Part shown: positions 1 through 64,000 of the stretch, piece after piece
How the letters are laid out: every line of letters begins with the position of its first letter
Numbering within the stretch: the stretch's first letter is position 1
NCBI GenBank assembly: GCA_017472225.1
Contig: JAFUQS010000072.1
Location: 1-64,000, forward strand
Direction of reading: 5' to 3'
From: Clostridia bacterium
GTDB lineage: Bacteria > Bacillota > Clostridia > Oscillospirales > Acutalibacteraceae
DNA length: 64,000 nucleotides
The notes under the pieces: generated by a model
Seen by the model: only the letters and a program-made list of their open reading frames with translations
Told to the model about the DNA's origin: nothing
Databases searched by the model: none
Translations under genes and position numbers: made by a program

Positions 1-68
1 AATATGTTTTCTGCGGCATTTGTGTGCTTGTGCTTATCGCAGGAGCACTGCTTGGCGGCATCGGCTAA
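1..68 (+). CDS. C-terminal end of a membrane protein (partial, cut by window start)
   Basis: A reading frame open from the left edge ends at TAA 66-68. Its 21 visible residues are almost all hydrophobic or small (VFCGICVLVLIAGALLGGIG at the end), as expected for a final transmembrane helix. The next gene starts 8 bases downstream, so the two are probably co-transcribed. Nothing more can be said about its identity. Confidence 0.55.
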   Translation, partial: YVFCGICVLVLIAGALLGGIG

Positions 69-75
69 TTATTTT

Positions 76-873
76 ATGAAAGATGTGATTAAATTGAAAT
101 ACAACTACCATACACACACCATCCGCTGCTTTCATGCAAAAGGAACTGACGAGGAATATGTCAGAGCAGCAATAAAAGCAGGGTTTGACGAAATTGGCTT
201 TTCTGATCATTCGCCCTGGAATTTTGACAGCTTTGTATCTCATATGAGAATGCATGAAAACGAGCTTGATGAATACTGTAACAGTATAAAACAACTCAGA
301 GAGAAGTATAAAGACAAAATCAGCATAAAACTCGGACTTGAATGTGAATACTTTCCGAAGTATTTACCTTGGCTTAAAGAGATGATTGAAAAGCATGAAA
401 TTGACTATATCATCCTCGGACATCACTTTTCTACTGATGAAACCGTGGGAAAATACAATGGTTCACTCAGCGAAAAAGAGGATCTTTTTGTTTTCAGAGA
501 TGATCTCATTGAGGCTATGGACACAGGCCTTTTTTCCTACGTGGCTCATCCCGATATTTTCATGAGGGGCTACCCTGTTTTTGATGAAACATGTGAAGAA
601 ATTTCAAGACAGATTATTTCAAAGGCTATTGAGACAAAAACTCCACTTGAATATAATCTTTTAGGATTAAGCCATAGCAAAAACGACGGAAAGCAAGGCT
701 ATCCCCATCCTGAATTCTGGCGTATAGCCGGTGAGATGAAACCACTTGTAACCGTGGGAATCGACGCTCACTTTCCCGAAGCTTATCTTGACAGTGAGCT
801 TTTTGAAAGCGGATATAAGCAACTGGAACGTTTGGGACTTAAAGCGGTTAATTCAATTAAAATGTTAAGATAA
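76..873 (+). CDS. PHP-domain phosphatase, histidinol-phosphatase-like
   Basis: The 265-residue protein has the PHP metallophosphoesterase signature: YHTHT at residues 11-15, then GFSDHSPW, GLECEYF, LGHHF, VAHPDIF and a C-terminal GIDAHFP. These His, Asp and Glu residues bind the catalytic metal cluster in the family. The length fits HisK/HisJ-type histidinol-phosphatases, which hydrolyse L-histidinol phosphate in histidine synthesis. I chose ATG 76 rather than ATG 4 because the upstream 24 codons overlap the end of a membrane protein in another frame and the PHP domain begins directly after 76. No other his gene is visible, so another phosphoester substrate is possible. Confidence 0.8.
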   Translation: MKDVIKLKYNYHTHTIRCFHAKGTDEEYVRAAIKAGFDEIGFSDHSPWNFDSFVSHMRMHENELDEYCNSIKQLREKYKDKISIKLGLECEYFPKYLPWLKEMIEKHEIDYIILGHHFSTDETVGKYNGSLSEKEDLFVFRDDLIEAMDTGLFSYVAHPDIFMRGYPVFDETCEEISRQIISKAIETKTPLEYNLLGLSHSKNDGKQGYPHPEFWRIAGEMKPLVTVGIDAHFPEAYLDSELFESGYKQLERLGLKAVNSIKMLR

Positions 874-879
874 GCATAA

Positions 880-920
880 ATGAGCTGCTACCTTTTGGTA
901 ACAGCTCAGATTTATTTTAT
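880..920 (+). terminator. Terminator after the PHP phosphatase gene
   Basis: The arms GAGCTGCTACC and GGTAACAGCTC form an 11-bp stem with one mismatch and a TTTT loop, about 10 bases after the stop codon, followed by a T-rich stretch on the + strand. The minus strand lacks a clean U-run. Confidence 0.6.
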
Positions 921-1465
921 AAAATAATTTTCCCTTTAATTAAATTTTCTTTACTCCGTATCTCTTTTTATTTTCACCTTCACATGATTACTTTTCAAAA
1001 CGAAACTGTTTGTGGCTTTAATATGTACCCCTTTCTCCTAAGTATCATATTTTCTTATGCCCTGTTACTTTTCATGTTAATTTTACTGTGCAGTTACTGA
1101 TGTTTGTTTTATTCTTTCATAATATATTTTGTTTCATCAGTTTAATTTTTCTGCTTTGAGATACGACAAATGTTTTCTTCCGGTTAATTCAGCTTTCTTC
1201 ACCACTGAATAACTCTACGCCTTAACGTAATATTTTCTATATATTTGTCGATTCCGTATCGATCTGATAATCATTAAATATTTACCTTTTATATTTTCAC
1301 TTTCTATGGCAACACTTACCATAAAACTGAAAGGCAATTCTAAAATCACTTCTTCAAGGTGATTTTTGTTTTCATCCTTCTTTAAATCATTCTGATGCTA
1401 TCATATCGTACGGTTTACATTAAACAGTACATCGGTAACACCCCTTTCTCTCTTGTTGTGTCTAT
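907..1465 (-). other. Unexplained AT-rich stretch downstream of a strong minus-strand promoter; possible non-coding RNA
   Basis: About 560 bases hold no convincing gene on either strand, yet a consensus promoter (1466-1494) points into the region on the minus strand. One minus-strand frame (stop at 1215-1217, open back to a stop at 1398-1400, about 60 codons) has no usable start near its beginning. The motif ACCCCTTTCTC occurs twice on the + strand (1027-1037 and 1440-1450). A stem-loop AAAATCAC/GTGATTTT lies at 1342-1366 and an inverted repeat at 1408-1430. The region could encode a structured RNA or be a decayed gene; I do not recognise it. Confidence 0.35.
1408..1430. repeat. Inverted repeat near the start of the putative minus-strand transcript
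   Basis: The arms GTACGGTTTA and TAAACAGTAC are complementary at 9 of 10 positions around a 3-base loop. They lie about 30 bases into the predicted minus-strand transcript, so the repeat could be an operator or an RNA hairpin. Confidence 0.4.
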
Positions 1466-1494
1466 ATTATACACAAGAGAAGCATAAGAGTCAA
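1466..1494 (-). promoter_or_regulatory. Sigma-A promoter on the minus strand, no gene behind it
   Basis: On the minus strand the sequence reads TTGACT, 17 bases, TATAAT (-35 at 1489-1494, -10 at 1466-1471). The predicted start is near 1459 and transcription would run toward 900. An imperfect inverted repeat (TCTCTTGT/ACAAGAGA) surrounds the -10 region. Confidence 0.6.
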
Positions 1495-1556
1495 TAGTTT
1501 TTAACAAAATAATTTATTTTTATGCATAATGTACAATAAAACTCAAGTTTAATATT

Positions 1557-1609
1557 AAAAACAGCCTTTATTTACGTTTTTGTTTAAACGTGAATAAGGC
1601 TGTTTTTTT
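1557..1609. terminator. Bidirectional hairpin terminator downstream of the secreted protein gene
   Basis: The arms ACAGCCTT..ATTTACG and CGTGAATAAGGCTGT form a long stem with A-runs on one side and TTTTTTT on the other, suitable for ending the minus-strand gene at 1667-2422. Confidence 0.7.
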
Positions 1610-1666
1610 GTGCAAAAAAGCAAAAGAATTTTTTGTTTAAAAGCTATTTTTATTTTAGTGTTCTAT

Positions 1667-2422
1667 TTATTTCTCTTCCGGCTGTGTAACAGCTTCATTT
1701 TCTTTTTTTCTTCTTGATTTTTTATTTCCGAATAAACATGACAGTAAAGGAACTATCAACGTAAAAAATATAACTGTACCAATATTTTCAGCCACTTTCG
1801 CACCTGAAGAATCTTCATCAGTTGTTGTGTAAGCAGACACCCCGTTAGTAGTTGTTACTGTATATCCTTCGGTTTCAGCAGACGTTGTCTCTTCCAACAA
1901 GCCTTTGCCAATTATCAAGCTGTTAAGAGTTTCTGCATACCAGCTTTCATCATCACTTAAAGAAGTAAAATTGACACAATAAACATATGATGTTTGTGTT
2001 GAAAACATATACACGTCCTCATATATTTCTAAACCGGAATTCGGATCTATATAACTTGTTTTAATTTTCACACCTTTATATGAATTTACTGAAACAGAAG
2101 ATGCTTGAGGTTCCGAAATAATATTTGTTATTCCTTTTTCTTTGTATTCGTCTTCTATTACTTCTTCAATTTCACTCAAGTCATAAAACGTAAGATTACT
2201 ATAATCCAGATTATATAAATTTAAAGATTCTTTAATCCCTATAGCCTTTGTATTGTCATAATACATATAGCCAGTCATTAAAGTATCTCCGGTTTCAAAT
2301 TCCGTAAATCCGTCAGGTATAGTAATTGTTAAATAAAACTCTTTATGTTCAACAGCACCGGCAGGAACACTTAATAAAAATGTTAAAACAAATGCAAAAA
2401 TTATAATACCGATTTTTTTCAT
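1667..2422 (-). CDS. Secreted, membrane-anchored protein of unknown function
   Basis: The 251-residue product begins MKKIGIIIFAFVLTFLLSVP, a typical signal peptide ending near AGA, followed by a roughly 150-residue extracellular region, a Thr/Ser-rich linker and a C-terminal transmembrane helix followed by basic residues (KKSRRKK). It is therefore probably anchored with its bulk outside. ATG 2422 is preferred over ATG 2437 because GGAGG sits 8 bases before it and the signal peptide starts there. The gene is divergent from the Xre regulator at 2568 and its promoter contains that region's palindrome, so repression by this regulator is likely. I recognise no family. Confidence 0.6.
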   Translation of the reverse strand: MKKIGIIIFAFVLTFLLSVPAGAVEHKEFYLTITIPDGFTEFETGDTLMTGYMYYDNTKAIGIKESLNLYNLDYSNLTFYDLSEIEEVIEDEYKEKGITNIISEPQASSVSVNSYKGVKIKTSYIDPNSGLEIYEDVYMFSTQTSYVYCVNFTSLSDDESWYAETLNSLIIGKGLLEETTSAETEGYTVTTTNGVSAYTTTDEDSSGAKVAENIGTVIFFTLIVPLLSCLFGNKKSRRKKENEAVTQPEEK

Positions 2423-2448
2423 GACAAAATCCTCCATTCAATACAGCT

Positions 2449-2477
2449 ATTATAGTAAATAAATTTACTAAAGTCAA
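2449..2477 (-). promoter_or_regulatory. Promoter of the secreted protein gene with a palindromic operator in its spacer
   Basis: The minus strand reads TTGACT (2472-2477), 17 bases, TATAAT (2449-2454). The spacer is filled by the palindrome TAGTAAAT-AA-ATTTACTA (2453-2470), so a bound dimer would block RNA polymerase. Confidence 0.75.
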
Positions 2478-2482
2478 GACTT

Positions 2483-2540
2483 TTTAGTAAATTTATTTAT
2501 TCAAATTGCTAGTAAACATCTTTACTGTGTACACTATAAT
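2483..2540 (+). promoter_or_regulatory. Additional operator copies and -10 element of the Xre gene
   Basis: A half site TAGTAAAT (from about 2485) and a second dyad TAGTAAA-N4-TTTACT (about 2510-2526) repeat the motif of the divergent promoter. A TATAAT -10 element lies at 2535-2540 and the second dyad covers the expected -35 region. This suggests autoregulation by the Xre protein. Confidence 0.55.
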
Positions 2541-2567
2541 CAGTTGTATATATAAAGGATTGATTTT

Positions 2568-2801
2568 ATGGATAATATGATAAAAAAGCTCCGGGATCTT
2601 CGTGAGGATAACGACCTGTCACAGCAAACTGTTGCAGAGTATCTGGGAACTTCACAGACTATGTATGCACGATATGAAAGACAAGCAAATGAATTGCCGG
2701 TAAGGCACCTGAAAAAGCTTTGTGTGCTTTATAATGTTTCGGCAGACTATTTACTTGGTGTTAAAAACGATGAAAAAAGAAAATTCGGAAAAATAAAATA
2801 A
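2568..2801 (+). CDS. Small Xre-family transcriptional regulator
   Basis: The 77-residue protein is essentially one helix-turn-helix domain: IKKLRDLREDNDLSQQTVAEYL, then the recognition region GTSQTMYARYERQ, ending with CVLYNVSADYLLGV as in Xre/Cro proteins. AAGGA lies 9 bases before ATG 2568. It has no sensor domain. The dyads in the divergent promoter region are its obvious targets, so it probably represses itself and the secreted protein gene at 1667-2422. Confidence 0.85.
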   Translation: MDNMIKKLRDLREDNDLSQQTVAEYLGTSQTMYARYERQANELPVRHLKKLCVLYNVSADYLLGVKNDEKRKFGKIK

Positions 2802-2802
2802 T

Positions 2803-2834
2803 TAACGGTAGGAGCCTTTCCTGCCGTTAATTAT
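2803..2834. terminator. Bidirectional terminator between convergent genes
   Basis: ATTAACGG(T)AGGA and TCCTGCCGTTAAT form a near-perfect 13-bp stem between the ends of the Xre gene and the oxidoreductase gene. Confidence 0.7.
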
Positions 2835-2868
2835 TTATGGGTATAATTACTTAATATTTCTAATTGAT

Positions 2869-4260
2869 TTATATCAGCTCTCTGCCCATGAGTACGCCCA
2901 TAACAGATGCCATCATAAGTCCCCTCGTCCAGCCTGATGAATCACCGAGACAGTGAAGGCCCTTAACATTGGTGTTGAACTTTTCATCCATCTTAACCCT
3001 GTTTGAATAGAACTTTAGTTCCGGTGAATAAAGCAGAGTTTCGCTTGAAGCAAAGCCAGGAACAACCTCATCCATCGCCTTGATGAAATTTATAATATTC
3101 ATCATGGCTCTGTAGGGCATGGCTGCCGTAATATCACCTGCAACAGCATCGGGAAGTGTAGGCCTTACATTAGACTGTGACAGTTCCTTCTGCCAGGTTC
3201 TCTTGCCGTCAAGAATATCACCGAATCGCTGAACCATAATATGCCCTGCTCCGAGCATATTTGTAAGCTCGCCCACCTTTTTAGCGTATTCAATAGGCTG
3301 ATTGAACGGATAGCTGAAATTGTGTGAAACAAGAATTGCCAGGTTAGTGTTATTACTCTTAAGATCCTTATAGCTGTGACCGTTAACAACAGCAAGGTCA
3401 TTGTCATAGTTTTCCTGACTTACAAAACCACCGGGATTTTGACAGAAAGTACGCACCTTATTTTTGAAAGGTTGAGGATAACCGATGAGCTTTGACTCAT
3501 AAAGCACCTCGTTTACCTTTTCCATAATTTCATTTCTGACTTCCACCCTGACACCGATATCAACAGTACCCGGCTGATGAGCAATATCGTACTCGGCACA
3601 AATTTTTTCAAGCCAGTCTGCACCTCTTCTGCCCGTGGCAATAACAGTGTTGTCAGCTTCAATTGTCATTGCATCACCCTTATTGTTGCGTATATGTACT
3701 CCCTTACAAGTACCGTCAGCAAGAATAATATCGTGACATTCATATCCGAAAATAATTTCTACACCGTTATTAAGAAGGTACTGCTCAATTGCGTAGTAGA
3801 TATCCTGTGCCTTTTCGGTGCCCATGTGCCTTATAGGGCAGTCGACAAGCTTTAGTCCTGCACGGATTGCTCTTTGCCTGATTTTCTTAACTTCTTCTGA
3901 GTTGCTTATACCTTCAATGTGAGTATCTGCACCAAACTCAAGATAAATTTTGTCAGCATAGTTGATGGTTTCCTGTGCCTTGTCTTCGCCTATAAGAGCA
4001 GGAAGGTCGCCGCCCACCTCATAACAAAGAGAAAGCTTACCGTCAGAAAATGCACCTGCACCGGAAAACCCTGTTGTAATATGACAATACGGCTTACAGT
4101 TTACACACTTCTGTGTTTTATCCTTAGGGCAGTGACTTTTTTCAACACTCTGACCCTTTTCAACTATAAGAATGCTCTTTTTTGAGCCTTTCTTTATCAT
4201 TTCAAGAGCAGTGAAAATACCCGCAGGTCCCGCACCAATAATTACTACATCTTTTTTCAT
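2869..4260 (-). CDS. FAD-dependent oxidoreductase (COG2509-type NAD(P)/FAD flavoprotein)
   Basis: The 463-residue protein starts with a dinucleotide-binding fold, VVIIGAGPAGIFTALEM, followed by a glutamate-ending strand (ILIVEKG). Cysteines in CPKDKTQKCVNCKPYCH (about residues 45-60) and FSGAGAFSDGKL are typical of this uncharacterised clostridial flavoprotein family. TVIATGRRGADWL and a C-terminal CLGDSSGWTRGLMMASVMG complete the FAD site. ATG 4260 has GGAGG 7 bases upstream; ATG 4278 does not. The substrate is unknown and the gene stands alone. Confidence 0.75.
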   Translation of the reverse strand: MKKDVVIIGAGPAGIFTALEMIKKGSKKSILIVEKGQSVEKSHCPKDKTQKCVNCKPYCHITTGFSGAGAFSDGKLSLCYEVGGDLPALIGEDKAQETINYADKIYLEFGADTHIEGISNSEEVKKIRQRAIRAGLKLVDCPIRHMGTEKAQDIYYAIEQYLLNNGVEIIFGYECHDIILADGTCKGVHIRNNKGDAMTIEADNTVIATGRRGADWLEKICAEYDIAHQPGTVDIGVRVEVRNEIMEKVNEVLYESKLIGYPQPFKNKVRTFCQNPGGFVSQENYDNDLAVVNGHSYKDLKSNNTNLAILVSHNFSYPFNQPIEYAKKVGELTNMLGAGHIMVQRFGDILDGKRTWQKELSQSNVRPTLPDAVAGDITAAMPYRAMMNIINFIKAMDEVVPGFASSETLLYSPELKFYSNRVKMDEKFNTNVKGLHCLGDSSGWTRGLMMASVMGVLMGRELI

Positions 4261-4427
4261 AATCTTTCCTCCAGACATAAAAAGAGACCTTTATCACGGA
4301 ATAGATAAAGATCTTCTTCAAAATATTCCTCCCCATTATAACACTGTTAAACAGGGTTTGTCAATGATTTTTCGTGCTACAACTTACCACTACAAGTAAC
4401 TTCTGTTCACACAGTTACTCCTTGCAG

Positions 4428-5825
4428 CTATCCAATTGTTACCGGATGTTCCGGTGTCCAGACACAGCTTACGCTGTAAAATTCGTCCATAAATTCATTA
4501 TAAGCATCTGTACCGATTTCAAAGGCTCTTGTAATCGTGCCGTAGGTTATATAAAGATATCCGTCATTACAAAGATAAACATATATATCTTCTTCGTCCT
4601 GATAATACATCGGCTCGAGTTGGAGTCTTTCACCCGTTTCACTTGTTCTGACTATTGCGTTTTTATCGGAATTTAATTCTATCAGTTTCAAAAACAGTTC
4701 ATTGAAGGCATATCCTGTTGAATAAACAGTATCCTCTTCTCCGTCCTGCTCATACACAACCCATGATGTGCTCTTTAAATGAAAACCGGGAATATCTGCA
4801 ATTTCACCTAAGGTTTTATTGCTTTCCAGTGCGGACGGAAGAACACTGTAATCGGGAACAGTTGTGGGCGTTGTGACAAGCTCGGAAGCAGGACAGCCCA
4901 TCAGCGTTCTGATTGTCTCTGCTTCACCTTCAAGAAAAGCAACAAATTTTCTGAACTCATCCGTACCTATATTAAAGCAGAACATATCATCATCGGCTCC
5001 GAAATAAGTATACAGCTCGCCCCCGCCTGTAAGATAAATCATGTGTGTCTGATTCATCACCTCAGTGTAAATCTTGACTGTTTCTGTGGTTTCATGATAA
5101 TCTTTCGGCTCACAGGCAGTATCCTTCAGCCTTGTGAGCATTTCAAAAAGCTCTTTTTCTACTTTTTCATCAATACGGTAGGTTACCTGTTTAAAATCGC
5201 CGTTAGGATAATCATTTCTGTAAGTAATTGTCTTATCAACAAAGCTGATATTATTTACAGCATTTATGTCGTCAATATAGTGCCCGAGTGTGGACGGTGT
5301 GTAATCCGTATTATAATATAAGAAATATTCTCCTTTTTCATCCTCAGTAAACCTGAAAGCAGTAAATATATCGGATGATATGTCTTTGATTTCGTATATT
5401 TCTGCCGTAGCAGTGCGAAAATCGTCCTTCATATATTCCACACTTACTTTTTCACTGACAAGACTATTCCCTATTGTATCGTCACTGAGGGTTTCATCGC
5501 ATAATACATATCTCACATCTTTTACCGTTATATAATTAAAGCGTTCCCCGTAGTTCATGCTTTCCCAATCTCTTACGGGCGCACATGACACTGTTGTCAT
5601 CGGAAGGCTATATGTGTAGTCTTCCGTTGTCACATAAGTTGTAATTACAGGCTTTTCAGATTGTGTCACAGCAAAAACAGAAACTGCAATTGCAATAAGA
5701 CAAGCAGCAATCGGAACAAGCTTTTTCCATTGAATAATTTTAGCTTTCGGCTCATAGGCTACAGCCTCGGCAATATGCTCGTCGCTGATTTCATTCAAAG
5801 CATCAAAAAAATAACCGTCTTTCAC
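4428..5825 (-). CDS. Membrane-anchored anti-sigma-like protein cotranscribed with an ECF sigma factor
   Basis: The 465-residue protein has a short cytoplasmic N-terminus (about 35 residues, including ALNEISDEHIAEAV), one transmembrane helix (LVPIAACLIAIAVSVFAVT) and a large extracytoplasmic region of about 400 residues. Its start codon overlaps the stop of the ECF sigma gene by 4 bases. That architecture and coupling are those of clostridial anti-sigma proteins that hold the sigma factor at the membrane until a signal arrives. The large outer domain is not one I can name; it may bind an envelope signal. Confidence 0.6.
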   Translation of the reverse strand: MKDGYFFDALNEISDEHIAEAVAYEPKAKIIQWKKLVPIAACLIAIAVSVFAVTQSEKPVITTYVTTEDYTYSLPMTTVSCAPVRDWESMNYGERFNYITVKDVRYVLCDETLSDDTIGNSLVSEKVSVEYMKDDFRTATAEIYEIKDISSDIFTAFRFTEDEKGEYFLYYNTDYTPSTLGHYIDDINAVNNISFVDKTITYRNDYPNGDFKQVTYRIDEKVEKELFEMLTRLKDTACEPKDYHETTETVKIYTEVMNQTHMIYLTGGGELYTYFGADDDMFCFNIGTDEFRKFVAFLEGEAETIRTLMGCPASELVTTPTTVPDYSVLPSALESNKTLGEIADIPGFHLKSTSWVVYEQDGEEDTVYSTGYAFNELFLKLIELNSDKNAIVRTSETGERLQLEPMYYQDEEDIYVYLCNDGYLYITYGTITRAFEIGTDAYNEFMDEFYSVSCVWTPEHPVTIG

Positions 5826-6370
5826 ATTAAGCCCTCCTTTTCAAGACAGGTTCTGAGTTTTTTGCGTGTTCTTGAAAGCTTTGTGTAAACATAGCTTTCA
5901 CTTAAACCCGTGGCTTTTGCAATTTCGGCAATTTCATCTGAAAACCAATAGCGTTTGACAAAAATAACTCTGCTTTCTTCATCAACAGTATCAAGAAAGC
6001 TGTCAATTTTTCTGCCGAGCTCTCTTGCATCAATTTTATCTTCAAAGCTGCAGTCAGAAAGTTCATGCTCAAGCTCATAAATCGGCAAGGTTTGACTTCT
6101 TCGTTTCAGAGCGTTTTTGTCTCGCAGCTTTTTCAATGACAGGTTGCGGGTAATTTTGCAGATGAATGCTATGAAAGGGTTGGGATTTTGTGGTGGAATA
6201 CTGTTCCATACCGCAAGATATGTATCGTTTACACATTCTCTCGAATTCTCATGGCAACAGAGAATGTTATCTGCCACACGGAAAATCAGTTTACCGTATT
6301 TCAAGGCGATTTCTTTGAGTGCATGATCATTGCGCTGAAACAGCATTGCTATAATTTGTCTGTCATCCAT
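5822..6370 (-). CDS. ECF-type RNA polymerase sigma factor
   Basis: The 182-residue protein shows region 2 (LIFRVADNILCCHENSRECVNDTYLAVWNS shortened by eye to the ECVNDTYLAVWN core) and region 4 (ESRVIFVKRYWFSDEIAEI, then GLSESYVYTKLSRTRKKLR). ATG 6370 is chosen because AAAGGA lies 9 bases upstream and region 2 follows at the usual distance; the longer frame from 6424 adds an atypical tail. The ATGA overlap with the anti-sigma gene indicates translational coupling. The regulon is not evident in this window. Confidence 0.8.
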   Translation of the reverse strand: MDDRQIIAMLFQRNDHALKEIALKYGKLIFRVADNILCCHENSRECVNDTYLAVWNSIPPQNPNPFIAFICKITRNLSLKKLRDKNALKRRSQTLPIYELEHELSDCSFEDKIDARELGRKIDSFLDTVDEESRVIFVKRYWFSDEIAEIAKATGLSESYVYTKLSRTRKKLRTCLEKEGLM

Positions 6371-6482
6371 TTCATCACGTCCTTTCATAATATAATCTAC
6401 CGGTTTCAGTATTCTTTCTGACACTTTTTCTGTAAATATTTTCCTTAATTTACAATAGCTCTGCTTTTATAAAGCTCAGAAA

Positions 6483-6526
6483 GAGGGACACAAATGGCGA
6501 CGAAGTGCAGCCCGATGTGTCCCTCT
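6483..6526 (-). terminator. Hairpin downstream of the MFS gene
   Basis: GAGGGACACA and TGTGTCCCTC form a perfect 10-bp stem with a 22-base loop that contains further complementary bases. On the minus strand it is followed by CTTTCT, so it is a likely terminator for the MFS gene ending at 6536. Confidence 0.55.
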
Positions 6527-6535
6527 TTCAGCAAT

Positions 6536-7768
6536 TTATTGTTTATTTCTTATTTTTCTTATTTTGTAATACACAGGTATTGCGCAAAGCGGGAAAAACA
6601 TTCCCACAAGCATACCGAGCTTCATTCCGAGCTGCTCAGGTGCAAGACCGAGTGTGTGTGCAAATTCAACGGCTGCCTGATTTTCTATGGCAATATCGGT
6701 GATAACACCTATAAGCTGCGGCCCTACGGAAGCACCAAGATCTCCGCCTGCAGCCATCATTGCAAAAACGAAAACTCCACCCTTCGGAAAGCTATCCGTT
6801 GCAACAACAAGGCTTCCCGGCCAAAGCATTGCAACACAAAAGCCCGTGAATGCACAGGCAAAAAGCCCTATAATCGGTATATCTGAAATAACGGCGGTAA
6901 AATAACAGACAGTGGCACCCACAGCGCTGAAAAGAAGAACATTTCCGATATTTTTTCCTTTCTTAGCATAAAGCGTACGACCAAGTCCCAGCATTACGGA
7001 AAACAGCGCAACGCCGAAAATGTCGCCCCATACCTTTGAAATGCCCAAGGCTTTTTCAAGGTAACCGGAAATCCACTGCGCCATGGTACATTCACTTGCA
7101 CCGCCAAGAAAAATTGCAAAAACACAAAGCCAAAGTCCTTTGTTTCTGAGAAGCGACAATGCGCCCGAGGTTTTTTCAGGGGTTTCCATTTGCGGAATTT
7201 CAGCTTTTGAAAACAGCAAAAAGGATGTAAGCGGTATTAAAGAAAAGAGAAGTGCAAGCCATTGCCATTTCCCGTTGCCGAAAATTGAAAGAAATGCAGT
7301 GCTGACTATTACAACAGCCACAACTCCCCATGCGTATACGGAATGAAGCTTACTCATTTCACGGTCCGGGTCATCAGAGGGAAGCGCAGCAATAACGGGA
7401 CTGAGAAGCACCTCTGCAAGTCCGCTTGAAGCTGAAAAAATCACTGTACCGATAACAAGTCCCGCATATATGTTTTCAGGGAAAACATAGGGCCACAAGG
7501 CGTATACCACAAGCCCGATAACACTCAGCAAAGGCATTATTTTCACTGTTTTTTCAATATTGAAGCGATGAGAAAAGAATGAAAAAACCAAATCAATTGA
7601 AAGCTGAGTGAAAAAATTCACAAGAACAAGAAGTCCGAGAAGCGAATATGAAATCCCGTACATTTCACGGAAGGTGAGAAAAAGCAGCGGAGAAAGAGTT
7701 GCCACAACGGACATGGATATATTTGATGTATAGCAGGCATATTTCAGCCTTCGGATTACAGAATTCAT
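6536..7768 (-). CDS. Major facilitator superfamily transporter
   Basis: The 410-residue protein consists almost wholly of about 12 hydrophobic helices with a central loop near residues 190-205. The N-terminal half has LLGLLVLVNFFTQLSIDLVF and an acidic/basic loop (SDDPDREMSKLHSVYAWG) typical of sugar-type MFS permeases. It is monocistronic with its own hairpin terminator. The substrate cannot be deduced from sequence or context. Confidence 0.75.
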   Translation of the reverse strand: MNSVIRRLKYACYTSNISMSVVATLSPLLFLTFREMYGISYSLLGLLVLVNFFTQLSIDLVFSFFSHRFNIEKTVKIMPLLSVIGLVVYALWPYVFPENIYAGLVIGTVIFSASSGLAEVLLSPVIAALPSDDPDREMSKLHSVYAWGVVAVVIVSTAFLSIFGNGKWQWLALLFSLIPLTSFLLFSKAEIPQMETPEKTSGALSLLRNKGLWLCVFAIFLGGASECTMAQWISGYLEKALGISKVWGDIFGVALFSVMLGLGRTLYAKKGKNIGNVLLFSAVGATVCYFTAVISDIPIIGLFACAFTGFCVAMLWPGSLVVATDSFPKGGVFVFAMMAAGGDLGASVGPQLIGVITDIAIENQAAVEFAHTLGLAPEQLGMKLGMLVGMFFPLCAIPVYYKIRKIRNKQ

Positions 7769-7837
7769 GATACGCTCCTTTTGATTATTTTGCTTTCAGT
7801 CAATTCTAACACAAAAATGACCTGTATGCAACACAAA

Positions 7838-7871
7838 AAAAGAAACCACAACATAAAAATGCTGTGGTTCA
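7838..7871 (-). terminator. Terminator of the acyltransferase-like gene
   Basis: On the minus strand GAACCACAGCAT and ATGTTGTGGTTTC form a strong stem with a TTTT loop, followed by TTTTTTT. It begins about 14 bases after the stop of the gene at 7885. Confidence 0.8.
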
Positions 7872-7884
7872 TAATGCCGTTAAA

Positions 7885-8832
7885 TTACCATTCTCTCATT
7901 ACTTCGGGATTGGTAAAGATTTCATCAAGCTTTTTGATAAAGGGAAGGATATCACCGAAGCCTCCGATTCTGTGGTCAAAGGTAATTGTGATGGGAAGAA
8001 TTTTCTTTGTTCCCATATCAATTTCGCCATTTTCATTTCTGAAAACATAATTTTCGTCTGTTGCAACACCAACAGCCATAAGGAAAACCTGAGGATAAAG
8101 AAGCGGTGCATTCGTCACTCTTCCGTTGATATTTTTGTTAACAGCTCCGAGATTTGTGAAGCAGACCGTACCTTCATTAAGGTCGTTGATTTCAAGATAG
8201 CCGGGACCCTTCGGAGCACGCTTTCCAAGGTCTGAAAGCTTTGCAACCTTGCCCTTGCCTATATAACCGGCAACGGTCTGGCAAACGGTTGAAACGATTT
8301 TGCCCTTAAGAATAAAACCGACTGTTCTTTGAGCAATCATATCAAAAAGAACATTGTCAACATCATTTGTTCTCAGCATCCGAGTGAGCTCAACCACCCT
8401 TTCGGAAATCTCCTTAAGGCTCTTTTCCTCAGCACTTCTCAGCTTCACGGGGAAGGTTTCACCTGTTTCAAGAAGCACGGGCAAAGCGATATCAATATGC
8501 TTTTTTATAATAAGTCTGCCGGTGGTGCAAAGGCGGTTATATTCAATGTATGAATTAAGCCTCGGTGCAACCTTGAGCGCCTCAACCATAGCCTTAATCA
8601 TAATATCATTAAATGTAAGCTGATATCCGCACTCTTTTTTGAAGGACTGAAACTCCTGCCAGAATTTGGTAATATCTGCATCATAGGTATAAGCAGGGGT
8701 GGGCATATCCTGTGCATTTGTGAGAACATTCGCCGAAACCTTTGCTTTAAGGTTAAAATATTCGATTTTGTCCCCTTCCTCAGGACCGTGAAGAGCACCC
8801 TTGATAAACTTTTTAAAATCAAAATCACCCAT
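7885..8832 (-). CDS. Lipoyl-less 2-oxoacid dehydrogenase acyltransferase-like protein
   Basis: The 315-residue protein matches the catalytic domain of dihydrolipoamide acyltransferases and the related chloramphenicol acetyltransferase fold: KFWQEFQSFKKECGYQLTFN, DIALPVLLETG, then LEINDLNEGTVCFTNLGA and ITFDHRIGGFGDILPFI near the C-terminus. It lacks the N-terminal lipoyl and E1/E3-binding domains, and no dehydrogenase E1 or E3 gene is nearby. The usual motif DHRxxDG reads DHRIGGFGD, so the Asp next to the catalytic His is displaced. It may acylate a small molecule or use a variant active site. GGAG lies 8 bases before ATG 8832. Confidence 0.7.
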   Translation of the reverse strand: MGDFDFKKFIKGALHGPEEGDKIEYFNLKAKVSANVLTNAQDMPTPAYTYDADITKFWQEFQSFKKECGYQLTFNDIMIKAMVEALKVAPRLNSYIEYNRLCTTGRLIIKKHIDIALPVLLETGETFPVKLRSAEEKSLKEISERVVELTRMLRTNDVDNVLFDMIAQRTVGFILKGKIVSTVCQTVAGYIGKGKVAKLSDLGKRAPKGPGYLEINDLNEGTVCFTNLGAVNKNINGRVTNAPLLYPQVFLMAVGVATDENYVFRNENGEIDMGTKKILPITITFDHRIGGFGDILPFIKKLDEIFTNPEVMREW

Positions 8833-9002
8833 AATTGTTTCTCCAATATCTGTAATACATTTTAGGGCTGCGATAATACTTTTTAATATTTAAACATAAT
8901 TATCACAACAATTACATAGATGTTATCACAAAACAGGGCTTTTTGTCAATTGATTTTGATATATCACAACATTTATTTTAAAACTGATGTTTTAGTATAT
9001 TT

Positions 9003-10589
9003 CTAATCAGAATCAAGAACTATTCTTTCACATATGGCTTTAAATACAGGCGCACAATCCGTGTTGCCGCCCTCTCCGTTTTCATTCATAACAATCACAA
9101 TATAATGAGGATTTTTTGCGGGAAAAAACCCGGAAAACCATGTGCGACAGATTTCGCTTCCGTTTTCATATATACCGCTCTGAGCTGTTCCTGTTTTTCC
9201 CGCAAGGCCAACAAGCTCACTTTTTGCATTCTGTGCATTACCTTCCTCGGTTACCGAAAGAAGCATTTGCCGAAGTGTGGCAACCGTTTCTTCACTCAGC
9301 ACCTTTTGAGCAACACCGTTGCCTTTTTCGGTTACGGTGCCGTAGCTGTCGGTAAAGCCCATAACCACTGTAGGGGCAATATATCTGCCTGTTGCAAGAA
9401 CATGATATGCCTTTGCCATCTGCACGGGTGTCATAAGAAGCTCACCCTGACCGAAGGCAAAGTTGGCAAGGTTCCCCTTCAGCTCAAGACTTTCTGCTGA
9501 AGGCAAAAAGCCCTCTGCGGCAGAAATTCCGTCAGCAATTTCATCACCTTGTCCGAGCCCCATCTGACGGCAAAGCTGCAGAAGGTAATCGGTATCAATA
9601 TTCATGATAAGATTGATAAAATAGGTGTTGCAGGAATTTTGCAGGGCAGTTTCCATATTGACGGTGCCATGAGCCTTCTGATTATAACAATTGAAGGTTC
9701 TGTCCCCAACTGTGATACTTCCCGTACATTCATACTCTGCCATAGGGTCAACACCGTTTTCGAGGGCTGCCGCACCGATAACGGGCTTAAAAACCGAACC
9801 TACGGAATAGCTTTTCAGAGCTTTGTTAACAAAAGGCGAATTATCTGCTGAAAGATAATCCGAAACATTGTCAGGGTCATAGTCAGGTACACTTGCCATT
9901 GCAAGAATTTCACCGTTATTCACATGCATTACAATTGCACATCCGCTTTCTATGCTGCTTTTTTCAAGCTCCTGCTCAACAATTTTCTGTATCCGTTTAT
10001 CCAGAGTCAGAACAATACCTGCATCGGAATTAAAATTATCATCGTTGATATATTTGTCCATACCGGCAAGGACTCTGCCCCAGGCATCAACATCAAAGGA
10101 AACGGATAAGCTGCCCGAATTCTGCTTAAGATAGTTATTGTATGCTTTTTCGAGCCCCGAAACACCATCTGTGCCCTCTGAATTAAGATAACCGATAAGA
10201 TGTGTTGCAAGCATATCACCACTATAACGAATCGGAACAGAAAAGGTGCGGATGAATTCGTTATTGATTTCGCTGTCCACCCTTGCCGTGAACGGAAAGC
10301 CTTTTTCAATTTTTTCTTTTAATGCATCCGTTTCAAAATACTCATTGAGATATTCTTCAGAGCCGATTGCAGGAGTTACCGCAGCAATAAGCTCAGATTC
10401 ACTGTCCACAAGCTTATTAAGGCTTCTGTCATAGATTTTCCCCCTTGAAGCTCCTATTGTCAGAGTTCTGTATCCCTGTGTCTCCCCCGCTGCCGAAAAT
10501 TCTGAGAAATTTATATATGCAATCCGTACCATCAAAGCCATAAAACAAGCAACAATGAGCATATATAATGAAAGCATCCTTTTTGACAT
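9003..10589 (-). CDS. Class B penicillin-binding protein (transpeptidase)
   Basis: The 528-residue protein has an N-terminal membrane anchor (LSLYMLIVACFMALMVRIAYI) and a transpeptidase domain with all three active-site motifs: SVFK (within SVGSVFKPVIGA), SCN (QNSCNTYF) and KTG (LAGKTGTAQS). It crosslinks peptidoglycan outside the membrane. No PASTA domain follows and the dimerisation region is short, as in PbpA/SpoVD-like proteins of Clostridia. ATG 10589 has GGTG upstream and starts just before the anchor; ATG 10640 adds a second, unlikely hydrophobic leader. The gene is divergent from groESL. Whether it serves elongation, division or sporulation is not shown. Confidence 0.85.
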   Translation of the reverse strand: MSKRMLSLYMLIVACFMALMVRIAYINFSEFSAAGETQGYRTLTIGASRGKIYDRSLNKLVDSESELIAAVTPAIGSEEYLNEYFETDALKEKIEKGFPFTARVDSEINNEFIRTFSVPIRYSGDMLATHLIGYLNSEGTDGVSGLEKAYNNYLKQNSGSLSVSFDVDAWGRVLAGMDKYINDDNFNSDAGIVLTLDKRIQKIVEQELEKSSIESGCAIVMHVNNGEILAMASVPDYDPDNVSDYLSADNSPFVNKALKSYSVGSVFKPVIGAAALENGVDPMAEYECTGSITVGDRTFNCYNQKAHGTVNMETALQNSCNTYFINLIMNIDTDYLLQLCRQMGLGQGDEIADGISAAEGFLPSAESLELKGNLANFAFGQGELLMTPVQMAKAYHVLATGRYIAPTVVMGFTDSYGTVTEKGNGVAQKVLSEETVATLRQMLLSVTEEGNAQNAKSELVGLAGKTGTAQSGIYENGSEICRTWFSGFFPAKNPHYIVIVMNENGEGGNTDCAPVFKAICERIVLDSD

Positions 10590-10679
10590 ATTTATCACCA
10601 AAATTAGTATTGCATTTTCATTTACAAATATCGACAGCAAAAAAATTCCAATTATTTTATACTATTTTTACAAAAGTAC

Positions 10680-10707
10680 TTGATTTTTTGAAAAATACGG
10701 CTAAAAT
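10680..10707 (+). promoter_or_regulatory. Sigma-A promoter of groESL
   Basis: TTGATT (10680-10685), a 16-base spacer and TAAAAT (10702-10707) lie immediately upstream of the CIRCE element, so the operator overlaps the transcription start. Confidence 0.7.
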
Positions 10708-10712
10708 ATAAA

Positions 10713-10739
10713 TTAGCACTCGAAAGTCAAGAGTGCTAA
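10713..10739 (+). promoter_or_regulatory. CIRCE operator (HrcA binding site)
   Basis: TTAGCACTC, 9 bases, GAGTGCTAA is a perfect match to the CIRCE consensus. HrcA binds it to repress groESL until heat or misfolded protein titrates GroEL. hrcA itself is not in the window. Confidence 0.97.
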
Positions 10740-10784
10740 AAACATATTGAATCAGTAATTTTTTTAACTCAGGAGGAATAAATT

Positions 10785-11069
10785 ATGAAAATTAAACCAC
10801 TTCTTGACAGAGTTGTTCTTAAGGCAACAGAGGTTGAAGAAACTACCCAGAGCGGTTTCATTCTTACTTCCGCTTCACAGGAAAAGCCCCAGTTTTCCGA
10901 GGTTGTTGCAGTAGGCCCCGGCGGCATTGTTGACGGAAAGGAAATCAAAATGCTTGTTAAGGTCGGCGACAAGGTTATCACCGGCAAGTATTCAGGCACA
11001 GAGGTTAAGGTAGACGGCGAAGAATACACAATCGTACGCCAGAACGATATTCTTGCAGTAATTGAGTAA
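10785..11069 (+). CDS. groES: Co-chaperonin GroES
   Basis: The 94-residue protein is the 10-kDa lid of the GroEL chamber. It begins MKIKPLLDRVVLKATEVEE, carries the mobile-loop region (TTQSGFILTSASQEKPQ) and the typical GDKVITGKYSGTEVKVDGEEY ending shared by bacterial GroES, here quoted in part. AGGAGG lies 8 bases before the start, and groEL follows after 18 bases. CIRCE upstream indicates HrcA control. Confidence 0.97.
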   Translation: MKIKPLLDRVVLKATEVEETTQSGFILTSASQEKPQFSEVVAVGPGGIVDGKEIKMLVKVGDKVITGKYSGTEVKVDGEEYTIVRQNDILAVIE

Positions 11070-12725
<1,656 letters not shown>

Positions 12726-12795
12726 TCAAATCAGGCATTACGCTTTAGATTTCATATAAAAATCAAAGGTTATTCTGCCAGGTAAATAAAAATTT

Positions 12796-12831
12796 CTCCC
12801 ATCGGTCAAAAATTCCGATGGGAGTTTTTTT
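12796..12831 (+). terminator. Terminator of groESL
   Basis: CTCCCATCGG and CCGATGGGAG form a perfect 10-bp stem followed by TTTTTTT. Confidence 0.9.
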
Positions 12832-12842
12832 GCGTTTAACAG

Positions 12843-14975
12843 TCAACTAAGACTTTCAAAATACTCTTTTATCCATTCACCGTTAAGCACCGCAAAGGTT
12901 GATGTATAACCGCCACTTTCTGAGATAAACCACATTTGTTTACAGTCCTTATCAAACCTTATAACATCACCTTGCACAGAGCCGGAATAAGTAAATTCTA
13001 TTTCGTATTCCTTAAGTTCATTCAGAGCTTCGGGCGAATGATGGGCGTAAAAGCCTTCATCAAAACGAAGCTCCTTAAGCATATTTTTAACAGGCTCAAT
13101 TTCATCTTCGCTGTCTGCTTCAAGAAGTATATTGTCCTTCTGAATAATTCTCAGGGAAGAAATATCTGTAAGCAAGCCCTCTGTTATGAAAGCGCCCTCA
13201 TTAAGTTCGGTTATTGATAGTCCTTTCGTTTCTGTTTCAGGATTGCTCAATACATATTCATATCCGTTACCGTAACTACCAAGCACCGTTTCATCATCGG
13301 CGGTAATTTTGAAATAAACTCCGCCTCTTTCGGTTTCGCCAACCTTTGTCATTGTTACGGTAAAATCAACCCGCTCACCGTTTCTCAGAGTCTCAATTGT
13401 AAAAAACTCCTCAACATAAGTGCTGTCAAGTGCATTTAAGTCAGGCGACCAGCTTACACCCTTTAAGCCGTATTCTTCGGATTTAAAACAGTATGACTGT
13501 GAAAGCACCTCATATTCATTATCCAGATAGAAACATACCAATCTGTGACCGTAAGCACTTGAAAGCAGATCATATTCCCATATGGGTGCATCATTTAAAT
13601 ATTCCTTGTTTTCAAAGAAATCTCTTGCCTTTTCAACATTAAGCACAACATAAACAGAGCTGCAGGAGGTATCTTTAAGACTTCTCAGCCACAGCCTTGA
13701 ATAGTTTTCGGCAAAATAAATTTCAACACCGCTATGAGAATCACTAAGCACGGTAATATAACCGTCAACAGCCGTAAAATCAATTTCATTTTCATCTGTT
13801 ACGCCAAGGCTCAATGATTCTAAAAATTCAATAACGTTGCTTCGTCCCCCACCTAATGGGGTTGCGTTAAAATACTCCTTCTCGCCTTTTCTGACCGTCA
13901 GAGTGTGTGAAGAAGATATGACCTCTTCCATATCAAAAAGAGTGCCTTCGTCAATTTCAGTTACGCTCACATAGTTCTTCCCGCCGTTGATTTTTTCCAC
14001 AGGGTCTGTCAAAAAGCAAATAACTGCCACTATACTTATCAGAACTGCAACAATTGTCACCCAAAGGGCAGGCTTTTTCCAATTGGCAAGGTTTCTGATT
14101 CGTCCCTTTGTGTCACCTTCACCGAAAGCAAGAGGCGTTCCTGCAATTATTCTTCTGCCTGTTGCAAGGCTGAGAAGTGACGCAGAATAGTCGGCACGGA
14201 TATCTTTGCCCATCTTCTTTATTACAGCTTCATCGCAGCTCATTTCCATATCTCTGCCCGAAAGAACAAAAGACAGCCACACAAGCGGATTAAACCAATG
14301 GACACAAAGTGCGGCAAAGGAAAGAGCCTTCACTATATGGTCAAGCCTTCTGATATGATGCTTTTCGTGAAGGATAATATATTCCTGTTCGCTTTCAGAA
14401 AGGGCTGAGGGAAGATATATTTTCGGACGGAACAAACCCATCACAAATGGTGAATTTATATAATCTGACAGAAAAATGTTATCTCTCAGCGGTACTGCAC
14501 CAATCAGCTTTTTTCTCAGCTTAAAGTATGAAGCAATGCTGTAAATCACCATAGCCGCAATTCCTGTGAGCCACACATACTGACCGAACAAAATCCATAC
14601 TTCCCACCATTGGGCACCGGTATACTTCACGTTACCCTCCTCATCACGCTCGGTTGTACGGATGAGCTGATAATCTATTCCGCCGTTTAAAGCATCGCCT
14701 ACCGCCTGATATGCCGCTTCAGATGCACCGAAAACAGAAATTGACTCGTCTGCCAGAGTATATGAATCGGCGGTGGGCTCGAATTTAGGAACTGCACTTA
14801 CGGGAAGCTCAATTGACACGGGGCAAAGCAAACGGAAAAGCACAACCACCCACAGCACATATGAAAAAATCTTTGGAATTCTTTTCAAAATCAGCCGTGC
14901 TGAAATTATAAACAGGATAACTATACTTGCTGTTTTTGACATATCAAGAATTTGCATAAAAACAGTGTCAAGCAT
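12843..14975 (-). CDS. BlaR1-like membrane metalloprotease (M56 family) with a large C-terminal sensor region
   Basis: The 710-residue protein has an N-terminal membrane domain of three to four helices enclosing a cytoplasmic zinc-protease segment with the motif HEKHH (in ILHEKHHIRRLDHI), as in BlaR1/MecR1. A helix near residue 310 (WVTIVAVLISIVAVICF) is followed by a roughly 380-residue extracytoplasmic region. That region is not a recognisable beta-lactam-binding transpeptidase domain: no clear SxxK/KTG set is seen, so the signal need not be a beta-lactam. It lies 4 bases after the BlaI-type repressor gene, whose inactivation it probably controls by proteolysis. Confidence 0.8.
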   Translation of the reverse strand: MLDTVFMQILDMSKTASIVILFIISARLILKRIPKIFSYVLWVVVLFRLLCPVSIELPVSAVPKFEPTADSYTLADESISVFGASEAAYQAVGDALNGGIDYQLIRTTERDEEGNVKYTGAQWWEVWILFGQYVWLTGIAAMVIYSIASYFKLRKKLIGAVPLRDNIFLSDYINSPFVMGLFRPKIYLPSALSESEQEYIILHEKHHIRRLDHIVKALSFAALCVHWFNPLVWLSFVLSGRDMEMSCDEAVIKKMGKDIRADYSASLLSLATGRRIIAGTPLAFGEGDTKGRIRNLANWKKPALWVTIVAVLISIVAVICFLTDPVEKINGGKNYVSVTEIDEGTLFDMEEVISSSHTLTVRKGEKEYFNATPLGGGRSNVIEFLESLSLGVTDENEIDFTAVDGYITVLSDSHSGVEIYFAENYSRLWLRSLKDTSCSSVYVVLNVEKARDFFENKEYLNDAPIWEYDLLSSAYGHRLVCFYLDNEYEVLSQSYCFKSEEYGLKGVSWSPDLNALDSTYVEEFFTIETLRNGERVDFTVTMTKVGETERGGVYFKITADDETVLGSYGNGYEYVLSNPETETKGLSITELNEGAFITEGLLTDISSLRIIQKDNILLEADSEDEIEPVKNMLKELRFDEGFYAHHSPEALNELKEYEIEFTYSGSVQGDVIRFDKDCKQMWFISESGGYTSTFAVLNGEWIKEYFESLS

Positions 14976-14979
14976 ATTT

Positions 14980-15339
14980 TCACCCCCTCATTTTGTCTAT
15001 CATTTTTTTAAGCTCGTCAATTTCATCGGAAGAAAGCTTTTTTCTTTTTGTAAAGGCGGCAACAAATGCCGGCAGTGAGCCGTGGAAGGTATCTTCAACA
15101 AATTTTTCGCTTTGAACGGAATAAAACTCCTCTTTAGAAAGAAGTGATGTGACGATTCCCTTTTCATTTTTGAAAATGCCACGCTCACAAAGCTTCTTTA
15201 ACACCGTATAAGTGGTGGACTTTTTCCAAGCGAGCTCCTTTTCACATTTCTTCACAAGCTCACCTGAGCTGATTGGCTCATTTTGCCAGATAATATCTGC
15301 AAAACGGGATTCCACAACACCTAATTTCATTTCTTCCAT
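14980..15339 (-). CDS. BlaI/MecI-family transcriptional repressor
   Basis: The 119-residue winged-helix protein shows the family pattern: VESRFADIIWQNEPISSGEL, LAWKKSTTYTVLKKLCERG and a helical dimerisation C-terminus with SLPAFVAAFTKRKKLS. Such repressors bind dyads as dimers and are cleaved or released when the partner M56 protease senses its signal. The dyad at 15369-15390 overlaps the -10 of its promoter, which supports autoregulation of the two-gene operon. Confidence 0.88.
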   Translation of the reverse strand: MEEMKLGVVESRFADIIWQNEPISSGELVKKCEKELAWKKSTTYTVLKKLCERGIFKNEKGIVTSLLSKEEFYSVQSEKFVEDTFHGSLPAFVAAFTKRKKLSSDEIDELKKMIDKMRG

Positions 15340-15368
15340 ATATACCTTTCCTTTCAGGTCTATTGCCT

Positions 15369-15412
15369 ATAGACTACATATTTAGTCTATCATCTATAGA
15401 CCAATCTGTCAA
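15369..15412 (-). promoter_or_regulatory. Promoter and operator of the BlaI/BlaR1-like operon
   Basis: On the minus strand TTGACA (-35, 15407-15412), 17 bases and TAGACT (-10, 15384-15389) form a promoter. The dyad ATAGACTA-N6-TAGTCTAT (15369-15390) covers the -10, and a further CTATAGA half site (about 15394-15400) lies in the spacer. This fits a repressor that blocks its own promoter. Confidence 0.75.
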
Positions 15413-15503
15413 TATATTTTCATAAATTTTAAGTTTTTTGTTTAATCGGATAGGTTTTTGAAATAATACTAAGGTAAAACGCAGCTTAAAGTCTGTTTAT
15501 GGC

Positions 15504-15532
15504 TTGATTTTTCTGCGGGTATATTATAAAAT
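15504..15532 (+). promoter_or_regulatory. Promoter of the nucleoside transport operon
   Basis: TTGATT (15504-15509), 17 bases and TAAAAT (15527-15532) lie about 25 bases before the first gene. No riboswitch-like structure is evident in the short leader. Confidence 0.55.
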
Positions 15533-15555
15533 TTAAAGAAAGTGGGTATTTGCTT

Positions 15556-17094
15556 ATGAGTGAATACATAATCGAAATGCTTGGTATCACTAAGGAATTC
15601 CCCGGTATTATTGCTAACGACAACATTACTCTGAGGCTGAAAAAAGGAGAAATTCATGCCCTTTTGGGTGAGAACGGAGCCGGCAAAAGCACTCTCATGT
15701 CCGTTCTTTTCGGTCTGTATGAGCCTGAAAAGGGCGAAATCAGGAAAAACGGTAAGGTTGTTAAAATAAAAAATCCCAATGATGCCACTGCACTTAACAT
15801 AGGTATGGTGCATCAGCATTTTAAGCTTGTTGATGTTTTTTCTGTTCTTGATAATATCATCTTAGGCTCAGAAACCACAAAATTCGGATTTCTTCAGAAA
15901 AAAAGAGCCAAAGAAAAGGTTCAGGCTCTTTCGGAAAAATACGGCTTGAAGGTTGACCTTGACCTTAAGGTGGAAAATATAACCGTAGGTATGCAGCAGA
16001 GAGTTGAAATCCTTAAAATGCTTTACCGTGAAAATGAAATTCTCATTTTTGATGAGCCCACTGCCGTGCTTACACCCGGAGAAATTGACGAGCTTATGGA
16101 AATTATGCGCAGCTTCAGAAATGAAGGCAAGAGCATTCTTTTCATCACCCACAAGCTCAGTGAAATTATGGCAGTATGCGACAGAGTTACCGTACTCAGA
16201 AAGGGTAAATATATCGGTACGGTGAACACAAGTGATGTTACAAAGCAGGAGCTTTCTCAGATGATGGTCGGAAGACCCGTTGAGCTTACTGTTCAAAAGA
16301 AACAAGCAATGCCCGGTGAAGTTATTCTGAAGGCAGAGAATATAACAGTGCCTTCAAAAAGACAAAGAAACAAGCCGGCAGTCAAAAATGTATCCTTTGA
16401 AGCACGGTCAGGCGAAATTCTGTGCATTGCGGGAATTGACGGCAACGGACAGACAGAGCTTGTGAACGCCATCGCAGGCATAGATAAAACGACAAAAGGA
16501 AAAATTACTCTTTGCGGTCATGATATCACAAGTGCTTCCATAAGGCAGAGGAACAAGCTGGGGATAAGCCATATTCCCGAGGACAGACACAAGCACGGAC
16601 TTGTTCTTGATTTTCCTTTAAAGGATAACCTTGTTCTTCAACGATATTTTGAGCCCGAGTTCCGTAATATGGGCTTTATCAGACAGAATGCCGTTAAACA
16701 ATATGCCGACAGACTTATTCTTCAGTACGATGTCCGTTCCGGTCAAGGCGGAGAAACAATTACCAGAGCCATGTCGGGCGGCAATCAGCAAAAAGCGATT
16801 ATCGGCAGAGAATTAGACAGAAATATGCCCCTCATCATTGCAGTTCAGCCAACAAGAGGCCTTGATGTGGGAGCAATTGAATATATACACTCTCAGCTTG
16901 TCAAAAAACGGGATGAAGGCAAGGCGGTTCTTCTCGTTTCCCTTGAGCTTGATGAGGTTATGAGTGTTTCAGACAGAATACTCGTTATGCACGAAGGAGA
17001 AATCGTGGGCGAATTTGACCCGAAAACCACAACTGTTTCGGAGCTCGGTCTTTATATGGCCGGAACAAAAAAACAGGGAGGTACGGATCAATGA
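15556..17094 (+). CDS. nupO: Nucleoside ABC transporter ATPase (NupO-like, two ATP-binding domains)
   Basis: The 512-residue protein is a tandem ABC ATPase. The first domain has Walker A GENGAGKST and Walker B LIFDEPTAVL; the second has a degenerate Walker A (GIDGNGQTEL), signature SGGNQQK and IIAVQPTRGLDVGAIEY. This architecture is that of the simple-sugar/nucleoside importers (NupO, MglA, RbsA). Two permeases and a pyrimidine-nucleoside phosphorylase downstream point to nucleosides. ATG 15556 is preferred to ATG 15550. The next gene overlaps by 4 bases, so the operon is translationally coupled. Confidence 0.88.
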   Translation: MSEYIIEMLGITKEFPGIIANDNITLRLKKGEIHALLGENGAGKSTLMSVLFGLYEPEKGEIRKNGKVVKIKNPNDATALNIGMVHQHFKLVDVFSVLDNIILGSETTKFGFLQKKRAKEKVQALSEKYGLKVDLDLKVENITVGMQQRVEILKMLYRENEILIFDEPTAVLTPGEIDELMEIMRSFRNEGKSILFITHKLSEIMAVCDRVTVLRKGKYIGTVNTSDVTKQELSQMMVGRPVELTVQKKQAMPGEVILKAENITVPSKRQRNKPAVKNVSFEARSGEILCIAGIDGNGQTELVNAIAGIDKTTKGKITLCGHDITSASIRQRNKLGISHIPEDRHKHGLVLDFPLKDNLVLQRYFEPEFRNMGFIRQNAVKQYADRLILQYDVRSGQGGETITRAMSGGNQQKAIIGRELDRNMPLIIAVQPTRGLDVGAIEYIHSQLVKKRDEGKAVLLVSLELDEVMSVSDRILVMHEGEIVGEFDPKTTTVSELGLYMAGTKKQGGTDQ

Positions 17095-18425
17095 GAAATC
17101 TGAATTCAAAAGCAAAAGAATCCGCCTCTCCCCTTTTGAAAAATGAGGGAATTAAATCCGTCAGTGCATCGCTTTTATCAATTATGGCGGGTCTTCTTGT
17201 TGGCGGAGCCATTACGGTTATCGTTGCCCTTATAAATGATGAAATCTCCTTCAAGGCAGGTCTCGAGGGTCTTAAGCTTATTTTCTTCGGACTTTTTTCC
17301 ACGGGCAGAGATATATCAGGTAATCTCACCTTCGGCTTTAACCCCGTTAATATAGGAAATCTTCTTTTCAGGGCAACACCCGTCATTATGACAGGTCTTT
17401 CAGTTGCTGTTGCCTTCAAAACAGGACTTTTCAATATCGGAGCACCCGGTCAGTATCTCATGGGTACAGCCGCTTCCCTTTTTATAGCTCTTACAATTCC
17501 GTCTTCATCTGTCCCGACATGGATAATATGGCTTTTGGCTCTTATTGGCGGTATGGCTGCCGGAGCCTTATGGGGTGCAATTCCCGGTGCTTTGAAGGCG
17601 TATCTCAATATCAACGAGGTTCTCGCTTGTATTATGACAAATTGGATTGCGGCAAACCTTGTCACCTGGTTTTTCGAGAGCAGTAATCTGAGAAATGGCA
17701 ATGAATCGGGCAAAATCGGTTATATCATGCCAACAAGTGCCAACGGTGTTGTGACGGCAAAGCTCGGACTTGACAGAATTTTCCCCGGCTCACAGGTAAA
17801 CGGCGGTATTCTTGTTGCGATTATATTCGCAATTCTCGTTTATGTTATGATTTATAAAACTACCCTCGGCTATTCGATGAAGGCCTGCGGCAGCAATAAA
17901 CACGCCGCTGAATATGCTGGAATCAAAAGCAAAAGAATGCTCGTTCTTTCAATGGCGATTGCAGGCGCCCTTTCGGGTGGCGGAGCCTCGCTTTATTACC
18001 TTTCGGGAAATACGGAATTTTTTCATGCCACATATCAATCGCTCCCTGCGGAAGGCTTCAACGGAATTCCCATTGCGCTTCTTGCCGCAAACAACCCCAT
18101 AGGTGTAATTTTTTCAGGTTTGTTCATGTCCATGCTCAACATTGCAGGGCAACAATTAAAAAATCTCACTGCATATAATGAATATATCACTGATATCATC
18201 ATTGCGGCTATTGTTTACCTCAGTGCCTTCTCCCTTGTTATCAAGGCTCTTCTTTCAGGTCTTCACAAAAGAAAAAGTGCAGTCGCTGTCGCAACCCGAA
18301 AGGGAAACAGCACTACTGCCGGAGTGCAGACTCATGCAGATGAAGAAATTATTGAGGAAATCAACAACGGTGTTAAAAATGCCGAAATTGATTTTTCCGA
18401 AGATAAAAGGGAGGGTGAGGAATAA
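17091..18425 (+). CDS. nupP: Nucleoside ABC transporter permease (NupP-like)
   Basis: The 444-residue integral membrane protein contains about ten helices of the BPD_transp_2 family, with FKTGLFNIGAPGQYLMGTAA and INEVLACIMTNWIA as the family signatures, and the coupling loop ACGSNKHAAEYAGI that contacts the ATPase. The N-terminus is extended and the C-terminus carries an acidic tail (DEEIIEEINN). It overlaps both neighbours by a few bases and should pair with the downstream permease as a heterodimer. Confidence 0.88.
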   Translation: MRNLNSKAKESASPLLKNEGIKSVSASLLSIMAGLLVGGAITVIVALINDEISFKAGLEGLKLIFFGLFSTGRDISGNLTFGFNPVNIGNLLFRATPVIMTGLSVAVAFKTGLFNIGAPGQYLMGTAASLFIALTIPSSSVPTWIIWLLALIGGMAAGALWGAIPGALKAYLNINEVLACIMTNWIAANLVTWFFESSNLRNGNESGKIGYIMPTSANGVVTAKLGLDRIFPGSQVNGGILVAIIFAILVYVMIYKTTLGYSMKACGSNKHAAEYAGIKSKRMLVLSMAIAGALSGGGASLYYLSGNTEFFHATYQSLPAEGFNGIPIALLAANNPIGVIFSGLFMSMLNIAGQQLKNLTAYNEYITDIIIAAIVYLSAFSLVIKALLSGLHKRKSAVAVATRKGNSTTAGVQTHADEEIIEEINNGVKNAEIDFSEDKREGEE

Positions 18426-19480
18426 TGGAATTTTTGATTCAGCAGACTCTTATTTATGCAGTTCCTCTTCTTATCGTCGCCCTTGCAGGTGTTTTTGCGG
18501 AAAGAAGCGGTATTATTAACCTTGCACTTGAGGGTATTATGATTTTCGGTGCATTTACAGGTGTGCTTTTCATACACATCATGCAAAAGAATGAAGCCTT
18601 CATGAAGGAACAAGCTCAGACACTTCTTGTTCTCACAATGCTCGCTTCTGCAGCTCTCGGTGCCGTTTTTTCACTTCTTTTATCCTTTTCTGCAGTGAAT
18701 CTGAAATCAGACCAGACCATCACAGGCACTGCACTTAACCTTCTTGCTCCTGCTCTTGTTCTGTTTCTGATAAATGTTATCGCCAATCAAAATGTGCTCA
18801 GTATGTTTTCAGGTGATGCCGCAAGCTGGTTTATGCTGAAAAAATCCACCTTCGGTTTTGATGATATTGAGTCACTGAATCCCTTGGCACGGCTTCTTTT
18901 TATAAATTCTGACGGTGAAATGAATTTCTTTGCAAGAACCTTCCTTGTGAAAAACTATCTCACAACCTATATCTGCATTGCAGTTTTCGTTGTGCTTTCA
19001 ATTATTCTTTACAAAACCAAATTCGGACTGAGGCTTCGCTCCTGTGGTGAAAACCCTCAGGCGGCAGACTCACTCGGAATCAGCGTTCACAAAATGCGAT
19101 ATTCAGGCACCACAATATCAGGTGCTTTGGCAGGTATGGGCGGCTTTGTGTTTGCACTGACAACTGCAAACGCTTCTGCCTCAGGCGATGTTGCGGGCTT
19201 CGGATTTCTCGCTCTGGCAGTTATGATTTTCGGCAACTGGAATCCGGGTACCATCGCATTGACGGCTTTTCTTTTCGGTCTTTTCAAGTGTATTGCCGCC
19301 GCATATTCAACAATTGACCTGAACGGTGACGGTGTGTATCTTCTGAAGGAATTGGGAATAAGCACTAATTTTTACAGAATGCTCCCCTATCTGATTACGC
19401 TTCTTGTTCTTGCATTCACTTCAAAAAAATCAAGAGCACCAAAGGCTGAGGGCATACCCTATGACAAGGGAGTAAGATAA
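18425..19480 (+). CDS. nupQ: Nucleoside ABC transporter permease (NupQ-like)
   Basis: The 351-residue membrane protein is the second BPD_transp_2 permease: ALAGVFAERSGIINLALEG near the N-terminus, the coupling loop LRSCGENPQAADSLGI, and about nine helices. Its start overlaps the stop of the upstream permease. With the ATPase and partner permease it forms the membrane part of a nucleoside importer. The gene for the usual substrate-binding lipoprotein is not in this cluster. Confidence 0.88.
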   Translation: MEFLIQQTLIYAVPLLIVALAGVFAERSGIINLALEGIMIFGAFTGVLFIHIMQKNEAFMKEQAQTLLVLTMLASAALGAVFSLLLSFSAVNLKSDQTITGTALNLLAPALVLFLINVIANQNVLSMFSGDAASWFMLKKSTFGFDDIESLNPLARLLFINSDGEMNFFARTFLVKNYLTTYICIAVFVVLSIILYKTKFGLRLRSCGENPQAADSLGISVHKMRYSGTTISGALAGMGGFVFALTTANASASGDVAGFGFLALAVMIFGNWNPGTIALTAFLFGLFKCIAAAYSTIDLNGDGVYLLKELGISTNFYRMLPYLITLLVLAFTSKKSRAPKAEGIPYDKGVR

Positions 19481-19520
19481 AAACAAAAAAGAATATTATA
19501 AACATGAAAGGAATGATATT

Positions 19521-20822
19521 ATGAGAATATATGATATTATTTCAAAAAAACGAGACGGCATTGAGCTTCTTGACGAAGAAATTTCCTTTTTCATCAAGGG
19601 CTACGTAAACGGCGAAATAAAGGACTATCAGGCTGCCGCCCTTCTGATGGCAATTTACCTTAACGGTATGAATGACAGGGAAATGACTACCCTTACACTG
19701 GAAATGGCTCACAGTGGCGATATGCTCGATTTAAGTGCCATTGAAGGTGTTACGGTTGATAAACATTCCACAGGCGGCGTTGGTGACAAGACAACTCTTA
19801 TTGTAGCTCCGATTGTGGCTTCTCTGGGATGCAAGGTTGCCAAGATGAGTGGCAGAGGTCTCGGTCACACGGGAGGCACAGTTGATAAATTGGAATCAAT
19901 AGACGGCTTCAATGTGGCTCCGACGCCTGAAAAATTCATTGAGACAGTGCAGAAAACAGGCATTTGCGTTGTGGGACAGACCGGTGACCTTGCCCCCGCA
20001 GACAAAAAGCTTTATGCACTTCGTGATGCAACCGCCACTGTAGGCTCAATCCCTCTGATTGCTTCAAGCATCATGAGTAAAAAGCTTGCAGCAGGCTCTC
20101 AGTGTATTGTTCTTGATGTCAAATACGGAAGCGGTGCTTTCATGAAAACTGCCGAGGATGCTGAACAGCTTTCGCAAAAAATGGTTGAAATCGGTAAAGG
20201 TGCAGGCAGAAATGTTGCCGCACTTATTTCCGACATGGATACTCCTCTCGGAAAAAACATAGGAAACACCCTTGAGGTTATTGAAGCTGTTGAGATTCTC
20301 AGGAACGGTACCGACAGCGATCTTACCGAGGTTTCCGTTGAACTTGCTTCCAACATTATAATGCTGGCTCAGGGTATTTCCTACACTGATGCAAAAAATA
20401 AGGTTTTGGCTGCTTTAAAGGATGGTTCGGCATATAAAAAATTCCTTGAAATGGTATCAGCCCAGGGAGGAAACACAGAGCTCATTGAAAACACGGATAA
20501 ATTTAAAAAATCCGCATTTTCACATAAGATAACAGCTCCCCGTGACGGATATATAAGCTTTATGGATGCAGAAAAAATCGGCTCAACAGGGGTTATTTTA
20601 GGTGCCGGACGAGTTAACAAGGAGGACACGGTTGACTACACTGCCGGAATTATCCTTCACAAGAAAACCGGTGACAGAGTTAACAAGGATGATATCATAG
20701 CTGAGATTTTCACAAATGACAAAGAGAAAATCAAATCCGCTGAAGAGCTTTTCATGAGTGCTGTGTGCTTCAGCAATACAATGCCTGAGAAAAAGCCTCT
20801 TATATATAAGGTTGTTTCATAA
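19521..20822 (+). CDS. pdp: Pyrimidine-nucleoside/thymidine phosphorylase
   Basis: The 433-residue protein matches the phosphorylase family throughout: helical N-terminal domain (GELL-like, LLDEEISFFIKGYVNGEIKD shortened), VDKHSTGGVGDKTTLIVAPI for the phosphate site, KMSGRGLGHTGGTVDKLESI, and LDVKYGSGAFMK. It cleaves uridine, thymidine or deoxyuridine with phosphate to give a base and pentose 1-phosphate. Its position 40 bases after the nucleoside permeases means imported nucleosides are used as carbon and base sources. It could be specific for thymidine (DeoA) or broad (Pdp). Confidence 0.92.
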   Translation: MRIYDIISKKRDGIELLDEEISFFIKGYVNGEIKDYQAAALLMAIYLNGMNDREMTTLTLEMAHSGDMLDLSAIEGVTVDKHSTGGVGDKTTLIVAPIVASLGCKVAKMSGRGLGHTGGTVDKLESIDGFNVAPTPEKFIETVQKTGICVVGQTGDLAPADKKLYALRDATATVGSIPLIASSIMSKKLAAGSQCIVLDVKYGSGAFMKTAEDAEQLSQKMVEIGKGAGRNVAALISDMDTPLGKNIGNTLEVIEAVEILRNGTDSDLTEVSVELASNIIMLAQGISYTDAKNKVLAALKDGSAYKKFLEMVSAQGGNTELIENTDKFKKSAFSHKITAPRDGYISFMDAEKIGSTGVILGAGRVNKEDTVDYTAGIILHKKTGDRVNKDDIIAEIFTNDKEKIKSAEELFMSAVCFSNTMPEKKPLIYKVVS

Positions 20823-20838
20823 ATAAGGAGAGTTCACC

Positions 20839-21747
20839 ATGGAAAAAAACAGAAAATCAAATTTACTTTATACCCTTGTGATAGCAGCTCTTGTTATCAC
20901 AGTGGGTATTCTTGCAGGAGGAATTGCGAAAAACCTCGCTTCAGAAAATGAGACATACACTTCTGCAAATCCGACTTTCTCAACAACAAATACGGTGACG
21001 GATACAACGCAAGCAAGTCCTGCAACGAGCACCACACAAAGCCCGTCGACTCAGCCGAGCACAGAAAACACAACAGCAACGGCTCCTTTATCAACCGAAG
21101 AAACCTTAAAAACTACCGATGAAGTCTGCAATACATACAACAATTGTATAAACACCCTGAAAGCCTATAAAGGATCGGTTATTGTTCACAAGGATGAAAA
21201 AATTGATATGACAATAACTGAGTTCTCACTTCCTGCACCCACTGAGCAAATCAATTCGGTTATGAGAAGCATTGTTCCCGATACTCTTGAAGATTACAGC
21301 TTTCAGAATGGTTTTCGCACTGATGAGCCTGAAATCGGACTCACGGACACTATTCCTCCTTTTGGCAAGGATGCATCTGTTTCTTATGCCAATGTCAGCT
21401 CAGCAATAATCACAGACACGGCAAGCGGACAGGAAATCACCCTTCGTCTCATTCCGGAAAGTTCAAGCTACGACGGAACGGTCACAACTGCCACACCGAA
21501 TATGTCAAGCGTTCTTGACCCACTTGATTTTGCCACATTTGAAATGGGACCCATTGGAATTCAGAAGGCCCAGATAAGTTATCCCGAAGCAACACTTACG
21601 GCAGAGCTTGATGTTTCGGGAAGACTCACAAGACTTACGGTTATTCTTCCTGTTATCGTTTCCTGCACCGGTGGAATGAGTGTTTTCACGGCAGATGTGG
21701 GACTTGATATGAAGGTTACAACTGTTTATGAGATAAGCTATCAATAA
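20839..21747 (+). CDS. Secreted or membrane-anchored protein of unknown function with a Thr-rich linker
   Basis: The 302-residue protein has a short basic N-terminus, one transmembrane helix (LLYTLVIAALVITVGILAGG), a Thr/Ser/Pro-rich linker of about 60 residues, and a roughly 190-residue outer domain with many beta-strand-like alternations (PEATLTAELDVSGRLTRLTV). It is the last gene of the nucleoside operon, 17 bases after the phosphorylase. It is not a Bmp/NupN-type binding protein by any motif I can see and has no lipobox. Function unknown. Confidence 0.6.
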   Translation: MEKNRKSNLLYTLVIAALVITVGILAGGIAKNLASENETYTSANPTFSTTNTVTDTTQASPATSTTQSPSTQPSTENTTATAPLSTEETLKTTDEVCNTYNNCINTLKAYKGSVIVHKDEKIDMTITEFSLPAPTEQINSVMRSIVPDTLEDYSFQNGFRTDEPEIGLTDTIPPFGKDASVSYANVSSAIITDTASGQEITLRLIPESSSYDGTVTTATPNMSSVLDPLDFATFEMGPIGIQKAQISYPEATLTAELDVSGRLTRLTVILPVIVSCTGGMSVFTADVGLDMKVTTVYEISYQ

Positions 21748-21751
21748 ATAC

Positions 21752-21793
21752 AAAATCAACCATCAGTAGAAAAGCCTGACGGTTGATTTTTTA
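21752..21793 (+). terminator. Terminator of the nucleoside operon
   Basis: AATCAACC(A)TCA and TGA(C)GGTTGATT form a stem followed by TTTTTT, starting a few bases after the last stop codon. Confidence 0.8.
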
Positions 21794-21805
21794 TCTGAAA
21801 AGAAA

Positions 21806-21843
21806 AAGGAGCTGCGAAAACCTGTGTTTTTATGCAGCTCCTT
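21806..21843 (-). terminator. Terminator of the malic enzyme operon
   Basis: On the minus strand AAGGAGCTGC and GCAGCTCCTT enclose an imperfect loop and are followed by TTTTCTTTT, just after the malic enzyme stop codon. Confidence 0.75.
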
Positions 21844-21861
21844 AAAAAATATTTTATTTGG

Positions 21862-23040
21862 TTATATTCTTGCAACTCCGCTGTCTCTTGCTGCTTCAGC
21901 TACTGCTGCAGCAACGGTGGGACCAACTCTTTCATCAAAGGCTGCGGGAAGGATATAATCAGGTCTGAGTTCTTCGTCAGAAACAAGTGAAGCAATAGCT
22001 TTAGCTGCTGCCATTTTCATTTCTTCGTTGATGTCACTTGCTCTCACATCAAGAGTACCACGGAAAATACCGGGGAATGCAAGAACATTGTTGATCTGAT
22101 TGGGGAAGTCACTTCTGCCTGTACCAACAACAAGAGCACCTGCTGCCAGAGCCTCATCAGGCATGATTTCGGGAGTCGGGTTTGCCATGGGGAATACAAT
22201 GGGATCCTTAGCCATTGAGCGCACCATATCCTGACTTACACAGCCGGGAGCTGATACGCCGATGAAAATGTCTGCACCCTTGAGAGCGTCTGCAAGTGTA
22301 CCTGTTTTGCCTGACTTATTTGAGAAGGAAGCAAGCTCCATCTTAGCGGGATCGTTTTCTATACCCTCTCTGTTTTTGTGAACAACGCCCTTTCTGTCAC
22401 ACATAATAACATCCTTGATACCCATTGCGAGGAAAAGCTTTGCAATTGCAACACCTGCTGCACCAGCACCGTTGAATACTGCAACACAGTCTTCAATTTT
22501 TTTGCCGGAAAGCTTGAGTGCATTGATTAAAGCTGCTGAGCAGACAACTGCTGTGCCGTGCTGGTCATCGTGGAAAATGGGAATATCTGTTTTTTCTTTG
22601 AGCTTTCTTTCAATTTCAAAGCAACGGGGTGCGCCGATATCTTCAAGGTTAACGCCACCGAAGGAGCCGGAAATGAGTGCGATTGTGTCAACAATTGTGT
22701 CAACATCCTTGCTCTTGATACAAAGAGGAATTGCATCAACATCACCGAATTCCTTGAAAAGAACACACTTGCCTTCCATAACGGGCATACCTGCTTCGGG
22801 ACCGATATCACCGAGGCCGAGAACTGCTGTACCGTCTGTTACAACTGCGATTGTGTTCCAACGGCGTGTGAGCTCATATGACTTGTTGATATCCTTCTGA
22901 ATTTCAAGGCAAGGCTGAGCAACACCGGGAGTATAAGCAAGTGAAAGCGCTTCCTTATCCTTAACCTTTGCACGGGCAATAACTTCAATTTTACCCTTCC
23001 ATTCGCCGTGAAGTCTTAATGATTCTTTTGCATAATCCAT
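21862..23040 (-). CDS. NAD(P)-dependent malic enzyme
   Basis: The 392-residue protein has the short bacterial malic enzyme layout: SLAYTPGVAQPCLEI with the catalytic Tyr, VTDGTAVLGLGDIGPEAGMPVMEG, the catalytic Lys region FGDVDAIPLCI, the metal ligands in IPIFHDDQHGTA, and a Rossmann segment FNGAGAAGVAIAKLF. It decarboxylates malate to pyruvate with reduction of NAD(P). ATG 23040 has AAGGTG upstream; the longer frame from 23130 adds an unrelated leader. It lies downstream of an LDH2-family dehydrogenase gene on the same strand, so both probably share one transcript. Confidence 0.92.
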   Translation of the reverse strand: MDYAKESLRLHGEWKGKIEVIARAKVKDKEALSLAYTPGVAQPCLEIQKDINKSYELTRRWNTIAVVTDGTAVLGLGDIGPEAGMPVMEGKCVLFKEFGDVDAIPLCIKSKDVDTIVDTIALISGSFGGVNLEDIGAPRCFEIERKLKEKTDIPIFHDDQHGTAVVCSAALINALKLSGKKIEDCVAVFNGAGAAGVAIAKLFLAMGIKDVIMCDRKGVVHKNREGIENDPAKMELASFSNKSGKTGTLADALKGADIFIGVSAPGCVSQDMVRSMAKDPIVFPMANPTPEIMPDEALAAGALVVGTGRSDFPNQINNVLAFPGIFRGTLDVRASDINEEMKMAAAKAIASLVSDEELRPDYILPAAFDERVGPTVAAAVAEAARDSGVARI

Positions 23041-23130
23041 ATTTATCACCTTTTTTATTAAAATTGTTTTCTTCTTTTTTAAGCATAACAGCAAGCGGCT
23101 TGAAAAAGTCGCTCGCTGAATATAGTTCAA

Positions 23131-24243
23131 TTATTTATCCCAGGGGAAGGTGTACTGAGTAAGTCCGAGGTCTTCACGAACCTTATTCATTTCAGCCTGA
23201 ACTGATTCGTTGATGGGAACACCGCTATCCTTTCTCTGCATCCAGATGTCGTATTCCTTTTCACCGGCAGTATAGATTCTGTCTTCGCCGGGAGCCTTCT
23301 TGGAAGCTCTCATTGAACGAAGGATATCGCCGGCCTTCTTTCTTGCAATTTCTTCACCCATAAAGTGTTCTGTATCAATTGCGATGAAGAAGTGACCGAG
23401 ATGGTAGGGACGGATATTGCCGTTTTCGTCTTTACCGTCAAGAGCTTTACCGTACCAGCCGTCCTGAAGAATTGATGAAAGGAATTCAACGAACAATGCA
23501 AAGCCGTAGCCCTTGTAGCCACCGAGAGCTTCACCGATACCGCCGAGAGTTGTGAGAGCTGCTGTGCCCTGACGAATCTTCTTAAGAGCAACACCTGCAT
23601 CACCTTCAACAGGGTTACCTTCAAGGTCAATTACAGTACCGGGGTGAATTTCCTCACCGATTCTTTCGTAATATTCAACCTTACCGTTCTGTGTGATTGA
23701 GGTTGCACAGTCAAAGTTGAAATCAAATTCTTCATCTGTGGGAACACCGAGAGTGAAGGGGTTAGTACCGAACATACCTTCAACACCAAGTGTGGGAGCA
23801 ACGGAAGGACGTGCATTTGTACCTGTCATACCGATGCAGCCGGCCTTTGTTGCCATTGTTGTGTAATAGCCTGCGATACCGTAGTGAGTTGAGTTGCGGA
23901 CAACAACCATACCCATACCGTATTCCTTAGCCTTTGCAATAGCCATACTCATAGCCTTATGACCGATAACCTGACCCATACCGTGGTGACCGTCAACAAC
24001 TGCAGTGGTCGGGGTTTCCTTAACGATTTCAAAGTTTGTTACGGGCTGCTGAATACCTGCATGAATACGGTCAATGTAGACGGGCTTGAAACGATTGCAG
24101 CCGTGTGATTCGATACCACGTCTGTCAGATTCAAGAAGAACATCTGTTACGATTTCAGCATCGTCAGCAGGAACACCTACACCGATAAATGCATCCTTGA
24201 TAAAATCATGTGTTGTTTTCCAATCGAGAATCATCTTTCCCAT
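23131..24243 (-). CDS. Malate/L-lactate dehydrogenase of the LDH2 (YlbC/ComC-type) family
   Basis: The 370-residue protein belongs to the non-Rossmann malate/lactate/sulfolactate/ureidoglycolate dehydrogenase family: ESDRRGIESHGCNRF with the catalytic His, AVVDGHHGMGQVIG, VVVRNSTHYGIAGYYTT and GGYKGYGFALFVEFLSS. It oxidises a 2-hydroxyacid or reduces a 2-oxoacid with NAD(P). Its link to malic enzyme suggests malate as substrate. Substrate specificity within the family cannot be read from sequence by eye. Confidence 0.85.
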   Translation of the reverse strand: MGKMILDWKTTHDFIKDAFIGVGVPADDAEIVTDVLLESDRRGIESHGCNRFKPVYIDRIHAGIQQPVTNFEIVKETPTTAVVDGHHGMGQVIGHKAMSMAIAKAKEYGMGMVVVRNSTHYGIAGYYTTMATKAGCIGMTGTNARPSVAPTLGVEGMFGTNPFTLGVPTDEEFDFNFDCATSITQNGKVEYYERIGEEIHPGTVIDLEGNPVEGDAGVALKKIRQGTAALTTLGGIGEALGGYKGYGFALFVEFLSSILQDGWYGKALDGKDENGNIRPYHLGHFFIAIDTEHFMGEEIARKKAGDILRSMRASKKAPGEDRIYTAGEKEYDIWMQRKDSGVPINESVQAEMNKVREDLGLTQYTFPWDK

Positions 24244-24307
24244 TGTTAATCACTCCTGTATTATAAATATATTTTTGACTTATATCTAAACTGTTATACA
24301 GCTTAAA

Positions 24308-25822
24308 TTACTCTTTTTCTTCCCAATTCATTGCTCTTGTAACAGCCTTTTTCCAGCCTGCATAAATCTTGTTTCTTTCTTCCATACTCATTTCGGGTAC
24401 GAAGACTCTGTCAACCTCACGGTTAGCTTCAATATCATCAAGATTTTCCCAAACGCCTACAGCAAGACCCGCAAGATAAGCAGCCCCGAGAGCAGTTGTT
24501 TCAACTGTCTTGGGTCTGTCAACCTTTGTCTGCGCCATATTTGCCTGAATCTGCATCATAATATTACTTACGGAAGCACCACCGTCAACACGAAGTTCAC
24601 CGATTTCAATACCGGAATCGTCCTTCATAGCTTCAAGAAGGTCTGTCATCTGATAAGTGATGGATTCAAGAACTGCTCTTGCAATGTGCTTTCTGTTAAC
24701 ACCTCTTGTAAGGCCTACAATACAGCCTCTTGCATACATATCCCAATAAGGTGCGCCGAGACCTGTGAAGGCAGGAACAAGATAACAGCCGTTTGCATCG
24801 GGTACACTTTCTGCAAGCTCATCACATCTTTTCGGGCTGTCAATAAGCTGAAGCTCATCTCTGAGCCACTTGATAACTGAGCCTGCATTGAAGGCACTGC
24901 CTTCAATTGAATAGGTCGTTTCACCGCCGAGACTCCATGCAACACCTGTGAGAAGGTTGTTCTTTGAAGTAACTCTCTTGTTACCTGTGTTCATAAGAAG
25001 GAAGCAGCCTGTGCCATAGGTATTCTTTGACATACCGGGGTTAAAGCATGCCTGACCGAAAAGTGCTGAGGGCTGGTCACCGATTGCACCGCAGATGGGT
25101 GTGCCTTCAAGCTCTTCAAGGCCGATGATACCGCTTGCAACCCAGCCGTAAACCTTGCTTGAAGGTACGGGAGTGGGAAGAATGTTCATCGGTACTCCTA
25201 ACTTTTCGCAAAGATATTCATCCCAACAAAGCTTATCAACATCAAAAAGCATTGTTCTTGAAGCGTTTGAATAGTCTGTAACATGAGTTCTGCCGCCGGT
25301 GAGATTCCAGATAAGCCAGGTTTCAACTGTACCGAAAAGGAGCTGACCTGCCTCTGCAAGAGCCTTTACACCGGGAACATTATCGATAATCCATTTGATT
25401 TTTGTTGCAGAGAAATAAGCGTCAACAATAAGACCGGTGTGCTCTGTGATATAGTCGCAAAGCTCCTTATCCTTTTTGATTTCCTCGCACATATCGGCAG
25501 TTCTTCTGCACTGCCAGACGATTGCATTATAAACAGGTTTACCTGTTGCTCTGTCCCAAAGAATGGTTGTTTCACGCTGATTGGTGATACCGATACCTGC
25601 AATGTCCTTAGCAGAGAATTTGCCTGAACGAAGGACTGTTGTGATTGAATTGAGCTGACTGTAAAGAATGTTGAGAGGATCATGCTCAACCCAGCCTGCC
25701 TTGGGATAAATCTGTTCAAATTCATTCTGAGCCTTGGCAATGATTGTGCCTTTTTTGTCAAAAACAATTGAACGGGAACTTGTTGTGCCCTGATCGAGGG
25801 CAAGAACGAGTTTTTCTGCCAT
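24308..25822 (-). CDS. glpK: Glycerol kinase
   Basis: The 504-residue protein has the FGGY kinase signatures of GlpK: LALDQGTTSSRSIVFDK, GWVEHDPLNI, GITNQRETTILWDRATGKP, GCFLLMNTG, GLGAPYWDMYARG and GELRVDGGAS. It phosphorylates glycerol with ATP to glycerol 3-phosphate. ATG 25822 has AAGGAGGAAG directly upstream, whereas the longer frame starts inside the leader. No glycerol facilitator or GlpO/GlpD gene is visible nearby. A long structured leader precedes it. Confidence 0.95.
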   Translation of the reverse strand: MAEKLVLALDQGTTSSRSIVFDKKGTIIAKAQNEFEQIYPKAGWVEHDPLNILYSQLNSITTVLRSGKFSAKDIAGIGITNQRETTILWDRATGKPVYNAIVWQCRRTADMCEEIKKDKELCDYITEHTGLIVDAYFSATKIKWIIDNVPGVKALAEAGQLLFGTVETWLIWNLTGGRTHVTDYSNASRTMLFDVDKLCWDEYLCEKLGVPMNILPTPVPSSKVYGWVASGIIGLEELEGTPICGAIGDQPSALFGQACFNPGMSKNTYGTGCFLLMNTGNKRVTSKNNLLTGVAWSLGGETTYSIEGSAFNAGSVIKWLRDELQLIDSPKRCDELAESVPDANGCYLVPAFTGLGAPYWDMYARGCIVGLTRGVNRKHIARAVLESITYQMTDLLEAMKDDSGIEIGELRVDGGASVSNIMMQIQANMAQTKVDRPKTVETTALGAAYLAGLAVGVWENLDDIEANREVDRVFVPEMSMEERNKIYAGWKKAVTRAMNWEEKE

Positions 25823-25992
25823 TTTCTTCTTCCTCCTTGATTGTATGTCTGCACAGTAAATTAAAAGAGAATAGGAAACCACATGAACGCACAAGTTACG
25901 GCAGTTCTCCCCTGCCGATGAAAATTTTCAAAATGTGCCGTTTCAAGGGATTTATCTCTATTCTCGCATCTCCGCAGATATATCTCTTTAAC
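25823..25992 (-). promoter_or_regulatory. Long structured 5' leader of glpK, possible riboswitch or attenuator
   Basis: About 170 bases separate the predicted start of transcription from glpK. An 8-bp perfect stem GAGAATAG (minus strand; 25958-25965) with CTATTCTC (25867-25874) closes a domain of about 99 bases. Inside it CGGCAG and CTGCCG form a GC-rich hairpin with loop GGGAGAA-like bases. The closing stem is followed by TTTTAATTT, so it could act as an intrinsic terminator. It matches no riboswitch class I can name. Confidence 0.5.
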
Positions 25993-25998
25993 AAATTT

Positions 25999-26027
25999 AT
26001 TTTACTTTAATTCTACCGTTTTGTCAA
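25999..26027 (-). promoter_or_regulatory. Promoter of glpK
   Basis: The minus strand has TTGACA (26022-26027), 17 bases and TAAAAT (25999-26004), a near-consensus sigma-A promoter placed about 170 bases from the glpK start. Confidence 0.75.
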
Positions 26028-26119
26028 CAATATATAGTGTATTTTATGAGCTGACCGACAAATATTTTCTTTATTAAATGCTTTATAATAAAAAAGAAAA
26101 AATATCCTTCTTTTCTCAC

Positions 26120-26148
26120 TTGACGGAAAAGGCAGAATATTGTATTAT
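26120..26148 (+). promoter_or_regulatory. Promoter of the beta-propeller-like gene
   Basis: TTGACG (26120-26125), 17 bases and TATTAT (26143-26148) precede the gene at 26209. Confidence 0.7.
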
Positions 26149-26208
26149 ATAAGATAGATTAAACTGTGCGGTTGCACTTCAAATATACGGAAAGGAAAAA
26201 AAGAAGGT

Positions 26209-26883
26209 ATGGAAAACGTTTTTTCAGGTGAAATACTTAATATTACTCCCTTCAAAAAAGGCTTCGTTTTTGCCACAAAAAGCACAACTCCCGACGGCAG
26301 ACTCAAGGCTAATTTTTATGGCTATGATGCCGTGAACGATAAATTCACCCACATCAAAAAATCAATTTTCCTCAAGGTTAAATTTGGGTACGAATATGAG
26401 GAAATCGCCGAGCAATTGGGTGACTATGTTTCGTGTGATGTCGGTGTTCTCAACGACAACCGTATCATGGCAATTTTCCCCAACGGTGAATATAACATTT
26501 TCAACACCGACGGAACCCTGAATGTGTCTTCACAGCTCACCTATCACGGCTCTCCCGTTTGTGACATTGCTGTTGACGGGCCTTATGTATGGTGCGCCGT
26601 GCCAGGTGAAAATGCAATTATCAAGTATTCACCGAGAGAAGGCAGAATCCTTCTTCGTGTCGGTGGCGGTGAAGCAACCGCTTTTGAAAGACCCTGTGCC
26701 GTGACATTGAACGGCAGCACACTTTATATCTGCAACCAGGGTTCAAGGAAAATCCGCACACTTAACATCATGACAAATTCCGTCAGAGATTACAGAGTGT
26801 TCAACGAAAAGGTATATAAGTATATCAATGTTATGGGTAAGGAGTTTGTGTGGCTCAAATCGGGACTTTATATTCTTGATTAG
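26209..26883 (+). CDS. NHL/beta-propeller-like protein of unknown function
   Basis: The 224-residue protein has repeated short beta-rich units with patterns such as VGVLNDNRIMAIFPNGEYN, DIAVDGPYVWCAVPGENAI and AVTLNGSTLYICNQGSRKI, resembling NHL or six-bladed propeller repeats, but only about four blades would fit. No signal peptide or membrane helix is seen, so it is probably cytoplasmic. AAGGA lies about 12 bases before ATG. Its role is unknown. Confidence 0.55.
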   Translation: MENVFSGEILNITPFKKGFVFATKSTTPDGRLKANFYGYDAVNDKFTHIKKSIFLKVKFGYEYEEIAEQLGDYVSCDVGVLNDNRIMAIFPNGEYNIFNTDGTLNVSSQLTYHGSPVCDIAVDGPYVWCAVPGENAIIKYSPREGRILLRVGGGEATAFERPCAVTLNGSTLYICNQGSRKIRTLNIMTNSVRDYRVFNEKVYKYINVMGKEFVWLKSGLYILD

Positions 26884-26889
26884 CAGTCA

Positions 26890-26962
26890 TTATAACAGGC
26901 AGTAGCCTGGGGTAAGCATCCGGGGTGCCTTCGGCACGAAAACGCTTCTCCCCGCAGAATTT
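26890..26962. other. GC-rich structured intergenic segment
   Basis: The stretch between two converging genes is markedly GC-rich compared with its surroundings. GTGCCTTCGGCAC is a perfect UUCG tetraloop hairpin, and CTGGGGTAAGC can pair with GCTTCTCCCCGCAG around it. It may be the 3' end of the upstream mRNA or a small RNA ending at the terminator at 26968-27004. Confidence 0.4.
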
Positions 26963-26967
26963 ACGAT

Positions 26968-27004
26968 GTAAAAAGCAGTTAAGAAAAACTTAACTGCTTT
27001 TTTT
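26968..27004. terminator. Bidirectional terminator
   Basis: AAAAAGCAGTTAAG and CTTAACTGCTTTTT form a 14-bp perfect stem with an AAAA loop and T-runs on both strands. Confidence 0.9.
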
Positions 27005-27012
27005 ATTGCGCT

Positions 27013-27492
27013 CTACTTTCTTACACAAAGGCAGAAGCAGGTGTTTTCTTCAGGTTCTTTGGTAATAACAGAAAAGGTAGCCTCCCCTGCTCTGTCGACA
27101 TTAAAGTGCTCAACGGTACGAAAATGCTGTTCGCTTGCAATTTTTTCAATCTCCTGCATTTTTTCGCTGTGAGTAAAAACAACTGTTGTTCCCTCCGGAA
27201 AAGAGCTTAAGGCTTTCAGATGTTTTCTCAGCTCTTCGCCGTGAAGATTATCGGAAAGCTTCAGAAGTGAACAGAAGACCGCTTTGTGTATATCAAGGTG
27301 CTTCTTTCTCTTTTGCAGATTTTCGCCGCAATACCCACTTTCCTCGGTACGGTAAACCTCAAGCTCACCGAAGTTATCCGCAAAGGTGTTCTCCTCACTT
27401 AAAACAAGCACCCTTCTTATGCCGAGATTGTTGGCGTTGCGGATTGCGTTCTGCTCAAACAGCTTCACAATATCTCTTGTAATTTCTCTCAT
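27013..27492 (-). CDS. Conserved-looking cytoplasmic protein of unknown function
   Basis: The 159-residue protein alternates strands and helices (NLGIRRVLVLSEENTF, GTTVVFTHSEKMQEIEKI) in an alpha/beta order and has a Cys-rich end (TCFCLCVRK). ATG 27492 follows GAGGTG at 6 bases; the longer version starts at a GTG inside that site. It has no signal peptide or membrane helix. I do not recognise the family. Confidence 0.5.
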   Translation of the reverse strand: MREITRDIVKLFEQNAIRNANNLGIRRVLVLSEENTFADNFGELEVYRTEESGYCGENLQKRKKHLDIHKAVFCSLLKLSDNLHGEELRKHLKALSSFPEGTTVVFTHSEKMQEIEKIASEQHFRTVEHFNVDRAGEATFSVITKEPEENTCFCLCVRK

Positions 27493-27595
27493 TTTAATCA
27501 CCTCATATATTCTAATACCATATAATCAAAGAAAATACAAGACTTGATTTTTTTCCGTTTTTGTGGTAATATGAGACTACAGAAAAGAAAAAATT

Positions 27596-27630
27596 TTAAG
27601 GCTGTACCGCAAAAGCGGTACAGCCTTTTT
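27596..27630. terminator. Terminator downstream of the MFS/queT side
   Basis: AAGGCTGTACCGC and GCGGTACAGCCTT form a perfect 13-bp stem with an AAAA/TTTT loop. T-runs on both strands let it end transcription from either side. Confidence 0.85.
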
Positions 27631-27643
27631 GCTATATTCTGCA

Positions 27644-29014
27644 TCAGTTCTCTTCAACCTTGAAGCCTTTTTTAACAAGGAAGAAAAGCGGTACGAAAAC
27701 TAAAAGTGCAATAACTGCGCTGTAAAGGAACATACTCTCTGAGGGTACAATTGTTTCAACGCCGTATTCATTCATATAAGTTACAGCGGAATTACGGCAG
27801 GCAATGTCACCGATAACAGGTCCTACTACCATAGGAATGAGAACAACGAAAATCATTCTGATACCCTGGAAAAGGCCCGCCTTACCAACAGGAATAAAGT
27901 CCTTGATTGATGCATTGAGCTGAACTGTGAGAACAATGTATCCGATAAATGTAGGTGCAACACCGATGAGAACACCGACGATGTTTGTGGTTGTTGAAAG
28001 AATGAAAAGACCAACTACAAGACAGGCTACACCCGCAAAAAGTGCTGCCGCCTTATTTTTGTTTGCAACCTTCATCAGCACAACAATACCAGCCACAAGA
28101 GCTGCAACGGCAAGAACTGCCGGCACAAGAACACCTGCGGAAATCAAATTGACGCCCTCATTTGCAGGAAGAATCACATACTGAAGATAAACAAAAAGAT
28201 AAGGGAAGAACACCTGGAAAGCTACGCTGAAAAAGCAGACTGATGCAAGGGTGAGATAAAGCCTTGAATTTTCCTTGATAACTGAAGGTCTGAAGCCGTA
28301 GAAAAGGTCACTCCAATAATTAGAATCAGAAGAAGCTTCAACTTTAGTTTCCGGGTCCTGCAAAAGGAAAAGACCGAGGACACCGCAAACGGTAACAATT
28401 GCACCAAGACCAAGGAAAAATGCTGAATAAGTAACTGTACCGGACTGAGCAAGTGTGCCCACGCCCATAACTGCGCCCATTGCAACAAAGCCGATAAGCA
28501 TAAGGGCAGTTTCAACCTGTGGTCTTGTTTTCGGTGTTGTAACATCTGTTACCCATGCATTGAAAGCAGAGTCGTTACTTGTTGAGCCCATAAAGGTCAT
28601 AAGCATATCCATAAGTATAACAGCCCAAACGGTAAATGTGAGAATTTTCACTTCATCTGTAAGTCCGAATACAGCGGCGATATTATCTCTTGAAATAAGA
28701 CCGAAGGCAGCAGTAATAACACCCCACACAATATAACCGACAGAGATGAAAACCTTACGTTTTCTCATTTTGTCGCTGAGAGTACCCATAATAAAGGTGG
28801 TCACAACTGCGGTGATGGCTGAAAGTGCCACCATACGGCTGATTGCCGTTGTGGGAGCCATTGTGCCAGCAATAGCTTCGGCAGAGGCACCTGTGTAAAT
28901 TGAATTGTAAAGGAAGGTGTTGAAATACATATTTTCAACATTCCATGCAACGCCACCCATGAAGCTGAACAAAAGTATGTTCACCCACAGGCGTTTTGAA
29001 AGCTTGTTTTCCAT
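27644..29014 (-). CDS. MFS transporter, SLC45/GPH-like sugar permease
   Basis: The 456-residue protein has about 12 transmembrane helices. The N-terminal part (GGVAWNVENMYFNTFLYN) and the loop GTLSDKMRKRKVFI after the second helix resemble the SLC45 and glycoside-pentoside-hexuronide transporters. STSNDSAFNAWVTDVTTPKTR after the fourth helix is similar to members in other gut Clostridia. The substrate is probably a sugar or glycoside, but nothing in the neighbourhood shows which. AAGGAG lies 9 bases before ATG 29014. Confidence 0.75.
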   Translation of the reverse strand: MENKLSKRLWVNILLFSFMGGVAWNVENMYFNTFLYNSIYTGASAEAIAGTMAPTTAISRMVALSAITAVVTTFIMGTLSDKMRKRKVFISVGYIVWGVITAAFGLISRDNIAAVFGLTDEVKILTFTVWAVILMDMLMTFMGSTSNDSAFNAWVTDVTTPKTRPQVETALMLIGFVAMGAVMGVGTLAQSGTVTYSAFFLGLGAIVTVCGVLGLFLLQDPETKVEASSDSNYWSDLFYGFRPSVIKENSRLYLTLASVCFFSVAFQVFFPYLFVYLQYVILPANEGVNLISAGVLVPAVLAVAALVAGIVVLMKVANKNKAAALFAGVACLVVGLFILSTTTNIVGVLIGVAPTFIGYIVLTVQLNASIKDFIPVGKAGLFQGIRMIFVVLIPMVVGPVIGDIACRNSAVTYMNEYGVETIVPSESMFLYSAVIALLVFVPLFFLVKKGFKVEEN

Positions 29015-29094
29015 AATTAACTTTCTCCTTATTGATAAAATAAAATAAAATATTGCTCCACTTATTATAGCAGAGCAATGTAAATTTTTAAATA

Positions 29095-29622
29095 CTAAAA
29101 CAGATATTTTTCTAATTTTTTATTTTTTATTACCTTAAACAGCATGAGACCGAGTGTGAACAACACACCGATTTCCCCCAAGGCTACACACACTGCCTGA
29201 ATCAGAAATGAACTGAAATGAAAAGCACCCTCAATGAAGAAAATTTCAATTTCAAGTCCGATTATCACTCCGTTGAAAATTGCAGGCATAATCATTGAAA
29301 GAAAAGGCACACCCTTAAAGGTGACATTTCTCAGCTTATGCATTGAAATCACCGCAAGAAGTGTTGCAAGTGAGCCTAAAAGCATATCAATCGGCAAGGC
29401 TCCCACGGAAATAAGATTTGCAATGAAGCACCCGACGGTAAGACCAGGAATAGCCGACGGAGTGAACAGCGCAAGAATTGTCAACGCCTCCGAAGCTCTG
29501 AACTGAACTGCCATTGAAGCACTGTTCGGGAAAATTACCGTCTGGGCATAGGTAAGTGCAACATAAAGCGCAGCGATAACTGCACCCACCGCCATTTTGC
29601 GAGTTCTTTTTGAAGTATTCAT
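29095..29622 (-). CDS. queT: QueT-type queuosine-precursor transporter (ECF S component)
   Basis: The 175-residue membrane protein has the QueT (COG4708/DUF988) features: an N-terminal AVGAVIAALYVALTY, MAVQFRASEALTILALFTPSAIPG, LTVGCFIANLI, and five to six helices. QueT proteins import preQ0/preQ1 with an energy-coupling module, letting the cell make queuosine in tRNA without de novo precursor synthesis. A structured leader with an A-rich tail ending at the Shine-Dalgarno sequence supports preQ1 control. GGAG lies 8 bases before ATG 29622. Confidence 0.85.
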   Translation of the reverse strand: MNTSKRTRKMAVGAVIAALYVALTYAQTVIFPNSASMAVQFRASEALTILALFTPSAIPGLTVGCFIANLISVGALPIDMLLGSLATLLAVISMHKLRNVTFKGVPFLSMIMPAIFNGVIIGLEIEIFFIEGAFHFSSFLIQAVCVALGEIGVLFTLGLMLFKVIKNKKLEKYLF

Positions 29623-29721
29623 TTTTTCGCTCCTTTAGTTTTGATTTTAAACCATTGGTAAGGTTTAGGTCAGGAAGGTTTCGAACTGACCGCCAAAGCA
29701 TGCCTGTGCATTTTTTTGACA
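29623..29721 (-). promoter_or_regulatory. Candidate preQ1 riboswitch in the queT leader
   Basis: The leader (about 99 bases) contains a stem GGTCAG/CTGACC with a 12-base loop holding AACCTTC, then TAAACC-N8-GGTTTA, and an A-rich tail AAAATCAAAACTAAAGGAG that runs into the Shine-Dalgarno site. An A-rich tail after a hairpin, pairing back with CC bases of a loop, is the hallmark of preQ1 pseudoknot riboswitches. The class (I, II or III) cannot be settled by eye. Confidence 0.55.
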
Positions 29722-29727
29722 AAGGGT

Positions 29728-29756
29728 ATTATATAACAACTTTTTCCCGATTTCAA
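29728..29756 (-). promoter_or_regulatory. Promoter of queT
   Basis: The minus strand has TTGAAA (29751-29756), 17 bases and TATAAT (29728-29733), located over the last codons of glmM. It gives queT its own start about 99 bases upstream. Confidence 0.75.
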
Positions 29757-31147
29757 GACCCCGGAAGGAAATACTCCGACTTCTCAATTGCTTTTGCAAC
29801 CTTCATGGCACACTCACGGCAAAGAGCTTCGTCTGAGCATTCAACCATAACCCTTATAACAGGCTCAGTGCCCGATTCACGAAGCAGAATTCTCCCTTTG
29901 CCCGAAAGCTTCTTCTCTGCTTTTTCATATTCCGTGGCTATATTTTTGTCACTCACTGCCATTTTTTTATCGCTGACCCGTACATTAACAAGTGTCTGCG
30001 GATACACTGTGAAGCCTGATGTCAGCTCACTGAGCTTCATCTTTTTTGAGAGCATAACCTCCATTACCTTCAATTCAGTTAAAATGCCGTCACCCGTTGT
30101 GGCATACCGTGAAAAGATGATGTGTCCCGATTGCTCTCCGCCGAGAACACAACCTTCTTTCATCATATAATCGTGAACATATTTATCGCCCACCTGAGTT
30201 TGTGCATAAGCGATGCCGAGCTCATCAAAAGCCTTATATAAGCCGAGGTTGGACATTACGGTTGTTACAACGGTATTGTTCTTCAGCTCCCCTCTTTCCT
30301 TCATGTATTTGCCGCAGATATACAAAATAGCATCGCCGTCAACTACATTCCCCTTTTCATCAACAGCAATACATCGGTCTGCGTCACCGTCAAAAGCAAA
30401 GCCGACATCGAGGCTCCTTTCTTTAACAAGGCTACAGAGCCTTTCAATGTGGGTTGAGCCGATATTTTCGTTTATATTTGTGCCGTCAGGCTCATTACCT
30501 ATTATAAAGGTTGAAGCACCCAACGCCTCAAAAACATTTCTTGCAAGATTCCATGAGCTGCCGTTTGCACAATCAAGCCCTACCTTCACATCCCTGAAGG
30601 AATACATTCCAAGTGAAATAAGATAACCGAGATATCTGTTTCTGCCTGAAACATAATCCACGCTTTTGCCGATTTCATCTTTTCCCGCAAAGGGAATTTC
30701 TGTTATTTTTCCCCCCGATGCAGTCACTTCACCGTCAAGACAAGCTTCAACAAGCTCAATTACCTCATCTTCCATTTTTTCTCCCTTAGAATTAAGAAGC
30801 TTTATTCCGTTGTCATAAAAGGGATTGTGACTTGCAGAAATCATAATTCCGCAATCAAATTCATCCGTTCTCGTTACCCATGCCGTACACGGTGTTGTTG
30901 TGACGTGAAGAAGATAAGCATCTGCACCCGAGGAAACCACTCCGCCTGCAAGAATATATTCAAACATATAGCTTGACCTTCTTGTATCCTTGCCTATAAC
31001 AATTTTTGCCCTGCCGTTTTTATTTCCCGATTTTCTTTTTTCGCTGTAATACCACCCGAGAAACCTACCGATTTTATAGGCATGGTCAACAGTGAGGACC
31101 TTGTTAGCTTCCCCACGGAAGCCGTCTGTACCAAAATATCTGCCCAT
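29753..31147 (-). CDS. glmM: Phosphoglucosamine mutase
   Basis: The 464-residue protein has the hallmarks of GlmM: RYFGTDGFRGEAN at the N-terminus, the active-site serine loop MISASHNPFYDNGIK, the metal loop FDGDADRCIAVD, GGEQSGH and the phosphate-binding RESGTEPVIRVM. It converts glucosamine 6-phosphate to glucosamine 1-phosphate for UDP-GlcNAc and peptidoglycan. ATG 31147 follows AAGGAG. It starts 1 base after the stop of the LbH acyltransferase gene, so both are in one operon. Confidence 0.95.
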   Translation of the reverse strand: MGRYFGTDGFRGEANKVLTVDHAYKIGRFLGWYYSEKRKSGNKNGRAKIVIGKDTRRSSYMFEYILAGGVVSSGADAYLLHVTTTPCTAWVTRTDEFDCGIMISASHNPFYDNGIKLLNSKGEKMEDEVIELVEACLDGEVTASGGKITEIPFAGKDEIGKSVDYVSGRNRYLGYLISLGMYSFRDVKVGLDCANGSSWNLARNVFEALGASTFIIGNEPDGTNINENIGSTHIERLCSLVKERSLDVGFAFDGDADRCIAVDEKGNVVDGDAILYICGKYMKERGELKNNTVVTTVMSNLGLYKAFDELGIAYAQTQVGDKYVHDYMMKEGCVLGGEQSGHIIFSRYATTGDGILTELKVMEVMLSKKMKLSELTSGFTVYPQTLVNVRVSDKKMAVSDKNIATEYEKAEKKLSGKGRILLRESGTEPVIRVMVECSDEALCRECAMKVAKAIEKSEYFLPGS

Positions 31148-31148
31148 C

Positions 31149-31814
31149 TCATTCACTCCTTTTTTCAACAATTTTATCTGCAGCCTTATAAATACTGTTT
31201 TCCTTCACCGTACCCCTGACCGAGGACAAGGGATAAACAACACTGTTTTTTCCGATTACCGTTCCCGGATTCAGAACACTGTTGCAGCCGATTTCGGCAT
31301 TATCACCGATTATGGCACCAAATTTGCGAAGACCCGTTTCAATCTTTTCACCGTCACATCGCACCGCAACATTGGTTTTGTCACTTTTTACATTGGAGGT
31401 AACCGCACCTGCGCCAAGGTGAGCCTTATAGCCTAAAATACTGTCACCGACATAGTTATAATGAGGCACCTGAACACCGTCGAAAAGAATTGAATTCTTC
31501 ACCTCGGTTGAATTTCCGACAACACAATCTTTGCCGATGAGAACTGAGCCCCTTATAAAAGCCCCCTGCCTGATTTCTGCGCCCTCACATATAATTGCGG
31601 GAGCAGCGATATAAGCTGACGGAGAAATAAGGGCTTTTTTGTGCACCCACACCATGGAGGAAACCTCGTCATACTCTTCCTCAGGAAGGTCTTTTCCGAT
31701 TTTTCTGATAATTTCTGTTATGGCTTCAAGAACAAACCAAGGAAAATTGAATCTTGAAAGATATTCACCGGCAAGAGTTTTATCCAAAGAAAAAAGATCT
31801 TTTGTTTTAAGCAT
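31149..31814 (-). CDS. Left-handed beta-helix acyltransferase/GlmU C-terminal-like protein
   Basis: The 221-residue protein consists mainly of hexapeptide repeats (ISPSAYIAAPAIICEGAEI, AFIRGSVLIGKDCVVGNST, NPGTVIGKNSVVYPLSSVRG) forming a left-handed beta-helix, with a helical N-terminus of about 65 residues. Sugar-nucleotide acetyltransferases such as the GlmU C-terminal domain share this fold, but the uridylyltransferase domain is absent. Being directly upstream of glmM fits a role in amino-sugar phosphate metabolism. The exact substrate is uncertain. Confidence 0.75.
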   Translation of the reverse strand: MLKTKDLFSLDKTLAGEYLSRFNFPWFVLEAITEIIRKIGKDLPEEEYDEVSSMVWVHKKALISPSAYIAAPAIICEGAEIRQGAFIRGSVLIGKDCVVGNSTEVKNSILFDGVQVPHYNYVGDSILGYKAHLGAGAVTSNVKSDKTNVAVRCDGEKIETGLRKFGAIIGDNAEIGCNSVLNPGTVIGKNSVVYPLSSVRGTVKENSIYKAADKIVEKRSE

Positions 31815-31845
31815 CGGGCAGCTCCTTTAAAGATTTTTTGTATAT

Positions 31846-31892
31846 AAAAATACTACTCCGAATTTTGTGCTTTTATTCGGAGTAGTATTCAT
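31846..31892. terminator. Bidirectional hairpin between operons
   Basis: AATACTACTCCGAA and TTCGGAGTAGTATT form a perfect 14-bp stem with a 13-base T-rich loop, between the hydrolase stop and the LbH gene start. Confidence 0.75.
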
Positions 31893-31913
31893 TATTTTTC
31901 TTTTTTGTTTGGT

Positions 31914-32834
31914 TTATTTGCAAATTGCGATTGTGGGAAGAGTCTTTTCTGCCACAAGCTGAGGATTATATTCCATCATCATGTGACCACCCTTTTCACA
32001 TTCATATGTCACGGTATCTTCGCCGAGAGCATCAATGATTTGTGCAAGATTATCGGCAGAAGCTACCTTATCCTCCTTGGCAGTGATTACAACAGCAGGA
32101 ATATTGAGCTCTGACACCTTCTGAAAATCAACAGGTCTTGCATGGCTTGTCATAATAGCAATACCTTCACCTGTGCCTTCAAGTGACAACGGTGCTGAAA
32201 TTCTTGAAAGGTCATATTCCTTTGCATATTCACTGTCGCTGAAGCTCATTTCAACAAGCATTCTCACAACAAAAGGAAGCTTAAGTGCAATTTTAAGAAT
32301 CAATGTGTACATAGCCGACATGATGGTTGATGAGATTGACTTTACCATATCAGGCATTTCTGCAACCGATTGAGGAGCAAAAAGAACAAGGCCCGTAAAG
32401 GTTTCGGGATGGTCTGTTGCAAGGTTAAGTGCAATTCCGCCGCCCATTGAGTGTCCGCCGACAATCCATGTTCCGCCAAGCTCTTCCACAAGGTCATAGA
32501 TGAGACTTTCCCTGTCCACAAGGGTCATATCCTTGGTTTCTCTTGAAGAATAACCGAAATTGGGAGCGTCAACGGTTACAACCTCATAGCCTGCTTCCAT
32601 ATATTCCTGAGCAATACCCTCAAGTGAAGCAGTTGAAAGGCAGAAGCCGTGAACAAGAAGAATCCTGTTTTTAGGTATGCCTTCGGGCTTGTAGGTTCTG
32701 TAGTGAAGTGTGTATTCACCGGTGGTGAAAAATTCACTGTTTTCGAAGGGCTTTTCATTTGTTGCTGCAAAAGCAACGGTTGCAACAGAAAATGCCATGA
32801 TGATTGCCAAAAGAATTGATAATGCTTTTTTCAT
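31914..32834 (-). CDS. Secreted alpha/beta hydrolase
   Basis: The 306-residue protein has a signal peptide (MKKALSILLAIIMAFSVATVAFA) and an alpha/beta hydrolase domain: oxyanion region LLVHGFCLS, nucleophile elbow GHSMGGG with Ser near residue 139, an acid in VITAKEDKVAS and His in CEKGGHMMMEYN. It is likely an extracytoplasmic esterase, lipase or thioesterase. It stands directly downstream of the large MFS-like gene on the same strand, only 30 bases apart, so the two may work on the same compound. Confidence 0.8.
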   Translation of the reverse strand: MKKALSILLAIIMAFSVATVAFAATNEKPFENSEFFTTGEYTLHYRTYKPEGIPKNRILLVHGFCLSTASLEGIAQEYMEAGYEVVTVDAPNFGYSSRETKDMTLVDRESLIYDLVEELGGTWIVGGHSMGGGIALNLATDHPETFTGLVLFAPQSVAEMPDMVKSISSTIMSAMYTLILKIALKLPFVVRMLVEMSFSDSEYAKEYDLSRISAPLSLEGTGEGIAIMTSHARPVDFQKVSELNIPAVVITAKEDKVASADNLAQIIDALGEDTVTYECEKGGHMMMEYNPQLVAEKTLPTIAICK

Positions 32835-32864
32835 AATGATGTTTCCTTTCTTCTTATATTAAAA

Positions 32865-35012
32865 TTATGCCTGAGCATTTTTCTTTTCAAGATAAAGTTC
32901 TTCAATTTCAGCATATCTGCTGTAATTATCTGCTTGCTCAATAAGATTTTTTGCATTCACATAGGGTGATACAGCTCTGTTATAAAGTGAAAGTGCCTTT
33001 GTGTATGCTCTGAGATTCCGTCTTGCCTGAATGGATTCAGCAAGGGAATGGGTTTCTCTTTCCTGAATTTCCTGCTTGATTCTCTCGTCAGGCTCAGTGA
33101 TATTGCCGTATTTTGCAACAAGTGAGCCTGCCTTCAGGCACATTCTTGCACTTTTGATTTCATCAGAACGGATTTCTTTTTCTTCCTTGTTATTTTTCGG
33201 CAGCTTCTTAGCCTCAATAAGGTCATTGCGGGCTTCCTCATGAAGTGAAATTTCACCCTCTGCAAACACCCTTCTTGCTCGTTCAAGCTGTTTACGATAG
33301 CGCAGAGTTGAAAATTTGTTGAGCTCCTCAAGAACAATCGGTGTTGTTTCAACATCAATATTATACTGCACCGCAGCTTTGATTTCCCGTTTTGCCGCCT
33401 CAATTGCCTCATTACGGAGTTTTTTCTCCTCCGGAGTGGATTTAGGTAATTTTTTTGCCTTCTTGAGCAGATTTTTATCAACGGCTATTTTTTCTTTGTT
33501 TTCAAGCTCCTTGGAAAGATTGATGATTTCCATTGCAGAAATAAGCTCATCCTCCTCCAATTCGCCAAGGCCGAAATTTTCAAACATGGTTCTTATTTTC
33601 AGAACCTTGATATAACCGTAATGCTTCGTTTCAGTCAGGTCATAGAACAGATACGGAATAAGATTAAGTACGGCGCCGACAACAGAGCAGATGACAAGCA
33701 CCTCAAAAAGATTGTTTCTCATTATGTCATCATAAAGAACGCTGTAGTCCTCCTTGAGTCCCATTCTCTCATAAATAAACGGAAGAACAAGGCCTGTGAA
33801 CAGCTCAATAAAGGTGCCTATGAGTGCCAAGGGAGCAAAAAGTCCGTCAATCCTGACACCGGTTTTCCATTGGTGATAGTCTCTCATGTCTCCGTTTATG
33901 CTCGGCAGATAAATATTGCTGAGAACATTGACAAAATTATTCACATAAAGCAGTACACAGAGAAGAAGAAGATTCTCAAACATAAAATACATACTGATGA
34001 AAATCAGAACATTTATAATATTGCAGGAAATAAGAAGATTTCTTTTACCTATTTTTCTGATGAGAACCGGAGCCGCCAGCATTGACCACAGAGCTGCATT
34101 TGCCAGAATTGTGTTCGCCGTTCCGAGAAGTGCCTGCTTTTCTCCACCGTTGGCATAAACAAAGGACCAACTGAGAATAACCTTGTACGAGCCTTCAAGA
34201 AAGCCTATCCAGCTTGCAACATTGATAATCCAGAAATATTTATTTTTTGCCACCTCTCGCATGGCATCAATAATGCCGATGTGTTCAAGCTTCTTTTTGG
34301 GAAGAATAAGCCTTTCCTTGACCCTCGAATAAAAGACTGTGTTTATAACAAGTCCGATAACGGTAAAAATCGGATAAATAACTCTATAGGTCCAGATATT
34401 ATTCATTCCGAAGGTGAGACCTGCAACCGTGGGAATGAGGAAATTGGTTATACTCGGTGCATTTGAATAAATAACCTGAACAATGCCCATAACCGTTGAA
34501 CGCTCATTTGTGTTTGGTGTGATAATGAGCCTCAGGGTCTGAAAGCTTTCGTTATAATAGCTTGTGAAAAACTGCAAAATAACATACATAAACCAGACAA
34601 CAACAGCCTTGGTTGTGTAATTCCACAGTTCAAAGGGCAGAAAAACAAAAATCATTGAAAGAATAACTATCGGGAATGAGGTCATTCTTAAAAACGGCAA
34701 AAATTTTCCGCCTTTGAAATTATGATTATCAAAATGCCATGCCCTGAAAATTCCTATAGGCATACCGATAATATTTGCAGCGGTGAGCATAATCTGCAGA
34801 TGAACCGGCTCAAGACCGATTGCCGCACCGACAAGGAAGTTATTGGCGCTGAGCGCAACCTGAGTTGCAAGAAGTGTTACCCACTGTGAACCGAAGCCCG
34901 CAATTCCCAGATCCTTGATTTCTCTGTAAGGGATATAATTCCCCTTAGGCGGAACAGACCAATATTTTTTTGCAGTGGAAATAAACTCCGATGCTTTTCG
35001 TGAAAGCTTCAT
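32865..35012 (-). CDS. MFS (GPH-like) transporter with a long cytoplasmic helical C-terminus
   Basis: The first roughly 460 residues are about 12 transmembrane helices of the MFS_2/GPH type (GFGSQWVTLLATQVALSANNF, INGDMRDYHQWKTGVRIDG). The remaining 250 residues are charged and helix-forming, rich in Lys/Glu and Arg (KKLPKSTPEEKKLRNEAIEA and a second similar unit KKLPKNNKEEKEIRSDEIKS), with two related segments suggesting an internal duplication. At 715 residues it is much longer than usual transporters. The substrate is unknown; a secreted hydrolase follows in the same direction. Confidence 0.75.
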   Translation of the reverse strand: MKLSRKASEFISTAKKYWSVPPKGNYIPYREIKDLGIAGFGSQWVTLLATQVALSANNFLVGAAIGLEPVHLQIMLTAANIIGMPIGIFRAWHFDNHNFKGGKFLPFLRMTSFPIVILSMIFVFLPFELWNYTTKAVVVWFMYVILQFFTSYYNESFQTLRLIITPNTNERSTVMGIVQVIYSNAPSITNFLIPTVAGLTFGMNNIWTYRVIYPIFTVIGLVINTVFYSRVKERLILPKKKLEHIGIIDAMREVAKNKYFWIINVASWIGFLEGSYKVILSWSFVYANGGEKQALLGTANTILANAALWSMLAAPVLIRKIGKRNLLISCNIINVLIFISMYFMFENLLLLCVLLYVNNFVNVLSNIYLPSINGDMRDYHQWKTGVRIDGLFAPLALIGTFIELFTGLVLPFIYERMGLKEDYSVLYDDIMRNNLFEVLVICSVVGAVLNLIPYLFYDLTETKHYGYIKVLKIRTMFENFGLGELEEDELISAMEIINLSKELENKEKIAVDKNLLKKAKKLPKSTPEEKKLRNEAIEAAKREIKAAVQYNIDVETTPIVLEELNKFSTLRYRKQLERARRVFAEGEISLHEEARNDLIEAKKLPKNNKEEKEIRSDEIKSARMCLKAGSLVAKYGNITEPDERIKQEIQERETHSLAESIQARRNLRAYTKALSLYNRAVSPYVNAKNLIEQADNYSRYAEIEELYLEKKNAQA

Positions 35013-35087
35013 GTTTTACCCTCCGTGAATTCATCATCCTGATTTTATTATAGCAGTACCGGAAGAGGAATACAAGAAAAAGATGAA

Positions 35088-35124
35088 AAAAGAGCTGCAA
35101 AAACTTTCGTTTTTACAGCTCCGA
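35088..35124 (-). terminator. Terminator of the zinc-ribbon protein gene
   Basis: GAGCTG and CAGCTC with A/T-rich inner pairs form a hairpin around CTTTCG; on the minus strand it is followed by CTTTTTTC. Confidence 0.65.
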
Positions 35125-35141
35125 AGAAATTCGGTTTTAAA

Positions 35142-35681
35142 TTACATATATGCTACCATGAATAATTTGAGGCAAACAAGTGCGAGACCGATACAAGCAC
35201 CGATACCTGTTGAGTTGAGAATGGCAACTGCCTTTTCTTCATAGCCTGCAGCCTTTGCCTTCTTATAAGCCTTCTTATCAAGAAGAGCATAAACTACGAT
35301 AAGAACAAGAAATACGATTGAAGTTGTGCTCCACATGAAAGCTGCAAGACCAAGGAAAAGAGCAAGGAAAAGAGCTGTGAAGAACTTGAGTCCCTTAGAA
35401 GCCTTTGAAGCGTCCTTCTGCTTTTTAGCCTTCTTTTTCTTACCTGTGGGTTCTTCAACAGGAACGGGAGAAAAAGCAGGTGCTGCTGCAGGAGCAACAG
35501 GGGCTGCCACGGGAGCTTCTGCTGCTGCAGGTGCTGCCACAGGAGCCTGAGCTGCCTGAGAGAAAACATCATTTGACTGAGCAGGCTGGAATGCAGGTTC
35601 AGCATTTTCTACCTTCTGGCCGCAAATGAAGCAAAAATCTGAATTATCTTCGATTGAGTTACCGCAAAATTTACAAATCAT
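35142..35681 (-). CDS. Zinc-ribbon membrane protein with Ala/Pro-rich linker
   Basis: The 179-residue protein begins with a zinc ribbon, CKFCGNSIEDNSDFCFICG (CxxC-x12-CxxC), followed by an Ala/Pro/Val-rich linker (about residues 35-80), a Lys-rich stretch (GKKKKAKKQKDASKASKG) and three transmembrane helices. Such zinc_ribbon_2 proteins are common and poorly understood. AGGAGG lies upstream of ATG 35681. Function is unknown. Confidence 0.65.
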   Translation of the reverse strand: MICKFCGNSIEDNSDFCFICGQKVENAEPAFQPAQSNDVFSQAAQAPVAAPAAAEAPVAAPVAPAAAPAFSPVPVEEPTGKKKKAKKQKDASKASKGLKFFTALFLALFLGLAAFMWSTTSIVFLVLIVVYALLDKKAYKKAKAAGYEEKAVAILNSTGIGACIGLALVCLKLFMVAYM

Positions 35682-35935
35682 AAGTAAGTCCTCCTCAAAA
35701 CTTTGATTTTACATAATGATATGCGAATATTATATCATTAAAAATTTTCATTTACAATAGTTTAATTAAATAAAATATTTATTTTTAAGGGATTTTTTGC
35801 ATAATTTTGCCTGATTTTGTCAGTTAAGCCACAAGATGAACAGAAACAGTTTTCAGAATTACATTCTCATGAAGCTGCAAGAGAAGTATTTTTACGGCAC
35901 TGCTGTTAAAAATATAATCAGGGTGATTATAAAAT

Positions 35936-36286
35936 ATGTTCAGCATAAAGCTTTTACTTTCAGGACTCGGCATAGGAATTATAAATTCACTTTTCGGAGC
36001 CGGCGGAGGAATAATTGCAGTTCCCGTTCTGAAAAACGACGGATTGACACAAAAAAGCGCACAGGCATCGGCAATTGCAGTTATTCTTCCCCTTTCAATT
36101 ATCAGTATGTTTATTTATCTTTCAAAGGGATACTTCAGCTTGACCGACGGGATCCGGTATCTGCCGTTCGGTTTTATCGGAGCCGTCACCGGCACAAAAA
36201 TCATGGATAAGATTTCCAACAGGTTATTAAGTCTGATTTTTTCTTTTCTGCTGATTTATTCGGGAATACGCATGATTTTAAAATAA
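35936..36286 (+). CDS. N-terminal half of a TauE/SafE (TSUP) transporter as a separate protein
   Basis: The 116-residue membrane protein carries one TSUP repeat: GLGIGIINSLFGAGGGIIAVPVL, then FGFIGAVTGTKIMDKI and about four helices. Full TSUP permeases have two such repeats in one chain of about 250 residues. Here the second repeat is a separate gene starting 17 bases downstream. The two probably form a heterodimeric carrier for sulfite, sulfoacetate or another small anion. Both frames have their own starts and complete repeats, so a simple frameshift is not evident. Confidence 0.7.
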   Translation: MFSIKLLLSGLGIGIINSLFGAGGGIIAVPVLKNDGLTQKSAQASAIAVILPLSIISMFIYLSKGYFSLTDGIRYLPFGFIGAVTGTKIMDKISNRLLSLIFSFLLIYSGIRMILK

Positions 36287-36302
36287 GAGTGAGTGGTAAC
36301 AC

Positions 36303-36677
36303 ATGGCATTTTATATTATTCTTTCATCTTTTTTATCGGGTCTTCTTTGTTCCATGGGCTTTGGCGGAGGCACGGTTATGATTATTTTTCTCACCGGTGT
36401 CCTTTCCCTTGAACAAACAAGGGCGCAGGGAATCAACCTGATGTTTTTTATACCATGCGCTGTTTATTCGCTTATAATTTATGCCCGAAATAAGCTCATT
36501 GACAAAAGCAAGGTCATTCCCCTTGCCGTCGGTGGCGTAACAGGAATTGCAATCGGATATTTCCTTTTGCAAAGCATACCCGCCGAATATCTGTCAAAGC
36601 TTTTCGGCGGATTCGTTGTAATTTTAGGAGTGAAGCAGCTTTTCAGCTTAAAGAACAAAGCTGAAAAAAGAAAATAA
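36303..36677 (+). CDS. C-terminal half of a TauE/SafE (TSUP) transporter as a separate protein
   Basis: The 124-residue membrane protein carries the second TSUP repeat: SFLSGLLCSMGFGGGTVMIIFL, ARAQGINL-like RAQGINLMFFIP, VGGVTGIAIGYFLL and KLFGGFVVILGVKQLF. It follows the first half-gene by 17 bases and should pair with it. The glycine-rich GFGGG corresponds to AGGGG of the partner. The ribosome binding site is weak (GAGTGAGTGG), so translation may be coupled. Confidence 0.7.
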   Translation: MAFYIILSSFLSGLLCSMGFGGGTVMIIFLTGVLSLEQTRAQGINLMFFIPCAVYSLIIYARNKLIDKSKVIPLAVGGVTGIAIGYFLLQSIPAEYLSKLFGGFVVILGVKQLFSLKNKAEKRK

Positions 36678-36682
36678 AAAAT

Positions 36683-36716
36683 CAGGCTGTAAAAAACCAA
36701 GGTTTTTTACAGCCAT
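36683..36716. terminator. Terminator between the TSUP genes and ruvX
   Basis: GGCTGTAAAAAACC and GGTTTTTTACAGCC form a perfect 14-bp stem with an AA loop, followed by ATTTTTC on the + strand and preceded by A-rich bases for the minus strand. Confidence 0.85.
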
Positions 36717-36719
36717 TTT

Positions 36720-37130
36720 TCATTTTCGTGAAGCAAGGAAGGATTCGAGAATCATAACGGCTGAAACTGCATCAACCACATTTTTTCTCTTTTGACCTCT
36801 TACATTATTATCGCTCAGTGCCCTGTGGGCGGAAACAGTGGTGAGCCTTTCATCCCACATTACCGTTTCAATGCCCGTTTCCTCAGAAAGGTGCTTTGCA
36901 AAGGCTTTGCATTTTTCAGCTCTTTCCCCTTCACTGCCGTCCATGTTCTTCGGAAGTCCCACAACGATAAGCCCGGGAGAATGCTTTCTTGCATGCTCCG
37001 CAATTTCTTTTATGAGCTTCGGCTCATAGCTCTGAGTGATAACGCCTATTGGTGATGCGAGAATTTCCATTCTGTCACACACAGCAAGACCCGTTCTCAT
37101 ATCACCGTAATCAACGGATAAAATAACCAT
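36720..37130 (-). CDS. ruvX: Putative pre-16S rRNA nuclease / Holliday junction resolvase (YqgF)
   Basis: The 136-residue RNase H-fold protein shows the YqgF signatures ILSVDYGDMRTGLAV at the start, IVVGLPKNMDGSEGERAE in the middle and the late motif ETVMWDERLTTVSA. YqgF trims the 5' end of pre-16S rRNA and is also annotated as RuvX. ATG 37130 follows GAGGA and gives the normal N-terminus. It lies 10 bases after the class A PBP gene. Confidence 0.9.
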   Translation of the reverse strand: MVILSVDYGDMRTGLAVCDRMEILASPIGVITQSYEPKLIKEIAEHARKHSPGLIVVGLPKNMDGSEGERAEKCKAFAKHLSEETGIETVMWDERLTTVSAHRALSDNNVRGQKRKNVVDAVSAVMILESFLASRK

Positions 37131-37140
37131 ATAACATTCC

Positions 37141-39231
37141 TCACTGATTTTCAAGCTCTTCTATACTTGCATCAACCTGCTCAACAACATCCGTAAAGCT
37201 CTTGCTTTCAAGGTTATCATGAATTTCACTGAATACATACCTGAAAATGGTTTTTGCGGGGTTAGAAGAACCGGTATGAAGGTCCGTATCATAATCGTGT
37301 CCGTACCAGACAGCGGTTACATAATGCGGTGTTCCTCCGCAATACCACTTATCGTAGTTATCGGAGCTTGTACCTGTTTTTGCAAAGGTCTGGAAACCGC
37401 TGATTTTACTTCCGTAACCTGTACCGCTGCTGCTTGTTACAGCCTTTGTGAGCATTGAAAGCATGGTTGAAGCAGTTTCCTTTTTAATGGACTGCTGAGG
37501 AAGGTCGTTTCCGCTTTGAAGAACAACATTACCGTTGCGGTCTGTTACCTGATAGTAGCTGTAGGGCTCATAATAGCGACCGCCATTGCCGAAGGTTGCA
37601 AAGGCTGCTGCCATTTCAAGGGAGGTTACACCCTTTGTTGTTCCGCCGACAGCAAGAGGACTGAGGTCCTTATCCTTAACAGGGTCAAGACCGATATGGA
37701 ACATTTCATTGCAATATTTCATTGCGGCAGATGTTCCGAGCTGCTCTTTAAGGATTCTTACCGGTACGGTGTTAAGTGACCTGACGAGAGCTTCTTCAAC
37801 TGTTACATATTTACCTGAGCCGTAGTCACCGTTAAAGTTTCGGGGCCATTTTTTGCCCGTTGATTCAAGAACGATTGCTTCCTCAAGAACTGTTGAAGAA
37901 GCCGTTACAAGACCCAGATCAACTGCAGGAGCATAAACGGCAAGCGGTTTGATTGATGAACCGGGCTGCTGTTTTGCTCGTTCGTCTGTTGCACGGTTAT
38001 AGCCTCTGTTAGTGGTTTTTGCACCTACACCGCCCACAAGAGCAACTATTCTGCCCTGATAATCCATAATTGTCATTGAGGATTGAGGAAGGTTTCCGTC
38101 CTTATCCCTGCTTCGTGCAGTCGGGAAGCCTTCACGGTTTTCATAGGAATTCTCAAGAATATCCTGAACCTCAAGGTCAACTGCGGCATAAATATTAAGT
38201 CCGCCGTAATAAACCTGTCTCCATGCTTCATTATATTCATATCCGTATTCCTTCTGAAGGTCGGAAATAACCTGGTCAATTACATATTCCTCATACCATG
38301 AAAGAATTTCAACATCCTCGGAATTTTCCTGAGTTGTCTGCTTATATTCCTGAACAACTATCTTCTCTTTGAGAGCCTTCTGATACTGCTTATCGGTAAT
38401 CTTACCTCTTAAATGCATATAATAAAGGCAGTCGTTACGGCGTTCCATACAGGCTTCGTAATCCGCATAAGGATTAAGTGAATAAGGTGCCTTTGTGATA
38501 CCTGCTATGGTTGCACATTCGGAAATTGTAAGCTCGGAAAGCTCCTTGCCGAAATAGGTTTCGGCGGCTGTTTTGACACCGTAGCAGCCCGCACCGAGAG
38601 AAACCGTGTTAAGATATGCTTCAAGAATATCCTTTTTTGAATAGTTCTTTTCCATATTTAAAGCACGGAGAATTTCATTGAACTTTCTGAAATAGGTAGC
38701 CTCGTTGTCATCGGTAAGGTTTTTGATGAGCTGTTGAGTGATTGTTGAACCGCCCTGACCCGAATAGCTCGGATTTATCATAACACCGATGGTACGAATC
38801 CAGTCCACACCGGGATGAGTCCAGAAGCGATGGTCCTCAAGGCAGATGAATGCCCACTGAAGTCTTTCGGGAATTTCATCGTAGTCAATCCAAATTCGGT
38901 TCTCCTCACCGTGAAGACGTGCCAATTCAACAGTTGCACCATCTTCATCATAGGCATACATAATCGTAGTCTGACTCTGAGAATTCTTATAGGTATCAAG
39001 GTCAATTTCAATTCCCTCATTAACAACAGAGTCAACATGAGACAAAACTGTTCCGCCGACGGTGATTACCGTAAGCATACCTGCAACGAAGATACAAAAG
39101 AAAAACAGAAACAGTGTATAAAGCACAGGATGCTTTTTACGCTTTTTCTTTTTCTTCCCCTTTTTTGCTTTACCGCCTTCTGCACCCTTTGTGTTGGGTC
39201 TTGCGGCATTATTGTTTGAGTTCTTTGCCAT
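37141..39231 (-). CDS. Class A penicillin-binding protein (bifunctional glycosyltransferase/transpeptidase)
   Basis: The 696-residue protein has a Lys-rich cytoplasmic tail, one membrane helix (LYTLFLFFFCIFVAGMLTVI), a GT51 glycosyltransferase domain (ICLEDHRFWTHPGVD with the catalytic Glu; GQGGSTITQQLIKN; RKFNEILRAL) and a transpeptidase domain (PGSSIKPLAVY with SxxK, KTGTSSDNYDKWYCGG with KTG). It polymerises and crosslinks peptidoglycan outside the membrane. ATG 39231 is preferred because GGAGG is 10 bases upstream. It is the PBP1A/1F-type enzyme common in Clostridia. Confidence 0.93.
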   Translation of the reverse strand: MAKNSNNNAARPNTKGAEGGKAKKGKKKKKRKKHPVLYTLFLFFFCIFVAGMLTVITVGGTVLSHVDSVVNEGIEIDLDTYKNSQSQTTIMYAYDEDGATVELARLHGEENRIWIDYDEIPERLQWAFICLEDHRFWTHPGVDWIRTIGVMINPSYSGQGGSTITQQLIKNLTDDNEATYFRKFNEILRALNMEKNYSKKDILEAYLNTVSLGAGCYGVKTAAETYFGKELSELTISECATIAGITKAPYSLNPYADYEACMERRNDCLYYMHLRGKITDKQYQKALKEKIVVQEYKQTTQENSEDVEILSWYEEYVIDQVISDLQKEYGYEYNEAWRQVYYGGLNIYAAVDLEVQDILENSYENREGFPTARSRDKDGNLPQSSMTIMDYQGRIVALVGGVGAKTTNRGYNRATDERAKQQPGSSIKPLAVYAPAVDLGLVTASSTVLEEAIVLESTGKKWPRNFNGDYGSGKYVTVEEALVRSLNTVPVRILKEQLGTSAAMKYCNEMFHIGLDPVKDKDLSPLAVGGTTKGVTSLEMAAAFATFGNGGRYYEPYSYYQVTDRNGNVVLQSGNDLPQQSIKKETASTMLSMLTKAVTSSSGTGYGSKISGFQTFAKTGTSSDNYDKWYCGGTPHYVTAVWYGHDYDTDLHTGSSNPAKTIFRYVFSEIHDNLESKSFTDVVEQVDASIEELENQ

Positions 39232-39583
39232 AAGCAGCAGTCCTCCGAAAAGATTATAAAATGCGGGCAATGCGTATAACGGTACACATACCCATGCTAT
39301 TTTACATTATAATAAATCCTTAAGATTAAATCAACAATAAAAACAATAATTTTTTCCAAAAATCATAAAAATACAGCTTTTTATTGTGGGGACAGGTACT
39401 TTTTTATTCTTACTGAGCATATTTATTATTTTTACAGCCTTTTGAACCGTTTAAACATCAGATATATTTATATCTTCTTACAAAGAGCAGCCTCTTTTCC
39501 GTAATTTTTTGATTTTCATTCCATGAGCCGTAAACGGGTACCGCTTGCGATCTTCTTGTGATTAAGTAAATATATTTAATCTT

Positions 39584-39607
39584 CACCTCATAAAATTAGA
39601 TGAGGTG
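39584..39607 (+). promoter_or_regulatory. Hairpin that contains the Shine-Dalgarno sequence of sigK
   Basis: CACCTCAT (39584-39591) and ATGAGGTG (39600-39607) are perfectly complementary with an 8-base loop. The right arm is the ribosome binding site of the sigma-K N-terminal gene, so folding would hide it. The dyad could instead be a protein-binding site. Confidence 0.5.
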
Positions 39608-39612
39608 ATTTT

Positions 39613-39996
39613 ATGTTTGAGCTTATAAAAGCTGTATTCGGTAATCTTCTTTTCTTCTTTCTGCATCTTAAGAATGTGACCTCCTTCCCGAAGCCGCTTT
39701 CTGCCGAAAAAGAAAGAGAGCTGTTAACCAGAATGAAAAAAGACGGTGACAAAAAAGCAAGAGAAGAGCTGATTGAGCATAACCTGAGATTGGTTTCACA
39801 CATTATAAAAAAATACTACTCAGGATATGACGAGCAGGAGGATTTGATTTCAATCGGCACAATCGGTCTTATAAAGGCAATTGATTCGTTCAACGCAGAC
39901 AAGGGAACAAGACTTGCCACCTATGCGGCACGGTGCATTGAAAATGCTATACAAACAAGGTGGCTTCATTATATAAAAAATCAGGCAATTATGTAA
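39613..39996 (+). CDS. sigK: Sporulation sigma factor sigma-K, N-terminal part (interrupted by a skin element)
   Basis: The first 111 codons encode a sigma-K pro-sequence (MFELIKAVFGNLLFFFLHL) and region 2: PLSAEKERELL, EHNLRLVSHIIKKYY, EDLISIGTIGLIKAI, GTRLATYAARCIEN. The family then continues with EILM; here, after the core GAAAATG (39940-39946), the frame continues into foreign codons (AIQTRWLHYIKN) and stops at 39994-39996. The remainder of the gene lies at 56419-56772 in the same phase. Sigma-K directs late mother-cell sporulation genes; GAGGTG lies before ATG 39613. The truncated product would lack region 4 and be inactive. Confidence 0.92.
   Translation: MFELIKAVFGNLLFFFLHLKNVTSFPKPLSAEKERELLTRMKKDGDKKAREELIEHNLRLVSHIIKKYYSGYDEQEDLISIGTIGLIKAIDSFNADKGTRLATYAARCIENAIQTRWLHYIKNQAIM
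39937..39950 (+). repeat. Left skin attachment site (attL) in sigK
   Basis: ATTGAAAATG of the sigK 5' part is joined to CTAT of the element. The core (G)AAAATG at 39940-39946 recurs at 46174-46178 (AAATG) and 56419-56425 in the same orientation. The location, at the Cys-Ile-Glu-Asn codons, is the same as in the Bacillus subtilis and Clostridioides difficile skin insertions as I recall them. Confidence 0.85.
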
Positions 39997-40009
39997 CTGC
40001 CTGATTTTT
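39977..40009. terminator. Bidirectional terminator at the left end of the element
   Basis: AAATCAGGCA and TGCCTGATTT form a perfect 10-bp stem with A-runs and T-runs on both sides. It ends the truncated sigK transcript and, on the other strand, the glycan operon. Confidence 0.85.
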
Positions 40010-40046
40010 ATGTTTAAGGATATATCTGGTTGCACTTTATCATAAA

Positions 40047-42245
40047 TCATTCATTTATCTGATACCACTTGATTTCGTTGGCATCAAGGTGAAGCTCAAA
40101 GCTTGAGCCGTCACCTACATAAACTGTTGTATCCTGCGGCTCATAGGTGTTATTAACAACGCAGTATTTGTTATTGTTAACATAAGCGTGAACTTCAACA
40201 TTGTAGTTTGTTGAATACCAACGAAGAAGCTCATCTTCAGCACTTGCACTCCATAATACGGCACGGTAAAGAACACGGCTGTTTTCAAATGAATAGGGTA
40301 AGCCGCTGATGTAAACGCCTCTGCCTTTGCCGAAGGATTTAACTGCCATCTGCACTTCTTCAGCGTGTCTTACGGCAAAGGGAAGCTCTGTTGCATTCTG
40401 AATAAGAACGGTTGTGCCGTCAAGAGCGACAATATTTTTCTTGCCTTCACCGAAATCCACATTGCCGTTTGTATCGGCAAGAATAAAGTGTTCTCTGTGC
40501 TCCTCGGTGTTGTATCTGCGTGTATTAAGAGTAAATCCGTTTTCCCTTTCAACGCCGAGAACATCATCAAGCTGGAAGAATTTACCCTGCCATTGATGTG
40601 CTGCAGGCTCACCGACACCGATAAATCCGCCGCCGTTATAAACAAATCTTTTTATGGCGGTGATAATTTGTTCGTCAGCCCAATATTCGCCGCCGGACTG
40701 TGCGGTATCTGCATCACCGACATTGATAATGGTGTCAAAATTATCAAGTATTGAGCTGTCATTTTTAATATCATCAAAGCTGATAAATGATACATCAAAG
40801 GGTGCACCGCTTAAAGCCTCAATAACGCCGAAGTAAGAATAATTCTGTCTGTAATAAAGACCGTGATGTACCATATGGTTTGACCAGGAACGCATTTTAC
40901 CCCAGCAGTTAAGCACTGCAACTCTTTTTACACAGTAAGGTGTTACGCCTTGAATATTATCATAAAGAGTGCGGAATTCATCACATACACTTGTGATATA
41001 GTCAACAAATTCGGGAAATTTAAGAGCCAGCTTCAGATATCCGCCGTAGCCGATACGCTGAATGGGGCTTCTGAGAATAGCACGTCTTGCCGTTACCCAG
41101 TTTACCTTTGCCTCATAAATCGGGTCGCCGCCCTCACAGAATACATCGGGGAAGAAATAAGGTAAAAATCTGCCCTCGGTGTATTTAACATTTTTGATAT
41201 CGCTGAACAAACGGAGTGTAGAACCGTTACCTACGCTGCCGACAACCGCATCAAGTCCGATTGCGGCAAAGTCATCCATAAAGGGCTCCATGCCAATCCA
41301 ATGGTCACCCATAAACATCATAGCTTCCTTGCCGTATTCGTGAACAATGTCAACCATTTCTTTTGCAAGAAGAGCAACCTCACGCATCTGGAATTTCTGG
41401 AAATCCTTGAATTCCTTTGAGGGAATACGGTAGGTGTTGTTCATATAGCCCTGGTCAATGATGAATTCGGGGCGGAATTTATAACCGACCTCCTTTTCAA
41501 ACTGTTCAAGAATATAGGGGCTTACAGAGGCGGAATAGCCAAACCAGTCAACAAATTTTTCCCTTGCAAGCTCATCGAACACAAGGGTGAACTGATGGAA
41601 AAATGTTGTAAATCTTACAACGTCAACATATTCGTGAGTTTCAAGAAATCTGCGGAGTCTTTTTAAGGAATGAGCCTTTGTTTTCGGCTGACGCACATCA
41701 AAGGTAATCTGAGGCTCAACGTCCTTCCATTCATTGACAACAGCGTTATACATATGTACCGGGTCCCACATAATATAAGCCAGGAAGCTTACTGTGTATT
41801 CGTGGAAAAGGACCGGATTATTAACAGTTACATCGCCGCTTGCTTCGTCATAGCTCCAGCAGTCGGGAGAAACCGCTTCGCCTGTTGTACGGTCAATAAC
41901 CTCCCACCATCTTTTAATATCATCAAAGCTGTTTACCTTGAGCATATCGGGATAAAGATGATCCATAAGGTGAATTTTCAAGGTGCTTTCAACAGCAGTA
42001 TAAAAGGGAGTCATAATATACATCTGCTGAACCTCGTCAGGGTTAGCTCTTGCCCATTCATTATCCTTTCTTGTTGTGTAATAGGTGGCATAAATTTTTG
42101 CCCCCGTATCCTTCAACTCCTTCGGGAATTCTGTGCCGTCACAGTCACGGATGGCATCAGCACCCCACTTTTCAACAATTTCAAGTGTTTCCTTAACAAT
42201 GTCCGTATCGGTGGGAATTGTTACACGTCCTTTTTTAATAGCCAT
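40047..42245 (-). CDS. 1,3-beta-galactosyl-N-acetylhexosamine phosphorylase (GH112)
   Basis: The 732-residue protein matches lacto-N-biose/galacto-N-biose phosphorylases over its full length: MAIKKGRVTIPTDTD at the start, a TIM-barrel with FTTFFHQFTLVFDELAREK, MFMGDHWIGMEPFMDDFAA and TEGRFLPYFFPDVFCEGGDP, an amidotransferase-like middle domain, and a C-terminal beta domain. The enzyme splits Gal-beta-1,3-GlcNAc or -GalNAc with phosphate into galactose 1-phosphate and the N-acetylhexosamine. No signal peptide is present, so it acts in the cytoplasm. It lies 11 bases after the GH136-like gene, with GAGGTG before the start. It is the last gene of the element A operon. Confidence 0.93.
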   Translation of the reverse strand: MAIKKGRVTIPTDTDIVKETLEIVEKWGADAIRDCDGTEFPKELKDTGAKIYATYYTTRKDNEWARANPDEVQQMYIMTPFYTAVESTLKIHLMDHLYPDMLKVNSFDDIKRWWEVIDRTTGEAVSPDCWSYDEASGDVTVNNPVLFHEYTVSFLAYIMWDPVHMYNAVVNEWKDVEPQITFDVRQPKTKAHSLKRLRRFLETHEYVDVVRFTTFFHQFTLVFDELAREKFVDWFGYSASVSPYILEQFEKEVGYKFRPEFIIDQGYMNNTYRIPSKEFKDFQKFQMREVALLAKEMVDIVHEYGKEAMMFMGDHWIGMEPFMDDFAAIGLDAVVGSVGNGSTLRLFSDIKNVKYTEGRFLPYFFPDVFCEGGDPIYEAKVNWVTARRAILRSPIQRIGYGGYLKLALKFPEFVDYITSVCDEFRTLYDNIQGVTPYCVKRVAVLNCWGKMRSWSNHMVHHGLYYRQNYSYFGVIEALSGAPFDVSFISFDDIKNDSSILDNFDTIINVGDADTAQSGGEYWADEQIITAIKRFVYNGGGFIGVGEPAAHQWQGKFFQLDDVLGVERENGFTLNTRRYNTEEHREHFILADTNGNVDFGEGKKNIVALDGTTVLIQNATELPFAVRHAEEVQMAVKSFGKGRGVYISGLPYSFENSRVLYRAVLWSASAEDELLRWYSTNYNVEVHAYVNNNKYCVVNNTYEPQDTTVYVGDGSSFELHLDANEIKWYQINE

Positions 42246-42256
42246 ATTGCACCTCG

Positions 42257-43546
42257 TTAATCTATAATGGTAATTTTGTTGTTTTTGAGTGTCATTTTTC
42301 CGTGGTTACGCTTTCTTATCAAGGGAACACCCTTGCGCATAAAGAATTCGTTATCGGCAACATAAGCATCAGGATTGCCCGACGGGCTCAATATACCGCC
42401 AAGGTCATCATAGCTGACATTGTTCGTGAAGGTATTATTCACCGCCTCACCAAGGCAGAACATTATGCAGCCGCCCTCATTAAGGCGTGAATAATTGTAT
42501 TTATAGGTTGTGCCGTCACCTGAGTCGGCATCATAAGCCATACCGTCCTGATTAAGCTTTGTATCAACGGCTTCGTTATAAACAAGAAGCGCATCCTTGC
42601 ATTTCCAGGGCCATATTGCCGCCGCAACCTTACCCATACGCTTGCCCGGCTTACGGTAATAACGGTCATTCATTTCCAGAGCGCAGCTGTCGGATACATT
42701 ATGCTCAACAAGAGGCTTTAATGCGTACATGGGAGTGATTGCATCTCCGCCTATATTTTTAAGATAATTACCCGTAATCAGAATGTTTTCATTGCCGTAT
42801 TTTTTGAAGGTTTCCTCATCAAGAAGCTTTGTTGCAAAATCAGTATGACGGTATGTATAGCCGACTGCAATGCCCCAACGGCTGACATTTTTCACATAGC
42901 ATCCTTCTACGGTTATGCCGTCATATCTTGCAACGCCTGTTTTTTCTTCATCTGCAGGCTTGAAGGCTGTGATATAAATTCCGCCGTTATTCATATGCTT
43001 GTTATACACATTGCCGTTAACATCATGGATAAACAGATTTTTGAGGATGACGGAATGTAAAGTGCCTCTGTTCTGAGCCACAACAGCCACGCCTGTTCTG
43101 TCCATTTTATCGGGTGCGGAATAATCCTGCAGAGTTGTAAACTCTTGCTTGTTTGCAATTTCAATATCCTCAACAATAATATTCTCAACATCGTAAAGCA
43201 AAACAGATGAGGAAACATTACCCTTGTAAATGTGACCGCTGTAATCAAGAGGGACACCGTAATCCTGCAGCCATATTCCGTTACCGTTTGTGTTTATGAA
43301 GGGTGGTCTGTCCCCGTCGCCGTAGGAAGCAATTGTGATAGCTTCACCGTTAATATCGCCACAGCTTTTCAGATGCAGAAACTGATTTTCAAATACGGAG
43401 CCTTTTTCCAGCAGAATTTGATCTCCCGGGTTTATCGAAAGGCTGTTGATTTTATCAAGAGTGAGAAAGGGAGTCTGAGGAGATAAGCCGTCATTACTGT
43501 TGCTTCCGTTAAGAGAGCTGACATAATATAGCGTTGATTTCTTCAT
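42257..43546 (-). CDS. GH136-like lacto-N-biosidase (right-handed beta-helix)
   Basis: The 429-residue protein starts TLYYVSSLNGSNSNDGLSPQ and continues as a right-handed parallel beta-helix (ENIIVEDIEIANKQ, DGITVEGCYVKNVSRWGIAV, ENILITGNYLKNIGGDAITP). Near residues 334-341 DGMAYDAD presents two Asp residues seven apart, the spacing I recall for the catalytic pair of GH136 enzymes. GH136 releases lacto-N-biose from type 1 chains of milk oligosaccharides or mucins; the GH112 gene immediately downstream would cleave that product. No signal peptide is seen, unlike secreted GH136 enzymes. Alternative: another pectate-lyase-fold glycosidase. Confidence 0.75.
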   Translation of the reverse strand: MKKSTLYYVSSLNGSNSNDGLSPQTPFLTLDKINSLSINPGDQILLEKGSVFENQFLHLKSCGDINGEAITIASYGDGDRPPFINTNGNGIWLQDYGVPLDYSGHIYKGNVSSSVLLYDVENIIVEDIEIANKQEFTTLQDYSAPDKMDRTGVAVVAQNRGTLHSVILKNLFIHDVNGNVYNKHMNNGGIYITAFKPADEEKTGVARYDGITVEGCYVKNVSRWGIAVGYTYRHTDFATKLLDEETFKKYGNENILITGNYLKNIGGDAITPMYALKPLVEHNVSDSCALEMNDRYYRKPGKRMGKVAAAIWPWKCKDALLVYNEAVDTKLNQDGMAYDADSGDGTTYKYNYSRLNEGGCIMFCLGEAVNNTFTNNVSYDDLGGILSPSGNPDAYVADNEFFMRKGVPLIRKRNHGKMTLKNNKITIID

Positions 43547-43961
43547 CGTATTGCTCCTCTCTTATCTTTTTATAAACAACCATGCAGGATTCCTTGAATC
43601 TGAACCTTTCGCCATGATACCTTGTGAACAGATCTCTGTTATTTCTGAAATACTGTTTAAGCTGCTTTTTTTCAATAGGCTTATATATATAATTGTGTTT
43701 TATGATATCTTTTTCGGCAATAAAATCAAGTCTGAAGCGTGTAAGCTCATAGTCAAGATAAACAGGCAGGGTAAATTGCTTGAGACCATACACAATTTCA
43801 CCGTTTTCAAGTGCCTGACGTCGCTTTTCGTTTTCGGTGTTACATCTTTGGACTACAGCTTCAAGGCTGCAATCATCAATAAGTCCGATTTTTTTTGCAA
43901 AAGCAAGACACGCAAGAGCATATTGCCTTTGCTCATCGGTTGTGAAATAAAAGGAATTCAT
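43509..43961 (-). CDS. Small chaperone-like partner of the GH136 enzyme
   Basis: The 150-residue helical protein overlaps the start of the GH136-like gene by 38 bases. Its C-terminal half (EKKQLKQYFRNNRDLFTRYH, then RFKESCMVVYKKI) resembles the SurA/PpiC chaperone segment that precedes peptidyl-prolyl isomerase domains. GH136 enzymes need a chaperone-like N-terminal domain or separate subunit for folding, so this is probably that subunit. AGGAGAG precedes ATG 43961. It is the first gene of the operon. The assignment rests on context and a weak pattern. Confidence 0.55.
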   Translation of the reverse strand: MNSFYFTTDEQRQYALACLAFAKKIGLIDDCSLEAVVQRCNTENEKRRQALENGEIVYGLKQFTLPVYLDYELTRFRLDFIAEKDIIKHNYIYKPIEKKQLKQYFRNNRDLFTRYHGERFRFKESCMVVYKKIREEQYDEEINAILCQLS

Positions 43962-44004
43962 AATAACTCTCCTATTTGGCAGAAAGCCGTTATTCTACTT
44001 CTAA

Positions 44005-44034
44005 ATTATAATATATACATACCGATTATTTCAA
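44005..44034 (-). promoter_or_regulatory. Promoter of the element A glycan operon
   Basis: The minus strand has TTGAAA (44029-44034), 18 bases and TATAAT (44005-44010), about 45 bases before the first gene. Confidence 0.7.
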
Positions 44035-44039
44035 GTCTT

Positions 44040-44082
44040 GTTTTGATTTATTTGATAAATTTTATGCATTTATGATCAAAAC
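44040..44082. promoter_or_regulatory. Inverted repeat just upstream of the glycan operon promoter
   Basis: GTTTTGAT (44040-44047) and ATCAAAAC (44075-44082) are perfectly complementary and flank an AT-rich 27 bases that holds further dyad bases (ATAAAT/ATTTAT). Its position directly behind the -35 suits an activator. No regulator for the operon is encoded in element A. Confidence 0.45.
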
Positions 44083-44116
44083 ACGCTTTTATTATGCTGA
44101 GTGCGAATTTTCAGCT

Positions 44117-44296
44117 TTAACTTCTGTCAGCCAATTTTTCCATCACCATATTGAATACCCTGATTTTTTCACTCCGTGACAGGTCGTCACGCCCGTTGAT
44201 ACGGTCCGCTATTATCTCTGCCTGAATTTTTGAAAAATGTGATTCCAATTCATCCTTTCCCTCTGCAGTAGCGGGCAACACAGCATTTATGGTCAT
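44117..44296 (-). CDS. Small 59-residue protein divergent from recombinase 1
   Basis: An open frame from ATG 44296 to TAA 44117-44119, with AAGGAAGG 5 bases upstream, encodes 59 residues, largely charged and helical (EGKDELESHFSKIQAEIIA, SRSEKIRVFNMVMEKLADRS). It is adjacent to and divergent from the serine recombinase. Small basic or helical proteins near serine integrases are often recombination directionality factors, but no motif proves this here. It could equally be an unrelated host gene. Confidence 0.55.
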   Translation of the reverse strand: MTINAVLPATAEGKDELESHFSKIQAEIIADRINGRDDLSRSEKIRVFNMVMEKLADRS

Positions 44297-44454
44297 AAAT
44301 TCCTTCCTTTCAGAAATTTATAAGCCGAACAATAATATGTAAACAGGCTTATGCTTCATTCATATTTATCCTGCAAAAAAAATATGAAATAAAGAAAAGC
44401 TTTATAATAAGCTTTTATTGTTTTAATTGTAATTACACCTGATTCGGAAGGCAG

Positions 44455-46707
44455 ATGATAATTGTGTTGATTAAGGAGAAGAAAAAATTTGCGGTATACA
44501 CCCGGAAATCCCGCTTCACCGGAAAAGGCGAAAGCATAGACCACCAAAAAAATCAATGTTTGAACAAAATCCTGGAGGTCCACAGTGATATTTCAGAGAA
44601 CGATATCATTTATTTTGAAGATGAAGGCTTCAGTGGAAAAAATATAAAAAGACCCGGATTTCAAAAGATGAAAAAAATGATTGAAAACGGCGAAATTGCG
44701 GCTGTTTATGTCTATTCACTTGACCGACTCAGCCGAAGCATTTCAGATTTCAGCACCTTCTATAAGCTGCTGAAGGACCACAACATCAGCTTTGTCACAG
44801 TCAATGTCAGCTTTGACACGGGCACGGTAAGCGGTGAAACAATGCTGAATATGCTCACTGTTTTTTCGGAATTTGAAAGAAATATAATTGCTGAAAGAAT
44901 CAGGGATAATATGCATGAGCTTGCAAAAAGCGGCAGATGGCTCGGCGGCACAGCACCAACGGGCTATGTGAGCTGTGAAACCGAAGGCAGCTATGCCCTT
45001 GACGGACGGGTGCGAAAGGCCTTCAAGCTTAAAAAAGCTGAAGATGAGCTTTCAACAATCAGAATAATATTTGACAAGTACATTGAATTTGCTTCACAAA
45101 ATAAGCTCATAACCTACCTGATGAACGAAGACTATAAAACAAAAAATGATATATATTTTTCAAGACAAGCGATCAAATCTATCCTCACAAATCCTGTGTA
45201 TGCTGCAGCCGATGAGAATATGTATGATTATTTTTCCTGTCTGGGAGCAAACATCTGCAGCCGGAAGGATGAATTCAACGGGAAGTACGGCATTATGGCA
45301 TACAACAAAACATTGCAGACAGACGGCAAATCGAACAAAAAGAAAAGCTACAGTGAATGGATTGTTGCCGTTGGAAAGCATGAACCGATAATAAGCAGTG
45401 ATCAGTGGTTAAAAGTGCAGAAAATTCTCAGATACAGAGGAAAAAGCTGTAAAAGCTATCCCCGAACCGAAACAGCTCTTTTATCAGGCCTTCTTTATTG
45501 CGGAAAATGCGGCAAGCATATGCGGCCCAAAGTGGGTGCAGCAAGAAAAGACGGCAGCAAACAATTTTCTTACAGATGTGTGCTTAAACAGGACAGTAAA
45601 AAGCAATTATGTACCGCCCGTAACATCGACGGCAACGGAATTGACTCGCTGATATCAGAAAAAATTTCTGAATTGCAAAAAGCTTTTAAAATTCATGCTT
45701 CGGACATAGCCGTTTTCAAGAAAAGAACAGACAAATCTGATATCGACCTTGACGCTGAAATCAAAAAAAGCGAAAAAGGTATTGCGGAAAAAAATAAAAA
45801 AATCAGAAATGCAGCAAAACAAGCTGCGGCATACGATATCAGCAACCCCGAGGATTCGGCAATGATAGATATTTTCAAAGAGCAGATAAAAGAGCTGATT
45901 GACGACAAAGCTGTGCTGGAAGCGAGAATCAGGAAGCTGCAGGCAGAAAAAGAAAGGTCAAGGGATCAGCTTTTCTGCCTTGAAGATTTTGCTGAGTCTC
46001 TTATATTACCCTGTCGGGATATGAGCTACGGAGAAAAGCTGAAGGTGATAAGAAGCGTTGTTGATTTTATTGTGTTTTATGAAGACACAAATTCGGCAGA
46101 CATAATCTTTAAGGGCTGCGGAATAACAAAAGAGGAATACTTCTCTTATTTAAAGCCGACAGGTATGGATAGCAAATGCTATTCTGTTCTGACAGACACA
46201 AAAGATGTTCAAGTAGCAATTAAAGGTACTTTTACACGAATTTTCGGAGAAAAAGGGTCGAGATTTGCTATTCCCGTGTCTGACATAATAAGGTTGCCTA
46301 TGGTTAATAATGCATTTTTGGGTAGTCAAATAAAATACTACAGAGAATTAAAAGGAATTACACAAGAAGAATTAGGGAAAGCTGTGGGAATATCAAAGTA
46401 CACAATAAGACGAATAGAAAATCAAGAAATGCTTTTAGTTAATCTTCCTTTGTTGGACAAGCTCATTACATATTTAGACATAGCAGATAAAATAACTTAT
46501 GAAGATGATTATTTAAGGTTTATAAAAAACAATCCTGTAAGTCAAATTAAAGCTTACAGGAAAAAGAAAAATATTACTATGTATCAATTGTCAGAGATTT
46601 TAAACACTTCATACTCTACAGTAAAAAAGTGGGAAAGCGGAAAACAAACAATTTCAAGAAAATGCTATGAACGATTAAAAAAATTACTTACATCTGATGT
46701 TCTTTAA
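44455..46707 (+). CDS. Large serine recombinase 1, fused to two Xre-type HTH domains
   Basis: The 750-residue protein has a resolvase domain with catalytic Ser19 (YTRKS), YSLDRLSRSISDF and ERNIIAERIRDNM, the recombinase domain, a zinc ribbon (LLYCGKCGKHMRPK) and a coiled coil (residues about 430-530). It should excise or integrate element A. At codon 575 the frame crosses AAATG (46174-46178) and enters element B, adding about 175 residues with HTH domains at about 621-655 (ITQEELGKAVGISKYTIRRI) and 698-745. Without element B it would stop at TGA after Lys574, close to the 562 residues of recombinase 2. Whether the fusion is active is unknown. Confidence 0.85.
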   Translation: MIIVLIKEKKKFAVYTRKSRFTGKGESIDHQKNQCLNKILEVHSDISENDIIYFEDEGFSGKNIKRPGFQKMKKMIENGEIAAVYVYSLDRLSRSISDFSTFYKLLKDHNISFVTVNVSFDTGTVSGETMLNMLTVFSEFERNIIAERIRDNMHELAKSGRWLGGTAPTGYVSCETEGSYALDGRVRKAFKLKKAEDELSTIRIIFDKYIEFASQNKLITYLMNEDYKTKNDIYFSRQAIKSILTNPVYAAADENMYDYFSCLGANICSRKDEFNGKYGIMAYNKTLQTDGKSNKKKSYSEWIVAVGKHEPIISSDQWLKVQKILRYRGKSCKSYPRTETALLSGLLYCGKCGKHMRPKVGAARKDGSKQFSYRCVLKQDSKKQLCTARNIDGNGIDSLISEKISELQKAFKIHASDIAVFKKRTDKSDIDLDAEIKKSEKGIAEKNKKIRNAAKQAAAYDISNPEDSAMIDIFKEQIKELIDDKAVLEARIRKLQAEKERSRDQLFCLEDFAESLILPCRDMSYGEKLKVIRSVVDFIVFYEDTNSADIIFKGCGITKEEYFSYLKPTGMDSKCYSVLTDTKDVQVAIKGTFTRIFGEKGSRFAIPVSDIIRLPMVNNAFLGSQIKYYRELKGITQEELGKAVGISKYTIRRIENQEMLLVNLPLLDKLITYLDIADKITYEDDYLRFIKNNPVSQIKAYRKKKNITMYQLSEILNTSYSTVKKWESGKQTISRKCYERLKKLLTSDVL
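46170..46182 (+). repeat. Middle att-like core between elements A and B
   Basis: TAGC-AAATG-CTAT shares AAATGCTAT (46174-46182) with attL (39942-39950), and its left half ATAG(C)AAATG resembles attR ATAG(A)AAATG. It therefore looks like element A right end joined to element B left end. Confidence 0.65.
46300..46707 (+). CDS. Two-HTH regulator at the left end of element B (internal start within the recombinase 1 fusion)
   Basis: ATG 46300 follows TAAGG by 7 bases and would give a 135-residue protein consisting of two Xre-type HTH domains (GSQIKYYRELKGITQEEL; QIKAYRKKKNITMYQLSEIL). In the current arrangement the same codons form the C-terminus of recombinase 1. A stand-alone product may regulate element B or act as directionality factor. 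Only transcript or protein data can show which form exists. Confidence 0.45.
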   Translation: MVNNAFLGSQIKYYRELKGITQEELGKAVGISKYTIRRIENQEMLLVNLPLLDKLITYLDIADKITYEDDYLRFIKNNPVSQIKAYRKKKNITMYQLSEILNTSYSTVKKWESGKQTISRKCYERLKKLLTSDVL

Positions 46708-46864
46708 GATAGGACAATGTATGCTCCAAAGTTTTTTGCTTGTCGGTTTCGCTGATTTCAAGATTTTTAATTGTTTCTATAATAAGACATGCCTTAAAAT
46801 CTGCACAGCGGTCATTTAATATATGTACTTTATCTTCACTTGGAAAACGGATATAATAATTCAT
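46688..46864 (-). CDS. Small hypothetical protein in element B
   Basis: A 58-residue frame from ATG 46864 has GAGGTG at 6 bases and overlaps the end of the HTH region convergently by 20 bases. It begins MNYYIRFPSEDKVHILNDR and has helical ends. No family is recognised; it is a second candidate for a small accessory recombination protein. Confidence 0.45.
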   Translation of the reverse strand: MNYYIRFPSEDKVHILNDRCADFKACLIIETIKNLEISETDKQKTLEHTLSYLKEHQM

Positions 46865-46966
46865 CGAATACACCTCACTAAAGTGTATTCAAAAAATGTA
46901 AAAATTTGCTTGTCCTCATTAAAAATTAAATATTCCATACCCCAAGCCAACATATATGCAAAAAGC

Positions 46967-46998
46967 GGAGAGTAAAACCTGTTCAGGTTCTACTCTCC
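46967..46998. terminator. Hairpin downstream of the M48 gene
   Basis: GGAGAGTA(A)AACCTG and AGGTT(C)TACTCTCC form a long stem with a short loop between the M48 gene end and the 58-residue gene. Confidence 0.6.
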
Positions 46999-47048
46999 TA
47001 AACTTTTTGCACTTTATCTATTAAGGGGTAAGGGATATTATGGCTTAG

Positions 47049-47927
47049 TCAAGCCGTTTTTGTCAGCATATTTTCTAATCTTTCAATCCTTGCAGATGTA
47101 TAAGGGTGCGAAGCCTTTAATCTTTCAGTAAGTGTTGCTTTTCTTGGTATTGATATTTTGCTGATTACATACAAAGAACTTTTAAGTTCATCACCAAAAC
47201 CGATTAAATAAGCATATTCATCGGCTAAATATTCACTGTATCTGCTGTTTAAAGCAATTATCACATCGCCGATAAAAAGGAACAAAAATATTGAAACATC
47301 GATTAAAAGCCTTGAAAGGAAAGCAACAAAAGCAATAGCCAAAATTACAACATTCTTTCCGCTTAAAGCATTTGAAACGGCCTGAATAATATTCATAACA
47401 AGCCTCAAAACAAAGATAATAAGAGAGAAAAAGCCATTACCAACTAACTTAATAAGCAAAGCCTTTGTATCACCGTTTGCCATGTGTCCGAGTTCGTGAG
47501 CAAGTATGCCCTTTAATTCATCCGCACTGAAAGCATATATTGCCCCTCTTGTAACTGCAACAGTTTTTCTGCCGACTGCAAAAGCATTTACAGCCATGCT
47601 GTCAGTAACATATAATTCAATATCTTGATTGATGTTTGGTGTAAAGTTCTTTGCTTCTTCGAAAACTTCCTCAAATATAGGGAGTAAATAATCTTTATCA
47701 TCTTGTGTCTGAATCGGCTTTGCTCCTTCCATTATCCGCACAATAACCTCACCAACAGGAGATAAGGCAAGACCCACACAAGCACCATATATTAAAGCTG
47801 TTAGTATAAGACTGATTAAAATATCACTTGTAAACAGATAAACAACGAAAACAGCAAAAGAAAAATAGAAATAAAACCATATAAGATATGCCCAATTAGA
47901 TTTGAAAAATCCACCGTTACTTTTCAT
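47049..47927 (-). CDS. M48-family (HtpX-like) membrane zinc protease
   Basis: The 292-residue protein has two N-terminal membrane helices, the zinc motif HELGH (in LAHELGHMANGDTKALL), helices after it, and EYLADEYAYLIG with the third ligand Glu. HtpX-type enzymes degrade misfolded membrane proteins. ATG 47927 is preferred with GAGGTG upstream. A copy inside a mobile element is unusual for a housekeeping protease; it could process an element-encoded membrane protein. Confidence 0.85.
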   Translation of the reverse strand: MKSNGGFFKSNWAYLIWFYFYFSFAVFVVYLFTSDILISLILTALIYGACVGLALSPVGEVIVRIMEGAKPIQTQDDKDYLLPIFEEVFEEAKNFTPNINQDIELYVTDSMAVNAFAVGRKTVAVTRGAIYAFSADELKGILAHELGHMANGDTKALLIKLVGNGFFSLIIFVLRLVMNIIQAVSNALSGKNVVILAIAFVAFLSRLLIDVSIFLFLFIGDVIIALNSRYSEYLADEYAYLIGFGDELKSSLYVISKISIPRKATLTERLKASHPYTSARIERLENMLTKTA

Positions 47928-48020
47928 TAGTAAGTCACCTCGATTTATTGATAATATAGAGAAATAAACTATATTTTGCTTAAGCCTCGTAACTGCCAAA
48001 CTTATGCTTTTTTATCATTT

Positions 48021-48059
48021 GTCAAGGTCGGATTTTAATCCGCTTGTTTTAACCTTGAC
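48021..48059. repeat. Inverted repeat between M48 and coupling protein genes
   Basis: GTCAAGGT (48021-48028) and ACCTTGAC (48052-48059) are perfectly complementary, with an inner GGATT/AATCC pair. It may be a weak terminator for the coupling protein gene or an operator for the M48 gene. Confidence 0.45.
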
Positions 48060-48109
48060 AAAGATAAATAAAGCATAATATCATTAAAAACGAGGATAAG
48101 CAAATAAAA

Positions 48110-49456
48110 CTAAAACGGTTTGTTTATACTGATTTTAGAATGAAAATTCATATCCTTTGACATAAAAATTCCTTTACCAACTTGCAAAGCCTTAATATCG
48201 TCAGGATGATAATAAAACTCTCGAACTCTCCTTGCACTGCCTAAACCTGTGTCGGATGTTTCAAAAAAGTATTTTCCCTGTTGCAACTGATATGTAACAT
48301 CAATAGTGGATTTTGTTCCGAGTACATTCGCCCAATGTTCAGAATTAACTGCACTATTTTGACGAAGAACAATATAATTATTTGTATTCTCAATTACTTG
48401 TTCCTTAAATGCTTCATTACAAGCAAAATCTAAATCTGCAAGACTTTGTGTTGCAAGCATAGATGTAATATTAGCACTCCTTGACTTGTTAATTAGGTCT
48501 ATTAAAGCAGTTGAAGCATAGCTGTTAATCTCATCAAAAATATAAAAGGCTCTTTCAAGTCCTGAATTAAAGCATTTGTTTACTGCCTGTTTAGCATCAA
48601 TTAAAATAAGTCTTCCCATTAAAGGTGAAATTTCGGGATAAAGCAAAGGATTTAAAACAAATAATATAACCGCATTTTCTTTAATAGCTGTATATATGTC
48701 TATTCCTTCATCTGCAAAGATAGAGCCAAACTCGCTTTCTGCAATAGTGCTGAATCTTGCCGAAGCACTTTGAGCAATTTTACCGCATACTTTTGAAATT
48801 TCAAGATTTAATAAATGTGTATTTTTATCAATCTCATCTTGCTTCAAAAGATTAGCACTTAAAGCATTAAATCTTTCAATTGCCATATTATTGATGATAG
48901 CATTAAATGAAATAGGAACATTGTTCTGTTGTAACAATATAATAAGCCTTTGCAGATACCTTTCTGTATTTAATTTGTAATGTTCTTCGCTCCATTCGGT
49001 CATATTGATTAGCATATCTTTGCACATAGTCGGTGAAGCATTGCGAAACGGATTGTATTTTGCAGAGTGCAAAGGGTCTGAAAGAGAAACAACATACAAC
49101 TTACTATCTTTACAAAAATGCTTTGTAACTTCTAAAATCGACCCTGTACCAATATCCCCTTTGCCGTCAACAATAAGCATAGGATAATTGCTTTCAGCTC
49201 CGTGCTTTATAAAATTAGAAAGCGCAACTGTTTTTCCACTGCCTGTTGTACCGCATACAAAACAATGCTTACAGTTGTCGGGAATATATACAGGTCTTTT
49301 GTGGCTGTAACCTATAAAAGTACCTGTCTTTACAGTAGGAACATTTGATTTATCTCTTTTATGCATAATTTTTAACTCTTTCCAAAAATTAAAATGCTTT
49401 CTGATTGTTCTGCTTCTTCTTGAAGTAAACATCATAAAGAACAAAGCTATTACCAT
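48110..49456 (-). CDS. VirD4/TraG-like coupling ATPase (conjugation type)
   Basis: The 448-residue protein has an N-terminal hydrophobic segment, Walker A GTTGSGKT (in CGTTGSGKTVALSNFI), PMLIVDGKGDIG, the acidic Walker B-like segment FYIFDEINSYA and SMLATQSLADLDF as in type IV coupling and HerA-like proteins. Such ATPases carry DNA-protein complexes to a conjugation channel. ATG 49456 lacks a ribosome binding site. A well-placed ATG at 49520, after GAGGTGAGG, reads MDLISFI and then runs in the wrong phase into a stop, so a one-base frameshift may have separated the true start. Confidence 0.75.
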   Translation of the reverse strand: MVIALFFMMFTSRRSRTIRKHFNFWKELKIMHKRDKSNVPTVKTGTFIGYSHKRPVYIPDNCKHCFVCGTTGSGKTVALSNFIKHGAESNYPMLIVDGKGDIGTGSILEVTKHFCKDSKLYVVSLSDPLHSAKYNPFRNASPTMCKDMLINMTEWSEEHYKLNTERYLQRLIILLQQNNVPISFNAIINNMAIERFNALSANLLKQDEIDKNTHLLNLEISKVCGKIAQSASARFSTIAESEFGSIFADEGIDIYTAIKENAVILFVLNPLLYPEISPLMGRLILIDAKQAVNKCFNSGLERAFYIFDEINSYASTALIDLINKSRSANITSMLATQSLADLDFACNEAFKEQVIENTNNYIVLRQNSAVNSEHWANVLGTKSTIDVTYQLQQGKYFFETSDTGLGSARRVREFYYHPDDIKALQVGKGIFMSKDMNFHSKISINKPF

Positions 49457-49506
49457 AACAGTAATTAAAATATGATTGCTGTATTTGGTTATACCGATTT
49501 ATAAAA

Positions 49507-50142
49507 CTAATCAAATCCATTTTTCCTCACCTCTGAAAGTTCAATAATTTTAATATTAGGGTAGTCCCCTTTCATAACAGAAAGAAAACTTGCAATACTT
49601 GTATGCTTATTGGGTACGACCCATATTTGTATGTAATAGTCTGTAAAATTAGATATAATATTTTTAGAAAATCTGTCCTTAGATTTCATGTTGAGTTCAA
49701 CCTCAACACAGAAAAGATTTCCGTCTTTTGTAAATACAAAATCGGGTCTGTGCTTACGAACTCCAAAACCGTCCTTTTGATGTAACTGCTTTTCAGTCAG
49801 CATATCCGAAAAAGCAATACCAAACTTTTTATTAAAATATATAGCTGTATCTAATACTGCAATATCGTGCGTGATTTGTTCAATTCGTATCTGCTCGGCT
49901 CTGTCGGGTGCATTTATCAATCTTCTGCCCGAAGCTGTAAGGCTGTAAATGCCGGGGATTCCGTATATAATTCTCTTTCTGCTTAAAAGCCCAGCATTTA
50001 TTAACTTATGAAGCCTTCTGTCACAAGCTCTCTGACCTGTAAAACCGCATAAAGCACAAATGTGCTTACCTGTAACAACTCGCCAACGGTCAACTTCCTT
50101 TAAAATCAAATAATCACGCTCAACTAATCTGACACCACTCAC
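49507..50142 (-). CDS. Replication-relaxation family protein
   Basis: The 211-residue protein has a winged-helix start (LVERDYLILKEVDRWRVVTG, LCGFTGQRACDRRLHKLINA) and an alpha/beta domain (RPDFVFTKDGNLFCVEVELN) matching the plasmid replication-relaxation family (PF13814) as I know it. Such proteins are often found with VirD4-like ATPases on mobilisable elements. It is directly upstream of the coupling ATPase gene in the same direction. It could nick or bind an origin such as the palindromes at 50.2-50.7 kb. Confidence 0.7.
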   Translation of the reverse strand: MSGVRLVERDYLILKEVDRWRVVTGKHICALCGFTGQRACDRRLHKLINAGLLSRKRIIYGIPGIYSLTASGRRLINAPDRAEQIRIEQITHDIAVLDTAIYFNKKFGIAFSDMLTEKQLHQKDGFGVRKHRPDFVFTKDGNLFCVEVELNMKSKDRFSKNIISNFTDYYIQIWVVPNKHTSIASFLSVMKGDYPNIKIIELSEVRKNGFD

Positions 50143-50886
50143 AAAATCACCACCAACAAAAAAGCCTGTCTATATTAAAATTTATGAATGTTCTTATATA
50201 AAAAGAACATATATTTAAACTAAAACATTTAATATGCGCCTGTAACCTCTGTGCAATTACTTACAGGCAACCCCGAAATGTAATTGCACAGACAAAAAAC
50301 TACAGCCTAAAAGGCAAAACAAGCAATACAGGAAACTATATTCACTGCTTCGCAGTAGTGCTTTTCCCATTAGGGTGCGAAAAAGCATATTGCCGAAATT
50401 TCAGACAATAATTTGTTCTGAAATTATCGGCAATAAAAAGCTGTAAAAAGTCACAGGCACATATTAAATATCTAATCTCTATATATAACTATTATACCAA
50501 CTAACCCCTATACTAACTACACTACTAAACTAATAAACAAAAACTAATAAGTAAAACAAATGAAAAATATATAAATATAAAAAATAAAACTAACTATCAC
50601 ACAACACACAAAAAACAAAACAACAAGGTAGCAACTGCAAATACAATAATATGAGATGTAACAACATGATGAGAGGGTGAGGTCTCGGGAACTTTTTGCC
50701 GAGACCTCACCCTATCGTTGTTGCTCGAATGTGTTGTATTTAAAGCAGTTGCGGACTGTTATATATTTTTCAAATATTCTTAAAAGTGTTCTTTTGTGAT
50801 AGGAACACTTTTGTTACAACAAAAAAGAACACTAACACGCAAAAACAGACAAGCTTTTACAACCTGTCTGTGTTCTAAAAAAATAT
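50143..50886. other. Gene-free AT-rich region with a cluster of large palindromes; candidate oriT or replication origin
   Basis: About 740 bases have no gene but four inverted repeats: CTGTGCAATTAC/GTAATTGCACAG (50249-50260 and 50280-50291), interlocked with CCTGTAA/TTACAGG (50239-50267); ACTGC/GCAGT (50344-50356); ATTGCCGA..TTTCAGA with TCTGAAAT..TCGGCAAT (50389-50434); and GGGTGAGGTCTCGG/CCGAGACCTCACCC (50675-50712). They lie between the relaxation gene and an Xre gene, where an origin would be expected. Confidence 0.5.
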
Positions 50887-51207
50887 TTAATTTGTTAATT
50901 CAATTCCCAAACGGATTAAATCTTTAATAAGTTGTTCTTTTTCCTTAGGTACATTTTGAAGGATAGAAAGTATAGAATCCCATTCGCACTTATCGACTTC
51001 GCCTTTAATAATATAATCTAAACTTAAACCTAAAATGTTACTTAAATTTACAAGGTTTTCTATTGAAAGACCTGCAATGCCTCTTTCGACTTCACTAAAA
51101 TGCTTAACAGAAATGCCAAGATGTTCTGATACTACTTCCTGTGTAAGGAGCAACTTTTTTCTCCTTGTTTTTATTCTTAATCCCATTTCTTTTTTATAGT
51201 CTATCAT
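50887..51207 (-). CDS. Xre-family regulator of element B
   Basis: The 106-residue protein has one HTH domain (RIKTRRKKLLLTQEVVSEHL, GISVKHFSEVERG) and a helical C-terminus of about 40 residues. AGGTGAT precedes ATG 51207. It is divergent from the M4 protease gene and close to the palindrome cluster, so it may control the element. Target sites were not identified. Confidence 0.85.
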   Translation of the reverse strand: MIDYKKEMGLRIKTRRKKLLLTQEVVSEHLGISVKHFSEVERGIAGLSIENLVNLSNILGLSLDYIIKGEVDKCEWDSILSILQNVPKEKEQLIKDLIRLGIELTN

Positions 51208-51272
51208 ATAATCACCTAACCTAATATGTAAATTTTAACATAACTTAATACGGCTAAAAACAAGGCGGTATG

Positions 51273-51301
51273 TTGACAAACTAAACCTTTAATGTTAATA
51301 T
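51273..51301 (+). promoter_or_regulatory. Promoter of the M4-like protease gene
   Basis: TTGACA (51273-51278), 17 bases and TAATAT (51296-51301) lie about 55 bases before ATG 51357. Confidence 0.65.
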
Positions 51302-51356
51302 TAAATTGAAGTATTGATTATTATAAACATTTTTAAAAGAAAGGTCGGTAAAAAAC

Positions 51357-54300
51357 ATGGAAAACAAAAACACTCGAAAGAAGAAAACTATTTTAATTCT
51401 TATAGCAATTTTAATTACTATTCTAATTGTTACAACAATAGGAATCAGCTTCCTTAAAAAAAGCAACAGCAGTATTGAAAAAGAGTTAGATAACATTGTA
51501 ATGCTAAATGATGGAGAACTGCCTGACATTACAATGAACGCTGAAGGCAATCCCTCTTTTATTTCAGGTGCTTATAGCGATAAAATTGTAACTGATTTTG
51601 ATAGTGCAATCGACTCTTTGAATGATGTAAAAAATTTAATGGGAATAGAAAACCCTAGTGAAGAATATAAGGAAAAGGAATTGACAACATCTGATAGTGG
51701 TTTTTTTTACAAGATACAGCAATATTATGAAGGAATACCAGTGTATGGAATAGAATTGATTATAGTAACAGATTTTTACGGAAAGACCACTTGTTTAGTT
51801 GGAGACTATAAAAAAATTAATATTTCAACTAAACCGAATATAAGTGAAAATGAAGCAAGAAAAATAATAGGTTGCGATGAAAACGCTGAATTAGAATTAT
51901 GTGTTTATGCTTTAGATGTTGAACCAGTTTTGTGTTGGCATAAGTTAGGCTTAAATGAAGTGTTCATTTCGGCTTATTCTGGAGAAATGGTTACCACTAT
52001 TACAAATATTCATACATTTTCTTCTGTTGGAAATGACTTGTATGACGTTTCTCGGTCTTTTGAGGTCGACAAAAACGGAAATACATATATAATGAGAGAT
52101 ACTACAAGAGGTATAAACGTTTACAATGATAACAACTTAACGACAAAAGCAGAAATAGATAATTTGACATTCTCAAATATTTTAAAACATGCTACTATCA
52201 TACAAAGTAATGATAATGTATGGAATGATAAAGAAAGTGTTCAAGCTATGTATGCTGTAAAAAATGCTATAGATTTTTATAAATCTAAAGTTCAACAAGC
52301 ATTTATCAATAATAAAATAAGTGAAATTAATGTTCTTGTAAATTATGGTCAAAACTATGAAAATGCTTTTAGTGCTACTGATGAAAAAAATCTCAGTACA
52401 ACTTATTTATGCATAGGTGATGGCAAAAACTATATTAACTGTTATGATGTATTATACCATGAATTTACGCATTCTATTATTACAGCAACCTGTAATTTGA
52501 AATACTTAAATCAATCTGGGGCAATTAATGAATCCTATGCTGATATATTGGGAAATTTATTAGAAGACAGTGACGATTGGTTAATTGGTGAAGATTTAGG
52601 TTCTGGAATAATAAGAAATTTACAGTCTCCTAGTGATTGTTTACAACCTGAAAAAGTAAATGACAACAATATGCATGCATATTGTTATGAAAATCATGAC
52701 CATTCTAAGTGCTACAAAAATCATAATCATAATGATGGTGGTTGTACAACTTGCGACTATGGAGGTGTACATACAAATAGTGGTATTATAAATCATGCTG
52801 CATATTTAATGTGGGAAAATGGTATAGATAAATCGGAATTATTGTCATTATTTTGTAAGTCATTAGAATACATGACATCTAATACAAATTTTTTAGGATG
52901 CAGGTCAGCCGTTTTGCGGTCAGCAAGAGAATTAAATTTTTCAACAGACAAAATTACAATAATTGCAAATGCTTTTTCAAAAGTAGGCATTAAACCAAAT
53001 GTTGCTGATTCTCGAATTGCAAATGTTATTGGCAAAGTCGTAGATTCAGAAACGAAAGAGAGTATTAGTGATGTAAGGATTATCGTAAAGAGAGTTATAG
53101 GCGATAAAACAAGTGTTGCCGGAACTATTTCATATACAAATACTAAAGGTGAATTCAGTTTACTATTGCCTACAGGAGTTTATGAAATAACTTTATCTGT
53201 CGGAGGATATGAAGACTCTGTAATTGGTGATGTAAAAATTGACGATTGGGAAAAAGTTACTCTTAATGATATTCTTTTGAAAAAAGAAGAAATATTAATT
53301 GCGACAGGCACAGTCAAAGACAACGACACAAGCAAAGCTATCAAAGGTGTTACAGTTGAAGCTATTGACAATAAAAGTGACAGCTTCGACCCGATAGCAA
53401 CCACAACAACAGACGAAAACGGTAAGTTTACTTTAGAACTTCCGTATGGTAATTATTCTTTATCATTCAAGCATGAAAATTATGAGGAATATGAAATGTA
53501 CTTGAATAATATCAGTGCTAATAATGCTGTTTTACTTGAAGATGTGATACTTAATGCAAAAATCATAAAATTAACAGACGACTATGCTAAAAACCTTTGG
53601 GAAACAGCAAATGATATTTATTGTTCATGGGTAATTCATAGAGACCATAACGGATATACTGATTCAAGTGATAGTCTTGAGGTAGGTGCAGAGTTATTTG
53701 GTGGCGATACTGATTGGTTATATTATCATGTAAATCACAATGAAATTACTTCAGTTTCTCAGTTAAATAAGCATTTATCAAATTATTTTGATAGCAATAT
53801 CTGTAATGATATAACAAGTGATTTTATTGATGTTAATGGAAAACTGTATTCGAAAATGATAGACGGATTAGGAGACGATTTCAGAGTTTTTAAGGATGTA
53901 ACAGTAAAAGAACAGTCAGATAATACTGCGATTATATCAATAAATTTTTATGATATTGTTTATGGCGAAAGCTATAATATTGACCAAACATTACGCTATG
54001 AAAATGGCAAATGGATTTTTGCAGACTATTTTAATTATTGCTTTGGTAATTATAAAAGTGTTGATAGTAAAGACGATACATCAAACAATATAAATGAGGA
54101 GCCAATCCTATATGATTTAGATTTTATGATTACCAAAGAAAATGTTAGAGCATTCTTAAATGGTTGCCTAAATCATATTGAAGATTATAACGCTAGAATA
54201 TATTCGATAGATGTGTCGTACGATGTTGACCATTACGAATTTATGAAGGCTGAAATAAAAATTCAAACTACGGGTTTGTCAGAAGATAGCATTTATGTAT

Positions 54301-54620
54301 GTTTCTATCCTAAAAGAAATTCAGGTTCAACTTATTTATATTATATTAGTGTTGGAGGAATTCATGTTGACAATAAAATGGATAGTGAATATGTTAGCAG
54401 ACAAATTATAATAGAAGCAATAGAAATACATTTATCTAAAGTCTCATTGTATGAAGCACAAATTGAATTAATAGATAACAATTCTAGTTCTCAAGCTAAT
54501 GATTTTTATTTTTTACCGAATGAGGAATATAGATGTGATATAGGTATAACTTATTCACCTTGGAACACATATTATACATATTCGATAAAGAATACTTCTA
54601 TCGAGGACAAATATAAATAA
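51357..54620 (+). CDS. Large secreted thermolysin-like (M4) metalloprotease with carboxypeptidase-regulatory-like repeats
   Basis: The 1087-residue protein has an N-terminal anchor (TILILIAILITILIVTTIGI), an FTP/PepSY-type pro-region (about 80-220) and an M4 domain with HEFTH at 368-372 and GAINESYAD giving Glu392 as third zinc ligand, then GGVHTNSGIINHAAYL. A Cys/His-rich insert (CYENHDHSKCYKNHNHNDGG) precedes that His. Two regulatory-like beta domains follow (VIGKVVDSETKESISDV; TGTVKDNDTSKAIKGVTVEA), then about 380 unassigned residues. It probably acts outside the cell. AAGGT precedes ATG. Confidence 0.8.
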   Translation: MENKNTRKKKTILILIAILITILIVTTIGISFLKKSNSSIEKELDNIVMLNDGELPDITMNAEGNPSFISGAYSDKIVTDFDSAIDSLNDVKNLMGIENPSEEYKEKELTTSDSGFFYKIQQYYEGIPVYGIELIIVTDFYGKTTCLVGDYKKINISTKPNISENEARKIIGCDENAELELCVYALDVEPVLCWHKLGLNEVFISAYSGEMVTTITNIHTFSSVGNDLYDVSRSFEVDKNGNTYIMRDTTRGINVYNDNNLTTKAEIDNLTFSNILKHATIIQSNDNVWNDKESVQAMYAVKNAIDFYKSKVQQAFINNKISEINVLVNYGQNYENAFSATDEKNLSTTYLCIGDGKNYINCYDVLYHEFTHSIITATCNLKYLNQSGAINESYADILGNLLEDSDDWLIGEDLGSGIIRNLQSPSDCLQPEKVNDNNMHAYCYENHDHSKCYKNHNHNDGGCTTCDYGGVHTNSGIINHAAYLMWENGIDKSELLSLFCKSLEYMTSNTNFLGCRSAVLRSARELNFSTDKITIIANAFSKVGIKPNVADSRIANVIGKVVDSETKESISDVRIIVKRVIGDKTSVAGTISYTNTKGEFSLLLPTGVYEITLSVGGYEDSVIGDVKIDDWEKVTLNDILLKKEEILIATGTVKDNDTSKAIKGVTVEAIDNKSDSFDPIATTTTDENGKFTLELPYGNYSLSFKHENYEEYEMYLNNISANNAVLLEDVILNAKIIKLTDDYAKNLWETANDIYCSWVIHRDHNGYTDSSDSLEVGAELFGGDTDWLYYHVNHNEITSVSQLNKHLSNYFDSNICNDITSDFIDVNGKLYSKMIDGLGDDFRVFKDVTVKEQSDNTAIISINFYDIVYGESYNIDQTLRYENGKWIFADYFNYCFGNYKSVDSKDDTSNNINEEPILYDLDFMITKENVRAFLNGCLNHIEDYNARIYSIDVSYDVDHYEFMKAEIKIQTTGLSEDSIYVCFYPKRNSGSTYLYYISVGGIHVDNKMDSEYVSRQIIIEAIEIHLSKVSLYEAQIELIDNNSSSQANDFYFLPNEEYRCDIGITYSPWNTYYTYSIKNTSIEDKYK

Positions 54621-54627
54621 CTGATAA

Positions 54628-54660
54628 ATTCCCCATTCAAGCACTCGTTTGAATGGGGTG
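54628..54660 (+). terminator. Terminator of the M4 protease gene
   Basis: CCCCATTCAA and TTTGAATGGGG form a 10-bp stem with a 7-base loop, followed by TGCGTTTT. Confidence 0.75.
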
Positions 54661-54737
54661 CGTTTTAAACAAAATAATTCTAATAACAATTTCAAGCATA
54701 TAATTAAATAAATCTAAAAAGACAGGAGTTGAATTAA

Positions 54738-56426
54738 ATGGAAAAAGATAACAGAAAATATGCGGTGTATTCGAGAAAATCGAAATATACAGGAAAAGGT
54801 GAAAGCATAGGAAATCAGATTGAACTGTGCAAAAACTATTTGACTACAAAATACAATGCTAAAGCTGATGAAATTGTCGTTTATGAAGATGAGGGGTACA
54901 CAGGTGCAAACACCAAGCGACCCGAATTTCAAAAAATGATAAAAGATATAAGAAATAAAAAAATCAAAACAGTTATATGCTACAGATTAGACAGAATAAG
55001 CCGTAATGTATTGGACTTCTGCAACTTGAAAGACGAGCTTTCAGATTATAATGTAGCTTTTATATCCATAAGAGAAGATTTTGACACATCAACTCCTATG
55101 GGGTCAGCTATGCTTTTAATAACTTCTGTCTTTGCACAGCTTGAAAGAGATACCATTGCCGAGCGTATAAGAGATAATATGCTTGAACTTGCAAAAACAG
55201 GTAGGTGGCTTGGAGGTACTACCCCCTACGGCTTTAAATCGCAGGAAGTAGAAAAAATATCAGTTGACGGAAAGAAAAGAAAGCTTTTTAAGCTCTCCCC
55301 CATAAAAGAAGAAAAGGAAGTTGTAAACCTTATCTTCGACAAATATATTGAGCTTAAATCACTTACAAAATTGGAAACATATTTTATAAAGCACGATATT
55401 AAAACAAGAAATGATATATACTTTTCAACAACAGCTTTAAGAAGCATTTTAACCAATCCTGTTTATGCTATGGCTGACAATGATACTTTAAATTATTTTA
55501 TCGAAAGAGAAGCCGAGATATTTCAAGAAGAAAACTTTGACGGAAATAACGGCTTAATGGTTTATAATAAAACCATTCAAAAAACAGGTAAATCAAAAAG
55601 AATCCGTGATGTTTCAGACTGGATAGTTGCAGTAGGTAAACACAAAGGTTTTATTACAGGTAAAAAATGGGTGCAGATTCAAAATCTAATTGAATTAAAT
55701 GCAGACAAACGATACAGAAAACCTAATGTAAACAACGCTCTTTTATCGGGAATAATCTATTGCAGTAATTGCGGCAGCTTTATGCGACCAAGAACAAACA
55801 GCAAAATTTACGAAGACGGCACACGCTCATTCAGTTATATATGTGAGCTTAAAGATAAAAGCCGTTGCACAAAATGCAACAGTAAAAATATAATGGGTAT
55901 AGAAATTGACAGAAAGGTAATTGAAATAATAAAAGAAATCACTTCCAGCAGAGGAGAAATATATAAAAAAATAAAAGATTTATCCAAAGGTGAATTTGTA
56001 AAAGAAAAAACAAACACAGATGAAATTAAAACTTTGCAAAACACAAAAACACAAAACGAAAAAGCCATTTCAAAATTGGTACAAAAAATTGCCGTTGTTG
56101 ATACTGAATTTGTCGAGAATTTGACAGATGAAATAAGAAAGCTAAAAGAAGCTAACAGCAAAATTGACAAAACTCTTGCCGATTTGCAAAACACTGAATA
56201 TAATCAAAGCATACAAATTGAATATGCAAAACTTGTACTTAATATTTTTGATACTTACTTTCAGACTTTCGATAAATTAGATTTAAAAACCAAAAGATGT
56301 TTAATTAAGATGATAATCGACACAATAGAAATCGAAAACGAAAATGTATATATAAATCTTGTCGGATATTGCTCAAATGCTGATAGCCAAAGGGTTTTGT
56401 GCCAATCAGACCTACATAGAAAATGA
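54738..56426 (+). CDS. Large serine recombinase 2 (SpoIVCA-like), adjacent to the sigK 3' part
   Basis: The 562-residue protein has catalytic Ser15 (YSRKS), YRLDRISRNVLDF, ERDTIAERIRDNMLELAKTG, the recombinase domain, a zinc ribbon (IIYCSNCGSFMRPR with later CTKC) and a coiled coil before the C-terminus. It is closely related to recombinase 1 by eye. Its stop codon TGA (56424-56426) lies inside the right att core, overlapping the sigK 3' frame. Position and family suggest it excises the element in the mother cell, like SpoIVCA. GGAGTTG precedes ATG 54738. Confidence 0.92.
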   Translation: MEKDNRKYAVYSRKSKYTGKGESIGNQIELCKNYLTTKYNAKADEIVVYEDEGYTGANTKRPEFQKMIKDIRNKKIKTVICYRLDRISRNVLDFCNLKDELSDYNVAFISIREDFDTSTPMGSAMLLITSVFAQLERDTIAERIRDNMLELAKTGRWLGGTTPYGFKSQEVEKISVDGKKRKLFKLSPIKEEKEVVNLIFDKYIELKSLTKLETYFIKHDIKTRNDIYFSTTALRSILTNPVYAMADNDTLNYFIEREAEIFQEENFDGNNGLMVYNKTIQKTGKSKRIRDVSDWIVAVGKHKGFITGKKWVQIQNLIELNADKRYRKPNVNNALLSGIIYCSNCGSFMRPRTNSKIYEDGTRSFSYICELKDKSRCTKCNSKNIMGIEIDRKVIEIIKEITSSRGEIYKKIKDLSKGEFVKEKTNTDEIKTLQNTKTQNEKAISKLVQKIAVVDTEFVENLTDEIRKLKEANSKIDKTLADLQNTEYNQSIQIEYAKLVLNIFDTYFQTFDKLDLKTKRCLIKMIIDTIEIENENVYINLVGYCSNADSQRVLCQSDLHRK

Positions 56427-56772
56427 AATACTCATGTTCTTCAGGGGCAAAAAAAAGGATTCAAATGTTGTTTCCGTTAACGAGCCAATCGACACGGACA
56501 GTGAAGGCAATCCCCTGACGTTGATTGATGTTATTTACACCGAGGACACCATAAGTGATGACCTTGACCTTAAAAGAAAAACAGCCCGTTTATACGAGCT
56601 GATTGAATCTATGACCGATGAACGGGATAAGGAAATTATAATCAAGCGTTACGGGCTTTATAATCAGAGAGAGCTTACTCAACGGGAAATTGCAAAGGAA
56701 ATGGGAATTTCACGATCTTATGTTTCGAGAATTGAAAAGCGGGTATTGAGTGAGCTCAGGAATAAGTTCTGA
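56359..56772 (+). CDS. sigK: Sporulation sigma factor sigma-K, C-terminal part
   Basis: The true sigma-K codons start at 56419 (ENEILMFFRGKKKDSNVVSV) and end at 56772. They contain region 3 and region 4 (NEPIDTDSEGNPLTLIDVI; ELTQREIAKEMGISRSYVSRIEKR). The first 20 codons shown belong to the recombinase 2 overlap in another frame and are not sigma-K. The phase equals that of the N-terminal part, so excision yields a 226-residue protein. Alone, the fragment has no normal start and should not be made as a working factor. Confidence 0.92.
   Translation: MSDIAQMLIAKGFCANQTYIENEILMFFRGKKKDSNVVSVNEPIDTDSEGNPLTLIDVIYTEDTISDDLDLKRKTARLYELIESMTDERDKEIIIKRYGLYNQRELTQREIAKEMGISRSYVSRIEKRVLSELRNKF
56415..56428 (+). 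repeat. Right skin attachment site (attR) in sigK
   Basis: ATAGAAAATG of the recombinase 2 end is joined to AAATACTCATG of the sigK 3' part; the core GAAAATG is 56419-56425. Confidence 0.85.
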
Positions 56773-56820
56773 GAATCCGGATTTACACTTTCCCGGCTAC
56801 GGATTTCTTATTATAACTGC

Positions 56821-57705
56821 TTAAAGCGAATAAGGAGGTCTTTCAAATGAGATTTTACCCATTTTTCCGCCTCTGTATTCATCAAGCAGCATTACGGATG
56901 CCCTTTCGGTATTCACTTCGCCGCCCTTTATGAGCATACCTCTTTCTCTGCCGATTTCTTCAAGAATTTCCCAAGGCATACATTCATGGATATCGTCTAT
57001 GTTCTTAAGCTTGTATCTGCCGGTAAGCTTATCTTCATAGCCGTCAACAAGCACCTTTATAAGACGGACTGCCATAGTTTCACTGTCCATAACCTCATCC
57101 TTGACAGACCCGATAAAGGCAAGCTTATCCCCTACCTCGGGGTCGTCAAACTTCGGCCAGAGCACACCGGGTGTATCAAGCAGTTCAATTCCGTTACCGA
57201 TGGCAAACCATTGGTTGCTTCTTGTGACACCCGGTTTATCTGCAACCTTGGCACGGTTTTTGCCTGCCATTCTGTTTATGAATGACGATTTTCCCGTGTT
57301 GGGAATACCCACAACCATCATTCTCAATGCCTTACCGGGCATACCCTTTTCTTCATTCTGCCTGATTTTATCGGCAAGCACCTGTCTTACAAGATTGTGA
57401 TAATTGTTAAGTCCCTTACCCGTGCGGCAATCAACCGCAAGAGCATACTGACCCTTGCTTCTGAAATATTCAATCCACTCTCTTGTGATATTGTCGTCTG
57501 CCATGTCACACTTGTTAAGAAGCACGATTCTCGGCTTTCTGTTTGTAAGCTCGTCGAGCTCGGGATTTCTTGATGACATGGGTATTCTTGCATCAAGCAA
57601 TTCGGTTACGGCATCGACCAAAGGCAAGCTTTCTTTTATGAGCCGCCTTGTTTTTGCCATATGTCCCGGAAACCATTGCACAATTTGCTTCTGACTGTCA
57701 GCCAT
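56821..57705 (-). CDS. rbgA: Ribosome biogenesis GTPase RbgA (YlqF)
   Basis: The 294-residue protein is a circularly permuted GTPase: G4 (LLNKCDMAD) and G5 come before G1 (VVGIPNTGKSSFIN) and G3 (LLDTPGVLWPK). The N-terminus IVQWFPGHMAKTRR is the YlqF signature, and an RNA-binding C-terminal domain follows. RbgA matures the 50S subunit. The gene order rplS-lepB-rbgA is common in Firmicutes. It converges with the sigK 3' part. Confidence 0.95.
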   Translation of the reverse strand: MADSQKQIVQWFPGHMAKTRRLIKESLPLVDAVTELLDARIPMSSRNPELDELTNRKPRIVLLNKCDMADDNITREWIEYFRSKGQYALAVDCRTGKGLNNYHNLVRQVLADKIRQNEEKGMPGKALRMMVVGIPNTGKSSFINRMAGKNRAKVADKPGVTRSNQWFAIGNGIELLDTPGVLWPKFDDPEVGDKLAFIGSVKDEVMDSETMAVRLIKVLVDGYEDKLTGRYKLKNIDDIHECMPWEILEEIGRERGMLIKGGEVNTERASVMLLDEYRGGKMGKISFERPPYSL

Positions 57706-57730
57706 AGGTATTTCTCCTTTCAGCTATAAA

Positions 57731-57757
57731 GAAGCACAGAGAACATTGCCCTGTGCT
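57731..57757. repeat. Small hairpin between lepB and rbgA
   Basis: AGCACAG (57733-57739) and CTGTGCT (57751-57757) form a 7-bp stem between the two co-directional genes. It could modulate read-through or mRNA stability. Confidence 0.4.
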
Positions 57758-57778
57758 CATTTTTTGATTTACAGTTTT

Positions 57779-58381
57779 TCATTCAACCTTCCATTCGGAA
57801 AAATCATTCAGCTTGAATCTGCCCAATTCATCAATGGAAAACGGTCTGTATTTAACAACACCAAGAATATATTCTTCCTTGATAAAGCCGATTTTTTTGG
57901 AACGGCTGTCGGTTGAGCCCTGTCTGTTGTCACCCATGACAAAAACATGACCTTCGGGCACAGTTACGGGGAAGCTGACCCCTTCGCTGTTAATTGTTCG
58001 GTTATTTATATAAGGTTCATCAAGCAAAACACCGTCAACAAAAACATCACCGGTTGAAAAATCAATATCCACCGTCTGATTTTCCGTTGCAATTATTCTT
58101 TTGACAATAGGCTCCTCAAACCAATTGGGCTGAGTAATAATAACAACCTGACCGTATTCGGGATTACTGTCAAAGGCTGAAACAAGAAGCCAATCCTGGT
58201 TCTGAAGTGTGGGCAGCATGGAAGATCCCGAAACCCCGACAATTCTGAACACAAATGTGAAAAAGAGCATAATTGTTACAACAGAAATAGCAACAATTGA
58301 TGCTGAATCATAAATACTGATGAGAATTTTCTCTTTAAAAGTAAGCTCCGATTTTTCTTTTTTTGTGATGTCCTTAATCAT
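57779..58381 (-). CDS. lepB: Type I signal peptidase
   Basis: The 200-residue protein has one N-terminal membrane helix (ISVVTIMLFFTFVFRIVGVSG), the catalytic Ser in SGSSMLPTLQN and the Lys in EPIVKRIIATENQTV, followed by the conserved VPEGHVFVMGDNRQGSTDSR box. It removes signal peptides outside the membrane. ATG 58381 follows AAGGTGG. It is the second gene of rplS-lepB-rbgA. Confidence 0.95.
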   Translation of the reverse strand: MIKDITKKEKSELTFKEKILISIYDSASIVAISVVTIMLFFTFVFRIVGVSGSSMLPTLQNQDWLLVSAFDSNPEYGQVVIITQPNWFEEPIVKRIIATENQTVDIDFSTGDVFVDGVLLDEPYINNRTINSEGVSFPVTVPEGHVFVMGDNRQGSTDSRSKKIGFIKEEYILGVVKYRPFSIDELGRFKLNDFSEWKVE

Positions 58382-58461
58382 GAATGAGCCACCTTTCATA
58401 ATTTTTCTTCTCAGAAGAAACAAAAGGAAGGGATTTTCCCTTCCTTCCATTTGCGTTCTTA

Positions 58462-58806
58462 TCAGCCAATCTTTTCCTTAACCTTAGCTGACTTACCAAC
58501 TCTGTCACGAAGGTAGTAAAGCTTGCTTCTGCGAACCTTACCGTTTCTGACAACTTCAACCTTAGCAACGTTAGGTGAGTGAACAGGGAAAACTCTTTCA
58601 ACACCAACGCCGTAAGCAACACGACGAACTGTGAAGGTTGATGAAACTCCGCTGCCCTTCTTAGCAATGATTGTACCTTCGAAAACCTGGATTCTTTCTC
58701 TTTCGCCTTCACGAATCTTAACGTGAACACGAACAGTGCTACCGATGTTGATTTCGGGTACCTCAGTCTTGAGGGATGAGTTTGAGATGAGTTTGAGTGC
58801 GTCCAT
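58462..58806 (-). CDS. rplS: 50S ribosomal protein L19
   Basis: The 114-residue protein has the standard L19 sequence features: [36 protein letters not shown] and [14 protein letters not shown], ending with [24 protein letters not shown] precedes ATG 58806. It sits at the interface with the small subunit. Confidence 0.97.
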
Positions 58807-58962
58807 TTTAATATCCTCCTAAATTCTGCCACGTTCATTCCGAATACTTACGAAAGAGGACCGCTTGCTTTTATTTCCGACTGAATTCAGTCTGCACTAC
58901 ATACAAATGCCTGAATATTTTACCACAACACTTTTTAAAATGCAAGTGTTTTTTGAAATTTT

Positions 58963-61122
58963 TTATTTGATTTTTACGCTCTTTACTGAGCTGTAGGAAC
59001 TGTAGACATAACCGCTGTTTGTTTTGATATAAGCACGGACCTTGAAATAATAGGTTTTGCCCCTTGTGAAGCCGGATTTTGTTGTTTTCAGCTTATTAGC
59101 TTTATAATTTCCGAGCTTTTTGTAGCCGCCTGACTTTTTGGTTGAGTAATATACCTGATAACCTGTTTCGCCGCTGACATTTGACCATGTTACGGTTGCC
59201 TTACCCTTTGAGGGTGATGCCACCTTGATAGTGGGAGCTGCGGTTTTTGTTGCAGTTTTGATTCTTGTTCCGCTTTCCGCCCATACATCTCCGCTTTCGG
59301 TTGTGATGTATGGCTTGACGGAGAAGGTATATTTTGTGCCTTTTTTCAGCTTTTTGATGGTAACTTTTCTTGCTGTTGTTTTATTTATTACGGTTATCCA
59401 TTTCTTTTTTGCAGTATCGTAGCGATAAACCCTGTAGCCCGTTGCACCGGAAGACTTGTTCCAGGTGAGAGTGACGGAGTTTGTTGACTGAGCAGCCTTT
59501 ACATTTTTCACAAGAGCAGGTCTTGTGGCAGTTTTATGCTGCTTATAGCTATCCGAAATAACTCTGATTTCGCCGTACTCGCCTTCATCAACATAGGCTC
59601 TTATTGCAAAAGAATATTTTGTGCCGCTTTTAAGGCTCTTGACAGTATAGCTCAGAGAAGTTGTGTAACCGACAGTTATCCATGCTTTTTTTGACGGGTC
59701 ATAACGGTTAATTCTGTAGCCTGTTGCACCGGGAACCTTCTTCCAATTCAAGGTGACTGTTTTTTCTGTTTTGGTTGATGTAACCTTTGAAGGTGCCGGA
59801 AGTGTGAGCTTTGTACCCTTGGCAGTTACCGTATCTGTGGTTGTACACAAATCACATTTTGCAGTTTTTGTTCCGTCGGAGCTGTAGAGGGCATCCTTGT
59901 TATAAACATAATTCGTGAAGGAATGCACATGGGAATTCAGAACCGTGAATTTATTCTGAGACATCAGACCGTTGATGGTTTCACTTTCAACATAAATTGA
60001 AAGGGTATGCTCACCGTTGGAAATATCGGAGATGGGAATCTTCCAGGAATATCCGATTTCACTTGATGAACAGAATACGGGATACTTTGATGAAATCTCC
60101 TCCCTTTCGGCGGAAGGAAGATGTACCTTTTCGCCGTCATCAATCTGTGCATAGAATTCAACGGGATACCTTCCCGTGCTGAAGCCCCATCCGCTGACAG
60201 GAATTTCATTTACGGTGTAAGCATCAAAAATCATGTCACCCGCAGGCTTCTCACTTTCAAAAATAAGCTCGTCATATACACTGAAATAAAGGAAATTACT
60301 GAAGTCGCTTCTTTCACCTGAGGTATTGCCGCAGGCACGGATATAAGCAAGGTAATTTCCACCGGGAAGCTCTGCAGCAGAAATGCTCTGCGTTTTTTTA
60401 TCGGAAGAAATTGTATATTCCTTCATGTCATTCCAATCATAGCCTGCAGAATTGTTATCGCATCTGACAACACAGAGCTTATAATTTTTCAATTTGCCGC
60501 CCGGATTATTCCATGAAAATGAGAACGGCACACGGCTGCTGACCGATGTATATTCTGCATCGAGCTTCAGCTCGGGAGCCGCAAAGCCCTCAGTATAGCC
60601 ATAAATCGGCCAATAGGTATTCTGTGCAAGAAGTCCCCTTTTTTGTGCCGCTGCTTCTGCATTTGCAGGGATTTCATAATAACGGCAGAAATAATATGCT
60701 GCATCATAAGTGCCCTGAATATTATTTTCAACCTCTCTTATCATACGATAAGTATTGGGATAGCTCGTTTCAAGCTCCTTTTCAAGGTAATAAAGCTGAC
60801 CTGTAAGGCTTGTCCAATCGTAGCCGTTTTCAGCGCAGAAGTCCTTGAGTGACTGCCAACGGCTGTTGTGCCACTGGCATATACCGTAGCTTGTTCCGCT
60901 GTCACCAACCTTATTGGGGTTGAAGCTTGATTCCTTTTCGATATTGGCAAGAATTCCCACAGCGGAAGCAGTGCTGAGTCCCATATTGTTTTTGAGGAAA
61001 TAGAAAATATTTTCTCTGTTGAGATTCAGCGCCTGACTTTTTTGTGAGGATACTGTCAAAACACATACCAGGCTTACCAGAACGAGCGCATAAATTACAA
61101 GTGACTTAAGTTTCCTTTTCAT
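58963..61122 (-). CDS. Secreted cell-wall lytic protein with phage tail lysozyme domain and fibronectin III repeats
   Basis: The 719-residue protein has a signal peptide (LVIYALVLVSLVCVLTVSS), a phage tail lysozyme-like domain at about residues 35-175 (NNMGLSTASAVGILANIEKE with a Glu, DSGTSYGICQWHNSRW), an Ig/Fn-like stretch, and three C-terminal fibronectin type III repeats with near-identical phrases (VTLNWKKVPGATGYRINRYD, VTLTWNKSSGATGYRVYRYD, TVTWSNVSGETGYQVYYST). It probably binds and cuts peptidoglycan outside the cell. Its location among housekeeping genes is unremarkable. Confidence 0.8.
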   Translation of the reverse strand: MKRKLKSLVIYALVLVSLVCVLTVSSQKSQALNLNRENIFYFLKNNMGLSTASAVGILANIEKESSFNPNKVGDSGTSYGICQWHNSRWQSLKDFCAENGYDWTSLTGQLYYLEKELETSYPNTYRMIREVENNIQGTYDAAYYFCRYYEIPANAEAAAQKRGLLAQNTYWPIYGYTEGFAAPELKLDAEYTSVSSRVPFSFSWNNPGGKLKNYKLCVVRCDNNSAGYDWNDMKEYTISSDKKTQSISAAELPGGNYLAYIRACGNTSGERSDFSNFLYFSVYDELIFESEKPAGDMIFDAYTVNEIPVSGWGFSTGRYPVEFYAQIDDGEKVHLPSAEREEISSKYPVFCSSSEIGYSWKIPISDISNGEHTLSIYVESETINGLMSQNKFTVLNSHVHSFTNYVYNKDALYSSDGTKTAKCDLCTTTDTVTAKGTKLTLPAPSKVTSTKTEKTVTLNWKKVPGATGYRINRYDPSKKAWITVGYTTSLSYTVKSLKSGTKYSFAIRAYVDEGEYGEIRVISDSYKQHKTATRPALVKNVKAAQSTNSVTLTWNKSSGATGYRVYRYDTAKKKWITVINKTTARKVTIKKLKKGTKYTFSVKPYITTESGDVWAESGTRIKTATKTAAPTIKVASPSKGKATVTWSNVSGETGYQVYYSTKKSGGYKKLGNYKANKLKTTKSGFTRGKTYYFKVRAYIKTNSGYVYSSYSSVKSVKIK

Positions 61123-61206
61123 ATTCTCCCCCTGTTCTTCAGAAATCTTTTTGTTATTTTACCATATTTCTGAGAATTTTGCAACTACAGGGATTTTCTG
61201 AGACTG

Positions 61207-61872
61207 TTATTCAAATCTTTCTGCATTTTCCAGAAGTAATTGCTTTCTGACAATTGAATAGGTTACAGCTTCAGCATATCTTTTCTGAATTTCATCAGCA
61301 AGAAGTGAGGGATTGACATTTGTTGTGCTTCCCGCAGGAAGAATAACCGTAAGCTTAACTCTGTCGCCAAGCTTTCCGATTTTATATTCCTTTATAAACT
61401 CAATAAGATTTATATCCTTGAGCACCTTGTGTCTGCCTTTTTTGCCAAGCTTCTGAACAATAAGCTCATCCGAATTCAGCATTTCGGCAATAAGTGAAAC
61501 GAGCTCATCTGTACCCTTTTCACAATCAAAGAAGATATCGAATTCACCGAAGGTGATTTTTTTCGGGTCATGAACAGGGTCTTTGACATCGGTAATTTCA
61601 ATTCCCGGGGGCATTGAGGATTTGAGCATAAGGAAGATTTCTTCGTTGGTGCTGTCCCCTTCAATGCGCATATCCATACTTTCGCAAAGGCTTTCCATAC
61701 CAAGGGAAAGAGGAAGTGCAAATGTGATGTAAGGGTGAGGATTGAAGCCCTCCGTATACCAAAGGGGTATTTTTGCCCTTCTTACTGCTCTCGTCATGGC
61801 TCGCATGAGGTCAAGATGAGAAACATAACGGCTCATGCCCATTTTCTTAAACCATACTCTGACACAGCGCAT
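61207..61872 (-). CDS. TIGR03936-family (DUF2344) protein, radical SAM-associated
   Basis: The 221-residue protein begins RCVRVWFKKMGMSRYVSHLD, followed by LMRAMTRAVRRAKIPLWYTEGFNPHP, quoted in part, which is the signature of the DUF2344 family. It overlaps the upstream B12-binding radical SAM gene by 26 bases, as usual in Clostridia. The pair is thought to modify RNA or a related substrate, but the reaction is not established. Confidence 0.88.
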   Translation of the reverse strand: MRCVRVWFKKMGMSRYVSHLDLMRAMTRAVRRAKIPLWYTEGFNPHPYITFALPLSLGMESLCESMDMRIEGDSTNEEIFLMLKSSMPPGIEITDVKDPVHDPKKITFGEFDIFFDCEKGTDELVSLIAEMLNSDELIVQKLGKKGRHKVLKDINLIEFIKEYKIGKLGDRVKLTVILPAGSTTNVNPSLLADEIQKRYAEAVTYSIVRKQLLLENAERFE

Positions 61873-63703
61873 CGCATTTACCTCCGTTAATCATATTTGA
61901 GCCACAGCCTGCACACTGAATTCGGCAGTGAGGTGTGGTTTCGCTTTCATATGCCTTTTTGCTCTCCTTTATAAGGAACTGCTTTCTTATACCGTAATCA
62001 AGATGATCCCATGGAAGAATTTCTTCATAATCACGCTTTCTGCTTGTGTAGAAAAGAGGGTCTATGCCACACTTTTCAAAGGCTTCAAGCCACACATCGA
62101 AAAGGAAGCTGTCATCCCATGAATCAAACTTACAGCCGTGTCTCCATGCATATTCAACAACATCACAAAGTCTTCTGTCGCCCCTTGCGAAAACGCCCTC
62201 AAGAAAGCTGATGTTGACCTTATGATAGCTGACGGAGATTTTCTTTGTTCTGACATTTGACAAAAGATGCTCCTGCTTTCTGATAAGCTCATCGATTGTA
62301 TCCTGAGCCTCCCATTGGAAGGGAGTGAAGGGTTTGGGTACAAAAGAGGCAACGCTGATGCTTACCTGAACACCTTTGCCCTTTGGTCTGTCCGGGTTGT
62401 TATAAAACTCATTAACAACCTTCTGTGCAAGCTCTGCAATGCCTGCAACATCGTCATAGGTTTCTGTGGGAAGTCCGAGCATGAAATAAAGCTTAACGGC
62501 TGTCCATCCGCCTGAGAAGGATTTTCTTGCTGTTGAAAGCATTTCCTCCTCCGTTACATTCTTGTTGATTGCATCACGTAATCTTTGAGTACCTGCTTCG
62601 GGAGCAAAGGTGAGGCCGCTTCTTCTGACACGGCTGAGATAACCCATAAGCTTTTCGGAAAAATTATCAACACGCAGTGATGGAAGTGCAATGTTAACCT
62701 TATCCTTTTCTGTCCATTCAAGAAGCTTTTCCATCAGCTCCTCCAAGTGAGTATAGTCACTTGTTGAAAGTGAGGAAAGGGAAATTTCATCATAACCCGT
62801 GCTTTCGCAAAGGCGACGGCATTGAGTGTTGATTGTGTCGGCACTTTTTTCTCTGATGGGGCGGTAAATAAAGCCTGCCTGACAGAAGCGACAGCCTCTG
62901 ATACAGCCACGGAGAATTTCATGAACAACTCTGTCATGCACAACTTCAACAAAGGGCACAATAAATTTTTCGGGATAATGCACCTTATCAAGGTCAGCCA
63001 CAACTCTTTTCGTCACCTTTTCCGGTGCAGCACCTTTGGGCACAACCTTTCCGATTGTGCCGTCTTCGTTGTATTCTATATCGTAAAGTGAGGGAACATA
63101 AACGCCCTTGATCTGTGCAGCTTTTTCGAGAAATTCAGCCTTTGTTGAGCCATTTTTCTTGCAGTCGATGAGAAGATCAAAAATTTCATCTGAAATTTCT
63201 TCACCGTCACCAAGAGAGAATATATCAAAGAAATCTGCCATCGGCTCAGGATTGCACACACATGGCCCGCCACCCACAACAATCGGTGTCAGTGCTGTTC
63301 TGTCCTTGGCTCTTACGGGAATTCCCGCAAGGTCAAGCATATTGAGAACATTGGTGTAGGAAAGCTCATACTGAAGCGTGAAGCCTATGAGGTCAAACTC
63401 TGATAAAGGATCACCGCTTTCGAGGGCATAAAGAGGAATATTTCTTTCCCTCATTTCCTTTTCCATGTCATGCCAGGGGGCAAAAACTCTTTCGCACCAT
63501 ACATCCTCACGGGCATTGGCTCCCGAATAGAGAATCTTTATTCCGAGATGTGACATTCCGATTTCGTAGCTGTCAGGGAAACAGAAGGCATAGCGAAGAT
63601 CAACCTTGCTTTTATCCTTCACAACGCTGTTCAGCTCACCGCCGGTATAACGACCGGGCTTTTGCACAAGAGGCAGAATTTTTTCAACTTCTTTACTTAT
63701 CAT
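61847..63703 (-). CDS. TIGR03960-family radical SAM protein with B12-binding-like domain
   Basis: The 618-residue protein has an N-terminal cobalamin-binding-like region, a radical SAM core with CIRGCRFCQAGF (CxxxCxxC), GVQVSISVASFVPKPFTPFQ and a Cys-rich C-terminus (HCRIQCAGCGSNMINGGKC). It probably transfers a methyl or similar group using SAM and a metal cluster. It lies between the M50 protease and TIGR03936 genes, the usual clostridial order. Confidence 0.9.
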   Translation of the reverse strand: MISKEVEKILPLVQKPGRYTGGELNSVVKDKSKVDLRYAFCFPDSYEIGMSHLGIKILYSGANAREDVWCERVFAPWHDMEKEMRERNIPLYALESGDPLSEFDLIGFTLQYELSYTNVLNMLDLAGIPVRAKDRTALTPIVVGGGPCVCNPEPMADFFDIFSLGDGEEISDEIFDLLIDCKKNGSTKAEFLEKAAQIKGVYVPSLYDIEYNEDGTIGKVVPKGAAPEKVTKRVVADLDKVHYPEKFIVPFVEVVHDRVVHEILRGCIRGCRFCQAGFIYRPIREKSADTINTQCRRLCESTGYDEISLSSLSTSDYTHLEELMEKLLEWTEKDKVNIALPSLRVDNFSEKLMGYLSRVRRSGLTFAPEAGTQRLRDAINKNVTEEEMLSTARKSFSGGWTAVKLYFMLGLPTETYDDVAGIAELAQKVVNEFYNNPDRPKGKGVQVSISVASFVPKPFTPFQWEAQDTIDELIRKQEHLLSNVRTKKISVSYHKVNISFLEGVFARGDRRLCDVVEYAWRHGCKFDSWDDSFLFDVWLEAFEKCGIDPLFYTSRKRDYEEILPWDHLDYGIRKQFLIKESKKAYESETTPHCRIQCAGCGSNMINGGKCDALCQSMV

Positions 63704-63706
63704 TGT

Positions 63707-64000
63707 TTAACTCCATTTCTTTTTGAAAGTTATTACATTTAAATATACTGTCACAGCAATAAAGCTGATATTTAACCTGATAAATACACAATAAAGGACA
63801 CAGGCAAGGCTTAAAAGCACAGTGCATAGTGCCGACAGAATATCAAGTACCCTTTCACTTTTCTCTTCGTCATATCGCTGTGAAAGAAAGCACTGAATAA
63901 ATCTTCCGAAATCAAGAATTTTCACCGGTATCATGTTTACAAGAGCAATAAAGCCGTTCACGGCAGAGAAAAAGAGAAAATCTTCCCTTGTGAAAATAAG
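63707..64000 (-). CDS. M50-family membrane metalloprotease, C-terminal part (SpoIVFB-like; cut by window end)
   Basis: The open frame extends through the right edge; the visible 97 residues include REDFLFFSAVNGFIALVNMI followed by PVKILDFGRF, matching the late M50 motif where an Asp binds zinc (N-x2-P-x-LDGG; here LDFGR). Two transmembrane helices follow. In Clostridia a SpoIVFB-type site-2 protease often precedes the TIGR03960 gene. SpoIVFB removes the pro-sequence of sigma-K, which is present in this genome. The N-terminal HExxH is outside the window, so the assignment is tentative. Confidence 0.6.
   Translation of the reverse strand, partial: LIFTREDFLFFSAVNGFIALVNMIPVKILDFGRFIQCFLSQRYDEEKSERVLDILSALCTVLLSLACVLYCVFIRLNISFIAVTVYLNVITFKKKWS

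Follow-up and report, generated by a model that had tools for sequence, protein, structure and literature searches.

The analysed stretch of 64,000 nucleotides (hereafter the window), from a Clostridia bacterium of the Acutalibacteraceae, carries a sigK gene split by 16.5 kb of DNA, with two recombinases, three matching crossover sites and a step in GC content inside. The 5' half of sigK (sigK-N; Sigma70_r2; 39613..39944, + strand) ends in IEN at the crossover and the 3' half (sigK-C; domain match to Sigma70_r4; 56422..56772, + strand) follows the insert, the split point being the IE-N codon pair (39944/56422). Between the two halves, both large serine recombinases read toward sigK-C. When joined across AA within AAATG, the halves match the uninterrupted sigK of 25 relatives over nearly all of its 226 aa. 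The locus thus has the make-up of a skin element, i.e. a halved sigK, a large serine recombinase beside an end and a direct repeat whose exchange restores the frame.

AAATG copies are found at 39942, 46174 and 56421, within GAAAATGCTATAC on the left, ATAGCAAATGCTAT (46169-46182) in the middle and CATAGAAAATGAAAT on the right. A reading of this DNA from its letters alone (the sequence-only reading) had pointed to the third core at 46174-46178 and to the matching right and left ends, and these sequence facts were borne out. Comparison with other right and left ends gave the AA dinucleotide as the common crossover bases (39943-44, 46175-76 and 56422-23), which in sigK form positions 1 and 2 of the codon for Asn within IE-N-EIL. 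The left site (39936..39952; crossover AA 39943-39944), reading GCATTGAA.AA.TGCTATAC, is of attL type, with a host B arm and the P' arm of a first element, A. The right site (56416..56429; AA 56422-56423), reading CATAGAA.AA.TGAAAT, is of attR type, with the P arm of a second element, B, and the host B' arm. As for the middle site (46169..46182; AA 46175-46176; ATAGCA.AA.TGCTAT), it consists of the P arm of A and the P' arm of B and looks like an attP, since it is flanked by element arms on both sides, against a single host arm at either outer site. In the 64 kb, ATAGNAAATGCTAT occurs once (both strands) and ATAGNAAATG is confined to 46169 and 56416; the 9-mer AAATGCTAT is found at five places in the window and, not being rare, is weak evidence taken alone. 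Outer L and R sites, an internal P.P' site and a recombinase for each element are what a tandem accretion consists of.

Element A (39945..46174; 6,232 bp from AA to AA; GC 0.409) begins with a 19-codon remnant of an HTH tail (39945..40001, + strand). It is followed on the - strand by cargo genes coding for a lacto-N-biose / galacto-N-biose phosphorylase of 732 aa (40047..42245; Pfam) and for two proteins of a captured block, of 429 aa (42257..43546) and 150 aa (43509..43961), both with no Pfam match. Recombinase 1 (44455..46176, + strand), with the Pfam domains Resolvase, Recombinase and Zn ribbon, counts 574 codons up to the middle core vs. 562 aa for recombinase 2, as had been proposed from the letters. 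Over the 3.9-kb interior of A, which comprises the phosphorylase and the two other genes, DNA identity with a block on the chromosome of genomes G031 and G020 is about 75%, and G024 shares part of it at 72%; the phosphorylase itself is 85-88% identical in three other genomes of the genus (one match being partial). Element A looks like a skin element that has lost its former tail and captured a host operon.

Element B (46175..56421; 10,247 bp from AA to AA; GC 0.314) starts with an HTH tail of 176 codons carrying two XRE-type HTH domains (46177..46707, + strand), which is in frame with recombinase 1, so that the two form a single ORF of 750 aa (44455-46707). The - strand then codes for an M48 peptidase (47049..47999), a TraG/TrwB-like coupling ATPase (48110..49456), a Replic_Relax-type protein (49507..50142; a weak match, right at the cut-off) and an XRE-type regulator (50887..51207), and the + strand for a 1087-aa M4 (thermolysin-like) peptidase with carboxypeptidase-regulatory domains (51357..54620). 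Recombinase 2 (562 aa; 54738..56426, + strand) takes its TGA stop from the core and one sigK base, and this short form keeps all three recombinase Pfam domains (Resolvase, Recombinase, Zn ribbon). In structure prediction (mean pLDDT 75; residues 1-45 poor), the B tail is similar to SinR, HipB and P22 c2 repressor domains (best E 0.0027, none at 0.001). Two candidate directionality factors, ORFs of 59 aa (44117-44296) and 61 aa (46688-46873), gave weak matches only (E 0.002-0.02), and no convincing relatives of either were found near other recombinases.

The GC content is 0.413 in the left flank and 0.425 in the right one, and, within the insert, a single change point fits best at 46303, i.e. 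127 bp from the middle site; the composition break announced near 46.18 kb (0.409 to 0.314) is therefore present. In the same genus, G018 holds an A-type skin element on its own, visible in the form of two contig ends. The recombinase of this element shares 61% identity with recombinase 1 over the 445 residues present on the contig and ends AGC AAA TGA beside sigK-C, and the left end of the element shares 27 of 33 bases with that of A vs. 13 of 33 with that of B. Since both ends of A resemble this single element, A is a distinct kind of element at either end. Among the 34 genomes of the genus (the window's included), sigK is uninterrupted over nearly all 226 aa in 25 (59-81% identity) and split in two (the window and G018), the remaining seven having only weaker, paralogue-type matches or none. 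Of the relatives that the sequence-only reading had proposed to look for, those with an A-type element alone and those without insertion thus exist, and no near relative with B alone at sigK was found among the genus and family genomes scanned. The nearest relative of recombinase 2 in the family sample is 58% identical and belongs to another genus, likewise at sigK. A search for relatives of B's own tail returned the window protein as sole match (E <= 1e-5), and no Rec2-HTH(B) circle was seen in it.

The P.P' middle site, the G018-like ends of A and the composition break thus uphold the earlier claim of two elements in tandem. The more precise claim that B had entered the right site of A found no support in that form: the three-site structure fits equally the entry of B into A's right site, the entry of A into B's left site, the fusion of two circles, and attR(A) x attL(B). 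A tandem born from two free circles (attP x attP), or from attR(A) x attL(B) between chromosomes, rather than from B entering A, is given even odds, the same three sites resulting from every route. Large serine recombinases are not generally known to pair attP with attP, which weighs against circle fusion. On the other side, SCC recombinases are described as performing attS x attS (PMC5595907).

The right ends were compared next to sigK. A family scan with recombinase 2 covered 250 genomes, 29 of them at E <= 1e-60. Of 32 recombinase loci, 15 had sigK-C adjoining and one sigK-N, the other 16 being left out of the stop count; the right-end set, drawn from the family and genus scans, comprises 16 recombinases abutting sigK-C, those of the window and G018 included. 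At 14 of these 16 ends, the recombinase stop is a TGA beginning at the third crossover base, with its last base supplied by sigK. Two ends depart from this: at that of G077, sigK reads AACGAA and the ORF continues without a change of frame, and at that of G124 the recombinase is truncated. At the 15 right ends other than that of the window, one recombinase of this kind was found beside sigK-C (stretches of up to 20-40 kb searched). Judged by these ends, the recombinase gene of these skin elements contains attP.

The left ends read on from the crossover in the recombinase frame. Eight of the first 12 open 176-215 codons, mutually homologous, giving a continuation of about 200 codons with two XRE-type HTH domains. 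The tail is not needed for every element, as the other four lack it (A of the window, 19 codons; G124, 9; G222, 65; G235, 65); no convincing HTH relatives were found in these four left ends. A profile of the eight tails was then run against 398 family genomes, in which 20 strong matches (E < 1e-45; weaker ones, mostly part-length HTH, uncounted) were obtained: 17 beside sigK-N, that of the window, one in G172 behind another recombinase end and one in G128 beside sigK-C, in the other orientation. The order scan (394 genomes) gave 20 genomes with matches at 1e-25, of which 13 were new and strong (E < 1e-36), two matches near 1e-26 and five already known genomes being left out; 11 of the 13 tails lie beside sigK-N, that of G663 at another locus and that of G492 beside sigK-C. 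Contigs of named genomes yielded 32 tail loci, 26 with sigK-N adjoining, including the cultured strains Anaeromassilibacillus senegalensis An867 (= G254; Acutalibacteraceae in NCBI), Oscillibacter valericigenes An907 and Merdimmobilis hominis An559.

When the left ends with a tail next to sigK-N are pooled (29, including G018 and those of the scans), the tail starts in the recombinase frame in all 29 and stays open for at least 150 codons in 27, the two broken ones being G371 (TAA at codon 2) and G711 (frame shift near codon 100). The tail might be an ordinary separate HTH gene with its own or a host-borne start, its in-frame fusion at P.P' being incidental. For such a gene speak a host-derived ATG in the tail frame within six codons upstream at 10 of the 29 left ends, and internal GTG/TTG codons in many tails. 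We consider it unlikely, given that a host stop shuts the frame within one codon upstream in 13 of the 29, that the tail begins in the recombinase frame everywhere, that no stop precedes the core in 14 of the 16 recombinases, and that codons 21-92, ahead of the first ATG, are under strong constraint (dN/dS of 0.08 for four sequences and 0.11 for nine). In all 13 sequences of these groups the first ATG is codon 126, preceded by GTG/TTG codons, and codons 1-20, which hold the P' arm, show no protein-level constraint (dN/dS 1.0-1.5). Being selected as a protein, often without a start, and keeping the recombinase frame, the tail looks like the second half of the recombinase gene, conserved as such, and this contradicts its earlier treatment as a by-product. 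In some hosts it could also be made alone, from a separate start (host ATG or GTG/TTG).

For 13 genomes, the window excluded, both sigK-flanked ends are known. The predicted circle fuses recombinase and tail in frame in ten of them (G018, G062, G077, G053, G254, G157, G063, G129, G148 and G161), the two ends being on separate contigs and treated as one element in G018, G129, G148 and G161; it does not in G222, G235 and G124.

Natural fusions were also found in databases. Recombinase and HTH domains stand together in six proteins (the window's included) among the best 120 of 820 proteins matching the 750-aa protein. Six of the database fusions are on contigs of 63-402 kb and hence are not simply small circles. 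The window protein itself has two member sequences on four contigs, the longest of 464,225 bases. A search with the tail of protein P0058 returned 25 proteins, 19 with Resolvase in front, one with a recombinase fragment and the tail, and five with the tail joined to other genes; among the 19, P0133-P0136 lack the end of the second HTH and the tail of P0142 is shifted. The join of P0058 (...PLGEDSE/CYTIAAEQSAIEV...) is the one predicted from the separate ends of G254, where the recombinase ends in ...PLGEDSE followed by a stop and the tail starts with CYTIAAEQSAIEV.... The sequence-only reading had held that recombinase 1 homologues naturally carrying the tail would speak against a tandem. Such relatives do exist, but at P.P' joins; of 16 relatives in the integrated state, 14 end at the core, so that the fusion is explained and the tandem is not refuted.

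For pairwise comparison, 22 fusions were cut at the join (P0089, with no motif at its junction, was excluded). P0121 and P0126 have 100% identical recombinases and tails at 82%; the tails are 99% identical in P0122 and P0125 with recombinases at 56%, and 97% identical in P0110 and P0137 with recombinases at 49%. As a whole, near-identical tails occur on recombinases only 49-64% alike. Recombinase and tail halves have likely been exchanged at the core between elements, mixed pairs being expected if elements recombine with each other there, as in the tandem. A probable second tandem is that of G172, where the tail is preceded, at the contig start, by 28 in-frame codons ending EPSGEDSK, like the usual recombinase end and unlike the EPLGADSE of G172's own right-end recombinase; this tail holds an in-frame TAG and the upstream recombinase amounts to merely those 28 codons at the contig end. 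In total, two of the 33 strong tails of the family and order scans lie at P.P' joins. Concerning mobile replicons, none of the 952 phage records with a match covered 80% of P0058, and two of 2,798 plasmid records did so, at 22-23% identity (a Novosphingobium and a Streptomyces). The recombinase of a Ruminococcus albus plasmid is annotated as a separate gene, with no fused HTH gene. On viral contigs, three tail loci and one partial recombinase were found, and no recombinase-tail fusion.

These data also bear on two very improbable alternatives. A single skin element with two recombinase genes and a middle site arisen by chance would have a parallel in gin in gerE, an element with three serine recombinase genes (PMC5595907), but it does not agree with a middle site in which P and P' arms meet at one and the same base, with both ends of A matching G018 while the left end of B does not, with the GC step, nor with the one recombinase of this kind beside sigK-C at the 15 other right ends (stretches of up to 20-40 kb). 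A chimera misjoining the skin elements of two strains in a metagenome assembly, which the 111 contigs of this genome might suggest, is just as hard to reconcile with a join that falls precisely on the crossover and keeps the frame, with natural fusions joined in a like manner, and with two member sequences of the fused protein on four contigs (in assemblies that may not be independent).

The reading we favour, with a probability of roughly 0.8, is that two skin elements are joined at an attP-type site, that recombinase 1, deprived of the stop lent by sigK, runs into the HTH of B, and that circle formation would rebuild both sigK and a recombinase-HTH gene. In the integrated state, the recombinase ends at the core (AA.TGA, the last A coming from sigK) and its HTH continuation is stranded beside sigK-N; on the free circle, the halves would be joined into a single recombinase-HTH gene. 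The tail is therefore expected to be produced chiefly from the free element, and the circle would make the tailed protein. As read from its sequence, the tandem of the window is one such hybrid, Rec1-HTH(B), in fixed form.

The tail may bias the direction of the reaction. Its preferred, putative function is that of a state switch: the repressor-like HTH would anchor to, or repress, the element's own DNA and favour re-integration, and integration would remove the tail, leaving a short enzyme ready for excision. In the tandem, recombinase 1 would be locked in its tailed form. Large serine recombinases combine attL with attR with the help of a directionality factor, and attP only with attB. In E. 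coli, the skin recombinase of C. difficile carried out attP x attB by itself, and CD1234 was required for attL x attR (PMC5025042). By the C. difficile rule, the outer sites would be the productive pair, the middle site having no partner until attB is free. The prediction for A and B is then a joint excision at the outer sites, recombinase 2, in its short form, being the likeliest enzyme. The joint circle would carry P(B).P'(A), and all that recombinase 2 would gain from it is A's remnant of 19 codons. Exchange at the core between elements would likewise account for the shuffled recombinase and tail pairs.

Skin elements are a textbook case of programmed DNA rearrangement and are usually treated as relics that merely interrupt sigK. 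Here, the event that interrupts sigK also splits the recombinase gene of the element itself, which would give a built-in record of the integrated vs. free state and a way to test how serine recombinases decide whether to integrate or to excise. A natural exchange of the recombinase C-terminal domain at a defined dinucleotide would also be of interest for integrase engineering. In open-access PMC, neither tandem skin elements nor a serine recombinase losing an HTH tail by integration was found described, in agreement with the earlier statement that accretion of skin elements was undescribed.

In the skin elements of B. subtilis (SpoIVCA/Skr) and C. difficile (CD1231/CD1234), sigK is likewise split by a large serine recombinase element and would be restored by precise excision (PMC5025042, PMC6957869); the window differs in having two elements in tandem and a recombinase ORF that crosses attP into an HTH tail. 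The archaeal suicidal (SSV-type) integrases likewise have attP inside the integrase gene, which integration splits, and the review describing them gives them as exclusive to archaea (PMC8371274). In those systems the broken enzyme is a tyrosine integrase considered to be inactive, whereas here attP lies, by sequence, within the coding region of a serine recombinase that loses the HTH tail alone: catalytic function is probably kept, the three recombinase domains staying in recombinase 2. In the integration-dependent immunity of mycobacteriophage BPs, attP again lies in a coding gene whose product is C-terminally shortened on integration (PMC4557955); the gene cut is that of the repressor, whereas here a recombinase gene loses a repressor-like domain. 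SCC/ACME composites, Dehalococcoides ssrA islands and gin in gerE are tandem or composite serine-recombinase elements at one site, although not at sigK, and the accessible portions of PMC5964201, PMC5595907 and PMC3146451 contain no description of a C-terminal swap of the recombinase. Each of these systems, i.e. archaeal suicidal integrases, BPs, SCC composites, Dehalococcoides islands and gin, shares one feature with that of the window. If true, self-splitting integrases, archaeal only in the one review, would extend to bacterial serine recombinases. We lean towards regarding the present system as such a counterpart, in which excision would rebuild sigK together with a recombinase-HTH switch, the crossover would serve as a domain-shuffling joint and the window would hold a frozen hybrid.

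Several P arms carry the motif GAGCC and several P' arms carry GGCTC, at a similar distance from the core; together, the two motifs form an inverted repeat, which is possibly a site bound by the recombinase. As for the sigK side, the target in genome G077 (locus L107) reads AACGAA and lacks the TGA, as a result of which the ORF of the integrated recombinase is extended into the 3' portion of sigK by about 22 codons, read in a frame that differs from that of sigK itself. Apparent insertions in the opposite orientation were also seen at sigK in three genomes (L142 in G128, L209 in G492 and L153/L096 in G158): at these loci, the HTH end or the recombinase end of the element adjoins the opposite sigK half.

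Concerning cargo, element A contains a block of three genes (window positions 40047-43961), coding for a lacto-N-biose phosphorylase and two further products. A chromosomal counterpart of this block, with ca. 75% identity, is present in relatives (L217, L218 and L219), whole in two of them and partial in one. The block is perhaps a host operon taken up by the skin element.

Tails were also found in other settings. Locus L208 (G663) gives a strong tail match with no sigK match nearby, and is possibly another target site. Relatives of the tail also occur in viral contigs (L196 and L197); in L196, the tail relative directly follows a terminase-like gene (an identity based on our reading of the ORF) and starts with the core-like GCAATGCTAT. 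Among database proteins, the tail lies behind part of an ABC permease (FtsX domain) in P0138 and behind another protein in P0127, while a cut tail is placed ahead of other proteins in P0131 and P0140, and, after a short lead, in P0141. These joins may reflect other target genes or rearrangements.

Finally, two 24-kb circular records of C. difficile listed as plasmids (L223 and L224) encode, beside metabolic genes (pdu, AbgT transporter), a recombinase that shares 40% identity with P0058, one of the database recombinase-HTH fusions; these records may be excised elements.
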